This document shows, one piece after another, positions 1 to 64,000 of a stretch of 64,000 nt of DNA. How positions within the stretch are numbered: position 1 is the first letter of the stretch; each line of letters starts with the position of its first letter. The position numbers and the translations under genes are program-made. Source of the DNA: Mesostigma viride (Eukaryota; Streptophyta; Mesostigmatophyceae; Mesostigmatales; Mesostigmataceae); assembly GCA_009746045.1 (NCBI GenBank), contig RPFO01000127.1, positions 248,001 to 312,000 on the forward strand, written 5' to 3'. The notes beneath the pieces were generated by a model. It worked only from the letters and a program-made list of their open reading frames with translations. It made no database searches and was not told the origin of the DNA.

Positions 1-21
1 GGGTGGGTGGGTGGGTGGGTG
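1..21. repeat. (GGGT)n microsatellite, cut by window edge
   Basis: Five GGGT units open the window. They are followed at about 36-78 by short imperfect repeats of a GCAGGCACGA-like 10-mer. The full length of the GGGT run cannot be judged because it meets the window edge. Confidence 0.85.
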
Positions 22-78
22 AGTTCCATGGCACAGGCACGAGCAGGCACGAGCAGGCGCGGCAGGCACGAGCAGGCA

Positions 79-843
79 TAAGCGGAAGCCGCTTGAAACG
101 CCAGCATCAGAGCACAGAACCCCGCCAAGCCCGCCAGGATATGCCAGTATAAAGACGCATTTTTCCAGCCGCCGCAGGGACAATGCAACAACAGAGCTAA
201 GCGTGAGGCAACGCGCTCCGGCGGCAAGGGTCTCAATGGGTGCGAAATTGCGAGGTCAATGCGTGTTCTGTGGTGGCAAAACTTCCCGCGAGGAAGGAAG
301 GGCAGGGCGACCTGCGTTCTGGTTGCGCGTGGCACATGGCAGCACCGACATCTCCCCCAGAAGATGAACTCGTCATGCACAAAAATTTCAATCCCTCGTG
401 CATGCCAACACAAGAAATGCAGCACCCTCTCTCCAGAGCAGGGGCACCAGTAGAGACAAACAGGTATTATGAAAACGATTACACTACTAGTCAAACCTGC
501 ACACTGCTGGCACCACATGGCATACTCTTCTTATGCAGGATGTCTTGCACCCAGTATCCTAGACTCTGCTTGCGCTTGTCCAGGCGCAATGTCGTCCGAT
601 GAAAGAAAACCTATCGCCCGTCCAAGATAACCTATCGCGCGTCCACATGCGATGTCTTCCATGTGCAAGTTGGACCAACTCGTCACCATGTGAAACCGAC
701 AATCGGGACACGCCATCCAACCCATCTGTGCATAACATCTTCCTTGGCCATCAAGCTAGTGTATAATGAAGCACACTGTTTCCCATGGCCGCGCACGCAT
801 TGACGCAAGCCTACGAAAATTTTGAAGCACATATTGCCGCATA
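79..843. other. No gene recognised
   Basis: Short ORFs occur in several frames but none shows a recognisable domain or a convincing codon pattern. I see no coding gene, RNA gene or transposon end here. Confidence 0.5.
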
Positions 844-955
844 CCTTCCTATTCACGAGTCCTTCATGATGATCCCTTCCTATTCATGATACCTTCCTAT
901 TCATGATGATACCTTCCTATTCATGATGATACCTTCCTATTCATGAGTCCTTCAT
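844..955. repeat. 20-bp tandem repeat
   Basis: The unit CCTTCCTATTCATGATGATA recurs at 892, 912 and 932 with exact 20-bp spacing. Degenerate copies lie at 844 and 875. It is a short minisatellite with no coding interpretation. Confidence 0.8.
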
Positions 956-986
956 GATGATCCACGATAACTCCTCGATTCTGCTT

Positions 987-1285
987 GCCCAATGTCCTCC
1001 ATGACCATCACCCTAACTACCACACCCATCCACGTACAATGTCCTCCATGACCATCACCCCAACTACCACACCCATCCACGCCCAATGTCCTCCATGACC
1101 ATCACCCCAACTACCACACCCATCCACGCCCAATGTCCTCCATGACCATCACCCCAACTACCACACCCATCCACGCCCAACGTCCTCCATGACCATCACC
1201 CCAACTACCACACCCATCCACGCCCAATGCCCTCCATGACCATCACCCTAACTACCACACCCATCCACGTACAATGTCCTCCATG
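987..1285. repeat. 47-bp tandem repeat, six copies plus partial
   Basis: Six contiguous 47-bp units start at 987, 1034, 1081, 1128, 1175 and 1222, with a partial seventh from 1269. They differ only at a few sites (GCCC/GTAC at the start, CCTAA/CCCAA in the middle). The copy nearest 1285 overlaps the 3' end of the minus-strand ORF below: the last ten residues of that ORF (MEDIVRGWVW) are the reverse translation of the repeat. The array may therefore have arisen from the coding end of that gene. Confidence 0.9.
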
Positions 1286-4083
1286 TAGACCGACGACTTG
1301 TCCTGCGGGTGCAGCACGTCATCAAGCCCGAACCACAAGGGGGATTCGGCCTCCCCCGCTGCTGCCGCATCACGCCGTGCTGTCAGCAGCATGTCCGCGA
1401 TACTTTCAAGGTCCTCCTCGCTCCACCAGGACGAGGACGAGCCCTCCCAATCCGATGAGGACGATGGCGACGTGCCATCCTGGGCCGATGACAAGGTTGA
1501 GGAAGCGGGGGGTGTCTCTGGTGTGGCGGCTGCGGGGGATGTTGTTGTTGTTTCGCGTGTCGATGGCGAGGGCCTCGATGGAGATGACCTGCCATTCCCT
1601 GTCGCGGATGGTGATGATGACGATGACGAAGAAGATGATGATGGTGATGATGATGATGAAGAAGTGGAGAGCGCAAGGGATGGCTCCGCGGCCTGGCCCG
1701 TGCCACCTGACTGCTGCCCTTGAATTGCTGATTGCCCTTGCGCGCCTGAACGCCCTTGATTCCGGCGGCTGTCAGCGATTCGCTGCGCCCATCGCAGGTT
1801 CTCTTCCAACTCTCCCCGCGTGTCCATGATGCTGGGGCGTGCCGGCGCGCCCCCCTGGCATGTCAGGTTGCAACCACCGACATCCGAGCGTAGAAATCTC
1901 ACTCCTTGTAATCATCGATATCTATAGTGATACTACTAATCTATTATGAGACAACAAAGTACTGCTATACATGCACACTACTATATGCATGTATATAAAC
2001 CTGGTGATCATAGATCAACTACGCGCTGATCTCAACGAGTACAGGGTACTGCCGACTACGGAGGAAGTTGTGAGCCCGACCCAATGAGGGACTCCCGTGG
2101 CCCCAGGGTTCGCCCCCCGCGTCCCCAAGTTTTGCCTACTGCCTCTATCCAGCAGCATAGAGGGATGAATAGCATATATAGTGCAGCCAGCTGCTAACGT
2201 TGAGCAGAATGTATGAACGACTGACAAGTCTAATCAATGCAAACTTACCCAGCATGATGTTTACCCAACCCATCTCCTTGTTTACTTTCCAGAACACCCA
2301 GTGCCCAGAAGCCTCCCAAGGGCTGCATGTGAATAGCTACCAAACCAAAGATAAGGTGGCAATAGCTACCAACCCAAAACAAGTACCAAAGCTGGTGATC
2401 CACCCACCCACTCCCCGCGCATGACCCCAACCCTGCCCCTGGGCCCCCCACGTGCTCTATCTCATGACTTGCCACTCGACAAAGCCATGTGCCTGCCCTG
2501 CTGCCTGACCCGCCTTGCCTGGGAACAGCCTTTTCAAAAACAGTGATTGCTTCAGCCCAGTGAGCAACACCCGCAGCTTCCACAACCATCATCTAGCCTA
2601 TTATTGGGCAAGGAATGAGAGTTTGAGCACAGGCCACCTGCAGAAATCAACTAGATCTCAACGCGAATACCAATACGCGACTACCTACGTGCACATCATC
2701 ATTGCACCCACAGTTGCGCCCGCACCATGATGCGGAGAGAGCGCTCGGTGGCCTGCCCACTTGAGGCAGTGAGAGAAGCTAGGGCGCCCTCCCTCCTTCT
2801 CATTGTGCATGCATAAGGGTTTAAGGGTCCTGAACATCGGTACCCACATGACGCAGTCTACGTGATATTTAATGAATTAATTAATGTGGACATCAATATA
2901 CAATATCAATGCAAATACCAGTGAGGACTTCAGTGACCATATCTACGCAGACACCACTGCGGAAATCAAGGAGAATACCAACGAGGGCAGCAATGCAGGT
3001 ATGCCTCTTCCCAGAAGAGCAGTGCTCGCTCACCTGCGCTTGTTCTGCCTCCCTGTCAGCACCCTGGCCTTCCTGACCCCCTGCCATGGCTCCGCCCACC
3101 TCTTCTGGCATCCATCCCTCAGCACCATCACTCGGACCGTGTCTGCCAGTCGCCTCCACTGCCCTGGGCCACTCCTGCCCATTTCCTCCATGGCTGGCAG
3201 ATGCCTGAGGTCCCATCCAATCAAACCGAGTTGGACCGGGCAACTGGCCATCGTACAACCCAGCAACAGCGGATGCCTGCGACTTGGCCGTATCCAAACC
3301 AGATGTGCCGGATGCCTGCATTTTCTTCAGATCCAACCCAGGCGCACCAGATGCCTGAGGTCTCGCTCCTTCCAATCCACTTGAGCCGGCTGCTTGTGGC
3401 CTCGCTCTACCCCCTCCACTCCTATCACCTCCGATGGAACCGATGGCATCTGGCACGGGGGCGGTCGGCAGCATGGGTGTGGGCCCGCGGCCACCCACCA
3501 GCTCCCGTCGACGAAAGTCCCGCCCCCAGCCGGGGCCCCCGATGCGTCGCACGGTCCTGGACGATGCATCCCTGGTGTTCTGCTGGGCCGTCACGCCACC
3601 TGTCGCCTCCTCAGGCTGCCCCGCATCATCAGAGAAAATGCAGCAGGGGTTCTTCTGCAACGGGCGCGCATGCTGTTTCTGATGACGCACACCACGCTTC
3701 TCGCCAGCTGGTCTCAAGGTGGCAGGGCATCGACGGGGAGGAAGCAGGGCAGTGCATGCCATTCTGTCGGATACTCGGCCTGCAACGCTCAACATTGCTC
3801 TGCTCAATGCTCTGCCTGGGGCTCTGCTTGACTCTCCCCAAGGTGCCTTGCTCAAGGCACCAGCTGAGGCAGGGGCAGCGGCAGGCGCAGGTGACAGATG
3901 GCAGTGCGGTGGCTGGTGGCGACGTGTGCCGGCACAAGGGTACACGGGTACAAGAGTGCGCGGGTTCGCGCTGGTACTTGGGTCGGCACGGGCCATGGGG
4001 AGGTGGCTTGGGATGGTGCTAGGGGCCATATTCATGGGCCACCCACGTGGGCTACTGATGAGGTGGACCTGCACGCGCCGCAC
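1252..4083 (-). CDS. Probable two-exon gene for a low-complexity hypothetical protein
   Basis: I do not recognise this protein. Two minus-strand open segments join cleanly. The upstream one (4083 to 3034) ends in a CAG|GTGAGC donor, and the downstream one begins after a CCAG acceptor at 1855 and runs from 1854 to the stop at 1252. Both borders are in phase 0, giving about 550 residues with an intron of 1179 bp. The upstream exon encodes Gly/Ser/Ala-rich degenerate 14-16 residue repeats around QASGxSGLD (about 3240-3430). The downstream exon has a charged N-terminal part, a long serine run with acidic and proline stretches, and a more ordered tail (EEDLESIADMLL, then WFGLDDVLHP). The start at 4083 is only the first Met of the open frame and could be wrong, and more exons may exist upstream. 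Biased composition alone could keep these frames open, so confidence is moderate. Confidence 0.4.
2700..2890 (-). repeat. Dispersed repeat, copy 1 (partner at 43870-44080)
   Basis: The reverse complement closely matches 43870-44080 over about 190 bp. Shared blocks include an ATTAATTAAT run, a CACGT...GACTGCGTCA stretch, GGGCGCCCTAGCTTCTCTCA and CAGGCCAC.GAGCGCTCTC. It is non-coding and probably a MITE-like or solo repeat family. It lies just outside the intron of the gene above, on the same strand side. Confidence 0.7.
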
Positions 4084-4095
4084 ATTTTAATTTAG

Positions 4096-5343
4096 GGGAG
4101 ATTACACACGGATCAAATAAGAAAAAAAGTTGTTTTCAAAAATGGAACAAATTAATGGAGAAGTTTTTGGGCAGGATTGTATTAAGAATAATTGAACCAG
4201 GACACAAAGACAAGGAGCTATGTCTCAGTGCCCGGAGTTGGACAGGTTTCTCTGGACAAGGATGTGCTGCATTGTTTCAAGAAAAAAGCAAGAGTCTTAT
4301 CTGCTACGATGCCCAAAATGCATGATATCCTCGTGTCCCCCGTCACATCTCAGCTGAGTATACCATACCGCCTCACCTTCTAGCGCGGCTTGGGTTTAGC
4401 ACTGGCAACCCACAGCAGTACTAGGTACCACAGTGCTTTAGAAGGAAGTCTCGATCCACTACAACCGACTTGGTCGTGCAGGTGGATAGGCTAAGGTTCT
4501 CGGAAAAAACATGTCTGATAACTGCAGCACTAAGAACGAGGCGGAGATTACGAGCTACCTACAGGTATCGCCTTGAAGGAAACACGGCCGATATTGTTTG
4601 AGCGCCCACGCGGACTTTCCGAACATGCTAAATATCCATGCCAGAATTGCATCTTGCTTCGTGAGAAGGAAGCCAATCTACTATTTTACGACACCCTGCA
4701 TGAACGATAACCTTTTCCGCCGTACGGACTGCAGATGATATGCGCTGGGATGAACGGGAAAAGCGTGCCAAAATGTCCGACAGATATAGCAAGGTTGAGT
4801 GTTTACATGCTTACCTAATTACCGCACTGCAGCTTCACCATTGCACAGGCGATGGTAAAATTCCATCAGGCCTACATCTGGCTGTCATATGCCAGCACAA
4901 TAAAGGGTAATGGGGCAAGCGCCAGGCCCAAAGCGACTACTTCGCCTGTACTTTGCTAGTAAGTTCCTGAAAAAAACGGACTACCATTTCCTGGGCTTTA
5001 ATGGCAAGCTTGTGGGTGGCAAGCTGCCAAGAAAACAGTAGCCCTGCTCGCATGGATACCTGGCCGGATAACTTACCTCAATTTCAACTGCATCACTGTC
5101 TTCGCCTTGCCGTTTCCCTGCTTCTTGCTATCTAGATTGCATGGATCGACGTCCGAGATTAATGATGATCCCCCAATCCGGTAAATAAATTAAGGAAATT
5201 AATTAGGGATCAATTAGGGAAATCAAATAGGGCCTGTCGCCTGGACACTGGACTGGTGGTCGCTGGACAGTGGACCCCCTCATCCAGGCTCTCCTGGACC
5301 CAGACTGTCTCACCAGACTGCGAAATTCTGCCGAGATGCGGTG
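4096..5343. other. No gene recognised
   Basis: This is moderately AT-rich sequence without a convincing ORF, RNA gene or transposon end. A 63-residue ORF at 4192-4383 has no recognisable features. Confidence 0.5.
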
Positions 5344-5372
5344 CTTGAGTTGAGTTGAGTTGAGTTGAGTTT
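5344..5372. repeat. (TTGAG)n microsatellite
   Basis: About five TTGAG units precede TTTATTCCCGC. Confidence 0.85.
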
Positions 5373-5513
5373 ATTCCCGCGCCGGTGGTCCGACAACTGA
5401 CAAGGTTGTTGTACAGTACTGTAACAACACAACATGTAAGCGATCGGGAGATCCGGATAAACAGGGCTGCAAACTTCAGGCAGCGAAATTAAAAAATGCG
5501 AAATGAAACGGTT

Positions 5514-5558
5514 ACCGTAGTGGTTACAATATATGTACGCGTAATTATCGTACGAATA
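5514..5558 (+). repeat. Dispersed 45-bp repeat, inverted partner at 14103-14148
   Basis: The segment beginning CCGTAGTGGTTACAATATAT matches the reverse complement of 14103-14148 with about one indel. Together with the direct repeat at 5828/13632 it shows that the same mobile family visited both places, with internal rearrangement. Confidence 0.75.
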
Positions 5559-5827
5559 CTTTTAGGAATTTTTGTTACGTCTACGAGAACTTTTGGGAAT
5601 TATTTTTACTGTACGTACGTATAATGTCAGGGTATATTCCGGGTAAATGGGTATTTTTATTAACCAATAGGAATATCATTAATGTCAGGGTATATTCAAG
5701 GGTGCGCGAGTACCTAGTAGGTAGTTCAGTTCAGTTTGACTGAACTGCATGTAGGTACTAGGTAGTAGCCATTAGATAGTAGCCAAGGAGGGACGTGGTA
5801 GTGCCATCTGGGGTCAGGAATTGGACG

Positions 5828-5945
5828 TGGTGTCTTTTTGGTGTTAAGGGTTTTGGTGTTAAAATGGTGTTAAAAATGGACCAATCGGCGCGAAGGGACT
5901 GAATTCGAGGATTACCAGTATTAGCCAACGATATTACGAGATGAG
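5828..5945 (+). repeat. Dispersed repeat, direct partner at 13632-13740
   Basis: It shares TTTTTGGTGTTAAGGG, TTTGGTGTTAAAA, CCAATCGGCGC, GACTGAATT and AACGATATTAC with 13632-13740, in the same order and orientation. Both copies follow a short TTCAGTTCAGT tract. It is non-coding; no TIR or poly(A) end could be fixed. Confidence 0.7.
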
Positions 5946-6600
5946 TCCACACCAAGATTTCTGAACTATACTGAACGAAATGGCTTCGCTCAGCTGGCGG
6001 TTCAGGCTGAACAAGGTTAGCGTTGTACCGGTGTTCAGTAAAACCGCGTTGACGGTAAACAGAGCCGTTTCCCGCGTAATTCCGCGGCGCGCTCACTGTT
6101 CCGGTGTCGCGGAGTCGAATTAGAGGCGGAACATTTCACTGCGTGAGCGGGCCAAAGACAGCCTGGCCGGTGACAGTAATGGATAAAGCAGGGACAAAGA
6201 AATGAATGGCGGTGCTGCAATAGACATCGATTCTGGGGCATATTGAGTGCTTGCAAACAATGCTGACAGTGATCGGAGTGTCATTTATTTGAAATATCGC
6301 GATAGTTTTAACCCCTTGAAAGCTGCAGCCTATTTTTTTGTGGAAAAAGGTCCGTTCGGCCTGCATCGGCGCTGTGCGATTTAGCAACTAGATTTAGCGA
6401 GCAGCTGGGCGTGTTGATGATTCCTGGTCGAATGTAAGTCTTCTTTAGCGCGCCCGCTCGCTTTTAGGGAAGACCTTGACTTGGCGAGTGGGTAATCCGA
6501 CGACTTCGCTCATATATATCGAATAGGCAGGGATATCCATGCCTATTGCCCGAACGTGGCGACATGAAGTTTATGCCGCGCACTACCCAATTATCTTTCG
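5946..6600. other. No gene recognised
   Basis: Mixed sequence upstream of the OTU remnant. No ORF here shows a recognisable domain. Confidence 0.45.
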
Positions 6601-7240
6601 AGTACTTGTGGTTACACGTTACTGCCGGTGAGCATGGTGTTGCTTGTACTCACCACAGGCCTTCAGCAATTTACCCTCCAAGTGCCATGAAGATCTGCGC
6701 CACTCCACGTGATGGCAACTGTCTGTTTGGGGCTATAACTCATCAGCGCACGGGAAACTGTCATCATGGGGACACACCCATGCCGACAGGAAGTCGTGGA
6801 CTATATGCAGGTATTGTGGAGCTGCCTATGTCGTTGTTCTTTACGTGTTTAGTACCATGTTTGCTTGCCTGCATTTCACATGTCCTTTCCATCGGCCTGT
6901 CGATCACAGCATGTTTTGTGCGCCCACGTACACAAGTCATTATACACGTTTGCCACCTGCACTGCCGTCAACTCATTCCTAGTATGCCCACTCTCAATCA
7001 TAACTGCTGGACTATGGGGTGCTGTACCATACATATATTGCCACGTTTCTGCAGGCACACGCGCCCTTCTTCGCTTCTTTTAATGAAAAGGAAGAGGTCT
7101 CCTTTCTAGATTATTTGTCACGGATGCGCAAGGATGGCTCATGGGGCGGCAATCGAGAGCTGCAGCCCTGGTGTACCGCGTTAACATCAATGTCCACCAC
7201 GTGCGTGGTCTCGCCCATTACATGTTGTTACTAATTCAGA
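6600..7240 (+). pseudogene. OTU-type cysteine protease domain, broken, two exons
   Basis: Two pieces resemble the OTU deubiquitinase fold. The first (about 6600-6810) has the catalytic-cysteine block PRDGNCLFGAIT and then, one frame over, RQEVVDYMQ ending at a phase-0 CAG|GTATTG donor. The second, after a GCAG acceptor at 7054, reads AHAPFFASF, then FLDYLSRMRKDGSWGGNREL, which matches the family's helix and W-G-G-N-x-E-L loop. After position 7165 the frame must shift by one base to give ALVYRVNINVHH, the typical next strand. A second shift lies between the Cys block and RQEVVDYMQ (about 6755-6790). OTU enzymes cleave ubiquitin chains. The two shifts argue for a decayed gene, although unseen splicing or an assembly error could explain one of them. 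No complete C-terminal His region was found. Confidence 0.55.
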
Positions 7241-7744
7241 AGCTCTATTGTCAAAATAATTTGTGTGTTTTATCCATGATAACAAGTAGACCCGGTAGGG
7301 GCCAAGCCCCTACTGGTACAGTTATTCTGTCATTCACGCCTTTCGTTGTGTTCAAGGTTTTTGTGGGGTCGACCCAACTTAATGCATGAATGACTCTACT
7401 TAATTGTACTAATTTGAACTAAAGATACTCAAATATATTGTTCTGAACTACTTTGAACTTGAATGCCGAAATCTGATGCGACCCAACGGGAGCACGAGTT
7501 TAATTAATCATGCGACCCAAATTAAGTCGTGAACACAACTCAAGCCAACCCAACTGAAGGCATGAATGACTGTACATACTATATTATTGGGGTGAAGAGA
7601 CATGCCGTTTGCTTTCAATTGGTGGTAATTGGGTTGTTTGCTTGGCTGTTTGGTTCGGTCGGTGAGTGCAGTGTAGGGGCTAGGCCAACTTGGCAGCACC
7701 TGGACAACTCGTGGATGATGGTACTAACCCGGAGTGCTTTGGTT
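7241..7744. other. No gene; small palindrome
   Basis: AT-rich sequence with a short inverted repeat near 7293-7315 (GGTAGGGGC / GCCCCTACT). Nothing coding is recognised. Confidence 0.45.
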
Positions 7745-7970
7745 AGTATGGTGCACCCGTGCGTGGTCAGTGGGTAAAGAGTGTGCTTGGTCAGTGAGTT
7801 GAACGTGTGGTTTTGGTCAGTGTAGGGAACCCGTGTTTGTTCATGCAGTGGGTGGAACGTGTGCTTGGTCAGTAGGTGGAACCCGTGTGTGGTCAGTGGG
7901 TGGAACGTGTGCTTGGTCAGTGGGTGGAACATGTGCTTGGTCAGTGGGCTGAACGTGTGCTTGGTGAATA
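7745..7970. repeat. 24-bp tandem repeat, about nine copies
   Basis: Degenerate units of CGTGTGCTTGGTCAGTGGGT plus GGAA repeat at about 24-bp spacing. Because 24 is a multiple of three, open frames with repeated peptides run through it on both strands. These are not evidence of a gene. Confidence 0.85.
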
Positions 7971-8155
7971 GTGTGGGTGGGAGGATTACCATTGCCATGA
8001 TAGTACTTAGAAACATGACAAAGGTAGAGACACTGTCTCCGCATTAATCTACTGATGCCGAAAATGCCCGGTAAAAGTCCTCTGCAGATTGATCATGACG
8101 ATTTACAAAACAAAATCGAGCTCCAAATCCAAAGCGTATTTCCCCGGCCGTTTGC

Positions 8156-8545
8156 ACTCCCTCCCTCCCTCCCTCCCTCCCTCCCTCCCTCCCTCCCTCC
8201 CTCCCTCCCTCCCTCCCTCCCTCCCTCCCTCCCTCCCTCCCTCCCTCCCTCCCTCCCTCCCTCCCTCCCTCCCTCCCTCCCTCCCTCCCTCCCTCCCTCC
8301 CTCCCTCCCTCCCTCCCTCCCTCCCTCCCTCCCTCCCTCCCCTCCCTCCCTCCCTCCCTCCCTCCCTCCCTCCCTCCCTCCCTCCCTCCCTCCCTCCCTC
8401 CCTCCCTCCCTCCCTCCTCCCTCCCTCCCTCCCTCCCTCCCTCCCTCCCTCCCTCCCTCCCTCCCTCCCTCCTCCCTCCCTCCCTCCCTCCCTCCCTCCC
8501 TCCCTCCCTCCCTCCCTCCCTCCCTCCCTCCCTCCCTCCCTCCCT
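8156..8545. repeat. (CCCT)n microsatellite, about 390 bp
   Basis: A nearly pure CCCT run, with single-base slips near 8340, 8417 and 8472. It passes directly into the ACGC block. Long ORFs across it (PPSLPPSL, or GGREGGRE on the other strand) are artefacts of a four-base period. Confidence 0.97.
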
Positions 8546-9059
<514 letters not shown>

Positions 9060-9274
9060 CTCTTTCATTCAATGCATCATGCCCTTGTTACCGTATATAG
9101 CCACTTTAGGGGGATAAAATCCTCATCTCAGCTGTCCTGTACTGTAATTGCAGACGAGGCGGTAGTGTGGCGGATATCCTCAGGGGCAATAACCTCCACC
9201 TGCGGACTTCTACCCTGCATTCTAGCAATGGGCCACGGGGCTCGTGGGTATTAAACAGGAGCATGCCCCCCATG

Positions 9275-9393
9275 CTACATGACCTCCCCACGGAGGCATG
9301 TTATAATTTAATTTAATTTTTTTAATGCCCCCCATGCCAGGCCTTAAAAAATTAAATTAAATTATAACATGACTCCGTTGGGAGATCATGTAG
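9275..9393. repeat. Imperfect hairpin, about 49-bp arms
   Basis: The arm 9275-9323 (CTACATGACCTCCCC..., then an AT-rich ATTTAATTTAATT tract) pairs with 9345-9393 with a few mismatches, leaving about 21 bases of loop. A related degenerate unit (CCAGGCCTTAATTAATTAA, then a CCCGTTGGGGAGTCAC-like stretch) follows at about 9515-9600. Each unit is followed by a GATGGATGG run. It may be a MITE or a LINE 3'-tail structure, since the LINE remnant on the minus strand ends next to it. Confidence 0.75.
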
Positions 9394-9687
9394 CACATAT
9401 TCCCGTGGATGGATGGAGGGGGGACAAAGCCGCGAAACCGAACTAGTCTAACTCTAAGCTAATCTAATCTAGAAAACACTACCTATTCTACTCAGCAAAG
9501 CACCCCTTCCACGTACCAGGCCTTAATTAATTAATTAATTAATTATACTCGTGCTCCCGTTGGGGAGTCACGGAGCATTAACCCCGATGGATGGATGGGT
9601 GGGTGCAAACAGTCCTACCGGTCTAAGCTATCTACATCAGCTGCCTACGACATCTATCTAACAGCAACTACATCTATCTATACAGCA

Positions 9688-10875
9688 TCATGTGGCCCTA
9701 GGGGAGCTGTCTGGCGTGCCTCCCGTGGGTTTGCACACGCCCGGGCGCTTCCCCACAGCGGGGGGCTCGTTGTCCTCTATGACCTGGGCCCACTTGGCCT
9801 TGTCCATCATCTTCTTCCAAATTACGGAGAGGCCTAGGCCCCCCATGTCCTCTACTAGCTGTTCTTTGAAGGTGCGGGCCTTGCGGCGTCTAACATCAGG
9901 GGGCCCGGCCCATGTCAGGAGGTGCCGGCCAGGCTGAGCTGGTCGCAGTCCTGCGGGGGGGCCACGTGAGGTGTCTACCTGGTTGGTGCGAGCTAGGTGC
10001 CCTACGAGCTGCAGGCGCCGCTGCTTAATGGTGCTGGTGATATATGGCATTGCGGAGTGCCTGATCAGAATATATGGCATGCCCTGGTATAGGTCCTCAT
10101 TGCGGACATGAGCAGCATATCCTACTCTGAAAATGGAACGCAGCATGTTGGTGACCGCGCCGTCCAGCTTGCGGGCCAGGTCGGCGGTGAGGGTCCACGT
10201 CTCGGCCCCATACGTGAGAACAGGAAGGACGAGGACCTTGAACAGGTCCTGTTTCTCGATCTTGCCCGGCCAGGCCGGGCTTGCGCCACAGGGCCCGGTA
10301 CTGGCGTAAAGCGTGCCAGTCGAGGGAGATGCGGTGGTCCACATCAACCTCGCAGCTGGGGAGCAGGCTGCCCAGCAGCTCAAGTGACGCGGTCCCGATA
10401 CAGGACTCGAGAGCCGTCGAGGAGATAGAGGGGTGGCGGTGAGTGGGTGAGCCCAACCGCCAGGGCCTCTGTCTTCTTGCTGACCTCAAGCCCCACTGCA
10501 CCGGCGGGCCTCAATAGCCAGGCAGTCAAGCCATGTCTGCACGTGCCCAGTGTCCTCGAAGAGGGTGGTGTCGTCTGCGTAGATGATGTCTGCCAGCCGA
10601 ATCTCCGTGTCCGCTCCGCCATGCGAATATTTGTTAGCGAGCTGCACCCCTGGTTCCCTACCCACGATGCGGGCAAATCGCTTGCGCGCCTGAATCATTA
10701 CGTATTCGACCACAATAATGAACAGGTATAGGGTGACAGCACGCAACCCTGCCACACACCCTTCTGTAGACTGTAAAGGGCATGGTGGCGTGGTCCCGTA
10801 AGAAGTGCGCACCGAAGTGGTGGACCCTTCATGCAGGTTGCGGATGACAGCAAAAAAGGGGCGGGGGATCCCCAT
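9688..10875 (-). pseudogene. LINE (non-LTR retrotransposon) reverse transcriptase remnant
   Basis: Read on the minus strand, the first piece (10875-10486) holds RPFFAVIRNLHEGSTTSVRT and the RT catalytic motif IIYADDTTLFEDT. The second (10383-9688) holds the connection and C-terminal part typical of LINE ORF2 proteins, with LPVLTYGAETWTLTADLARK and RRLQLVGHLAR. The two are in different frames with a break near 10380-10490, and the usual GVKQGCVLSP motif is degraded to a TEGCVAGL-like stretch, so the copy is dead. The endonuclease domain and 5' part are missing. RT would copy the element RNA at a nicked target. Confidence 0.85.
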
Positions 10876-11095
10876 GTCCTCTGCTAGCTGTTCTTTGAAG
10901 GTGCGGGCCTTGCGCGGCGTCTAACATCACGGGGCCCGGCCCACGTCATGAGGAGGTGCCGGCCAGGCTGAGCTGGTCGCAGTCCCGCGGGGGGGCCACG
11001 TGAGGTGTCTACCTGGTTGCATGGTGCGAGCTAGGTGCCCTATACGAGCTGCAGGCGCCGCTGCTTAATGGTGCTGGTGACATATGGTGATATGA
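10868..11095 (-). repeat. Second copy of the LINE 3' coding end
   Basis: This repeats about 9838-10060, with the same ATGTCCTCT.CTAGCTGTTC opening on the plus strand and the same AGCTGCAGGCGCCGCTGCTT block near its end. A few small indels separate the copies. The fragment stands immediately 5' (in element sense) of the RT YADD piece, so it is a tandem duplication or a second truncated insertion. Confidence 0.85.
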
Positions 11096-12043
11096 CATTT
11101 ATAGCGGCCCGGCCTGGTTTGGCGACGCGGTGGCCAATATTGGACATTACCACGCCATAATTTTAGCTGACATGCAGAGCAAAGACGCTGTTAATTGGCG
11201 TCATCCGCTCAACCCCTCTTACTCAGATAATGGTCGGATCAGCAGGATAAGCAGCGTTTGGCGGACGTTGTCAAAGACTACGACCCCGTAACTGTGGGTC
11301 CTAGGAAATATAAAAAGAATGGTAGGCATTGTTTGCGTGCATGCGCAAGATTAGCTCGAGAACTAACTTGAGGCCCATATATTTTGGATTTGCAGTGGAC
11401 ATCATACAATTATACGTGTTGACGTCGATCTTGGGGAAAAATGCACCGTATATATCTTAAATTGGGAATTCAGTGCTCCGTGGTCCCCCAACTAACGGGG
11501 ATGCACGAGACTAATGAATTAATTTAATTATTTGTATTTTAGTGTAATCCGTACATTGTCGAGGAGGTAACATGGAAAATCAAATAACGGTTCAATTGGA
11601 GCGCAATATTGATAAATGTTGTGCACTAAACACCAGTCATCACGAACATAACAAACATAAAAAAGTTTTATCTAAAAACGATGGCAAGATGTATAAAGCA
11701 ACATACTACGTATACGAATAGTTTCTCACTTCATAAGAAGATGAAAGTCGTTTGGCCATGGGGGACACAACAAATTGCAAAGGCATACGTCGAGGCAAAC
11801 CCTCCAGTGCCTGCTTTTATCCAAAACACAACATGGCCATGACATTAGTAACTCTTGGTCCTCACAAAGTCTAGCTACACCTATATGGATCAAGCACAAA
11901 TGAGTGCCATGGTATTCTGGCCAGAATTTTTCCCGTGATTCACAATTTGCTCAATGTCCCTTCATTCATTGGCCCAAGCTAACACCATTAATTAAGAAAA
12001 GCTAGAGCTCTGCTATGGCACAGCTGGATGTGGACTTGGTAAA
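11096..12043. other. No gene recognised
   Basis: AT-rich intergenic sequence with many stops in all frames. Confidence 0.5.
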
Positions 12044-12430
12044 CTCTAGGCGAAGTTCAGGACAGGAGTAACTGGGAACCCAATTGCATCAAAATATCGC
12101 TCCTCCGTCGGGGACAACGTGACGGGGGAGTCCCACAACCTGGGCGGGTCGTGCACGTCAATGTTGCCGCTGAGTGACTCATGCGGCTTCTTCACGCAGG
12201 CGGGGCAGAAAAAGACAAGCTGTCGGCGCTGCGCACCGTGCTCATCAGTGACATCCACCTCAATGGACGGGTAAACGTGCTTGCGGACATGCTGATGCGA
12301 GCAGTACCGGTAGACGATGCCCTTCCTTGATTAGCTAGCGCCCCTTCCACCGCATTTCAGAGGCACCCCCTCAATCTCGCGCAGCCTAGCCTCCAGACCT
12401 CACGTATGCCAGACCGCTTCTGCATGCATG
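12044..12430 (-). pseudogene. Zinc-binding-like C-terminal exon with an in-frame stop
   Basis: I do not recognise the family. On the minus strand an open stretch reads EARLREIEGVPLKCGGRG, a TAA stop near 12333, then GIVYRYCSHQHVRKHVYPSI, then FFCPACVKK, and ends at the stop at 12044. The spaced C, C-x2-H-like and C-x2-C residues look like a metal-binding module. The frame is continuous on both sides of the single stop, which suggests either a disabled gene or an exon border just downstream of the stop. No good acceptor with a pyrimidine tract is seen there. Confidence 0.35.
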
Positions 12431-12659
12431 ACATCACGATGCATTGCAGGGCACACAATATAGATAATATAAGATAATAGATCAAGGTAGGACACATACG
12501 AATAAAGAGCAAAATGTAAACAATATGCTGCATTACAGACCTAACAATTAAGCGCATGAAACTAAGACGGTTTTATATGCAAATAGGAACTGGAATGACA
12601 ACTGACTCACAGTATAAAATATAACGGGCGATGAAGATAGAACTAGGTTAAGACAACAG

Positions 12660-13143
12660 CCTGTGAAACCCACCATTAGAGCCAGGTCATGGGCGATAAC
12701 AGGGGGGCTGCAGCCGATCACACAGCAAGGCTTCCCCTGGTGTGCACCCGTGCGAGGGGGTGCCTTCCTACGGGCGGCCGTTGGAGCAAACACGCGGTGT
12801 TGTGCAGTGGCCGGGGGCGTGTCTTCCTCGACGCGGCCTGTGGAGGCAGAAGGTGCCGACTTCTTCTTGGGTGCATGCGCAGCACACCTGTCGTTGAGCG
12901 TTGAGCGGTGCAGTGGCCGGAGGCGTGTCTTCCTCGACGCGGCATGTGGAGGCAGAAGGTGCCGACTTCCTCTTGGGTGCAGACCTGTCGTTGAGCCCTG
13001 CGGCAAGAAGACTTGCATCGCTGCTTGAAGCTGAAGCGCTTAATTAGCGATGCTTGCTGTCGGCTTTGCGTCTGCCTGCCGGGAAGGGGCTTCACAGGAG
13101 AGACCGTGAGGTCGATGGTGATGCGCGGCATTCTGCTTGACAA
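12660..13143 (-). CDS. Possible upstream exon of the 12-kb minus-strand gene; low-complexity
   Basis: Open minus-strand frames begin with MPRITIDLTVSPVKPLPG at about 13131 and pass into Ser/Pro/Lys/Arg-rich sequence. A segment of about 100 bp is duplicated in tandem (about 12795-12900 and 12905-13000). Each copy encodes KSAPSAS, then RVEEDTPPATA, in one frame. The two copies are not clearly in the same frame as the N-terminal peptide, so splicing or frameshifts must be assumed. It may belong with the exon at 12044-12430; that link is inference. Confidence 0.25.
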
Positions 13144-13631
13144 CAGCAGAAGTTAGAATGTGGTGGAAGGGCACCAAAAGGGAAGAACGGACGCAATTTA
13201 TACCCACCTAAACGCCAAATATCTGTAAGCCAACCGTCATTGCGACCTGTCATTTGTCAGAGTAAGGTATCGCAGACTTGTCCCAGAAATAACACCACGC
13301 CGAAAAGAACGTCAACCGACTCCTGACACCATTGAAAACCATGTATTGTAAGAGTTGCACTAGGCCGGACAACAAATAACACCACGGCAAATTTTGCTCC
13401 GACATGCAAAAGCGCAGTGACACGTTCGTACGTGTCGCGAAATGGCGGGAACGTATCAGACTACAGCACCGCGAAAAATTGCCGCCATGTCGATCAGCAC
13501 AAGCTAGTGCTACTTCTGGTCACTGTACATTCTAGCAGGCGCGGGAATTCGCAGATCTTGATGTTCAGTTCAGTTCAGTGCGTGTTCAGTTCTGTTCAGT
13601 GTGCATCCTCCGACCATTTCGTTTCAAATCC
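13144..13631. other. No gene recognised
   Basis: Ends in short TTCAGTTCAGT repeats at about 13563-13600, which also precede the copy at 5828. Nothing coding is recognised. Confidence 0.45.
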
Positions 13632-13740
13632 TTTTTTGGTGTTAAGGGATTTGGTGTTAAAAATGGGCCAATCGGCGCAACGAGCGCAACGAGACTGAAT
13701 TGTGGAGTTCTAGTAGTAACAAACGATATTACAATAAACC
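13632..13740 (+). repeat. Dispersed repeat, direct partner of 5828-5945
   Basis: It carries the TTTTTGGTGTTAAGGG, CCAATCGGCGC and AACGATATTAC blocks described for the first copy. A further GGTGTT...AACACC inverted pair lies just after it (about 13760-13806). Confidence 0.7.
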
Positions 13741-14102
13741 CGAGAGAATCTATGGGGATTTGGTGTTATTTGGCGGTTTCGTGGTGTTAAAAGTTAACAC
13801 CAAAAGGACAATTTCTCCGTCAGGAATTTACCCCACAAGCCGTCCAGAGTACGTTGCTTTTTCTCACCCATAGCCACCTAGCTATCCATAACCTAACGAG
13901 AGAACACCAACGGAGCACACCACGAAACGAGGCACCTACCCACATATCAACGCAGATCAAACGAAGTTTGCGCGCGAAAACTCCCTCGGGGCGCCGCGCC
14001 ACGGGTAGCTAGGCTTTAAGGTCTGCGCCGCGCTGCGCTGGTGGTACCTAATTTTGAGGTGTACGAGGCCCGGAAGAGGGTTTTTTTGGGCCTGTACGAG
14101 GT

Positions 14103-14148
14103 CGATTCGTACATAATTACGCGTACATATATTGTAACCACTACGGTA
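14103..14148 (-). repeat. Dispersed repeat, inverted partner of 5514-5558
   Basis: It reads CGATTCGTACATAATTACGC and onward to CCACTACGGTA on the plus strand, the complement of 5514-5558. It lies about 350 bp before the U-box gene, so it may fall in that gene's promoter region. Confidence 0.75.
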
Positions 14149-14502
14149 TGCGACATGGAAATAAACAACACCCATTTCCCCGGAAAAATCCGAAATGGTC
14201 TATGGGCCCTAATTATGATGACAGTAAAATTGGTCTCGTAACAAGCCGGCAACATGTCTTGTAAGTTGTAAGCAGCATTCACCAGCATCTTGCGTCACAG
14301 ACACAATTCTCATGTGTGACCCGCGCAGACAGCCCATGAGTACATTTACATTCGTGGCATTGCCACTTCCTATGAGACTAGCCTGCGGTAGCAAGCTGCA
14401 AACTCATAAGATCAGGGTATCACATAGCATTACCGTTATGATTCTACAACGCTTAGTTAATTAATTGCACTGGCGATTTGCAAGGGTATTGAAAGGTATT
14501 GA

Positions 14503-15741
14503 ATGGACCCCCCGGCACAGTTCCTGTGCCCAATCTCTTGTGACATAATGCGAGATCCCGTCATCTTAGTGGGATCTGGTCAAGTCTACGAAAGGAACTT
14601 TATAGAACAGTGGTTTACTCGAGGCAATGAGACTGACCCGCTCACAAACGTGAGGCTTTCTGACAAAACCCTGGTCCCTGTTGTAGCGCTGCGCTCGCTC
14701 ATTGAGCAATGGGTGGAGCAGCAGAGAGAACAGCAGCGTCTTGGAATTGCAGGCATGGATGCCTCGATTCCTCACATAAGCCAGGAGAGGTTGGTCTTGG
14801 GCGAACTCCTTCATAACGGGGCCATGGCTGCCGTCTCGGTGGCAGTCCTAAGACCAACGGGGCAAGAGGTTGTGGTGAAGATGTTCCACGCCAGAGGGCT
14901 GACAGATGACGAGTCCGCCAGGTTTCGGAAGGAGGTGCAAATACTGCACCAGGCATCAGTCTTTTGCCACAATGTGTGCCGCCTCATCGGGGTGGCCAGC
15001 ATTAACAGCCAGCTCTGCATGGTCATGCCGCGTTACAGTGCCTCGCTGGAACAGGTGCTGCTTCAGCAGCAGCAGACTGTCAGCAATGGAGGGGCAGCTA
15101 CCTCACAAGGCCTGCCCTTGGACCGCATCCTGAGCATCAGTCAGGATGTAGCCTTGGCCATCGCTGACCTGCATGAGCGGGGCATTATGGTGCTGGATTT
15201 GAAACCTGCCAATATATTGCTGGACAAGTATGGGCGGGCGGTGGTGGCTGATTTTGGGATCTCCGCCCTCCGAACCAGCACGATGTCACGCTACAATCCC
15301 ACATTCGGCGCGCAGGGCACGCCCAACTACATGGCGCCGGAACAGTGGATTCCCGGAGAGTTTGGGGGCATAACCACCGCGGCGGATGCATGGGGTTTCG
15401 GGTGCATTTTGGTGGAAATGGCATCCGCCACTGCTCCCTGGGCTGGCTTGAACATGTTTCAAATCATGACACACGTCACTCCCCCACGAATGATGTCTCC
15501 TGCCATCCCAGACAGCCTGCCCGGCTCGTTGCGGGACCTTGTGCGCCGCTGCTTTGCGTACCAGCCGACTGACCGGCCCCCATTTGCAGAGATCCTGGTG
15601 TTGCTGCGGCAAGGGGTGGTGAGCCAGATAGCTCAGCAACAGATCGCTCCCCAGTCACAACCCCCCGAGCCCTCTGCTGCAGCTCCACTCCCTGCCAGCC
15701 CGCAACCACCCGGGCAAGCAACCGCTGCGTCATCTGCACCG
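14503..15741 (+). CDS. Exon 1: U-box plus protein kinase domain
   Basis: 413 codons, ending CCG|GTGAGG. The U-box opens FLCPISCDIMRDPVILV and closes ALRSLIEQW; the usual Asn in the VPN segment is Val (LVPVVALRS). The kinase has a weak Gly loop (LGELLHNGAMAA, from residue 99), Lys126 (VVVKMF), the helix-C Glu144 (FRKEV), Asp232 in LDLKPANIL, Asp250 in DFG, GTPNYMAPE ending at 280, D295-x-W and Arg358 (DRPP). The catalytic Asp and metal ligands are intact, so activity is plausible. The HRD motif reads VLD, so it is a non-RD kinase, a class often tied to immune-type signalling in plants. The frame stays open past the donor to a stop at 15867, adding 41 residues without domain character; I treat that as intron read-through. 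Confidence 0.9.
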
Positions 15742-18700
15742 GTGAGGAGGATGGGGGTGCCATGTGTTTCTGCTGCGTCTGGGTTCCCCGTGCATTGCTT
15801 GGCTGTTTGTGACATAATGGCGAATGGCGCGAATGTCTTGCTCAATGAAACAAGCGATGTGTGCTGAAGCAAAAGGGGGTTAGCAAAAACCTTGTGGGCA
15901 TTCTGTGGCTTCTCTCCCCTTGTTGTTGTTATGTTCGGTCTTGAATGGGTTGGCTAATACAGCCGGCGCATGCTAGCCTTGGGAAGCTAAGTACACATGA
16001 CTGAAACGTGCACGTTTGTGTATGGTGGACCTTCTTGGGTATTATGGCCCTCACCCTTGCAAGCAGAGCAGCGCGGCATTGTTGGCTTTCTGGAAGTTGT
16101 CTGCACTAATTGCAATGTATCTGTTTTGCTGTGGCAAGACCAAGCATTTTCTGCGACGTCCTATTCCCTTGGCCCTTCCATCAGCTTGCATGTATTCACG
16201 GTGCACCACGTCTTGCGCATGGAGCCCTTTTCGAACAGGACGCTCGCCCGTCAGTGCAGCCAGCTGGCAGAGAAGGCCCACTGGATGCTATTTCAATCGC
16301 GGAGCTCCTGCGAGACATGAATGTCGCAGACAATGTACGCAATTTCTGGAACTTTTGCCTTCAGTGTTCCTTTTCTCCCTGCTTGGAATGGGGGGGCATC
16401 CGCTCCGCATGGTGCAGTCCAGAAGGCCTTCCCCAGAGAGGCAGGCATAGAAAGTGTCATGTCCTTGTGAGAAAAAGACTGTCCCAATGGGCTCAGACTT
16501 GCATACATTGTGGGTAGGGGGGTGGGGTGGCTGGCTCAGAACACCAGGTGCAGAACTGAATCGTGGCTGTGCAAATATGTTATGAGTGACCTGTATTGAT
16601 TTCATTTCTCGCTCTCATTATGGGAACGGGTACAATACAACATGGATACAGCCCCAGTTTTCGCATGCCGTTGTTTTAAAGACCTATTTTAGGAGCTCAG
16701 GACTGATAAACCAAATTTCTCGCTGTGCCGTTATGCCGAGTATTTGAGCCTGTACTCTGTACAATGGCCTGGCACTCGTTGACCTTGTGCATTTTTGTGT
16801 TGCGCATTGAAAACCCAGTATATGACTGAACACTGTAATTAACTTGAGTGTGACTTTGGTTCAGACCTTGTTGGGGTAGCAGGCATATTCGGTGAGTACT
16901 GGGATTAGTTAAGCTGATTTTTCTTCAGACTCCCAGCTACGCATAGCAGGCGGTGAACCATGAGAAGTCGGGCTGGATGTTGCAGCCTGTAGAAGTTCAC
17001 GTTTGGATAGTCTATGTGAATCTGGTCCTGAAGAACCTCAGTGAGGAGTGTCCTGCCAAGTATTTGAACATGGGCATGTACGGCCACTGATGCAAACTAT
17101 CCAGAGCATAATATGAGTGGGAACACGCCGACATTTGCACACTGTGCTTATCAGCTTATCCATTCGCGCCAACGCGTGTTTGTTGGTGCATAGAAAACGA
17201 CATAAATGGATTAATAATAAGGCGCAGCCGGTCAGGGTGCGACACAATCTACTCACCTCTGCAGCGATGCCGCTGGTCCCTCCTTTTGGTCATCGATGCT
17301 TCAGCATTGTCGTGTCAATGTTCTGGTGTGTCTTCGACAAGCCGATCTTCAGTAAGTTGGCTACACTTCCTGGAATTGATGGACACTTGATGCCGTCTTG
17401 CCCTCACCACCCCCCTCGATTGAATACCCCTACTTCAATTTCATGTCATGTCCAGGTCGGGCAGACCCCGTTGCATCGTGCAGCACAGGCAGGGCATCTC
17501 AACATTGTCCAACGCCTGGTGGCAAATGGTGCCAACATGGAAGCCAAGGACACGGTCAGTACTTGGTTCACCCCAGTTCCAACGCCGATGTAAATCCTCA
17601 GTTGAGCGTGTCATTATCAATGCTGTCAGAGCAGACTGGAATGCTAACGCATGATGCTTGATCCTAGTTACCCGGCCTTTGTGTCTAGTACGCAGCCCCT
17701 GCATTAAGATGCAACCCCAGTGCCCAGTCACATCAAGGACAACACATCCACCCCGCCCGTTGTAACCCCATTTATTCTAGACAGTTCTTGAATAAACAAT
17801 GCGAGTGTAAGTTAAGTGCAAGATCCTCCCCGTGTTGCGCATGTCTCGGGCACTAAGCGATCCCAGAACTGGGCACCCTGCCAGTGAGAAGATATCGCTA
17901 TGTTGACAAGCTGGGCACCCCATGGGATGCCTGCTGCCCATGAGGTGGATGGCTCTGCCGGGCAGGAATCGTCGCTACTGGAATCTGGATCACGGACTAC
18001 CGATCTCACTACCGTACCCAGGGCGAGGAATTCGAGAGATAACTTGCGTATGACATGGTTGTGCCGGATAGTTTTTCAAGTACTACTTAATTGCACACCA
18101 GCCTATGAGATCATGTTCCCCGCCCTTCCCCCCTCCCCCCCTTCTCTTGTGGTACCGGGTGAGGAACCGCCGAATCCATTGACCCGAGTTGCTCGCGGTG
18201 AGGTGCCTCCATTTATTGAATCTTTTCACTACCAAGCCTTCTAAAGGTGATCTGAACAGGTGTCTGGCCCGCGTTTTCGTGCCTTCCTCATCCTGACCGC
18301 CTGGCTGTCCTGAGGGGGCCATTTCTTTGCTGGGAGGCATATGCAGTGCGTTCAGCCTGTCCGTCCCATGCTGGCCGCAGCAACTGCCTGGCATGTTTCC
18401 TGATGTTGTTAATGGCATGACTGCCTCACACTGATCACACGGCTCATCCCCAGCCACATCAGTCAAGCCCCGTCCTCCGTGGTTGTACCAATGACCTTGT
18501 TTTCTGCACCAATGGTAGTTAGGGTGGAGGCTACTTGGACGTTGTAATTGGCGGTACTTTAGCCAACGAAGTGGTGGAAAGGCAGGCAAAACTCTGGGGC
18601 CGCTGGCAGGCTCATGAGTTTGGCTGTGGCCATGATCAGGGGCCATGAGGTCCACGGGTGTGTGCATGACGCATAGGTCTGTTTCATTCCCTGCAGACAT

Positions 18701-21700
18701 ATCCCCTTGCTAAGTGGGTTCCGTCGTTCCATCTGGTCCTCACGGGGACATGCTTGGCTGCTGCGTACAGGATGATTACACACCGCTGCATATTGCGTCA
18801 TGGTATGGCCACCTGGACGCGGTGGAGCACCTGGTTGCGAGCGGTGCGAACAAGGAGGCGAAGAACAAGGTCAGCTTTTCCTTTGGTCTGATTGCCGCAA
18901 GCGGATATGCTGCCACACACTGTCAGATCTGGTCTATATGAGCAATTCAATCATGCTGTAGGGTGGGCAAAAGGCTTTACCACCGCTGGTGTGATGCTTG
19001 CTACCAACTTCACGGGGTGCTCTTACGTTCCTAGCACTGGGCACCCTGCCAGTGGGAAATTGTGATGTTGAAGAGCTGTGCACCCCCTGGGATGCCTGCT
19101 GCCCATGAGGTGGATGGCTGTGCTAGGCAGGAATCGAGGCTACTGGAATCTGGATCACGGACTACCCATCCCACTTCACTACCGTACTCAGGGTGACGAA
19201 TCCGAGAGATAACTTGCGTATGACCTGGTTGTGCCGGATAGTTTTTCAAACACTACTTAATTGCACACTGGCCTGTGAGATCATGTTCCCCGCCCTTCTC
19301 CCCTCCCCCCCTTCTCTTGTGGTACCGGGTGAGGAACCGCCGAATCCATTGACCCGAGTTGCTCGCGATGAGGTGCCTCCATTTATTGAATCTTTTCACT
19401 ACCAGGCCTACTGAAGGTGATCTGAACAGGTGTCTGGCCCGCGTTTTCGTGCCTTCCTCATCCTGACCGCCTGGCTGTCCTGAGGGGGCCATTTCTTTGC
19501 TGGGAGGCATATGCAGTGCGTTCAGCCTGTCCGTGCCATGCTGGCCGCAGCAACTGCCTGGCATGTTTCCTGATGTTGTTAATGGCATGACTGCCTCACA
19601 CTGATCACACGGCTCATCCCCAGCCACATCAGTCAAGCCCCGTCCTCCGTGGTTGTACCAATGACCTTGTTTTCTGCACCAATGGTAGTTAGGGTGGAGG
19701 CTACTTGGACGTTGTAATTGGCGGTACTTTAGCCAACGAAGTGGTGGAAAGGCAGGCAAAACTCTGGGGCCGCTGGCAGGCTCATGAGTTTGGCTGTGGC
19801 CATGATCAGGGGCCATGAGGTCCATGGGTGTGTGCATGACGCATAGGTCTGTTTCATTCCCTGCAGACATATCCCCTTGCTAAGTGGGTTCCGTCGTTCC
19901 ATCTGGTCCTCACGGGGACATGCTTGGCTGCTGCGTGCAGGATGATGCCACTCCGCTGCATATTGCAGCACAGAATGGCCACCTGGAGGTCGTGAAGCAC
20001 CTGGTTGCGAGCGGTGCGAACAAGGAGGCGAAGACCAAGGTCAGCTATCCCTTTACCCTGATGGCCGCAAGCGGAGGGGCTTCCACGCACAGTTTTGGCG
20101 ATTGTGCAAGGGATTCATGTACTTGTAGGGTGGGCAAAGGGCTTTTATACCACCGATGGTGTCAGGCTTGCTGCCAACTACACTGGGCGCTGTTACATTC
20201 CCAGCACTGGCCACCCTTCCAGTGGGAAATTTCGCTGTTGACGAGCTGTGCACCCCATGGGATGCCTGCTGCCCATGAGGTGGATGGTTGTGCCAAGCAG
20301 GAATCGAGGCTACTGGAATCTGGATCATAGACTACTGATCTCACTTTCACTGCCGTACTCAGGGCGAGGAATCAGAGAGATAACATGCTAATGACATGAT
20401 AGGTGAGGAACCGCCGAATCCATTGACCCGAGTCGCACATGGTGAGGTGGCTCCATTTACTGAACCTTTTCACTACCAGGCCTTCTAAAGGTGATCTGAA
20501 CAGGCGTCTGACCCGCGTTTTCGAGCCTTCGCCATCCTGACCGTTTGGCTGTCCTGAGGGCGACTTGTTTGCTGGGAGGCATATGCAGTGCGTTCCGCCT
20601 GTCCGTGCCATGCTGGCCGCAGCAACTGCCTGGCATGTTTCCTGATGTTGTGAATGGCATGGCTGCATCACACTGATCACACGGCTTATCCCCAGCGACA
20701 TCAGGAAAGCCCCGTCCTCCGTGGTTAAGTAGCGATACCCTTGTTTTGTGCAGCGTTGTTAGTTAGGGTGGAGGCTAGTTGGACATTGTACTTGGCGGCC
20801 CTTTAGTTAGCCAACGAAGTGGTGGAAAGGCAGGCACAACTGTGGGGCCGCTTGGAGGCTCATGAGTTTGGCTGTGGCCATGATCAGGGGCCATGAGGTC
20901 CATGGGTGTGCGCATGACGCGTAGGTCTATTTCATTCACTGCAGACACATCCCCTTGCTAAGTGGGTTGTCACGTTCCATCTGGTCCTCACGGGGACATG
21001 CATGGCTGCTGTGTGCAGAATGATGCCACACCGCTGTACATTGCAGCACAGAATGGCCACCTGGAGGTCGTGAAGCACCTGGTTGCGAGCGGTGCAAACA
21101 AGGAGGCGAAGAGCAAGGTCAGCTTTTCCTTTGGTCTGATGGCCGCAAGCGGATGTGCTTCCACGCACAGTTTTCGTGATTGTGCAACGCAATCATGCTG
21201 TAGGGTGAGCAAAGGGCTTTACAACAGACGGTGTCAAGCTTGCTACCAACTCCACTGCGCGCTGCTACGTTCCCAGCACTGGGCACCCTGCCAGTGGGAA
21301 ATTTTGCTGCTGACGAGCTGTGCACCCCATGGGATGCCTCCTGCCCATGAGGTGGATGGCTGTGCCAAGCAGGAATCGTGGCTTCTGGTATCTCGATCAC
21401 GGACCACCGATCTCACTTTCACTGCCGTACTCAGGGCGAGGAATCCGAGAGATAACTTGCGTATGACATGGCTGTGCCGGATAGTTTTTCAAACACTACT
21501 TAATTGCACACCAGCCTGTGAGATCATGCTCCCCGCCCTTGCCCCCTCCCCCCTTCTCTTGTGGCGACGGGTGAGGAACTATCAAATCCATCGACCCAAG
21601 TTGCACGCGGTAAGGTGCCTCCATTTTCTGAACCTTTTCACTACCAGGCCTTCTAATGGTGATCTGAGCAGGTGTGTGGCCCGCGTTTTCGGGCCTTCCC

Positions 21701-24700
21701 CATCCTGACTGCCTGGCTGTCCTGAGGGGCCCTTAGTTTGCTGGGAGGCATATGCAGTGCATTCAGCCTGTCCGTGCCATGCTGGCAGCAGCGACTGCCT
21801 GGCATGTTTGCTGATGTTCCTAATGGCATGACTCTCTCACAAGGATCACACGGCTTATCCCCAGCCACATCAGTCAAGCCCCGTCTTCCGTGGTTGTACC
21901 GATGCCCTTGTTTTCTGCAGCGTTGTTAGTTAGGGTGGAGGCGAGTTGGACGTTGTACTTGGCGGTACCTTAGTTAGCCAACAAAGTGGTGAAAATGCAG
22001 GCACAACTGTGGGGCCGCTGGGAGGCTCATGAGTTTGGCTGTGGCCATGATCAGGGGCCATGAGGTCCATGGGTGTGCGCATGACGCGTAGGTCTATTTC
22101 ATTGACTGCAGGCACATCCCCTCGCTCAGTGGGTTCGCACGTTCCATCTGGTCCTCACGGGGACATGTGCGGCTGCTGCTTGCAGGATGATGCCACACCG
22201 CTGCATATTGCGGCATGGGATGGCCACCTGGAGGTTGTGAAGCACCTGGTTGCGAGTGGTGCGAACAAGGAGGCGAAGGCCAAGGTTAGCTTTTCCTTTA
22301 GTCTGATGGCCGCAAGCGGATGTGCTTTCACGCACTGTCAGATTTGGTCTATATGAGCAATGCAACCATGTTGTAGGGTGGGCAAAGTGCTCCACCACCT
22401 ATGGTGTCAGGCTTGCCACCAACTTCAGGGGGTGCTGTTACGTTCCCAGCACTGGGCACCCTGCCAGTGGGAAATTGATAGTAGTATGTTGACATGCTGT
22501 GCACCCCATGGGATGCCTGCTGCCCATGAGGTGGATGGCTCTGCCAGGCAGGAATCTGGATCACGGACTACGGATCTCACTTTCACTGCTATACTCAGGG
22601 CGAGGAATACGAGAGATAACATGCGTATGACATTTTTAGCCGGATAGTTTTTCAAGTGGTGGAAACTAGGCAGTCACAACTGTGGGGCCGCTTGGAGGCT
22701 CATGAGTTGGGCTGTGGCCATGATCAGGGGCCATGAGGTCCATGGGTGTGCGCATGACGCGTAGGTCTGATTCATTCACTGCAACCACATCCCCTCGCTC
22801 AGTGGGTTCTCACGTTCCATCTGGTCCTCACGGGGACATGTGTGGCTGCTGTGTGCAGGATGATGCCACACCGCTGTACATTGCAGGACAGGAGGGCCAC
22901 CTGGAGGTCGTGAAGCATCTGGTTGCGAGCGGTGCGAACAAGGAGGCGAAGACCAAGGTCAGCTTTTCCTTTAGTCTGATGGCCGCAAGCGGATGTGCTT
23001 TCACGCACTGTCAGATTTGGTCTATATGAGCAATGCAATCATGTTGTAGGGTGGGCAAAGTGCTCTACCACCGATGGTGTCAGGCTTGCCACCAACTTCA
23101 TGGGGCGCTGTCACGTTCCCAGCACTGGGCACCCTGCCGGTGGGACATTGATATGTTGACGAGCTGTGCACCCCATGGGATGCCTGCTGCCCATGAGGTG
23201 CATGGCTCTGCCAGGCAGGAATCTGGATCATGGACTACCGATCTCACTTTCACTACCGTACTCAGGATAAGGAATCCGAGAGATAACTTGCGTATGACAT
23301 GGTTTTGCTTGATAGTTTTCCAAATACTACTTAATTGCACACCGGCCTCAGAGATCATGTTCCCTGTCCTTCCCCCCTCCCATCTTCTCTTGTGGCAACC
23401 GGTGAGGAACGGCGGGATCCATTGACCCGAGTTGCACGCGGCGAGGAGCCTCCATTTACTGGACCTTTTCACTACCAGGCCTTCTAAAGGTGATCTGAAC
23501 AGGTGTCTGGCCCGCGTTTTCGGGCCTTCCCCATCCTGACCGCCTGGCTGTCCTGAGGGGGCCATTTGTTTGCTGGGAGGCATATGCAGTACGTGTGTTC
23601 AGCCTCTCTGTGCCATGCTGGCCGCAGCAACTGCCTGGAATGTTTGCTGATGTTCCTAATGGCATCACTCTCTCACAAGGATCACACGTCTCATCCCCAG
23701 CCACAGCAATAAAGCCTGTCTCTTTGTGGTTGTACGGATGCCCTTGTTTTCTGCAGCGTTGTTAGTTAGGGTTGAGGCGAGTTAGACGTGGTACTTGGCG
23801 GTACTTACCTTAGCCAACGAAGTGGTGGAAAGGCAGGCACAACTGTGGGGCCGCTGGCAGGCTCATGAGTTTGGCTGTTGTCATGATCAGGGGCTGTGAG
23901 ATCCATGGGTGTGCGCATGACGTGTAGCTCTGTTTCATTCACTGCAGACAAATCCCCCCCCTTGAGGGGTTCTCACGTTCCATCTGGTCCTCACGGGAAC
24001 ATGCGCTGCTGCTGCGTACAGAATGACTTGACCCCGCTGCATATTGCGTCACATGCGGGCAACCTGGACGTGGTGGAGCACCTGGTTGCGAGCGGTGCGA
24101 ACAAGGAGGCGAAGAACAAGGTTAGCTTTTCCTTTGGTCTGATGGCCGCAAGCGGAGGTGCTTCCACGCACTGCAGATTTGGTCTATATGAGCAATGCAA
24201 CCATGTTGTAGGGTGGGCAAAGTGCTCCACCACCTATGGTGTCAGGCTTGCCACCAAAGTTTTTCAGGGGGTGCTGTTACGTTCCCAGGACTGGGCACCC
24301 TACCAGTGGGAAATTGATAGTAGTATGTTGACATGCTGTGCACCCCATGGGATGCCTGCTGCCCATGAGGTGGATGGCTCTGCCAGGCAGGAATCTGGAT
24401 CACGGACTACGGATCTCACTTTCACTGCCGTACTCAGGGCGAGGAATACGAGAGATAACATGCGTATGACATTGTTAGCCGGATAGTTTTTCAAGTGGTG
24501 GAAACTAGGCAGTCACAACTGTGGGGCCGCTTGGAGGCTCATGAGTTTGGCTGTGGCCATGATCAGGGGCCATGAGGTCCATGGGTGTGCGCATGACGCG
24601 TAGGTCTGTTTCATTCACTGCAGCCACATCCCCTCGCTCAGTGGGTTCTCACGTTCCATCTGGTCCTCACGGGGACATGTGTGGCTGCTGTGTGCAGGAT

Positions 24701-27700
24701 GATGCCACCCCGCTGTATGTTGCAGGACAGAATGGCCACCTCGAGGTCGTGAAGCATCTGGTTGCGAGTGGTGCGAACAAGGAGGCGAAGGCCAAGGTCA
24801 GCTTTTCCTTTAGTCTGATGGCCGCAAGCGGATGTGCTTTCACGCACTGTCAGATTTGGTCTATATGAGCAATGCAATCATGTTGTAGGGTGGGCAAAGT
24901 GCTCTACCACCGATGGTGTCAGGCTTGCCACCAACTTCATGGGGCGCTGTCACGTTCCCAGCACTGGGCACCCTGCCAGTGGGACATTGATATGTTGACG
25001 AGCTGTGCACCCCATGGGATGCCTGCTGCCCGTGAGGTGGATGGCTCTGCCAGGCAGGAATCTGGATCATGGACTACCGATCTCACTTTCACTACCGTAC
25101 TCAGGATGAGGAATCCGAGAGATAACTTGCGTATGACATGGTTTTGCTTGATAGTTTTCCAAATACTACTTAATTGCACACTGGCCTGTGAGATCATGTT
25201 CCCTGTCCTTCCCCCCTCCCATCTTGTCTTGTGGCAACCGGTGAGGAACGGCGGGATCCATTGACCCGAGTTGCACGCGGCGAGGAGCCTCCATTTACTG
25301 GACCTTTTCACTACCAGGCCTTCTAAAGGTGATCTGAACAGGTGTCTGGCCCGCGTTTTCGGGCCTTCCCCATCCTGACCGCCTGGCTGTCCTGAGGGGG
25401 CCATTTGTTTGCTGGGAGGCATATGCAGTACGTGTGTTCAGCCTCTCTGTGCCATGCTGGCCGCAGCAACTGCCTGGAATGTTTGCTGATGTTCCTAATG
25501 GCATCACTCTCTCACAAGGATCACACGTCTCATCCCCAGCCACAGCAATAAAGCCTGTCTCTTTGTGGTTGTACGGATGCCCTTGTTTTCTGCAACGTTG
25601 TTAGTTAGGGTTGAGGCGAGTTAGATGTGGTACTTGGCGGTACTTACCTTAGCCAACGAAGTGGTGGAAAGGCAGGCACAACTGTGGGGCCGCTTGGAGG
25701 CTCATGAGTTTGGCTGTGGCCATGATCAGGGGCTGTGAGATCCATGGGTGTGCGCATGACGCGTAGGTCTGTTTCATTCACTGCAGCCACATCCCCTCGC
25801 TCAGTGGGTTCTCACGTTCCATCTGGTCCTCACGGGGACATGTGTGGCTGCTGTGTGCAGGATGATGCCACACCGCTGTACATTGCAGCACAGGAGGGCC
25901 ACCTGGAGGTCGTGAAGCATCTGGTTGCGAGTGGTGCGAACAAGGAGGCGAAGGCCAAGGTTAGCTTTTCCTTTAGTCTGATGGCCGCAAGCGGATGTGC
26001 TTTCACGCACTGTCAGATTTGGTCTATATGAGCAATGCAATCATGTTGTAGGGTGGGCAAAGTGCTCTACCACCGATGGTGTCAGGCTTGCCACCAACTT
26101 CATGGGGCGCTGTCACGTTCCCAGCACTGGGCACGCTGCCAGTGGGACATTGATATGTTGACGAGCTGTGCACCCCATGGGATGCCTGCTGCCCATGAGG
26201 TGGATGGCTCTGCCAGGCAGGAATCTGGATCATGGACTACCGATCTCACTTTCACTACCGTACTCAGGATGAGGAATCCGAGAGATAACTTGCGTATGAC
26301 ATGGTTTTGCTTGATAGTTTTTCAAGTGGTGGAAACTAGGCAGTCACAACTGTGGGGCCGCTGGCAGGCTCATGAGTTTGGCTGTTGTCATGATCAGGGG
26401 CCATGAGGTCCATGGGTGTGCGCATGACGTGTAGCTCTGTTTCATGCACTGCAGATAAATCCCCCCGCTTGAGGGGTTCTCACGTTCCATCTGGTCCTCA
26501 CGGGAACATGCGCTGCTGCTGCGTACAGAATGACTTGACCCCGCTGCATATTGCGTCACATGCGGGCAACCTGGACGTGATGGAGCACCTGGTTGCGAGC
26601 GGTGCAAACAAGGAGGCGAAGAACAAGGTTAGCTTTTCCTTTGGTCTGATGGCCGCAAGCGGAGGTGCTTCCACGCACTGTCAGATTTGGTCTATATGAG
26701 CTGCAATCATGTTGTAGGGTGGGCAAAGTGCTCTACCACCGATGGTGTCAGGCTTGCCACCAACTTCATGGGGCGCTGTCACGTTCCCAGCACTGGGCAC
26801 CCTGCCAGTGGGACATTGATATGTTGACGAGCTGTGCACCCCATGGGATGCCTGCTGCCCATGAGGTGGATGGCTCTGCCAGGCAGGAATCTGGATCATG
26901 GACTACCGATCTCACTTTCACTACCGTACTCAGGATGAGGAATCCGAGAGATAACTTGCGTTCGACATGGTTTTGCTTGATAGTTTTCCAAATACTACCT
27001 AATTGCACACTGGCCTGTGAGATCATGTTCCCCGCCCTTCCCCCCTCCCCCCTTCTCTTGTGGCAACGGTTGAGGAACGGCCAAAACCATTGACCCGAGT
27101 TGGACGCGGTGAGGTGGCTCCATTTACTGAACCTTTTCACTACCAGGCCTTCTAAAGGTGATCTGAACAGGTGTCTGGCCTGCGTTTTCGAGCCTTCCTC
27201 ATCCTGACCGCCTGGCTGTCCTGAGGGGGCCATTAGTTTGCTTGGGGGCATGTGCAAGGCGTTCAGCCTGTCCGTGCCATGCTGGCAGCAGCAACTGCCT
27301 GGCATGTTTCCGGATGTTGTGATGAGTGACTGCCTCAGAAGGATCACACGGCTTATCCCCAGCCACATCAGTAAAGCCCCGTCCTCCGTGGTGGTGCTGA
27401 TCCCCTTCTTTTCTGCTGCGATGTTAGTTAGGGTGAAGGCTGGTTGGGCGTTGTACTTGGCGGTACTTCCGTTAGCCAACGAAGTGGTGGAAAGGCAGGC
27501 ACAACTGTGGGGCCGCTTGGAGGCTCATGAGTTTGGCAGTGGCCATGATCAGGGGCTGTGAGGTCCATGGGTGTGCGCATGACGCGTAGGTCTGTTTCAT
27601 TCACTGCAGATACATCCCCTCGCTAGGTGGGTTCCGTCGTTCCATCTGGTCCTCACGGGGACATGTGCGGCTGCTGCTTGCAGGATGATGCCACTCCGCT

Positions 27701-30700
27701 GTTCGTTGCAGCATATAACGGCCACCTGGAGGTCGTGAAGCACCTGGTTGCGAGTGGTGCAAACAAGGAGGCGAAGAACAAGGTCAGCTTTTCCTTAACC
27801 CTGGTGGCCGCCAGCGGATGCGCTTCGGCACACAGTTTTGGTCTATATGAGCAATGTAACCATGTTGTAGGGTGGGCAAAGTGCTCCACCAGTTATGGTG
27901 TCAGGCTTGCCAAAAACTTCACTGGGTGTTGTTACGTTCCCAGCACTGGGCACCTTGCCAGTGGGACATTGATATGTTGACGAGCTGTGCACCCCATGGG
28001 ATGCCTGCTGCCCATGAGGTGGATGGCTCTGCCAGGCAGGAATTTGGATTATGGACTACCGATCTCACTTTCACTACCGTACTCACAGCGAGGAATCCGA
28101 GAGATAACGTGCGTATAACATGGTTGTGCCCGATAGTTTTTCAAATACTCAAATGCACACCGGCCTGTGAGAACATGTTCCCCGCCTTTCCCCCCTCCCC
28201 CCTTCTCTTGTGGCAACAAGTGAGGAACAGCCGAATCCATTGACCCGAGTCGCACACGGTGAGGTGCCTTCATTTACTGTACTGGATGTTTTCACTACCA
28301 GGCCTTCTAAAGGTGATCTTAGCAGGTGTCTGGCCCGCCCTTTCGGGCCTTCCCAATCCTGACCGCCTGGCTGTCCTGAGGGGGCCATTAGTTTGCTGGG
28401 AGGCATACGAAGTGCGTTCAGCCTGTCCGTGCCATGCTGGCAGCAGCGACTGCCTGGCATGTTTGCTGATGTTCCTAATGGCATCACTCTCTCACACGGA
28501 TCACACGGCTTATCCCCAGCCACATTAGTCAAGCCCCGTCTTCCGTGGTTGTACCGATGCCCTTGTTTTCTGCTGCGTTGTTAGTTAGGGTGGAGGCGAG
28601 TTGGATGTTGTAATTGGCGGTACTTACATTAGCCAACGAAGTGGTGGAAAGGCAGGCACAACGTTGGGGCGGCTTGGAGGCTCATGAGTTTGGCTGTGGC
28701 CATGATCAGGGGCCCTGAGGTCCATGGGTGTGAGCATGACGCGTAGGTCTGTTTCATTCACTGCAGACACATCCCCTCGCTATGTGGGTTCTCACGTTCC
28801 ATCTGGTCCTCACGGGGACATGCATGGCTGCTGTCTGCAGGATGATGCCACCCCGCTGTATGTTGCAGGACAGAATGGCCACCTCGAGGTCGTGAAGCAT
28901 CTGGTTGCAAGCGGTGCGAACAAGGAGGCGAAGTACAAGGTCAGCTTTTCCTTTGGTCTGATGGCCCCAAGTGGATATGCTTCCACACACTGTCAGATCT
29001 GGTCTGTATGAGCAATGCAATCATGTTGTAGGGTGAGCAAAGGGCTCCACCACCAATGGTGTCAGGCTTGCTACCAACTTCACGGGGTGCTGTTACGTTC
29101 AGCTTTTCCTTTACCCTGGTGGCCGCAAGCGGAGGTGCTTCCACGCACAGTTTTGGTGATTGTGCATCGCAATCATGATGTAGGGTAAGCAAAGGGCTTT
29201 ACAACAGATGGTGTCAGGCTTGCTACCAACTCCACTGCGCGCTGCTACGTTCCTAGCACTGGGCACCCTGCCAGTGGGAAATTGTTATGTTGACGAGCTG
29301 TGCACCCCATGGGATGCCTGCTGCCCATGAGGTGGATGGCTCTGCCAGGCTGGAGTCGTGGCTACTGGAATCTGGATCACGGATCACCGATCTCACTTTC
29401 ACTACCGTACTCAGGGTGACGAATCCGAGAGATAACATGCGTATGACATGGTTGTGCCGGATAGTTTTTCAAATACTACGTAATTGCACACCGGCCTGTG
29501 AGATCATGTTCCCCGCCCTTCCCCCCTCCCCCCTTTTCTTGTGGCAACGGGTGAGGAACGGCCAAATCCATTGACCCGAAGGGCACGCGGTGAGGTGCCT
29601 CCATTTCCTGAACCTTTTCACTACCAGGCCTTCTAAAGGTGATCTGAACAGGTGTCTGGCCCGCGTTTTCGAGCCTTCCTCATCCTGACCGCCTGGCTGT
29701 CCTGAGGGGGGCATTTGTTTGCTGGGAGGCATGTGCAAGGCGTTCAGCCTGTCCGTGCCCTGCTGGCAGCAGCAACTGCCTGGCATGTTTCCTGATGTTG
29801 TGAATGGCATGACTGCCTTACACGGATCACACGGCTTATCCCCAGCCACATTAGTAAAGCCCCGTCCTCTGTGGTTGTACTGATGCCCTTGTTTTCTGCA
29901 GCGTTGTTAGTTCGGGTGGAGGCTAGTTGGACGGAGTAATCGGCGGTACTTGAGTTAGCCAACGAAGTGGTGGAAAGGCAGGCACAACTGTGGGGCGGCT
30001 GGCAGGCTCATGAGTTTGGCTATGGCCATGATCAGGGGGCCATGAGGTCCATGGGTGTGCGCATGACGCTTAGTTCTGTTTCATTTTCTGCAGACCCATC
30101 TCCCCGCTTAGTGGGTTCCCACCTTCCATCTGGTCCTCACGGGGACATGCATGGCTGCTCTGTGCAGGATGATGCCACTCCGCTGTATGTTGCAGCACAG
30201 AATGGCCACCTCGAGGTCGTGAAGCATCTGGTTGCAAGCGGTGCGAACAAGGAGGCAAAGAAGAAGGTCAGCTTTTCCTTTGGTCTGATGACCCCCAGCG
30301 GATGTGCTTCCACGCACTGTCAGATTTGGTCTATATGAGCTGCAATCATGTTGTAGGGTGGGCAAAGGGCTCCACCACCAATGGTGTCATGCCTGCTACC
30401 AACTTCAGGGGGTGCTGTGACTTTCCCAGCAATGGGCACCCTGCCAGTGGGAAATTGTGATGTTGACGAGCTATGCACCCCATGGGATGCCTGCTGCCCA
30501 TGAGGTGGACGGCTCTGCAAGGCATGAATCGTGGCTACTGGAATCTGGATCACGGACTACGGATCTCACTTTCACTGCCGTACTCAGGGCGAGGATTCCG
30601 AGAGATAACGTGCGTATGACATGGTTTTGCCGGATAGTTTTCCAAATACTACTTAATTGCACACCGGCCTGTGAGATCATGTTTACCACCCTTCCCCCCT

Positions 30701-33700
30701 CCCCCCTTCTGTTGTGGCAGCGGGTGAGGAACCGCCGAATCCATTGACCCGAGTGGCACGCGGTGAGGTGCCTCCATTTACTGAACCTTTTCACTACCAG
30801 GCCTTCTTAAGGTGATCTGAACAGGTTTGTGACCCGCGTTTTCGAGCCATCCCCATCCTGACCGCCTGCCTGTCCTGAGGGGGCCATAATTTGTTTGCTG
30901 GGAGGCATATGCAGTGCGTTCGTTCAGCCTGTCCGTGCCATGCTGGCCGCAGCAACTGCCTGGCATGTTTCATGATGTTGTTAATGGCGTGACTGCCTCA
31001 CACAGATCACACGGCTTATCCCCAGCCACATCAGCCAAGCCCCGTCCTCCGTGGTTGTATTAATGCCCTTGTTTTCTGCAGCGTTGTTAGTTCGGGTGGA
31101 GGCTAGCTGGACATTGTACTTGGCGGTACTTACATTAGCCTACGAAGTGGTGGAAAGGCAGGCACAACGTTGGGGCCGCTTGGAGGCTCATGAGTTTGGC
31201 TGTGGCCATGATCAGGGGCCATGAGGTCCATGGGTGTGCGCATGACGCGTAGGTCTGTTTCATTCACTGCAGACACATCCCCTTTCTTAGTGGGTTCTCA
31301 CGTTTCATCTGGTCCTCACGGGGACATGCCTGGCTGCTGCGTGCAGAATGATGCCACTCCGCTGTACGTTGCGGCACAGAATGGCCACCTGGAGGTCGTG
31401 AAGCACTTGGTCGCGAGTGGAGCGAACAAGGAGGCGAAGAACAAGGTCAGCTTTTCCTTTACCCTGAAAGCCGCAAGCGGATGTGCTTCCGCGCACAGTT
31501 TTGGTCTATATCTGTACCGCAATCATGTTTTAGGATTTGCAAAGGGCTTTACCACAGATGGTGTCAGGCTTGCTGCCAACCTCACGGGGTGCTGTTACGT
31601 TCCCAGCACTGGGCACCCTGCCAGTGGGAAACTGTGCTGTTGACAAGCTGTGCACCCCATGGGATGCCTGCTGCCCATGAGGTGGATGGCTCTGCCAGGC
31701 TGGAGTCGTGGCTACTGGAATCTGGATCACGGATCACCGATCTCACTTTCACTACCGTACTCAGGGTGACGAATCCGAGAGATAACATGCGTATGACATG
31801 GTTGTGCCGGATAGTTTTTCAAATACTACGTAATTGCACACCGGCCTGTGAGATCATGTTCCCCGCCCTTCCCCCCTCCCCCCTTTTCTTGTGGCAACGG
31901 TTGAGGAACGGCCAAATCCATTGACCCGAAGGGCACGCGGTGAGGTGCCTCCATTTCCTGAACCTTTTCACTACCAGGCCTTCTAAAGGTGATCTGAACA
32001 GGTGTCTGGCCCGCGTTTTCGAGCCTTCCTCATCCTGACCGCCTGGCTGTCCTGAGGGGGGCATTTGTTTGCTGGGAGGCATGTGCAAGGCGTTCAGCCT
32101 GTCCGTGCCCTGCTGGCAGCAGCAACTGCCTGGCATGTTTCCTGATGTTGTGAATGGCATGACTGCCTTACACGGATCACACGGCTTATCCCCAGCCACA
32201 TTAGTAAAGCCCCGTCCTCTGTGGTTGTACTGATGCCCTTGTTTTCTGCAGCGTTGTTAGTTCGGGTGGAGGCTAGTTGGACGGAGTAATCGGCGGTACT
32301 TGAGTTAGCCAACGAAGTGGTGGAAAGGCAGGCACAACTGTGGGGCGGCTGGCAGGCTCATGAGTTTGGCTATGGCCATGATCAGGGGGCCATGAGGTCC
32401 ATGGGTGTGCGCATGACGCTTAGTTCTGTTTCATTTTCTGCAGACCCATCTCCCCGCTTAGTGGGTTCCCACCTTCCATCTGGTCCTCACGGGGACATGC
32501 ATGGCTGCTCTGTGCAGGATGATGCCACTCCGCTGTATGTTGCAGCACAGAATGGCCACCTCGAGGTCGTGAAGCATCTGGTTGCAAGCGGTGCGAACAA
32601 GGAGGCAAAGAAGAAGGTCAGCTTTTCCTTTGGTCTGATGACCCCCAGCGGATGTGCTTCCACGCACTGTCAGATTTGGTCTATATGAGCTGCAATCATG
32701 TTGTAGGGTGGGCAAAGGGCTCCACCACCAATGGTGTCATGCCTGCTACCAACTTCAGGGGGTGCTGTGACTTTCCCAGCAATGGGCACCCTGCCAGTGG
32801 GAAATTGTGATGTTGACGAGCTATGCACCCCATGGGATGCCTGCTGCCCATGAGGTGGACGGCTCTGCAAGGCATGAATCGTGGCTACTGGAATCTGGAT
32901 CACGGACTACGGATCTCACTTTCACTGCCGTACTCAGGGCGAGGATTCCGAGAGATAACGTGCGTATGACATGGTTTTGCCGGATAGTTTTCCAAATACT
33001 ACTTAATTGCACACCGGCCTGTGAGATCATGTTTACCACCCTTCCCCCCTCCCCCCTTCTGTTGTGGCAGCGGGTGAGGAACCGCCGAATCCATTGACCC
33101 GAGTGGCACGCGGTGAGGTGCCTCCATTTACTGAACCTTTTCACTACCAGGCCTTCTTAAGGTGATCTGAACAGGTTTGTGACCCGCGTTTTCGAGCCAT
33201 CCCCATCCTGACCGCCTGCCTGTCCTGAGGGGGCCATAATTTGTTTGCTGGGAGGCATATGCAGTGCGTTCGTTCAGCCTGTCCGTGCCATGCTGGCCGC
33301 AGCAACTGCCTGGCATGTTTCATGATGTTGTTAATGGCGTGACTGCCTCACACAGATCACACGGCTTATCCCCAGCCACATCAGCCAAGCCCCGTCCTCC
33401 GTGGTTGTATTAATGCCCTTGTTTTCTGCAGCGTTGTTAGTTCGGGTGGAGGCTAGCTGGACATTGTACTTGGCGGTACTTACATTAGCCTACGAAGTGG
33501 TGGAAAGGCAGGCACAACGTTGGGGCCGCTTGGAGGCTCATGAGTTTGGCTGTGGCCATGATCAGGGGCCATGAGGTCCATGGGTGTGCGCATGACGCGT
33601 AGGTCTGTTTCATTCACTGCAGACACATCCCCTTTCTTAGTGGGTTCTCACGTTTCATCTGGTCCTCACGGGGACATGCCTGGCTGCTGCGTGCAGAATG

Positions 33701-36700
33701 ATGCCACTCCGCTGTACGTTGCGGCACAGAATGGCCACCTGGAGGTCGTGAAGCACTTGGTCGCGAGTGGAGCGAACAAGGAGGCGAAGAACAAGGTCAG
33801 CTTTTCCTTTACCCTGAAAGCCGCAAGCGGATGTGCTTCCGCGCACAGTTTTGGTCTATATCTGTACCGCAATCATGTTTTAGGATTTGCAAAGGGCTTT
33901 ACCACAGATGGTGTCAGGCTTGCTGCCAACCTCACGGGGTGCTGTTACGTTCCCAGCACTGGGCACCCTGCCAGTGGGAAACTGTGCTGTTGACAAGCTG
34001 TGCACTCCATGGGATGCCTGCTGCCCATGAGGTGGACGGCTGTGCCAGGCAGGAATCGTGGCTACTGGAATCTGGATCACAGACTACCGATCTCACTTTC
34101 ACTACCGTACTCAGGGCGAGGAATCCGAGAGGTAAAACGCGTATGACCTGATTGTGCCGGATAGTTTTTCAAATACTACGTAATTGCACACTGGCCTGTG
34201 ACATCATGTTCCCCGCCCTTCCCCCCTCCCCCCTTTTCTTGTGGCAACGGGTGAGGAACGGCCGAATCCATTGACCCGAAGGGCACGCGGTGAGGTGGCT
34301 CCATTTCCTGAACCTTTTCACTACCAGGCCTTCTAAAGGTGATCTGAACAGGCGTCTGGCGCGCGTTTTCGGGCCTTCCCCATCCTGACCGCCTGGCTGT
34401 CCTGAGGGGGCCATTTGTTTGCTGGATGGCATATGCAGTGCGTTCAGCCTGTCCGTGCCATGCTGGCAGCAGCAACTGCCAGGCATGTTTCCTGATGTTG
34501 TGAATGGCGTGACTCTCTCACGCGGATCACACGGCTTATCCCCAGCCAAATCTGTAAAGCCCCGTCCTCCATGGTTGTACCAATGCCCTTGTTTTCTGCA
34601 TCGTAGTTAGTTAGTGTGGAGGCGAGTTGGACGTTGTAATTGGCGGTACTTCCGTCAGCCAACGAAGTGGTGGAAAGGCAGGCACAACGTTGGGGCCGCT
34701 GGCAGGCTCATGAGTTTGGCTGTGGCCATGATCAGGGGCCATGAGGTCCATGGGTGTGCGCATGACGCGTAGGTCTGTCTCATTCACTGCAGACACATCC
34801 CCCCGATTAGTGGGTTCTTACGTTCCATCTGGTCCTCACGGGGACGTGCCTGGCTGCTGCGTGCAGGATGATTGCACAACGATGTACGCTGCGGCATATA
34901 ACGGCCACCTGGAGGTCGTGAAGCACTTGGTCGCGAGCGGAGCGAACAAGGAGGCGAAGAACAAGGTCAGCTTTTCCTTTACCCTGAAAGCCGCAAGCGG
35001 ATGTGCTTCCGCGCACAGTTTTGGTATATATCTGCACCGCAATCATGTGTTAGGATTTGCAAAGGGCTTTACCACAGATGGTGTCAGGCTTGCTGCCAAC
35101 CTCACGGGGTGCTGTTACGTTCCCAGCACTGGGCACCCTGCCTGTGGGAAATGGTGCTGTTGACGAGCTGTGCACCCCATGGGATGCCTGCTGCCCATGA
35201 GGTGGATGGCTCTGCCAGGCAGGAATCGTGGCTACTGGAATCTGGATCACGGACTACGGATCTCACTTTCACTACGGCACTTAGGGCGACGAATGCGAGA
35301 GATAACATGCGGATGACCTGATTGTGCCGGATAGTTTTTCAAATACTACGTCATTGCACACTGGCCTGTGAGATCATGTTCCCCGCCCTTCCCCCCTCCC
35401 ATCTTCTCTTGTGGCAACGGCCAAATCCATTGACCCGAGTTGGACGCGGTGAGGTGGCTCCATTTCCTGAACCTTTTCACTACCAGGCCTTCTAAAGGTG
35501 ATCTGAACAGGTGTCTGGCCTGCGTTTTCGGGCCTTCCTCATCCTGACCGCCTGGCTGTTCTGAGGGGGCCATTTGTTTGCTGGGAGGCATATGCAGTGC
35601 GTTCAGCCTGTCCGTGCCATGCTGGCAGCAGCAACTGCCAGGCATGTTTCCTGATGTTGTGATGAGTGACTGCATGGAATGTTTGCTGATGTTCCTAATG
35701 GCATCACTCTCTCACACGGATCACACGGCTTATCCCCAGCCACATTAGTAAAGCCCCGTCCTCTGTGGTTGTGCTGATGCCCTTGTTTTCTGCTGCGATG
35801 TTAGTTAGGGTGAAGGCTGGTTGGACGTGGTACTTGGCAGTACTTAAGTTAGCCAACGAAGTGGTGGAAAGGCAGGCACAACTGTGGGGCCTCTGGCAGG
35901 CTCATGAGTTTGGCAGTGGCCATGATCAGGGGCTGTGAGGTCCACGGGTGTGCGCATGACGCGTAGGTCTGTCTCATTCACTGCGGCCACATCCCCTCGC
36001 TCAGTGGGTTCTCACGTTCCATCTGGTCCTCATGGGGACAGACTTGGCTGCTGCGTGCAGGGTGATTGCACACCGCTGTACATTGCAGCACTGAATGGCC
36101 ACCTGGAGGTCGTGAAGCACCTGGATGCGAGCGGTGCGAACAAGGAGGCGAAGAACAAGGTCAGCTTTTCCTTGACCCTGATGGCCGCCAGCGGATGTGC
36201 TTCTGCACACAGTTTTGGAATATGTGCAGCGCAAGGATGCTGTAGGGTGGGCAAAGGGCTTTTATACCACCGATGGTGTCAGTCTTGCTGCCAACTCCAC
36301 TGGGCGCTGTTATGTTCCCAGCACTGGGCACCCTGCCTGTGGGAGATGGTGCTGTTGACGAGCTGTGCACCCCATGGGATGCCTGCTGCCCATGAGGTGG
36401 ATGGCTCTGCCAGGCAGGAATCGTGGCTACTGGAATCTGGATTATGGACTACCGATCTCACTTTCACTACCATACTCACATCGAGGAATCCGAGAGAACA
36501 AGCGTATGACATGGTTGTGCCGGCTTGTTTTTTAAATACTACCCAATCGCGCAGCGGCCTGTGAGATCATGTTCCCCGCCCTTCTGCCCTCCCCCCCTTC
36601 TCTTGTGGCAACGGGTGAGGAACGGCCAAATTCATTGACCGGAGTTGCACGCGGTGAGGTGCCTCCGTTTCCTGAACCTGATCACTACCAGGCCTTCTCA

Positions 36701-39700
36701 CGGTGATCTTAGCAGGTGTCTGGCCCGCCCTTTCGGGCCTTCCCAATCCTGACCACCTGGCTGTCCTGAGGGGGCCATTACTGGGAGGCATACGCAGTGC
36801 GTTCAGCCTGTCCGTGCCATGCTGGCAGCAGCGACTGCCTGGCATGTTTGCTGATGTTCCTAATGGCATCACTCTCTCACACGGATCACACGGCTTATCC
36901 CCAGCCACATTAGTCAAGCCCCGTCTTCCGTGGTTGTACCGATGCCCTTGTTTTCTGCAGCGTTGTTAGTTAGGGTGGAGGCGAGTTGGACGTTGTCCTT
37001 GGCAGTACTTAAGTTAGCCAACAAAGTGTTGGAAAGGCAGGCACAACTGTGGGGCCTCTGACAGGCTCATGAGTTTGGCTGGGGCCATGATCAGGGGCCA
37101 TGAGGTCCATGGGTGTGCGCATGACGCGTAGGTCTGTCTCATTCACTGCAGCCACATCCCCTCGCTCAGTGGGTTCTCACGTTCCATCTGGTCCTCACGG
37201 GGACATGCGTGGCTGCTACTTGCAGGATGACTGGACACCGCTGCATATTGCGGCACAGAATGGCCACCTGGAGGTCGTGACGCACCTGGTTGCGAGCGGT
37301 GCGAACAAGGAGGCGAAGACCAAGGTCAGCTTTTCCTTGACCGTGATGGCCGCCAGCAGATGTGCTTCCACGCACAGATTTGGTATATATGAGGAATGCA
37401 ATGATTTTCTAGGACGAGCAAAGGGCTCTGCCATCGATGGTGTCAGTCTTGCTACCAACTTCACGGGGTGCTGTGACGTTCCCTGCACCGGGCACCCTGC
37501 CTGTGGGAAGTTGTGATGTTGACGAGCTGTGCACCCCATGGGATGCCTGCTGCCCATGAGGCGGATGGCTCTTCCAGGCAGGAATCGTGGCTACTGGAAT
37601 CTGGATCATGGACTACGGATCTCACTTTCACTACGGCACTCAGGGCGAGGAATCCGAGAGATAACATGCGTATGACATGGTTGTGTGGTATAGTTTTTCA
37701 AGTACTACTGACTTGCACACCGGCCTGTGAGATCATGTTCCCGGCCCTTCCCCCCTCCCCCCTTCTCTTGTGGCATTGGGTGGGGAACGGCCAAATCCAT
37801 TGACCCGAGTTGCATGCGGTGAGGTGCCTCGATTTCCTGAACCTTTTCACTACCAGGCCTTCTAAAGGTGATCTGAACATGTGTCTGGCCCGCGCTTTCG
37901 GGCCTTCCCCATCCTGACGGCCTGGCTGTCCTGAGGGGGCCATTAGTTTGCTGGGAGGCATATGCAGTGCGTTCAGCCTGTCCGTGCCATGCTGGCAGCA
38001 GCGACTTCCTGGAATGTTTCCTGATGTTCCTCAAGGCATGGCTCTCTCACAAGGATCACACGGCTTATCGTACCCCAGCCACATCAGTGAAGCCCCGTCC
38101 TCCGTGGTGGTACTGATGCCCTTGTTTTCTGCAGCGTTGTCAGTGAGGGTGGAGGCTAGTTGGACCTTGTACTTGGCGGTACTTAGCTTGGCCAACGAAG
38201 TGGTGGAAACAAGGCAGGCACAACTGTGGGGCCGCTGGCAGGCTCATGAGTTTGGCAGTGGCCATGATCAGGGGCCGTGAGGACCATGGGTGTGCACATG
38301 ACGCGTAGGTCTGTCTCATTCACTGCAGACACATCTCCCTGCTTAGTATGTTCTAACGTTCCATCTGGTCCTCACGGGGACATGCGTGGCTGGTGTGTGC
38401 AGATTGATGCCACACCGCTGTACATTGCGTCAGAGAATGGCCACCTGGAGGTCGTGACGCACCTGGTTGCGCGCGGTGCAAACAAGGAGGCGAAGAACAA
38501 GGTCAGCTTTTCGGTACCGATGGAGTATGCTATCGACATGCTAGCTTGCACTGAAGTGTCGGTCCTTTCTCGACAATGTACAGGTACTGAGGTGTCCCGC
38601 TCGGCTGCGGTGGGCAGTGCACGGCGCGCAGGCCTGAATCCGTGTGTCAGCTTAAACATCTCGGCTAATGCTTTTCCTTTACCTTGAAGGCCGCAAGCAA
38701 ATGCGCTTCCATGCACAGTTTTGGAATATGTGCAGCGCAACGATGCTGTAGGGTGGGCAAGGGGCTCCACCACCAACAGCGTCAGGCTTGCTACCAACTT
38801 CACTGGGTGCTGTTACGTTCCCAGCACTGGGCACGCTGCCTGTGGGAAGTTGTGCTGTTGCCAAGCTGGGCACCCATGGGATACCTGTTGCCCATGAGGT
38901 GGAGGGCTCTGCCGGGCAGGAATCGTGGCTACAGGAATCTGGATCACAGACAATCAATCTCACTTCACTACCGTAATCAGGTCAAGAATCCGAGACATAG
39001 CATGCGTATGAGCTGGTTGTGCCGGATAGATTTTCAGATACCTCTCGCCCTCCCTGTGAGATTGTGTTTCCCGCCCCCTGCCCCCCCCCCCTCCTTGTGT
39101 TGTGGCAACGCGTAAGGAACCATGAATCCATAGACCGGAGGTGGGTGGTGAGATGGCTTCCTATACTGAACGTTTTCACCACCAGGCCTTAGGTGATATG
39201 AACAGGTTTCTGGCTGGCGTTGTCTGGCCTTCCCTGTCCTGACCACCTGGCTGTCTGAGGTCCATTTGTTTGCTGGGAGGCACATGTGGTGCGTTCGGCC
39301 TGTCCGTGCCGTGCTGCCAGCAGCAGCTGCCTGGGATCTTGGCATATGTTCTGAATGGCATGACCCTTTCACAGGGATCATAGACCTCACCCCCAGCCAT
39401 CAGTAAAGCCTGGTGCTCCGTGGTTGTACTGATACCCTTGTTTGCTGCAGCGATGTGAGTTAGGGTGGAGTCTACTTGGAATGTTGTGGTTGGCGTTACT
39501 TTTGTTCAACTGCAAAGCGCTAGAAAGAAATTGTGGGAGCCGCCTGCAGGTCGATCGCTCAATGGTTCATTTGATGTGGAAAATTTACTAGAGCCGAATT
39601 TCTAACTGACGTCTTCATAGTGGTTACTAGATACCTTGTTGAGTAAACGATTCTAAAATCTGATTCTGACGAAACCTGTACAGCTCGAAGTTACCGGACA

Positions 39701-40283
39701 GGCCACTGACCGGCCGATGGACCCACTACCTGCTGCCAGACCTACGGTCACAAGACTAGACCTGTGACCGCAGCCTGCCTGTGACCGCGGTCACCGAAAT
39801 CCCTCGGTCATGTGTGACCGCAGCCACCAAAATCCGAAGGTCATGTGTGACCGCGGGCTCCGAAATCCGGCGGTCAGCGGTCACACATGACCGCGAACCG
39901 TTAGCAAAAACACTGACAGTAATTATGTTTCTTCACTGCGCCCTAACTTTCGTGATGCCACGCCGTTATGCCCTCAATGGCATTATGATACTTGTACTAC
40001 AACGCTATACCCTGGATGGCAGAGCTGGTGGGTTGTTGTGCTTGCCCGGTACACATGGCATGCTGTTGCCGCCACAAGAGTGACTGCACGGTGCGGGCGT
40101 CTGCTGGTTTATAATGAAAAGGCAATAGAGTTTTGAACAGGATTCTATGGCTGTGTGACTTGCTGCTCCTTACCCCTATCACCTCGCTGCCTGCAGGGTG
40201 GCGAAACGGCACTGGACGTGGCCAAGCGCTACGAGCGCTCCGAGGTTGTGCAGTTCCTGGAGCAGCACGCCACGGGGCTGTAG
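14503..40283 (+). CDS. U-box / protein kinase / ankyrin-repeat protein, 22 exons
   Basis: The gene consists of exon 1 (14503-15741), twenty 99-bp ankyrin exons (17456 to 38501) and a terminal exon (40197-40283). Every intron has GT-AG ends and every junction is phase 0, so the spliced CDS is 3306 bp, 1101 residues. Order: U-box (about 6-72), linker, kinase (about 95-370), Pro/Gln-rich hinge (about 371-413), then residues 414-1101 as ankyrin repeats in exact register with the exons. U-boxes recruit E2 enzymes to ubiquitylate targets and ankyrin stacks bind partner proteins, so a ubiquitin ligase or signalling scaffold with interchangeable recognition modules is likely (inference). Land-plant kinase/U-box proteins usually carry the U-box C-terminally; here it is first. 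Symmetric exons would let repeats be gained, lost or skipped without frameshift. Start: ATG directly after an in-frame TGA. Splicing has not been verified by RNA data. Confidence 0.85.
15742..17455 (+). other. Intron 1 of the U-box gene
   Basis: It starts GTGAGG and ends TGTCCAG. It contains no ankyrin exon and no recognisable gene. A TGTAA hexanucleotide-like signal near 16835 and the stop at 15867 would permit a short polyadenylated form carrying only the U-box and kinase. Confidence 0.7.
17456..17554 (+). CDS. Ankyrin exon 1
   Basis: Begins VGQTPLHRAAQAGHLNIVQ and ends with GANMEAKDT|GTCAGT. It is the most diverged full repeat and lies outside the tandem array, so it may be the ancestral module. 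Confidence 0.9.
18771..18869 (+). CDS. Ankyrin exon 2
   Basis: Begins DDYTPLHIASWYGHLDAVE and ends in the array-wide GANKEAKNK|GTCAGC. Acceptor GCGTACAG. Confidence 0.92.
19941..20039 (+). CDS. Ankyrin exon 3
   Basis: Begins DDATPLHIAAQNGHLEVVK and ends KEAKTK|GTCAGC. Acceptor GCGTGCAG. Confidence 0.92.
21019..21117 (+). CDS. Ankyrin exon 4
   Basis: Begins NDATPLYIAAQNGHLEVVK and ends KEAKSK|GTCAGC. The preceding intron lacks about 100 bp present in sister units (joined near 20400). Confidence 0.92.
22186..22284 (+). CDS. Ankyrin exon 5
   Basis: Begins DDATPLHIAAWDGHLEVVK and ends KEAKAK|GTTAGC. It is followed by the first short intron. Confidence 0.92.
22859..22957 (+). CDS. Ankyrin exon 6
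   Basis: Begins DDATPLYIAGQEGHLEVVK and ends KEAKTK|GTCAGC. Gly replaces the usual second Ala of the IAA motif, as in exons 8 and 12. Confidence 0.92.
24022..24120 (+). CDS. Ankyrin exon 7
   Basis: Begins NDLTPLHIASHAGNLDVVE and ends KEAKNK|GTTAGC. It is nearly identical to exon 10 and distinct from its immediate neighbours, which marks a higher-order duplication or conversion. Confidence 0.92.
24698..24796 (+). CDS. Ankyrin exon 8
   Basis: Begins DDATPLYVAGQNGHLEVVK and ends KEAKAK|GTCAGC. Confidence 0.92.
25861..25959 (+). CDS. Ankyrin exon 9
   Basis: Begins DDATPLYIAAQEGHLEVVK and ends KEAKAK|GTTAGC. It is followed by a short intron. Confidence 0.92.
26529..26627 (+). CDS. Ankyrin exon 10
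   Basis: Begins NDLTPLHIASHAGNLDVME and ends KEAKNK|GTTAGC. It is a near copy of exon 7 but is followed by a long intron. Confidence 0.92.
27684..27782 (+). CDS. Ankyrin exon 11
   Basis: Begins DDATPLFVAAYNGHLEVVK and ends KEAKNK|GTCAGC. Phe stands at the His/Tyr position of the TPLH motif. Confidence 0.92.
28841..28939 (+). CDS. Ankyrin exon 12
   Basis: Begins DDATPLYVAGQNGHLEVVK and ends KEAKYK|GTCAGC. The intron after it holds an exon-less partial unit (about 29101-29260). Confidence 0.92.
30168..30266 (+). CDS. Ankyrin exon 13
   Basis: Begins DDATPLYVAAQNGHLEVVK and ends KEAKKK|GTCAGC. Its sequence is the same as exon 15. Confidence 0.92.
31347..31445 (+). CDS. Ankyrin exon 14
   Basis: Begins NDATPLYVAAQNGHLEVVK and ends KEAKNK|GTCAGC. 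Its sequence is the same as exon 16. Confidence 0.92.
32518..32616 (+). CDS. Ankyrin exon 15
   Basis: Exact copy of exon 13, offset by 2350 bp. Confidence 0.92.
33697..33795 (+). CDS. Ankyrin exon 16
   Basis: Exact copy of exon 14, offset by 2350 bp. Confidence 0.92.
34867..34965 (+). CDS. Ankyrin exon 17
   Basis: Begins DDCTTMYAAAYNGHLEVVK and ends KEAKNK|GTCAGC. The turn motif TPLH/TPLY is changed to TTMY, so this module may fold less well. Confidence 0.9.
36061..36159 (+). CDS. Ankyrin exon 18
   Basis: Begins GDCTPLYIAALNGHLEVVK and ends KEAKNK|GTCAGC. HLD replaces HLV in the second helix. Confidence 0.92.
37226..37324 (+). CDS. Ankyrin exon 19
   Basis: Begins DDWTPLHIAAQNGHLEVVT and ends KEAKTK|GTCAGC. 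It is close to the general ankyrin consensus. Confidence 0.92.
38403..38501 (+). CDS. Ankyrin exon 20
   Basis: Begins IDATPLYIASENGHLEVVT and ends in ARGANKEAKNK|GTCAGC. It is the last full repeat. Confidence 0.92.
38513..38676 (+). mobile_element. 164-bp insertion in the last intron, possible 7-bp target duplication
   Basis: Sister introns read GTCAGCTTTTCCTT without interruption. Here the sequence is split after GCTTTTC (38506-38512) and GCTTTTC recurs at 38670-38676. The inserted sequence starts GGTACCGATGG and ends CGGCTAATG, with no ORF. A GGCCTGAATCC stretch faintly resembles a tRNA B box, so a SINE-like origin is possible but unproven. Confidence 0.55.
39781..39880. repeat. 33-bp tandem repeat, three copies
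   Basis: GTGACCGCGGTCACCGAAAT-type units start at 39781, 39814 and 39847, followed by an inverted GGTCACACATGACC piece. It lies inside the last intron (38502-40196), which otherwise holds only decayed array sequence up to about 39500 and nothing recognisable beyond. Confidence 0.85.
40197..40283 (+). CDS. Terminal exon of the U-box/kinase/ankyrin gene
   Basis: After a CCTGCAG acceptor it reads GGETALDVAKRYERSEVVQ, then FLEQHATGL and a TAG stop at 40281-40283. It is a partial C-terminal capping ankyrin repeat in phase 0, 28 residues. It fits the TALDVAxRxxxxxVVxxL pattern common in final ankyrin repeats. Confidence 0.9.
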   Translation, partial: GGETALDVAKRYERSEVVQFLEQHATGL

Positions 40284-40455
40284 GAGCACTTGACAGGGCA
40301 TTGGCAGCACCCGCTACAATCACAAAGGTGACTGTCGGCTGCCACCACGGTGTTGTTACCTGTACCGAACATACAGTTTTGTGGCCTCGTGGATATAGCA
40401 GCTCGTGGCCAAGAAGACTGCCGGGTGTGACCTGGGTGTCTTGTAGGGACCCTGT

Positions 40456-40460
40456 TGTAA
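40456..40460 (+). terminator. Candidate TGTAA poly(A) signal
   Basis: TGTAA about 170 bases after the stop. TGTAA is the common poly(A) signal of chlorophyte algae. A five-base word has weak weight on its own. Confidence 0.3.
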
Positions 40461-41092
40461 AATTCTTACTTGTGACGCCTCGTCCTTGTTTTCTTATAAT
40501 ACTAGTCTCTTTTAAAAAGCGTATGATGAAATACCCCCCCTTGTGTATCATAAGCGTGCTTGCTAAACGACGTCGTTCTCCTCACGCCTACTTTTTCCAA
40601 TGCCTGGCACATGACCTTCCGCCTTTTCTTGCCCTTTCCCTTCGCCTTGGTTCCCCACCATGACCGCTGCCTGCACTGCTCAAGTGGTCGTTAGCTGTCA
40701 TTATACCTGGTGTGGCATCCAGGTTGCCACATCCCTGACTTCCTCCCTCAGCGAGACGCTGGTAGAAGAAAACGTGTCGCTTTTTGTTTCAAAATCTCTG
40801 GCACTGCTCGATGCTGCCGCGATGTTACGCTCCTATATCAATGTGTTTGCAGCCAGAACTTAACTTTTTTGCACAACTAGGCCTGGTGATACCATGTAGA
40901 GGGGACGGACAGGTGACATAGGACATCAATTCCCCCCCACTCCCCACAAGCCTCTTCATCCTGTCAAAACTACACCGCCCACTGCAACAATTGCGACCCT
41001 CACTGTGCATGTTTGCTTGTGGCTTGTGCTCCCAGCATGATTGCGCCTGCACTTGTGCGCGCACGACCTATTATGCGTTGGTTCGCTAGTGT
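40461..41092. other. No gene recognised
   Basis: Downstream flank of the ankyrin gene. Short ORFs only. Confidence 0.45.
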
Positions 41093-41220
41093 ACGACAAA
41101 TGATCACGATGCCTTGTCCTCCAAAGGGTTTCACAAGTTCATAACGATACCTTGTACTCCAAAGGTGTGTACGACAATTGATAACGATGCCTTGTCCTCC
41201 ACAGGTTTTCACAAGTTTAA
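41093..41220. repeat. About 40-bp tandem repeat, three degenerate copies
   Basis: Repeated GATAACGATGCCTTGTCCTC and CAAAGG...TTTCACAAGTT blocks. Confidence 0.7.
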
Positions 41221-43869
41221 CGACCACAACAGCCTGGGTTCAACACTGAGCAGGGTTCGGGAACGCCATGAGAGTGGGACAAGTCAAGAGCGAACGGTTC
41301 TTGAGTTTCGGAGGGCCCTGATTGGCATCGTAACATATCTGGATGAGTCACGTCAAGAAAGATTGTAGCAACGTTCATTATGAAGCTTGACATTGGCTTG
41401 AGGCTTGAGCGAAGCATGCATGGCACTTTTGGGTTAAACTGTACAGCACTCATGCCATCCTAGCCATCCAGGTTGCTGAATGCCTTTGACATACTCTTGT
41501 TTTTCTTCTTCGTTTTGGATGCAGGTTGTATGGGCCTGCCGACTGGGTTGCATCTTGAAAGCTCTCCTACGAGCATTTAGGGGCCGCGCAGACTTTGTCA
41601 CCTGGCTTGCTGCTATGAGAGTGAGAGTTAATGACTGTTGAGTACATCCAAATAAGATAAAGTGGCGCCAAAGTCATGCATGGAGGGATCTGTTTCAGCA
41701 TCGCATTCATTAACTGTTTCATCTCTTGTATAGGCCTGGGCCGCCTGGCCATATACTTAAAAAAATATAATTACTTAATCCTGGCCATATATTTTCAAGT
41801 TGGTTAAGGGGACATGACACATCGGAATTTTTTGGCGCCAAAAAATTCGCGCCGGTACCGTCGGTACCCCCGGACCGTGAAATTGTGGTGCACAATGCGT
41901 ACACCTCGTGCGGAGGTGGCCATGGCGACGTGCGTTCCGTAAAAATTTGCCTAATCGGCCTGGCGACAAGCGAAAAATGTACGCCGGTGGTTTTAAACGA
42001 TGTTCTAGTATGATGTTTCATAGCCAGATATGCACAATTTGAAAAGTCGGTGCCTTTCTTAATCCAGATTTGCACGGGGGTCTAATCCGAAAATCTGGCC
42101 GCACATATTAATTTAGAATGCGTGCCTGCGACGGTAGAATTCAAGATTTGTGGGTTATATTGATGCAGGAAGAAGCGTTTAGTAATGGAAACCGTGAAAA
42201 CATCCTAAGCGGGCTTCGATCTGCGGCCATTTCCCGTCATTTCTGAAATGATATCGTTCAGGCCTGCGCGATCCGCGGTCAAGCCATCCATGGATGGCTG
42301 GCTGTCTCGCGCGCCTGGGTAGGAAATAAAGCCGGCCGTGGTACGTTCATTTGCCGCATGTCACCGCCCTGTCTGTTTGCGCTCTAAATGTTCCTGGCAT
42401 GAAGCTTTGGCGCCGATTCCGGGTGTTCTTGCTATTATTTTGTTCGCCACTTGTTGCAGTTGCGCTATCTGATTTTCGCAGGTTTCAATGTTTTGCCTTC
42501 TGCTGCGTATGCCATGCTTCTTAAAGCTAGCAAGAGTTGATCGGGCAGTTTTGCGGCTCTGCTTCACTTTCTTTTATGGAGTTTTTCATATGGTAGACAT
42601 TGTATATTGCGTAGTCCAGGACCCTAGCTGCCTGGCGGCATCAACGTTGCAAGGAGCTGGCGAGCTCATAAACGCTTGTCTTGGCTCTTCAGCCTGCTGG
42701 AAAACAAGGTGTGAAGTTGTAGGGAAGGTGAGCATGTGTTATATAGTTATCTCCTTCCAATATGTTTTGCTTCCATTACACATGGCTGGGGCTTCCTAGA
42801 TGATAAGGATCAGGTGCTTATTATGACAATATTAAAGGATGGCCCTTTTATCCTTTAGCATCATGACTGGGTGTTAGCTATGAGGTGATTCCCGCAAGTG
42901 GTCATGCCTGCTTGCGTAATGATTTTGTCGGTGGATGTCTTCTTCAAGCATCTAGCATTTGCTTTACGTGCTTCTGCCCAATTTGCAGGGGGCAAGCTTA
43001 GGAATGTGGTAATGGTGTCCCTCATGCCACAGTGTACCAAGCATGCAGGGTGGCAGCTATAACATGATGTACTATGGGCAAACTAGGTCAGAATGACCTG
43101 TAATTTGGTGGCAAGCTTTATGATCAATTTTATTAATTAATTTGACTTGGTTTGGCCCAATTGGTGGTGGGCTAGGGTGTAATAGGTCTGTTGTTTGTGG
43201 TAATAAGCGGGATTTTCTGTCATTTTTTTTTTGCATGTTTACACTAATAACATGAGTAAACGTGCTCAGAATGAGCTCAAACTTTGTGAGAGTGAAATTC
43301 CCACCCTAGGCCTAGTATAAATATCATCACTGGAATTTTTGCATGTGTCTACTATTTGATTTATTTTTTTAGGACCAAAAAAATACGTGTTTTGGGCTAA
43401 ACCCTATAAATAGTCTAAACGTGCTTATTTTGTGGTCCTGAGTAGCCAGATTTATTTGCAAGGGTGGGGATTTTAGGAAAATATGTGGTTTGGTCACTTT
43501 TGGTTTGCCCAGTCTCCTAGGAAAAATCGGCCAAAAATAGCGTCTTTTTCTATTTTTAGCTCATAACTGGGTCATGCTGGGGGGTAGTACCACCCCCAAG
43601 TGGCTGGAAATTTTTTTTTTTCACATATTTATGGTTTGGAAGCATAACCGGATTTTTATCCCATGCACAGGTCTGTTTTCCAGAAAAGTGCACTTTCAAT
43701 GTGTCATGTCCCCTTGTGGATGCTGGAAAACCCGTGCACTGGAGTTCACCACATTACAGTTTTGTGAAGTACCAAGTCTGCCAAGAGTTTGGGCTAGCCC
43801 TTGCATGGCGGGTGCAAGCCTTGGCCTTCCCGATGGTGGGGAACCCCCGCGGGCTTCCCATGTCAAGAT
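41221..43869. other. No gene recognised
   Basis: Intergenic sequence, AT-rich after 42800. CCTGGCCATATA recurs at about 41753 and 41781. ORFs under about 120 residues show no recognisable domain. Confidence 0.45.
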
Positions 43870-44080
43870 CGAATTAATCAATCAATTAATAAGCACGTGA
43901 CTGCGTCACGTGGGTGCCAATACAGAGTAAACGGAACCTTCACCCCTATATACACAACGAGGAGGGCGGGCGCCCTAGCTTCTCTCACTGCCGCAAGTGG
44001 GCAGGCCACAGAGCGCTCTCTCCACAGCATGGTGCTGGGGCGCAACACTGCATGTGGGTGCAATACATTATACAACCAAT
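43870..44080 (+). repeat. Dispersed repeat, copy 2 (inverted partner of 2700-2890)
   Basis: It carries the CACGTGACTGCGTCACGTGG, GGGCGCCCTAGCTTCTCTCA and CAGGCCACAGAGCGCTCTCT blocks found reverse-complemented near 2700-2890. Confidence 0.7.
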
Positions 44081-44092
44081 GCTATACCATAG

Positions 44093-44187
44093 GTAGGCTG
44101 ACGCATTAATTAATTAATTAATTTTAATTAATTAATTAATCAATTAATTAATAGACACGTGAGTGCATCCCTGTAGGCTGACGCATA
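44093..44187. repeat. TTAA-rich block between direct TAGGCTGACGCAT repeats
   Basis: TAGGCTGACGCAT at 44093 and again near 44175 flank (TTAA)n-type sequence and a CACGTGAGTGCATC piece similar to the adjacent dispersed repeat. It looks like a small duplication or partial insertion next to the LTR. Confidence 0.6.
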
Positions 44188-44206
44188 GCTTATGCTACAA
44201 AGGTGA

Positions 44207-44778
44207 TGTTACGCCGCAAGCCTCGGCCGCCACCTCTACCTCTACTTGTCCTAATACTACCTAGACTAGTAAGGCCACTTCTATTTGCACCCTTAGCGAA
44301 AGACGACCGAGACGAACCAGATCTCAATGCATTTACATATGTACTACTGTAATATGCCATAGGCCATTTAGTCAAACCCGTTTACTCCAGGAAAAGAGGA
44401 AGGAAACACAACTACACTGCCGTGACCCAAGCTAATATGTGTTAATTCATTTAACACACGCCGAGTGACCACACAAGGAGTGGAACGTGCATAAATGGTC
44501 ACCAACGGTCCAACAGGCTCGGGCCGACCTGGCCCTCGCCTGCGGAAACACAGAAACACAGGCAGGTGCGCAGACGCACGCCGGTCCACTACATTCTACC
44601 GAAGGATAAGGACCACTAATAAAGTACGCAGCGCGGCGCCCAAAGGCACCCAATATACCACGGTACTGTTACGAGGACAATCAGGTCCCAACTAGAACTA
44701 CACGTAAACCTAGGATAAACGGAGGCCAAGGACCTAATTTACGTCCGTAACTACAACGAATTGTTACGCGACGTAACA
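44207..44778 (-). repeat. 3' LTR of the chromovirus
   Basis: 572 bp bounded by inverted TGTTACG...CGTAACA, with TG/CA ends. A polypurine tract (minus strand) abuts its inner edge. The outer flank is GGTGA; the matching target duplication would be beyond the window. The boundaries are inferred from the terminal repeat, as the other LTR is not visible. Confidence 0.7.
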
Positions 44779-44791
44779 CCTCCCCCCCCAC
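44779..44791 (-). promoter_or_regulatory. Polypurine tract for plus-strand DNA priming
   Basis: On the minus strand TGGGGGGGGAGG directly precedes the LTR start TGTTACG. RNase H leaves such a tract as the second-strand primer in LTR retrotransposons. Confidence 0.7.
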
Positions 44792-45152
44792 AAAAGGTAG
44801 GGAGCCCGCTCCCTACGCAGAGAGGAAGGAACCAAAGGGGTAGGAAAAACCTAATGCACCCAGCACATACCAACACCATCGATCGACCATCCCAGATACA
44901 AAGCACCAATAGTTCACACGGTCTCCACCACCACGCCGGGTGGTGTAGGGTTAGCCAGCACCAAGCCTGGTGGGAGGTTCCCCTAACTGCCTGGAACGGA
45001 GTCCTGGCCGGGGGGGACGGCACTGGGCAGGGGACACAGAGTAAACACATCAGCACTAAGGACCAAGAACAGCCAACCAACTGGCCAGAATATGAGGGCG
45101 ACTCTATATACCGGAGGGACAACACCCTCAGGTCGGGCCTAAGGCCCTCTAT

Positions 45153-47453
45153 CTAGTGGCCATCCGTCTGATAGGTGCCACGAGAGGCCAACAGGACCTC
45201 CAGGTAGGCCTGGTAGTCGGCCACATCCTCAACATTGTCATGCCTATCTACGGTGAGGAAAACATCGGCCCACACGCCGTCAGGAAAAAGGCCCAAAAAG
45301 GCCCAGTAATACCTATGCTGCGTAAGAACGACCTGGCCACGGGCCCAGTCCAGGAAGCCACAGGCAAAGAGGCGAAGGAAAGGCTCTACCGCTATCAAAC
45401 AGAGGGCCCGCAGGAGGAGGCGATGATACCGGATCCGAGGGCGCAAACCCGTCGGGAAAAACAGGTCCACCAAGGGCTCCACGTTGGACGGCCACATCCG
45501 GATGTGCCGAACCTCTCGGGAGCGCCACCGACGCGTACACTGGCGCGACCCGAATGTCTCTAGGTAGTCGCTGGCCCGAGGAGGAGGGTGACCGCGGGAG
45601 TCTAGACCCTGGCCCGGGAGGGGCGCCGGACGTCGGGCATCCCACTCGAGGATGGGCTGGAGGACCGTAGTATACGTAACACCCGGCACCGCAGGAAACT
45701 CTACCGTAAGGGCATCCGAAGCCATAATGCCCAGAGGCGGAGGGTAAGCCCACTGGAACCCACCGTAGGTGTCCAAGTCGTTGTGGCGCCTAGCCCAGCG
45801 ATACAGAACGCGCCGAACCAGGACCTCACCCTGGAACACAGGATCAGCTAAAATAACCATGTCGAAAGGAGGCCGATCAGTCTCAATGGGTAGGTTACGA
45901 TCACGAGGCGCCCGGCACACCTGGGAAAACCCGTAGGACATGGGCGAGATGGCGAGCTCGGCGGAGGCACGCGGCAGGTCACACTGGCGGCATGCGAGTG
46001 CGGACATACCACATCCAGGCACGGGCGTGTCGCGCGACTCCGGAGTCGCGTGCACCACAGAAGGAGCCCTGTCCCGATCACCCTGGGACAACTCCCGGAG
46101 GGAGTCGGTAGCGCGGGTAGCGCGAGGATCCTGGCCGGTGGACCGAACAACCGCAGCCAAAGACCGCGAGGCCGAAGGGGCAGGGGCCGAAGCAGGGGCA
46201 GGAGCCGACACCGTCGCAGGTGACGCTGGTACAGCAGGCGGTCGCGCCGGACCCGAAGCCAGAGGGGGCCGGGACGGACCCGCCACCGAAGCTGGCGCGC
46301 CGGTCTCGGTTGCCGGTGCACCCTCAGGCCACATGTTAAAAATGGGGCCCGTAGGGACAGGCAGGCCTGCATAAGATTGACTACCATCTAGACTCCAGTC
46401 AGGAACCGGAATCCGCTGCGGAGGCCCACCCTCCCAAAGTCTGGGAAGCCCGCTAGTATCACCAAAGAAGCCGCGCGACGTCTGCGCCTGAGCTGGAGGA
46501 GGCTCGGAAGCAGCGACGGAGGGCGCGCTAACAGGAGCAGGAGACTCACGCGTAGGCGCAGGAACAGCGGTAACAGGCGCAGAGGCAGCAGGAGTCGCAG
46601 GAGCCGCCGGAACCACAGCGACCGCGGGCGCAGGCGGGGGCGCGGGCGAAGCCGTAGTCGCCGGGGCGACAGAAGGGGTAGGGGGCGCGGATCCAGCTGG
46701 CGTGGCCGGGACCTGCGCCTGGGCCGCAAGGAAGGCCCCAAACGCCGTGGTCAAGGACTGGATCTGAGCCTGCATAGCCGAGACCGTCGCCGAAAGAGGA
46801 TCAGGCAAACCCGAAGGGGTAGGCTCCACTGCAACATCCCGGGTCGACCGAGGGGACGACGGGACCGGAGAGGGAGGAACAGACGCCGAGGAGGCGGACG
46901 CAGCGCTCGAGGCAGAATAATCTGGAGTATAATGTACCTCGGCCGGAGCGCCCGAAGGGGCAGGACCACCAACCGCTAGTCCCGCAGCCTGATCAGCTAT
47001 CTCCATGAATTCTACGGCCCGTAACAGGTCGCAGGGGTTCTCATCTACCTCAGCATCTCCCTCAGCCGGAAGCCAAGGGAACACCTCCCGTAGGCAGGTA
47101 CGGCCCACAGGGGTAGAGAGGTAGGAGAACACACGGCAGCACCGGAGAACCGCATCTATCTGCCCCAAGGCGGGACAGCGGGAACCACACCCCAACAAAC
47201 AGTGTCCAGCATCATCGAACCCGTGCAGGACAAGCTGGTGCGGCTCATCAGGGGAAGGACCATACCACGTGACCCCGAAGAGGGCCGCCCTGACCAAGCC
47301 CGCATGTTGGGCCTGAAGGGCCGGCTGCACCACGCCACCCGGGTAACTTGATCGCGACACCCAGCGGCCCGGAAGGGCCTCGAAATACAGCTCAGGGTCC
47401 GGTGGGGGCGGGGACGGCAGCGAGCTCTCAGCCGGAGGGGTAGGCTCTGACAT
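45153..47453 (-). CDS. Additional retrotransposon ORF downstream of pol, function unknown
   Basis: 766 residues starting MSEPTPPAESSLPSPPPPD. I prefer this Met to an in-frame one 42 codons upstream because the upstream part overlaps the end of the chromodomain frame. The N-terminal third has a Cys cluster (GHCLLGCGSRCP), the middle (about residues 190-470) is Pro/Ala/Ser-rich and disordered, and the C-terminal third is ordered and Trp/Arg-rich (RRVLYRWARRHNDLDTYGGF; YYWAFLGLFPDGVWADVFL). A frame this long with no stop is notable in an element whose pol is broken. It sits where some gypsy elements carry an env-like gene, but I see no clear signal peptide or transmembrane anchor, so no function is assigned. 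It could instead be a captured host gene or a nucleic-acid-binding structural protein. Confidence 0.75.
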   Translation of the reverse strand: MSEPTPPAESSLPSPPPPDPELYFEALPGRWVSRSSYPGGVVQPALQAQHAGLVRAALFGVTWYGPSPDEPHQLVLHGFDDAGHCLLGCGSRCPALGQIDAVLRCCRVFSYLSTPVGRTCLREVFPWLPAEGDAEVDENPCDLLRAVEFMEIADQAAGLAVGGPAPSGAPAEVHYTPDYSASSAASASSASVPPSPVPSSPRSTRDVAVEPTPSGLPDPLSATVSAMQAQIQSLTTAFGAFLAAQAQVPATPAGSAPPTPSVAPATTASPAPPPAPAVAVVPAAPATPAASAPVTAVPAPTRESPAPVSAPSVAASEPPPAQAQTSRGFFGDTSGLPRLWEGGPPQRIPVPDWSLDGSQSYAGLPVPTGPIFNMWPEGAPATETGAPASVAGPSRPPLASGPARPPAVPASPATVSAPAPASAPAPSASRSLAAVVRSTGQDPRATRATDSLRELSQGDRDRAPSVVHATPESRDTPVPGCGMSALACRQCDLPRASAELAISPMSYGFSQVCRAPRDRNLPIETDRPPFDMVILADPVFQGEVLVRRVLYRWARRHNDLDTYGGFQWAYPPPLGIMASDALTVEFPAVPGVTYTTVLQPILEWDARRPAPLPGQGLDSRGHPPPRASDYLETFGSRQCTRRWRSREVRHIRMWPSNVEPLVDLFFPTGLRPRIRYHRLLLRALCLIAVEPFLRLFACGFLDWARGQVVLTQHRYYWAFLGLFPDGVWADVFLTVDRHDNVEDVADYQAYLEVLLASRGTYQTDGH

Positions 47454-47529
47454 GACGGCTGCGGAGGGGAGGGGACAACCAACCATCCGTAGCCAGCAGA
47501 CATAACATAAGAGAGGAGAAGGTCTACAA

Positions 47530-47739
47530 CTAGAGCTTATGCAGGGTTTTATACTCCTGCAGCAGGCGACTACACCCATCTAGCTCACTCTCAGTATACC
47601 AGACCTTATCTACTTCACTACGAGCATACATCCACTTCACCTTATACTGGCGCTGGGTACCGCGGCCCTTTTTGATATCTCTATGGGCCACGATACCCTC
47701 TACCTCATCCTCTACCTCACCAGTATCCGGGTTCCCTGC
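47530..47739 (-). CDS. Chromodomain, C-terminal end of pol
   Basis: The minus-strand frame reads EVEDEVEGIVAHRDIKKGRG, then QYKVKWMY, then VWYTESEL, and stops at 47530. This matches the chromodomain pattern (E-V-E-x-I-x-x-H-R, Q-Y-x-V-K-W, W-x-x-x-x-x-L). Chromodomains on gypsy integrases steer insertion towards particular histone marks. It is severed from the integrase by the 8.2-kb element; the last integrase codons before that element and the first codons here are in the same phase. Confidence 0.85.
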   Translation of the reverse strand, partial: AGNPDTGEVEDEVEGIVAHRDIKKGRGTQRQYKVKWMYARSEVDKVWYTESELDGCSRLLQEYKTLHKL

Positions 47740-47765
47740 CAGCCGTTAAGAATGTACTCCAGCAC

Positions 47766-48400
47766 AAGTACATTTTGAGTTTTTCCAAGTTTCTTGTTTT
47801 TTGCTTGTTTCAAGTTCAGTTTTGCATAAAAAGTGTCCCCATAGCCCCTGGATCTCATCTGGAGGTAGTTGAACTAGTATATGCTACAATATACTAGGTT
47901 GTACTATTTTCTACTACATTTATACTATAATGTACTAAATTGAACTACATCTGAACTAAATGTAACTGTGATTGATGCCCCTGTAACGTCTCCCAATGCT
48001 CAATAACAGGTCTGGCCACCATTGGTGACCTCCTAGAGCCATTCACAGCTGCATTTCGTGGATCACCGAACAAAAAAAAAAATGTTTTACTTAGCCTTAT
48101 CAACATGGGAATGAGGGCTTTGGTGTGCAAACATGCATGTGTGCTAAAAATTGGACATTCTGACACTGCGCGAGAGTCTGGTAATACTTAAGCACTTCAG
48201 GTCATGATCGAAGTATAGAATGAACTGATGCAAGCAATCAAGCATTATGCAAGGAATGGAATGCTGCAATGAATTTTAGCAGTAATACTTGCAACTAGGG
48301 AACACACGATAAAGTCACGAATCTGACATGCATTGTGCCGTCATGGCACATGCATGAACATGTACACGAACAGAGGATCACGCGGACGCCCACGTGCACG
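47766..48400. other. Left subterminal region of the nested element
   Basis: AT-rich sequence with repeated GTACTA / TTGAACTA words (about 47865-47965). No ORF of note. Confidence 0.5.
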
Positions 48401-48424
48401 CGCATGGCAATCCCCATGCCCCCC

Positions 48425-48600
48425 CCACACACACACACACAAGCCCCAACTCCAAACATTGCACCAATGACCCACCCACCCAAACCCAACCCCAGCCCCC
48501 CTGACCCCCCCAGCGCCCATGCACACGCCCATGCCCCCGCCCCCGCCCCCGCCCGCCCGCCCCGCCCCGCCCCCGCCCCCCCCCGCCCCCGCCCCGCCCA
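48425..48600. repeat. C-rich low-complexity sequence, CA and CCCCGCC runs
   Basis: (CA)n near 48429-48442, then CCCCGCC-type runs at about 48530-48600, leading into the hexamer array. Confidence 0.8.
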
Positions 48601-48629
48601 TGCCCATGCCCCTGCCCCCGCACCCGCCC

Positions 48630-48825
48630 ATTCTCACCCACGCCCACGCCCACGCCCACGCCCACGCCCACGCCCATGCCCACGCCCACGCCCACGCCCA
48701 CGCCCACGCCCACGCCCACGCCCACGCCCACGCCCACGCCCACGCCACCCCACGCCCACGCCCACGCCCACGCCCACGCCCACGCCCACGCCCACGCCCA
48801 CGCCACGCCCACGCCCACGCCCACC
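48630..48825. repeat. (CCCACG)n hexamer array, block 1
   Basis: About 30 units with rare single-base slips. ORFs through it (PTPTPT, HAHAHA, WAWAWA, GVGVGV) are artefacts of a six-base period. Confidence 0.95.
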
Positions 48826-48940
48826 CTAGCCTCACCCCTACTCCAAGCCACAATTATACCCAAAGCCACAGCCAGAAGTAGAGCGCAGCTGCAACAATAG
48901 CAGACGTAGCTGAGACACACACCTACCCACGCCAACGCCC
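48818..48940 (+). repeat. Duplicated 120-bp spacer, copy 1
   Basis: Begins CCCACCCTAGCCTCACCCCT and ends near ACACACACCTACCCACG. About 85-90% similar by eye to 49766-49888. The two copies flank hexamer block 2. Confidence 0.85.
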
Positions 48941-49775
48941 ACGCCCACGCTCACGCCCACGCCCACGCCCACGCCCACGCCCACGCCCACGCCCACGCCG
49001 CCCACGCCCACGCCCACGCCCACGCCCACGCCCCACGCCCACGCCCACGCCCACGCCCACGCCCACGCCCACGCCCACGCCCACGCCCACGCCCACGCCC
49101 ACGCCCACGCCCACGCCCGCGCGCCCACGCCCACGCCCACGCCCACGCCCACACCCACGCCCACGCCCACGCCCACGCCCACGCCCACGCCACACCCACG
49201 CCCACGCCCACGCCCACACCCACGCCCACGCCCACGCCCACGCTCACGCCCACTCCAACGCCCACGCCCACGCCCACGCCCACGCGCACGCGCACGCCCA
49301 CGCCCACGCCCACGCCCACGCCCACGCCCACGCCCACGCCCACGCCCACGCCCACGCCCACGCCCACGCCCACGCCCACGCCCACGCCCACGCCCACGCC
49401 CACGCCCACGCCCACGCCCACGCCCACGCCCACGCCCACGCCCACGCCCACGCCCACGCCCACACCCACGCCCACGCCCACGCCCACCCACACCCACGCC
49501 CACGCCCACGCCCACGCCCACGCCCACGCCCACGCCCACGCCCACTCCCACGCCTACGCCCACGCCACGCCCACGCCCACGCCCACGCCCACGCCCATGC
49601 CAACGCCCACGCCCACGCCCACGCCCACGCCCACGCCCACGCCCACGCCCACGCCCACGCCCACGCCCACGCCCACACCCACGCCCACGCCCACGCCCAC
49701 GCCCACGCCCACGCCCGCGCCCATGCCCACGCTCACGCCCACGCCCACGCCCACGCCCGCGCCTGCGCCCACCCT
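48925..49775. repeat. (CCCACG)n hexamer array, block 2
   Basis: About 850 bp of CCCACG units with scattered variants (CCCACA, CACGC slips, GCGCGC). Confidence 0.95.
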
Positions 49776-49888
49776 AGCCTCACCCCTACTCCAAGCCACA
49801 AATGCACCGTAAGCCACAGCCAGAAGTACAGCACAGCAGCGACAATTGCAGACTTAGCCCAGACACACACCTACCCACGTCAATGCCC
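49766..49888 (+). repeat. Duplicated 120-bp spacer, copy 2
   Basis: Partner of 48818-48940. The array-spacer-array layout implies duplication of a unit containing both hexamers and spacer. Confidence 0.85.
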
Positions 49889-50040
49889 CTGCCCAGAGAC
49901 TCGCGGCCTCATCCCACCCCCTGCACGAACAGTTCCCAAACAAAAGAAAAGGCAAACAAAAGGAACAAGAGTAGCAAGCTGCATTGCGAGCACATATGCC
50001 AGTTCTGGTGCACATGCCAGGCCGAAAGCAACTCATGATT

Positions 50041-50182
50041 GCCCCTGCCCCTGCCCCTGCCCCTACCCCTGCCCCTGCCCCTGCCCCTGCCCCTGCCCCT
50101 GCCCCTGCCCCTGCCCCTGCCCCTGCCCCTGCCCCTGCCCCTGCCCCTGCCCCTGCCCCTGCCCCTGCCCCTGCCCCTGCTG
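50041..50182. repeat. (GCCCCT)n hexamer array
   Basis: About 23 units, almost pure. Confidence 0.95.
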
Positions 50183-50235
50183 CTGCCCCTGCCATCACCA
50201 TTCTAACCACCACACATTACGAAAAGCAAGAAGAA

Positions 50236-50290
50236 ATTATAATAATAATAATAATAAGAAATTATAAGAAGAAGAAATAATAATAATAAA
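50236..50290. repeat. (AAT)n / (GAA)n short repeats
   Basis: ATAATAATAATAATAA followed by GAAGAAGAAATAATAATAAT. Confidence 0.85.
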
Positions 50291-50721
50291 CAAGCACAAA
50301 GTTGACTGCACATGCGACTGTACCAGTAGGCACGTAGCAAATTTTAGCTGCAGCTTCAATTTCAACTTCATTGCAATTGCAAGTGTGACTGCATGTGTAA
50401 TTGCACTACCAATGTCTAATGCCCACTGCATGTGCCCAGTGCGAATGCAATTCAAAAGCAACATGCAATCGAAATTACAGCTGAAGCCGGCTATTAACAA
50501 AGATATTTAAAGCAGTTGTTAACTACAGAGACCCAATGAAAATGCAAATGCAATGAAAAAGCAACAGAAGTTGAAGCCACTGCCACTCTACCTGCCGACA
50601 GTAACACCACCGCCAGCACCCACTCATATCCCAACGACAAGGAAATAGAATTGCCCAAAGCCAGACATACATTGGGACGCATAAGCAAACGGCAACGCAA
50701 GCGCACATGCAAATGTATACG

Positions 50722-50780
50722 CAAAGGGCAAAGGCAAAGGCAAAGCAAACGCAAACGCAAACGCAAACGCAAACGCAAGC
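50722..50780. repeat. (GCAAAC)n / (GCAAAG)n hexamer array
   Basis: GGCAAAGGCAAAG followed by seven or so CGCAAA units. It is the fourth distinct hexamer family in this element. Confidence 0.85.
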
Positions 50781-51403
50781 TTGTCATGTACCTACGCTTA
50801 ACTGCAAACGCAAACTGTGCACGAAGCAAAAAGATTGGATGGCCAAGATCATGGCAAATACGAGGGCCGAAAACAATCCAACTTCATCTAAATGTCCGAA
50901 ATCCTCACGACGTTTCGATGCGCGCTTGAATGTCGAAGGCCTGCGCCGATTATCGATCATAAGTCGAATGTGTAATTGTCGGCTTATGAGAACTGCTTTG
51001 CGACAGTATCACGTCAGGCCGTTCCTGTGCAGCCATTTTCCCTGTGCAGCGGGTGGACAACGTTCACTTTCCGCATTATTCATGGCTATCGAAGTTAATT
51101 CTTACCGACCCCGGCTGCCATGGCCACTGGCCACGCATATCAAGTTCAGGTATTCCCGACCTGTAGCGCAGCAGATTTCTGTTGGAAGGCATCCTAAGCA
51201 TCGTGATAAAAGAAATCCGAACAATAGACATTCATGCTGCATCTAAGGACATTATGGCATTTGTATATACTGCAAGTACATGTATCGACATTGCCGTGAT
51301 TGCTAACCCCGACTCACCATGAACAGGAACTTTCCCTCTGCCTCCATGAAATGTACTTCGTGAAATGTACTGTAATACATATGATGTACTACGATGATAA
51401 TCA
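50781..51403. other. No gene recognised
   Basis: Sequence between the hexamer arrays and the palindrome, without a recognisable ORF. Confidence 0.45.
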
Positions 51404-52018
51404 TCCCAGCAAAGCCATAGTACACCTTCCGTTTCGACCGCCATGTCGGCCACTAGTCCGGATAGCTCAATGTGCACCTGACCTTGACACTAATCGCACA
51501 AACAGCCACAATTTTGCAAGCAAGAAGACATGGCTACCTCGGCATTTCATGAAATGTACTTCGTGAAATGCATTTCGTGAAATGTACTAAGGAACGTGAT
51601 TGGCCGGCGTTCGCTCGCCAAATCTCGCAAAATGTACTAAGGCACGTGATTGGTCCCGCAAAATGTACTAAGGAACGTGATTGGCCGGCGAAGATTCTGT
51701 TTGCTGCAATTAAAATTCCCTACAGAATCTTCGCCGGCCAATCACGTTCCTTAGTACATTTTGCGGGACCAATCACGTGCCTTAGTACATTTTGCGAGAT
51801 TTGGCGAGCGAACGCCGGCCAATCACGTTCCTTAGTACATTTCACGAAATGCATTTCACGAAGTACATTTCATGAAATGCCGAGGTAGCCATGTCTTCTT
51901 GCTTGCAAAATTGTGGCTGTTTGTGCGATTAGTGTCAAGGTCAGGTGCACATTGAGCTATCCGGACTAGTGGCCGACATGGCGGTCGAAACGGAAGGTGT
52001 GCTATGGCTTTGCTGGGA
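51404..52018. repeat. Large near-perfect palindrome, 297-bp arms
   Basis: 51404-51700 and 51722-52018 are reverse complements with one mismatch noticed (at about 51421/52001) and a 21-bp spacer. Each arm contains three copies of AAATGTACTAAGG-CACGTG-like 25-mers (GTACTAAGGAACGTGATTGG) and the 5' part of the ORF starting MHIELSGLVADMAVETEG. Transcripts crossing it would form a long hairpin. Confidence 0.95.
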
Positions 52019-52620
52019 CATAATCGTGGCTATCTGCTTCCTGGCTTTCGCTATCATGGTGATGGGACACCATGGGAAGCGCAAGTTCGCAGCCATAGTG
52101 CTAAGCGGCAGCACCCATGCCGGCAGCCTAGTGACCGACGAGACGTTCGACTGTAAGTGCGGCCACGAGTGCATGAAGCCCATTAGAATATCACATCTCC
52201 AGGCATTGCGAAGCGCCTGGTTTTCGCCCGGGCGGAAGCAAGAGGACAGGAAGGCGGCGATAAAGCAGCAGCTGCACCAGGGGGGGTACGACGCCATAAC
52301 CACGATGTCGTCATCTACTCGTCACAAGTTCGTTCATGGCGCTGGTTTTCGGTTCGTTCTCGACGGGGGAGTCAAGGATATGAACATAGGGTTTGTGACC
52401 CCTTTTCACTTTCGCGTTTCACTTTCGAGGCGGCCTTCAGGCACTGCCTGAAAATTAGCAACCACGTTTGGAACTCTTCGGACCACCTGTGAAACTAATC
52501 ACATTTGATGATGTGCTGGCGGGCCTGGGCATCGCATTTGAGCATTACTTCGAGCAGGGCTCAACAAGCTCGATTCGCCAACTCAACCCGAAGAAGCCCT
52601 AAGCTGCGGTAAGACATATA
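51945..52620 (+). pseudogene. Transposon-type zinc-cluster protein, probably broken
   Basis: The frame from 51945 starts MHIELSGLVADMAV and continues to a Cys cluster (CKCGHECMKPI) followed by SHLQALRSAWFSPGRKQEDR. This resembles the N-terminal Cys-rich, HL-x2-LR-type segment found upstream of transposase domains in several eukaryotic DNA elements (family recollection, not searched). After a frame change near 52390 the reading FEAAFRHCLKISNHVW continues the expected AF-x3-L-x-I-S-x3-W pattern. A further open piece, TFDDVLAGLGIAFEHYFEQG, ends at about 52600 before a GTAAGA donor-like site. No catalytic DDE residues were found. Confidence 0.4.
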
Positions 52621-52974
52621 TTTGTGTGGATGGCTCTTGATATCATGCTGAATTTCTAGTCTTCTCTAGGTGGACAGTTCATGTGCAGCCATACAGGTCA
52701 TCCATGTGTGTTTTAACCATGTTGCATGTGCCACAGATATTATGAGCAGTATTTACTAAGTGTGCTGGAGTCGTTGTTGCATGCTTGTTGTATTTCACAG
52801 TTCACGCCTGCATGAACGCATCGTTGATACTAATGATTATTCATACTGCATGACTGTTCTATTGGGGACGCCGCGCTTGATGTCACAACGTGGCCGAAAG
52901 GGTGCATCCACCGCTGACGGCCGGTGGGTGAAATCGATGGACGCATTTCCGAAGAAGCCAGCCGCGGGCCACAC

Positions 52975-53200
52975 CCATGGCGCGGGCGGGGGCGCGGGCG
53001 GGGGCGGGGCGGGGGATAAGGCGCGGGTGCGGGCGCGGGCGCCACCCAAGACGCGGGCGCGGGCGCGGGCCCGGGCGGGGGCGGGGCGGGGCGCAGGCGC
53101 CGGCGCGGGTGCGGGCGCGGGCGCCACCCAAGCCGCGCGCGCGGGCGCGGGCGGGGTGGGGGCGCAGGCGCCGGCGCGGGTGCGGGCGCGGGCGCCACCG
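52975..53200. repeat. GGCGCG-type GC-rich minisatellite
   Basis: GCGGGCGCGGGC units with two larger repeats containing GCGCCACCCAAG. Open on the plus strand as RARA/GAGA runs, so it may encode a low-complexity stretch of the following protein. Confidence 0.9.
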
Positions 53201-53202
53201 CC

Positions 53203-54463
53203 GACTTGGATGATGAGCCAGCAACCGAAGCCGAGAGGGAGAGGCACCGCTGTTCGAAGGTGTTCGATCTCGAAGTGTTTTGGGCCCGGATATGACCGTG
53301 TATGTCCGCTGGCGCCTAGTGCCGCTTTTTGAATGGGACGAGGCGGTGCCAGGAGATGTACCTGCGCTAGCCTTCACAGCCTTTTTCCTGACATCGTCGC
53401 CGCTGAGAAGCAGCAGTTGCTGGACGGATGGATTGAGCAGGTGCCTAAGTCCGTGGAGGATGTGCGTGCCAACAACGAGAATCTGTTCGACATCATGGAG
53501 CAAAAGCTCAAAGAGAAGCGTGAACTGCAAGCGAACAAGGCGGTACCCTTACCGCTGCGATCTGCAGGCGACCAGTCGGTTGCGCGGGCAACACGAGCAC
53601 TGAGGCTGCCCATAAAACAAGTAATCTCACACGTCGCTTGCCCTGCCCGCGAGATTCAAGCGCAGATCAACCGCGCATGTGCGCCCGCTGCGCGAGGGAG
53701 CACATCAACGGCAACGCCCACTTTGCGCACACTGATTTCCGGCAGGCACACCTTCAAGGTGAATGGAAGCCTCATACGACGCAGCGACCTACTCGTTGTT
53801 AAGCGGCCAGCCGTCACCTGCGGGCAGGGAATGCCGTGGGCACCACACATGCTGGTGAAGGTCCTTGATCTGGAAGGCGATCGCACGGAGCGTGACAGCA
53901 TTGTCGCCTCTCCTTACTACGCACCGTCGTGGACGGGCCAGTTTTCTAGAGTGACATTAGGTGGCGGCAGCGCAGGGATGACGGTCCCCATTTCTGATGT
54001 ACACCTGCAGCACTGGACAGTGGGCGGTACGGCAGAGGTGCACCAGCCTGAGCTGATCAGTACCGGCAAACTGTCAGCTGCCACGGTGGCGGCGTTGAAA
54101 GAGCACCCGCAGATTGACTTTGAGCATTACAAGACTGCCACCGCCGCCAGGGCAGCAGCAAAGGATGACTGCAATTCCTACTTTGCCGAGCATGGAGCAC
54201 GTGCGCTTATCGGGATGCGCCTGTGTGCCCTGTTTCCGGGGATAGCGAGGAAGAGGGAGCGCTTCCATGGCTGGGTCACTAAGGTTCAGGAAAGGGGAGG
54301 TCACCTGCTCATCAAGGCGATGTGGGCTGATGGGCAGTATGAGGACTATCATGCCCTGGCGGAGGTGACGCAGTTCGTGTGCGGCTGCCCACACCCAGTC
54401 GAGGCATTTGGCCGCGCTCGCTTCTTTCCACAGGAGCTAGGCTGGCACCGTGAACGCAGGTGA
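53203..54463 (+). CDS. Element-borne ORF with Tudor-like C-terminal region
   Basis: The long frame 53333-54463 ends in a TGA at 54461-54463. Immediately upstream, the same frame is open to 52760 across a single TGA at 53330-53332. A plausible acidic segment (DLDDEPATEAERERHRCSKV) lies in another frame at 53203-53290. The N-terminal half has a helix-rich, charged part (FDIMEQKLKEKRELQANKA). The C-terminal part (about residues 285-350) reads GARALIGMRLCALFPGIARK, then HGWVTKVQ, then LLIKAMWADGQYEDY, a pattern like plant Tudor/SH3-type modules that read histone tails or bind proteins. No catalytic residues are recognised. It may be the second protein of the nested element or a captured host fragment. 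The in-frame stop argues against an intact gene unless splicing removes it. Confidence 0.45.
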
Positions 54464-54512
54464 TGGCACCCACATAGACGATGCCGTCCCTGCTGTGCAC
54501 AGTGACAGTGAA

Positions 54513-54665
54513 GGCGGGGAGGAGGAGGAAGAGGGAGAGAAAGAGGGGGAGAAAGAGGGGGAGGAGGAGGGGGAGGAGGAGGGAGAGGGGGAGGGAGAGG
54601 GGAGGGAGAATGGGAGGGGGAGGGGGAGGAGGAAGAGGGAGAGGGAGAGGGAGAGGAGGATGCGG
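54513..54665. repeat. GGGAGA/GAGGAG purine-rich repeat
   Basis: A continuous purine tract on the plus strand, encoding Glu/Gly/Arg runs if translated. It begins about 50 bp after the stop of the ORF above. Confidence 0.9.
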
Positions 54666-54689
54666 AATGGGAGCCGGGGATGACTGGTA

Positions 54690-55099
54690 GATGAGACGGT
54701 GCCATCTACCGGCGCATGGAATGAAGTGGTAGACAAGTTTACTCATGGTTGTCGGCAAGTAGAGCATGCACGCCTGGCCTAGCTGAATTTAAATCAATGA
54801 GTTGAGTTTGGAGAGGCTGCATTTTGCTTGGATGAAGAATGTGTTAGCATGGCCAAACTTTTATGGCTTGTAGCCAAATCCTCTTGGGGTATGTGCACAG
54901 TGTACTAGCGGTGTTGTGCAATTGCGAGGATTCCTGTCTTGTAGCGATGTGGCCTCTCACCCTGCAGCCTGGTAGATGTGTTGGCATGCAGCCACCCATC
55001 ATTGGTCATCCGATCTGGTGTGATTTGCATTTGCACACCTTGTATTAAGGCCATGATATGATGATGTCTTGTTATTTTTAATGTGTATATGCGAAAAGA
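54690..55099. other. No gene recognised
   Basis: AT-richer sequence between the purine tract and the satellite. Confidence 0.45.
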
Positions 55100-55870
55100 G
55101 GCATAATATGCTTGTATATAGTGCTAGCAAATGTCACTACCTTTACCTATGCCTGACCTTACAAGTTGAGGATGGTCTAATGTAGTGGCAAACAGGTTAT
55201 TTACAACAATTCACAGTTTTCTGACATAGTTTGAGGCAACTATACTTACCAAAATGCTTGAAAAAGGCAAAAATTGCACCATTTATGCTAGCAAACGTCA
55301 CTATTTTGAGATCAAACTGGGCCCAAACTTGGCCCATGGTCTAATCTAGTGGTGTTTAGGTTGCTTCCAACATTTCATAGCTTTCTGACATAGTTTGATA
55401 TTGTTTAGTAGCTTACACTGAGCAAAATGCTTGAAAATGGCAAAAAATGCACCATTTATGCTAGCAAACGTCACTATTTTGACGTCAGACTGAGCCCAAA
55501 CTTGGCCCATGGTCTAATCTAGTGGTGTTTAGGTTGCTTCCAATATTTCATAGCTTTATGACGTAGTTTGATATTGTTTAGTAGCTTACACTGAGCAAAA
55601 TGCTTGAAAATGGCAAAAAATGCAGTATATTTATGCTAGCAAACGTCACTATTTTGAGTTGAGATTGACCCCAAACTTTGTGCATGGTCTATTCTAGTGG
55701 TAATTAGGTTTCTTGCAAATATCCATGATGGTTTGACGTGATTTAGTACTGTTTCCTATTTATTACTATTTAATTTAACAAAAAATGACAAAAATGTACC
55801 TTTATTGCTAGCAAATGTCACCAAGATGACGTCCGATCGATACCAAACTTTGTACGAGGTCTATTTTGGT
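55100..55870. repeat. About 172-bp satellite, four to five copies
   Basis: GCTAGCAAA(C/T)GTCAC recurs at 55123, 55287, 55460, 55635 and 55807. Each copy also contains CCCAAACTT...GCATGGTCTA and a GACATAGTTTGA-like block. The array ends about 70 bp from the right TIR, so it is a subterminal repeat of the nested element. Confidence 0.9.
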
Positions 55871-55961
55871 TGCAAACATCATGCATGACAATTTTCAGCA
55901 TAAAAAGACAAACTTCGGTACGAAGTACATTTTGCGTGCTGGAGTACATTCTTAACGGCTG

Positions 55962-57295
55962 GTAGTAGGGGTTATGCTCTAAAGGGGCAGGGGCTAATTC
56001 TCTTCCAGCGAACGTGCTCTGATGATAGAGCTTCAGCTGGCTTCTATGAAAGGTGCGAGAGTGGGTCTGCCAAGAGGTAGGAATATCTATCTCATACAGA
56101 AAATTACCTACTCTAGACAGCACACGGAAGGGTCCTAAGAAGGCGGGCCTAAGTTTCACCTTCAGTTCAGCTTCGAACTTATGAGCGAAGCGGCCAACAC
56201 GGGGGCCTTCTACTAAGACTAAATCTCCTATTTCTATCTCAGGTGCTCTTCTATCTAATGAGGCACGCAACCTAGCAAGGTATTTGGCCTGCGCCCTATG
56301 GTACCCTGCAATAGCGTTGTCGTGTGCATTCTTCATCTTATCTAATAACGCCTGCACACCTTCTACAGTATCCCGGGACACATCATCCTTGTCCCTTAAA
56401 GGACTAGCTAAGAGAGAGGTAGGGGTAAGAGGTTGTCTACCAGTATCTAGGAAGAAGGGCGTATAACCATGCGCAGCCTGAGGGCAGTTGTTAAGGGAAA
56501 ACTCTACCAAACATAGGTAATCCTCCCAATCACTCCCAGAGCCATTCACATAGTGACGCAGAGCTTCTTCCACTACCCTATTCAAACGTTCTACTAAATG
56601 AGACGAGGAGGAGTGGTAGGCAGTACCGAAGGTGACCTTGGTACCGATAGCAGCGAAAGAACTGCTGCCAAAAATCAGAAGTAAATAACTTATCCTTATC
56701 ACTAATAAACTGCCTACTCAACCATGATATCTATATACGTTATTAAGGTATAGGCGTGCGCAATCGCGTGCGGTGAGTTCTAAGGGACACGGCACGAGAT
56801 GACACATACGAGTAAAACGATCTACAAAAACAAGGATCTGGGCGTTACCTCTATCATTCTTCCTAAAAGGTCCTACAAAATCCATCATAATGGAGTCCCA
56901 CGGCATGATGGGATCAGGTAAGGTCCTAGGCTCTGCTATCTGTCCTACATTGTTGGTTTCATCTCCTGGCAAGATTGACAGGTTCTAACATACTCATCTA
57001 CATCCTTTAAAAGGGAAGGCCAGTAGTAAGAGCGGGCTACTAGGTCCCGTACCCGTTTACCACCCTGATGAGCAGCTAAGTCATGCAACTCAAAGAGCAA
57101 GGAGGAGCGACAGATAGGAGGGACATACAGGCGCCATTGAGGGGGAGAATCTGCTATCTGCACATATAAAAATCCACCTACAAATTTACAAGGGTGCTTG
57201 CCTAATTGTTGGGGATGGGCAGCAATGGCAGCTAATGCTTCCGGCTCAGTGGCCGTAAATCTACTAATAAGGCGTTCAAGATCAGAGGTAGGCAT
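55962..57295 (-). pseudogene. Chromovirus integrase, frameshifted
   Basis: Three open pieces in different frames. 57295-56945 has the HHCC zinc site (LHDLAAHQGG, then YVRTCQSCQEMKP). 56972-56718 has the first catalytic Asp (MMDFVGPFRKND). The next piece has the second Asp (FISDKDKLFTSDF, about 56660-56710, in shifted frame) and SHLVERLNRVVEEAL with the catalytic Glu. The C-terminal GPY/F-like module reads LRPAFLGPFRVL and ends at FHRSQLKLYH. Integrase joins the cDNA to host DNA. The last codons, NPYY, end exactly at the nested element. At least two frameshifts make it inactive. Confidence 0.88.
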
Positions 57296-57429
57296 CGCTA
57301 CAGAGGTATCCAGAACAGGTTTAAAGAGATCTCCTACCGCCTTGCCAAAGAGAAGGGGAGGTCCTAGAGGGACTATGTTTCATAAGACTTTCCTGACCTA
57401 GTCGCTATATGGCTAAGCGGTATAGAAAT

Positions 57430-58185
57430 TTTATTTTTCCCCTCCCCCCCACCGAGGCCACAGGAAGGGCCTCACACGGAGAGAGAGTCCTACGTGAGAA
57501 AGGAGATCAGGCATGCGAACAGCTGTATGAAAGAGGTAGGCATAGGATTCATCATCAGGTAGTTCACCATACGGGGTTACACCCATAGTAGTAGGAACTA
57601 GAGTAGTATTGAGAACATCAAGGTCCTCGAAAAAGGAGTAATCTGCACGACGGGAGTGCATCTGGTACTATGTTATCTACACCCTTAACATACTGAAGTT
57701 TAAAAGGGGAAAACTGTGCTAAAAACTCCATCCAGCGCGCTTGACGAGGGGTAAGGTTGGGTTGTGAGAGAAGATGGGTAAGAGGGCGGTGATCTGTCTG
57801 GATAACTAATCTATAAGGATCAAGCTCACAGGGTTCATTCAGACAAACATCAAATTGAGCACCTTTAAGAAAGTGCTGCCACGCGTGGCAACAATACACC
57901 ACAGCTAATAGTTCTTGCTGGTGTACGGGATAGTTACGCTCCGCAGGAAGCATTGTCCTAGAGATATACTCAATTGGCTGTAAGCCCTGACCCTGATCCT
58001 GGAGAAGGACGCCCCCTATAGCTACCTTGCTAGCATCTGTAGCTACAACAAAGGGTTTAGTAGTATCCGGTAGGATGAGTACGGGAGGGGAGAGGAGTAG
58101 GGATTTTAGACACTGAAAAGCCGACTGACATTCACTACTCCAAACAAAGGGGATATCCTTCTTTAAAGATGATTAATAGGGGCTG
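57430..58185 (-). pseudogene. RNase H domain of pol, frameshifted
   Basis: It reads FVVATDASKVAIGGVLLQ (first Asp), RNYPVHQQELLAVVYCCHAW (Glu) and LVIQTDHRPLTHLLSQPNLT (Asp), then a VDNIVPDAL motif. The usual continuation SRRADY needs a one-base shift near 57655. The end of the RT palm and this domain are joined through two more shifts at about 58165 and 58220. RNase H degrades the RNA template during reverse transcription. Confidence 0.88.
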
Positions 58186-59115
58186 CTATAGTTGCGAAAC
58201 GCGGGATAAAACGCCTATAGTAGAAGCAATTCCTAGAAAGCTACGTACACCTTTAACGTCGGTAGGGGTAGGCCATTCCTGAATTGACTTAGTCTTATCC
58301 GGGTCGGTAGCAACCCCGGCATCTGACAGAACGTGCCCTAAGAATGGGACACTTCTACCAGAGCGAACTTTAGCACGGCGCGCCCATAAAGAATTTTCAG
58401 CCATGATTTCTAATACTTTCTTTAAATCACGTAGGTGCGTTTCAAAATCAGGAGAATAAATAAGGATATCATCTAAGTAAGCTTGAGCACAAGAACGGTC
58501 ATGCTCAGATAAAGAAACAGAGGAGAAGGAAGGATCCTTTAAATCAGAGGACACTTGAGGAAGGTGGGAATTTCCCATAACAGGTCTAAGCACTTCATTC
58601 ATTAACATTTGGAAAGAGGCAGGAGAGTTACAGAGTCCCATAGCCGCTACTCTAAACTGGTAATGCCCAAAAGGGGTAGCAAAGGCGGTTTTGTGGCAAT
58701 CCTCAGGAGCTATACGTAGTTGCCAAAAACCATCCGCACAATCTAGTACTGTGAAACAGGTAGAACCTTTAACCTTATTAAATATATCATCAATACGAGG
58801 TAGAGGGTATTTAGACTTCACAGTAATATCGTTTAACTTCCTATAATCAGTAACTAGGCGAAACTTGCCATTTGGTTTAGGAACTAACAGGACACCAGCG
58901 GAGTAGGGGGAGTTACTAGGCTCTATCAATCCTGCTTCTAATAGTGATACTAAAATCTGTTTTAGTTCCTTTAATTCTGTAGGGCCCATTCTATACATCG
59001 GAGAGTGCGTAGGAACTGCACCGTCCTTGATAACTACACGGTGTAAAACAGAACGAGGAGGAGGATAAGAAGGAGTCTTTTCTTCAAATACTTTTGAGGA
59101 ATCTATCACAGCCAT
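58186..59115 (-). CDS. Reverse transcriptase domain of pol
   Basis: Canonical Ty3/gypsy RT blocks are present in order: LIEPSNSPYSAGVLLVPKP, FRLVTDYRKLND, TVLDCADGFWQLRI, FRVAAMGLCNSPASFQ, AYLDDILIYSPDFETHL and VPFLGHVLSDAG. The catalytic Asp residues (LDCADG and YLDD) are intact. An insertion of about 35 residues (SHLPQVSSDLKDPSFSSVSL and neighbours) sits between the NSPASFQ block and YLDD, where other family members have about ten residues. The frame ends at 58186 by a one-base shift: the next frame reads YYRRFIPRFATIAAPI, the expected continuation. Confidence 0.92.
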   Translation of the reverse strand: MAVIDSSKVFEEKTPSYPPPRSVLHRVVIKDGAVPTHSPMYRMGPTELKELKQILVSLLEAGLIEPSNSPYSAGVLLVPKPNGKFRLVTDYRKLNDITVKSKYPLPRIDDIFNKVKGSTCFTVLDCADGFWQLRIAPEDCHKTAFATPFGHYQFRVAAMGLCNSPASFQMLMNEVLRPVMGNSHLPQVSSDLKDPSFSSVSLSEHDRSCAQAYLDDILIYSPDFETHLRDLKKVLEIMAENSLWARRAKVRSGRSVPFLGHVLSDAGVATDPDKTKSIQEWPTPTDVKGVRSFLGIASTIGVLSRVSQL

Positions 59116-59123
59116 GTATCTTA

Positions 59124-59348
59124 CTATTTCATTTTCAGTAAATCCACTCCTATTGTATCCACTGTATTTACATCTATATCCACACTATTATTAGTGATAG
59201 GTATCTCTTGTACTTCTAACTGAAGGAACATACATAATAGGTATCCATATTGCTTTAATTCAGAACGTAATTCGTCATTTGACATTAATACTTCAGGTAT
59301 AGGTCTAACAGGAGGATCAACAGGTGTAGGAGGAGTAATATCTACCAA
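59124..59348 (-). CDS. Protease-RT spacer of pol
   Basis: 74 residues with no recognisable domain (ITPPTPVDPPVRPIPEVLMS, then acidic and hydrophobic sequence). It is probably part of the polyprotein linker, separated from its neighbours by frameshifts or stops. Confidence 0.45.
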   Translation of the reverse strand: MVDITPPTPVDPPVRPIPEVLMSNDELRSELKQYGYLLCMFLQLEVQEIPITNNSVDIDVNTVDTIGVDLLKMK

Positions 59349-59359
59349 GGATAAATTTT

Positions 59360-59830
59360 CTAACTATAATGACGTTCTGGTACCCAGTAAGAGCTATCTG
59401 GAAACCAAATGACCATAGTATCATAATTAATAGTGATTTTATTATCCTGGTGCCAATCTAATCCTAGTAATACATCAGCTGTAGTGATAGGGCCTATAGT
59501 GGCCGTCAGGTTGACCGTACGTCCTTGTATGACCAGGGGAAGGGACACCGTACCCGGGGAATGACTGGTGCGACCGTCAGCATAATGGACAGTGACAGTT
59601 TTTGTGTGAGGGGTAGGGACTAGTCCTAAACGCCTAACTAGGGCCTCGCTCACAAAGGAGCTAGCCGCACCGCTATCCACTAACACAGAGACATTCAAGA
59701 GTTCATCAGCATGCAGGAAGGGGTCTACAACAGTATGAGGGACGGTTAAGCCACCATTCAAGAACATCAGAGGACGCACACGTAGTGGTAGGGATGATTC
59801 TGCTCCTACAGAGGTTATAAAAACAGGCAA
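59360..59830 (-). CDS. Retroviral-type aspartic protease of pol
   Basis: VSVLVDSGAASSFVSEALV carries the active-site D-S-G triad, and VLLGLDWHQDNKITINYD is the matching C-terminal strand motif. The protein ends at a stop just before the linker frame. It would cleave Gag and Pol during particle maturation. Confidence 0.88.
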   Translation of the reverse strand: MPVFITSVGAESSLPLRVRPLMFLNGGLTVPHTVVDPFLHADELLNVSVLVDSGAASSFVSEALVRRLGLVPTPHTKTVTVHYADGRTSHSPGTVSLPLVIQGRTVNLTATIGPITTADVLLGLDWHQDNKITINYDTMVIWFPDSSYWVPERHYS

Positions 59831-60149
59831 GCAAAAATTATTATTTGGGGTACTATCTAAGGACCTGTCCAGGTTACCCCCGGCTGACAGGCCTACTGTT
59901 CCCCCTCCCCCCCCAAATCCATAGGAACTAACCCCGAAGAAGACCCTGGCGGAAAAGCCACTGCTGGAGGGTCACGAGGGATTGAAGAGGGTGCGGGAGC
60001 CTGATTATCATAGGGGAACCCTGGGGATCCTGTCTGCAAAGCATTCAGCCTACTAGGGGTAGGTGAAGGAATGCGTCCTGAAATGGGACGAATAGGAGCA
60101 CGCTGAGGGGTACGAGGAGGGCGGGCGTCGGGATGAGGGGGAGCACCCG

Positions 60150-61078
60150 AAAGGAACTTGGGGCACTCCGTTTAAGATGACCTACTTCCTTACAATGATA
60201 ACAGGTGATATGAGAGACATCCAAGCTGAAAGGTCAGTCACACAAATATCTAGTTCTTCTACATAGGAGTTCTCCTCCTCAGGGGTAAGGCTAATATTAT
60301 TAATACGGGAACGGGTAGGAAGAGAAGGCGTGGAGAAGAAATCTGCTACTCGTAAAAGATGCTGGCGCACATGCTTGAGGGGCAGGTCAGTAAAACGGTA
60401 GGCAGAGAACTGGCGCTTGACTTCACGCAATAAGGGTCTACTGAGGCCCTGAAGGAAGCGGGCACGCACTTCTGCACCCGACAGATCCCTAATTCGTACC
60501 ATCTGAGCATCAAACTCTTTCATATATTCTTTGAAGGACTTGGTACCCTGCTGCAAGGTACCAAATGATAATCTATCCTGCCAATCTGCATCGGGAGGGA
60601 CTAAATGGTTCTCTAAACGCTTGAACAATTCTGCTACAGAGTTTGGGTAGGCATGAGAGGCAAGAGACTCACACTGGATGAGGTTAGCAAGCTCAGGAGT
60701 AATGCAGGTAGTAAGATAATGAGGAACTAGTACAGCATCAGAGAGGCGCCACCTATTGTGGTTCTGCCAGGACTCTGTGTTCTGGGTGAGCAACATAATG
60801 AAGGTGAAAAACTGTTGAGGGGTGGACTTGACATCCAGCTTAGGAAGGTTAGCAAAGAGGGGAAGAGCAGGAGGCTTAGGGGGATTAGAAGAATCAGTTT
60901 TTCCCATAGGGCCACTATCTTCCACTGCTACATAAGCGGGATAGAAGGAAGGGATAGGAAAAGTCTTGGGTAGGGGTCTAGAGGGAGCCACCGTTTCAGG
61001 ATGGTGACCATAGGAGAAGGGAACAGTATATTGCTCACGAAGAGAGGAGTAGGCAAAATGATCATAGTTCCTATCATC
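60150..61078 (-). pseudogene. Gag, C-terminal part, with degraded zinc knuckle
   Basis: The frame 61078-60182 continues the interrupted gag from 62772. It contains the retrotransposon-gag core DRLSFGTLQQGTKSFKEYMK, then VRIRDLSGAEVRARFLQGLS. Near 60200 the frame shifts and the adjacent frame reads ITCYHCKEVGHLKRSAP, a CCHC knuckle whose last Cys is Ser. Gag forms the particle and packages RNA. Between 59830 and 60150 lies Pro/Gly/Arg-rich sequence likely encoding the Gag-Pol linker. Confidence 0.8.
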
Positions 61079-61080
61079 TA

Positions 61081-62771
61081 GCCCCTAAATGGTCTTGCTG
61101 CCGATTTTCCGCCAAAAATCGAGTTCCAGCCGATGCATCGGCCCCTTCTCGGGGGACCAGATGCCGCGAAATCTATTGAGAATTAGGAAAAGTTTAGCTG
61201 AGAAGATCGAAAGTTTATAAAATTCTTCACAGCACGGTACTAGGGTTTGCATACTTTTGAGAAAGTTATAGAGGTGTTCTGGCCGGTCAAAGTACAAGGG
61301 GTCAGGGTACTTTTTCACGTACAACGTGCATTCCGGAAAACGACGACCTGGCCATGGCGGCTTGCGCCCACGCATGGCATTTACGTTTGCGTTCGAATTT
61401 TCTGTCCAAACTTAGTATATTGATTTTAAACGTCCTAAAGATCATACAGGCCAATTTTTGGTTCGCGGGAATGCCATTTGATAGGTGTCGGCAGCGTTCT
61501 TGCTGGAAAAAACTGCGATCAGGCCGGACGATAGAAACGTTGACAGCAATACCTTTCCGGCGTATTTTAAAGGATATATCGGTTTCTTTTTACTTTTTAT
61601 GATACATAGTAGTCGTAAACGTGCAAGGGCGGCCAGAAATCGCCGAATCCAGCGACCATGCTGCACAGCTTTGGTGTGCCGAAATGCGCCATTTTGCGGC
61701 CACCGCCTGGGCCAAGGTAACGCCATCCATGCCTGGTAAAGCTTAAGCATCGTTTTCCTATCGATGTTTGACATTTATATATACGTTCTAGCTTGTGTAG
61801 CACATTCTTTTTGCACTATTCATGCTCTTTCTTGACCCTGGCCTGGCCCCTTTCTAAAACACCATTCTTAGATGCTTCCCTCAGTCAGTTGACCTGCTAC
61901 AGGGTGATGGTGATAAGTTTTAGAGGCTGTATGGGTTTGAATACCTCCATATATGTTTGTTATACATTTCCCATACACATATTGCATGAGTGTGAGGCAG
62001 TTGGCTGGTCTCTGTGGCATCATCAAGCACGTAACTGGTGAGTAAAAGCTTCCCATTGACAGCATGTGCCACCAGGTGTGCTGGCCATCACCTGGCAAGC
62101 TATATCAGCTTAGGCCTAGTTTATCCTTGCTAGGGCAGGCTGAAATAGGCTCAACACCACTAGTTTGTTGGTGGCTGCCTCCTAGAATGCATGCCTTGCG
62201 TAGGGTGTCCGTACCACGTTACCTACGTGCATGGACAAGGTGGCACCTGCACATAGGTGCCATGTAAGGGCAGTGTGATGATGCAGCTATGTTTCCCCAT
62301 CATTGTGGAAGGGAAATGTATTGTTTGGCATGGTTGGTGGCCATATTAGGAGGTCGTATGCCCACCCCTACTCCCTTGGTTGCTTTTTACCAACGGTACC
62401 CCTATGGGCTGTACTGGGTGTAACTGCTGGTATACCCACCCAAATGATGACCCCAATGGCTCAAACTGTTCAGCAACTAATTGTTTATCATCCCTGAAGT
62501 GGTAGGTGCCTAGGTCTTATAACATAATTCAAAATGCACATTCTACCAAAAATGAAAACGCGCGTCTTGACCCCCCTGACTTTGACGGCAGTTAAACATG
62601 GCCTACCCTGCATATATGTGAGGTTGTGATATACCAACCCGAAGGGCAACTCATGGACATGCTTGGCCCCCAAGGACAGCCATTGGATATGGGTAGGTTG
62701 GATGGCATCTGGTTTGCAAAATTGTGAAGATCCAGCCGATTTATCGGCAGGATCTCAGACCATTTAGGGGC
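61081..62771. mobile_element. 1.69-kb TIR element inserted in gag, TA target duplication
   Basis: Ends are perfect 15-bp inverted repeats (GCCCCTAAATGGTCT at 61081-61095, complement at 62757-62771), with a shared CTGCCGAT block a few bases inside. TA flanks both sides (61079-61080, 62772-62773). Removing the element and one TA restores an uninterrupted gag frame across the site. The TA duplication suggests a Tc1/mariner-type element, but no transposase is seen, so it is likely a non-autonomous copy. The first 700 bp are GC-mixed and the rest AT-rich, with no recognisable gene. Confidence 0.9.
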
Positions 62772-63314
62772 TAGGGGCATGGTACTAAAATCATTGTTAA
62801 CTTCTAAATCAGCCACACGGGTAGGGACCTGGGCAGCCTCATAGGCCGTCTCAGGGTAGGACCAAGAAGCAGGTGGGTAAAAGGGAACTGCACTAGGGCG
62901 CCCAGAAGGGCCGACAGGGGCGGAGGTACGACCCGTGTTAATGGCAGGCATTGAAGAAACAGGGTGGGAAGGAGGCCTAGGAGCATTGTTAGTGAGTGAG
63001 GACCTGCTGGAGGGGTGAGCCAAGGTTGCAGAAGGGGCAGGGACCTGGTCCCCTGCAAAAGAAGGTTCCTCCCTAAATCTGACTTGTGAAATTCGTTGTT
63101 CATAGGTAGGTGGGGTAATGGAGGAACGACGGCGACCACCAACAACAGGAGAAGGAGGTGAGGTACGAAGAATACCTTGAGGGGTAAGATGGTGTACCGT
63201 TTCCAAGGAGTCCCGTTGGTTACCACGAGTATTGTTATTGTTATTGTTATTAGTAGTAGTATTATTATTATTATTGGTAGGTATAGGCGACATATCTCCA
63301 CCCACTAGATCCAT
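62772..63314 (-). CDS. Gag, N-terminal part, interrupted
   Basis: Starts MDLVGGDMSPIPT, followed by Asn/Thr runs from an AAT-type repeat (about 63235-63285) and a Pro/Ser-rich region, up to NDFSTMPL at the TA site. With the segment at 61078-60182 it gives a Gag of about 479 residues. Beyond 62772 the frame runs into transposon sequence. Confidence 0.75.
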
Positions 63315-63405
63315 CTTTGATTACGTAAAGGAATAGGAATCTAGAAGAAAGCAACAAAAGAAAAAGGAAAAACCTTGAAGGTCTGCAGCAAGAACAAAAT
63401 TAAAA

Positions 63406-63804
63406 TCAATCCTTTTTAACAACAGTAATGGATAAGGAACCAAACTCCAAAGTGAGAGGAGTATCTGAAGCAGATGCAGATGCAGATGCAGCCCGTTTAG
63501 GGGGAGAAGAAGGAGGGGTAGCAAAGACTAGAGCTTCTACTGGAGGACGACCATGAGGAATAGGGCGTACATGAAGGCCTAAATCTGTTTGGCTATGATC
63601 TATAAGGAACTGCTGAGCTTCTTCAAAGGACATAAATTTCTTATACCTAATTACGTTGTAAACACGATTCTGAACAATCTTTCTAGCGTCGGACCAAGAA
63701 AGGAAAATGGAGGACCATTGAGGCGTAATCACTACGTAATATTTAGCTAGACTATTATCGCTAGAAGAATGGGAAGGAGCAGTAAAAGATCGCCGTTGGC
63801 TCAT
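63406..63804 (-). CDS. First ORF of the retrotransposon, RNase H1 N-terminal-like domain
   Basis: 132 residues. Residues about 20-70 read LAKYYVVITPQWSSIFLSWS, then RKIVQNRV, then YKKFMSFEEAQQFLIDH. This fits the small hybrid-binding domain found at the N-terminus of eukaryotic RNase H1 and in caulimovirus protein VI (Y-Y-V-V...G/P-I-F-x-S-W...K-x-F-x-S-x-E-E-A-x-x-F). The tail is Pro/Ser/Ala-rich. The domain binds RNA:DNA hybrids or dsRNA, which would suit reverse transcription or translation control (inference). It precedes gag on the same strand. Confidence 0.65.
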   Translation of the reverse strand: MSQRRSFTAPSHSSSDNSLAKYYVVITPQWSSIFLSWSDARKIVQNRVYNVIRYKKFMSFEEAQQFLIDHSQTDLGLHVRPIPHGRPPVEALVFATPPSSPPKRAASASASASDTPLTLEFGSLSITVVKKD

Positions 63805-64000
63805 GGTAACGCACCTGGTAGGTCTTGAGCAGTCAAATGAGGAGAACGAGGAGAAGGCGACTTATCTCGGGTGTCTGAAACCGAACCAGATTGACGACGC
63901 ACGTAGGGGCGATGTTTCCAGCGCCGGGTGGTCGTAAGTATCCGGTTTCAAGAATTCTGCGTCCGGCGATGGGTCGTCTAAATACGAAGCAGGCACGATG
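63805..64000 (-). other. 5' untranslated region of the retrotransposon, cut by window end
   Basis: Leader between the first ORF and the missing 5' LTR. No primer-binding site could be identified. Confidence 0.4.

Follow-up and report, generated by a model that had tools for sequence, protein, structure and literature searches.

The window, a 64,000-nucleotide stretch of a Mesostigma viride contig, contains a gene of 23 exons and 22 introns encoding 1133 residues in a model corrected with the EukProt model P0001 (Table 1). The preliminary description, which counted 21 junctions and 1102 codons, had missed one exon (16239-16334), but its account of a first exon carrying a U-box and a protein kinase, followed by twenty phase-0 ankyrin exons of 99 bp and a final capping exon with a stop codon, is borne out. 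All 20 ankyrin exon matches, spanning 17456 to 38501, are 99 bp long, bounded by AG...GT and free of stops. The U-box domain match in exon 1 scores 66.3 bits against a Pfam cut-off of 21.4. The kinase catalytic-loop D..K..N and DFG motifs are invariant in the six sequences compared, while the glycine-rich loop, a motif with three glycines in kinases, is not intact as only the middle glycine is kept; with the other two replaced, the kinase may therefore be weak.

Table 1. Features of the U-box, kinase and ankyrin gene; positions are those of the window.
Feature	Position	Strand	Remarks
Exon 1	14503..15741	+	413 codons; phase-0 donor GT at 15742; U-box and protein kinase head (Pfam); P0001 joins here
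U-box domain, residues 4-76	14512..14730	+	PF04564, E 2.7e-18
Protein kinase domain, residues 101-365	14803..15597	+	PF00069, E 7.9e-37; catalytic-loop D..K..N and DFG present
Exon upstream of first ankyrin exon, probably N-cap	16239..16334	+	96 bp, phase 0, AG/GT; encodes the 32 extra residues of P0001
Ankyrin exon 1	17456..17554	+	distinct first repeat, similar across the other genes
Ankyrin exon 2	18771..18869	+	also in P0001
Ankyrin exon 3	19941..20039	+	99-bp match
Ankyrin exon 4	21019..21117	+	99-bp match
Ankyrin exon 5	22186..22284	+	99-bp match
Ankyrin exon 6	22859..22957	+	99-bp match
Ankyrin exon 7	24022..24120	+	99-bp match
Ankyrin exon 8	24698..24796	+	99-bp match
Ankyrin exon 9	25861..25959	+	99-bp match
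Ankyrin exon 10	26529..26627	+	99-bp match
Ankyrin exon 11	27684..27782	+	99-bp match
Ankyrin exon 12	28841..28939	+	99-bp match
Ankyrin exon 13	30168..30266	+	99-bp match
Ankyrin exon 14	31347..31445	+	99-bp match
Ankyrin exon 15	32518..32616	+	protein identical to ankyrin exon 13
Ankyrin exon 16	33697..33795	+	protein identical to ankyrin exon 14
Ankyrin exon 17	34867..34965	+	99-bp match
Ankyrin exon 18	36061..36159	+	99-bp match
Ankyrin exon 19	37226..37324	+	99-bp match
Ankyrin exon 20	38403..38501	+	99-bp match
19 introns separating ankyrin exons	17555..38402	+	13 of 19 are 1056-1095 bp
C-cap exon	40197..40283	+	28 codons and stop; stop ends at 40283

P0001 is 100% identical to the window gene over exon 1 and places 32 residues between this exon and the first ankyrin exon. 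The exon encoding them probably caps the array at its N-terminal end and has counterparts in the related loci C1690a, C1690b, C113, C2023a and C2023b; sequences related to the C-cap exon occur in C1690b, C2023a and C2023b. In both P0001 and P0002, which may be predictions rather than transcripts, the U-box, kinase and N-cap run on into ankyrin repeats; P0002 also extends to a C-cap. We infer that the window gene is spliced across its whole array.

The ankyrin exons were duplicated along with their introns, whose identity within the array has a median of 87.3% and a maximum of 100%, and the pairing of exons 13-14 with 15-16 is a recent two-unit duplication. Exon copies in four arrays (window, C1690a, C113, C2023b) are 100% indel-free, with all exon matches kept and none dropped, as against a mean of 3-54% for 99-bp windows of the flanking introns, among which single windows reach 100%.

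Twenty additional matches to exon 1 are present in the M. viride genome. The five best-followed paralogues share one layout, a head and then an array of 14 to at least 50 exons of 99 bp, with different arrays in each. One repeat per phase-0 exon of 99 bp is found intact in 154 of the 156 plus-strand matches across six genes, and just 1 of 143 distinct exon proteins is common to more than one of them. Four of the heads differ by only dS 0.05-0.09, so that differing arrays stand behind near-identical heads. Head and array were not found together everywhere: the relative C2133 has no such array in the approximately 8.7 kb downstream (10-kb stretch examined), P0004 carries a U-box and a kinase but no ankyrin, and the array at C777, in which two of four ankyrin matches are intact, has no head recognised by eye among the long ORFs of the 10 kb examined. 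Elsewhere in the genome, a TIR exon (TIR_2, E 5.4e-13) lies upstream of a homologous ankyrin array to which it would be joined, and the ankyrin module is probably common to alternative signalling heads (U-box/kinase and TIR). The domain combination, which the preliminary description did not recognise, looks rare: of the 120 matches listed out of 1280, just three, all Mesvir1 entries, combine U-box, kinase and ankyrin Pfam labels.

Selection differs between the parts of these genes. The heads (residues 1-376) are under purifying selection, with dN/dS of 0.09-0.20 in all 15 pairs (pairwise NG86 without a phylogeny, the pairs not being independent). By the same pairwise measure, array codons 1, 3, 11, 12, 32 and 33, a set adjusted after variability had been seen, have dN/dS of 1.32-5.23 in six of six genes, and the remaining codons 0.18-0.41. 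The set of DARPin design positions, which was fixed beforehand and has 31 in place of 32, gives 1.25 pooled, but 0.78 in C113. At their first two bases, the codons of the adjusted set exceed the diversity of the upstream intron in all six genes, with bootstrap intervals from 100 replicates lying within 1.41-4.83 times the intron value, while other array codons reach 0.24-0.76 times that value, and codons most variable in five genes are also variable in the sixth. The third bases of the surface codons likewise exceed the upstream intron in 6/6 genes, and locally elevated mutation or exchange may therefore add to selection. The variable codons are those of the hairpin and inner helix, the predicted binding face, within a conserved framework. 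The predicted structure of P0002 contains five 33-residue ankyrin helix pairs and a cap pair at pLDDT 79-94 from residue 431 on, in a model that is weak overall (pTM 0.50) and has its N-cap helix at pLDDT below 60.

A chance or decayed array is rejected given intact, indel-free exons, constrained framework codons and diversified surface codons. Near-neutral expansion, whereby recent tandem duplication lengthens the arrays and the head or first few repeats alone are expressed, would accommodate both the joint duplication of exons and introns and the sequence of P0001, which ends by running into the second ankyrin intron, i.e. after two repeats. We nevertheless regard it as very improbable, as intact exons coexist with frequent intron indels and the division into constrained framework and diversified surface codons holds over the arrays.

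We posit, with reasonable though far from complete confidence, that the window holds a single gene for an intracellular recognition protein whose array evolves by tandem turnover of exon units. The protein would consist of a U-box with predicted ubiquitin transfer activity, a kinase, the N-cap, 20 ankyrin repeats and the C-cap. Its ankyrin solenoid would bind a partner, probably a non-self molecule, upon which U-box and kinase would mark the target or signal, in a putative immune or allorecognition role. Tandem duplication and unequal exchange of exon-plus-intron units of ~1.17 kb would let the array grow, shrink and reshuffle, each event gaining or losing one whole repeat in frame because every unit carries 99 bp in phase 0, and selection would keep the scaffold while diversifying the binding face. 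A binding face that varies much faster than the remainder of the protein is what one would expect if a recognition receptor were changing rapidly. The five paralogues with different arrays and variable hairpin and inner-helix codons also favour the earlier suggestion of a cassette system with a readily changed recognition surface.

Diversity could additionally arise at the RNA level if the symmetric phase-0 exons were skipped or combined by alternative splicing to yield many proteins per gene, a possibility compatible with turnover of exon units that we hold only tentatively. P0002 agrees at 99.5% with the head of C2023c (L007) and exactly with the second ankyrin exon there; its next three exons are none of the six found in 7 kb of C2023c, and its C-cap is the same as in C2023b. 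Splice variants are also reported for the brown-algal analogue (PMC11378527). P0002 may instead stem from a different strain, from collapse in the assembly or from an incomplete model. The locus L007 is not a broken gene, as its in-frame stop sits past the donor site, within intron 1. We consider it unlikely that ankyrin cassettes common to U-box/kinase and TIR heads form a combinatorial system, in which arrays are recombined (between strains, in clonal culture or by splicing) so often that cells differ in their receptors, giving an early-diverging streptophyte an adaptive-like repertoire.

No description of this gene family was found among the titles and abstract openings listed from the open-access literature. 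By term look-up, 'Ankyrin' and 'U-box' are absent from the main texts of two Mesostigma genome papers, as far as those texts were available, and 'ankyrin' from the available part of a plant pattern-receptor survey (PMC10834447). According to a survey of fungi, highly alike repeats are very rare in green plants, at 0.4% (PMC4986451). M. viride is a single-celled green alga and early-diverging streptophyte, here found to carry long one-repeat-exon genes with dozens of ankyrin exons. A green-lineage system in which ankyrin cassettes follow a ubiquitin-ligase/kinase head, and probably TIR as well, would represent an independent origin and make receptor diversity via exon-array recombination testable in algae without a known adaptive system. 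The arrays are also a natural equivalent of libraries of designed ankyrins (DARPins).

Among proteins with a similar head, P0005 (from EukProt) and P0006 (from a metagenome) have U-box then kinase at 33-34% identity and carry no ankyrin label. Fungal NLRs share with the window family near-identical repeats (ANK, TPR or WD), which change in number, alternative effector heads, and positive selection on the inner helices and hairpin of their ankyrins (PMC4986451). The window family lacks their NOD/NACHT core, and one repeat per exon is not described for fungal NLRs in the part of that source consulted. The exon plan itself is not unusual, contrary to the initial claim. Mouse Ank3 has 20 repeat-coding exons (2b-21), of which 16 hold a single repeat and 14 measure exactly 99 bp (table in PMC4449188), and starts such as ag/AATGG hint that register and phase are as in the window gene; partner domains differ, and near-identical repeats or array turnover are not described in the sections available. 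This shared plan, together with Ankyrin-1/2 and DARPins being among the best sequence matches in solved structures, would fit a large animal-ankyrin-like scaffold with fixed endogenous partners, its repeats varying to suit numerous partners and not through an arms race. We think such a scaffold unlikely, as repeats here are near-identical, nearly identical heads carry different arrays, and change at binding-face codons outpaces that in introns.

A close parallel to a receptor with turnover of exon units comes from brown algae, whose ROCO and NB-ARC-TPR genes were reportedly studied by Zambounis 2012 and Teng 2023, which are known to us via a citing paper. That paper describes equal-length one-repeat exons of a single phase in ROCO (LRR) and NB-ARC-TPR genes, positively selected concave-face residues, and a proposal that these genes are candidate immune receptors (PMC11378527, in the part consulted). 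Equal-length, same-phase repeat exons and diversified ligand-face codons are shared with the window family. The brown-algal genes, from another eukaryotic lineage, have LRR exons of 72 bp in phase 2 or TPR repeats behind ROC-COR or NB-ARC heads, whereas the window family has ankyrin exons of 99 bp in phase 0 behind U-box/kinase and probably TIR heads. Neither exon 1 nor any of P0001-P0003 has a Pfam match to an NB-ARC/NACHT or ROC-COR domain at E 0.001, and the window gene is therefore an analogue, not a member, of the brown-algal type.

The Mesostigma viride gene encodes both its U-box and its protein kinase in exon 1, which is 100% identical to the EukProt gene model P0001 (labelled Mesvir1). 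This model, which may itself be a prediction, joins exon 1 to a 32-residue exon and to ankyrin exons 1 and 2, then runs on into the following intron. The preliminary description of a head exon, twenty one-repeat ankyrin exons and a capping exon was correct except for this overlooked 32-residue exon, uncovered through P0001, which brings the gene to 413 + 32 + 660 + 28 = 1133 residues. We call the exon an N-cap from its position and sequence; a helix (residues 417–425, pLDDT <60) lies at the same place in the predicted model of the paralogue P0002. The paralogues C2023a and C2023b each carry the N-cap exon twice, with copies ~1.5 kb apart.

Coordinates of features in the window and of ankyrin-exon matches elsewhere in the genome
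Feature	Coordinates	Strand	Observation
Exon called N-cap	16239-16334	+	
Twenty ankyrin exons	17456-38501	+	all exactly 99 bp, AG/GT-flanked, phase 0 open
Stretch with introns 13 and 15	30168-34866	+	
Final exon	40197-40283	+	C-cap with stop
Long simple-sequence tracts	8055-9254; 48335-49563		source of spurious ORFs
ORF of 808 residues	45153-47579	-	proline/alanine-rich; no Pfam match at E 0.01
LTR-type retrotransposon pieces	55818-60991	-	gag, aspartic protease, reverse transcriptase, Tf2-1-like SH3 domain
Four ankyrin-exon matches	G000:C1690:7052899-7056375	-	~36-39 kb upstream of C1690a head; probably a separate array, distinct from C1690a
More ankyrin-exon matches	G000:C1 12497582-12501231; C1790:1335846; C1752:2756-7600		no U-box/kinase match near

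P0002, also a EukProt model that may be a prediction, misses the U-box start; in it the rest of the U-box is linked to the kinase, the N-cap, five ankyrin repeats and a C-cap. It matches at 99.5% the L007 head of C2023c, a relative of the gene, and shares its second ankyrin exon with the 7-kb stretch (L035) of C2023c, where AG and GT flank five of six exons and the sixth has a GC donor. The other three internal P0002 exons are absent among these six, a mismatch that may reflect skipped exons, a different strain or an incomplete model.

A search of the 440-Mb assembly (2243 contigs), in which the window spans C1735:248001–312000, with exon 1 revealed 20 further places matching at least 365 residues at 47–97% identity, two of which have a stop inside the matched stretch (C1446 and C2023c, the latter beyond the splice site). 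Downstream DNA was examined for seven of the 20: C1690a (60 kb), C1690b, C113 and C2023a (40 kb each), C2023b (36.8 kb), the exon-1 relative C2133 (10 kb) and C2023c (7 kb). A nucleotide profile made from 147 intact exons found no array exon in the 10 kb of C2133. Over the six genes sharing the window-gene layout, 154 of 156 plus-strand matches were intact, a count that leaves out two minus-strand matches in C1690b and that strongly decayed copies could escape because the profile was made from intact exons. Genome matches indicate that two arrays run past the examined DNA (C1690a, at least 50 exons; C113, at least 34).

Array intactness, intron relationships and surface-codon selection in the six genes
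Gene	Intact/plus-strand exon matches	Best intron match in own array	Surface-codon dN/dS
Window	20/20	14/19	2.27
C1690a	49/49	37/44	1.32
C1690b	14/15	6/13	2.75
C113	31/31	27/29	1.61
C2023a	20/21	14/17	2.76
C2023b	20/20	11/16	5.23

Heads had dN/dS of 0.09–0.20 in all 15 pairs (residues 1–376). Within-gene comparison of 148 internal exons, excluding two broken matches and six first exons, gave a pooled dN/dS of 1.71 at surface codons 1, 3, 11, 12, 32 and 33 (hairpin and inner helix) and 0.26 (range 0.18–0.41) at all other array codons, these values being counted over non-independent pairs with gene conversion possible. A predefined set, taken from the positions randomised in DARPins and differing in that 31 replaces 32, gave 1.25 (pooled; range 0.78–4.48), and its mean diversity exceeded that of random six-codon sets (permutation p 0.004). 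At bases 1–2, surface-codon diversity exceeded that of the upstream intron flank in all six genes (bootstrap intervals of the ratio between 1.41 and 4.83, 100 replicates), and other codons reached 0.24–0.76 times the intron value. Third bases of surface codons also exceeded the intron in every gene (0.222–0.314 vs 0.091–0.226), partly because some third-base changes are nonsynonymous; a locally higher mutation or exchange rate may contribute. The six most variable codons picked from five genes showed diversity of 0.32–0.51 in the sixth. Codons 1, 3, 8, 11 and 32 appeared in every such pick, so codon 8 (inner helix) is also variable despite lying outside the surface set.

Intron comparison indicates that introns were duplicated along with exons: of 138 introns with a long match in the U-box/kinase genes, 109 are most similar to another intron of the same array. 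Within the window, introns 13 and 15 show no difference across 1080 bp, pointing either to a two-unit duplication that is very recent or to a duplication introduced during assembly. The first two array introns of C1690a and C1690b are 97–98% identical and the arrays differ beyond them (at least 49 vs 14 intact exons), and only 1 of 143 exon proteins is common to different genes. Exons within arrays have diverged more (pooled dS 0.26) than the four most similar heads have from one another (dS 0.05–0.09), so either array turnover is fast or the heads have been homogenised. Together, the paralogues and the selection pattern strengthen the earlier idea of a cassette system with a readily changed recognition surface.

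Arrays probably also occur with other heads. C1752 carries on its minus strand a TIR domain (TIR_2, E 5.4e-13) that is followed ~1.7 kb downstream by a degenerate 105-bp ankyrin exon and, 2.7 kb from the domain, by the first intact one; 11 of 12 matches are intact, and array introns show median identities of 74–77% to those of the U-box/kinase arrays. A phase-0 GT donor after the TIR domain would permit a putative TIR–ankyrin junction. TIR was found at this one of the two other-headed arrays examined, the second being C777. The genome holds 17 more near-full-length TIR matches, one with two stops.

We infer a recognition function and an immune role for the window gene family. In the available portions of the published accounts, brown-algal ROCO genes have 72-bp phase-2 exons each encoding one LRR, four concave sites under positive selection and splice variants (PMC11378527), and fungal NLRs contain ANK repeats that are nearly identical to one another and show selection at inner-helix and hairpin sites (PMC4986451). 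Those portions describe a U-box/kinase head for neither system. The exon plan itself, previously described as unusual, is shared with mouse Ank3, which likewise has 99-bp exons in the accessible part of its account (PMC4449188). We therefore file the Mesostigma genes as an analogue of the ROCO, NLR and Ank3 systems, and as a new variant outside the NLR and ROCO families.
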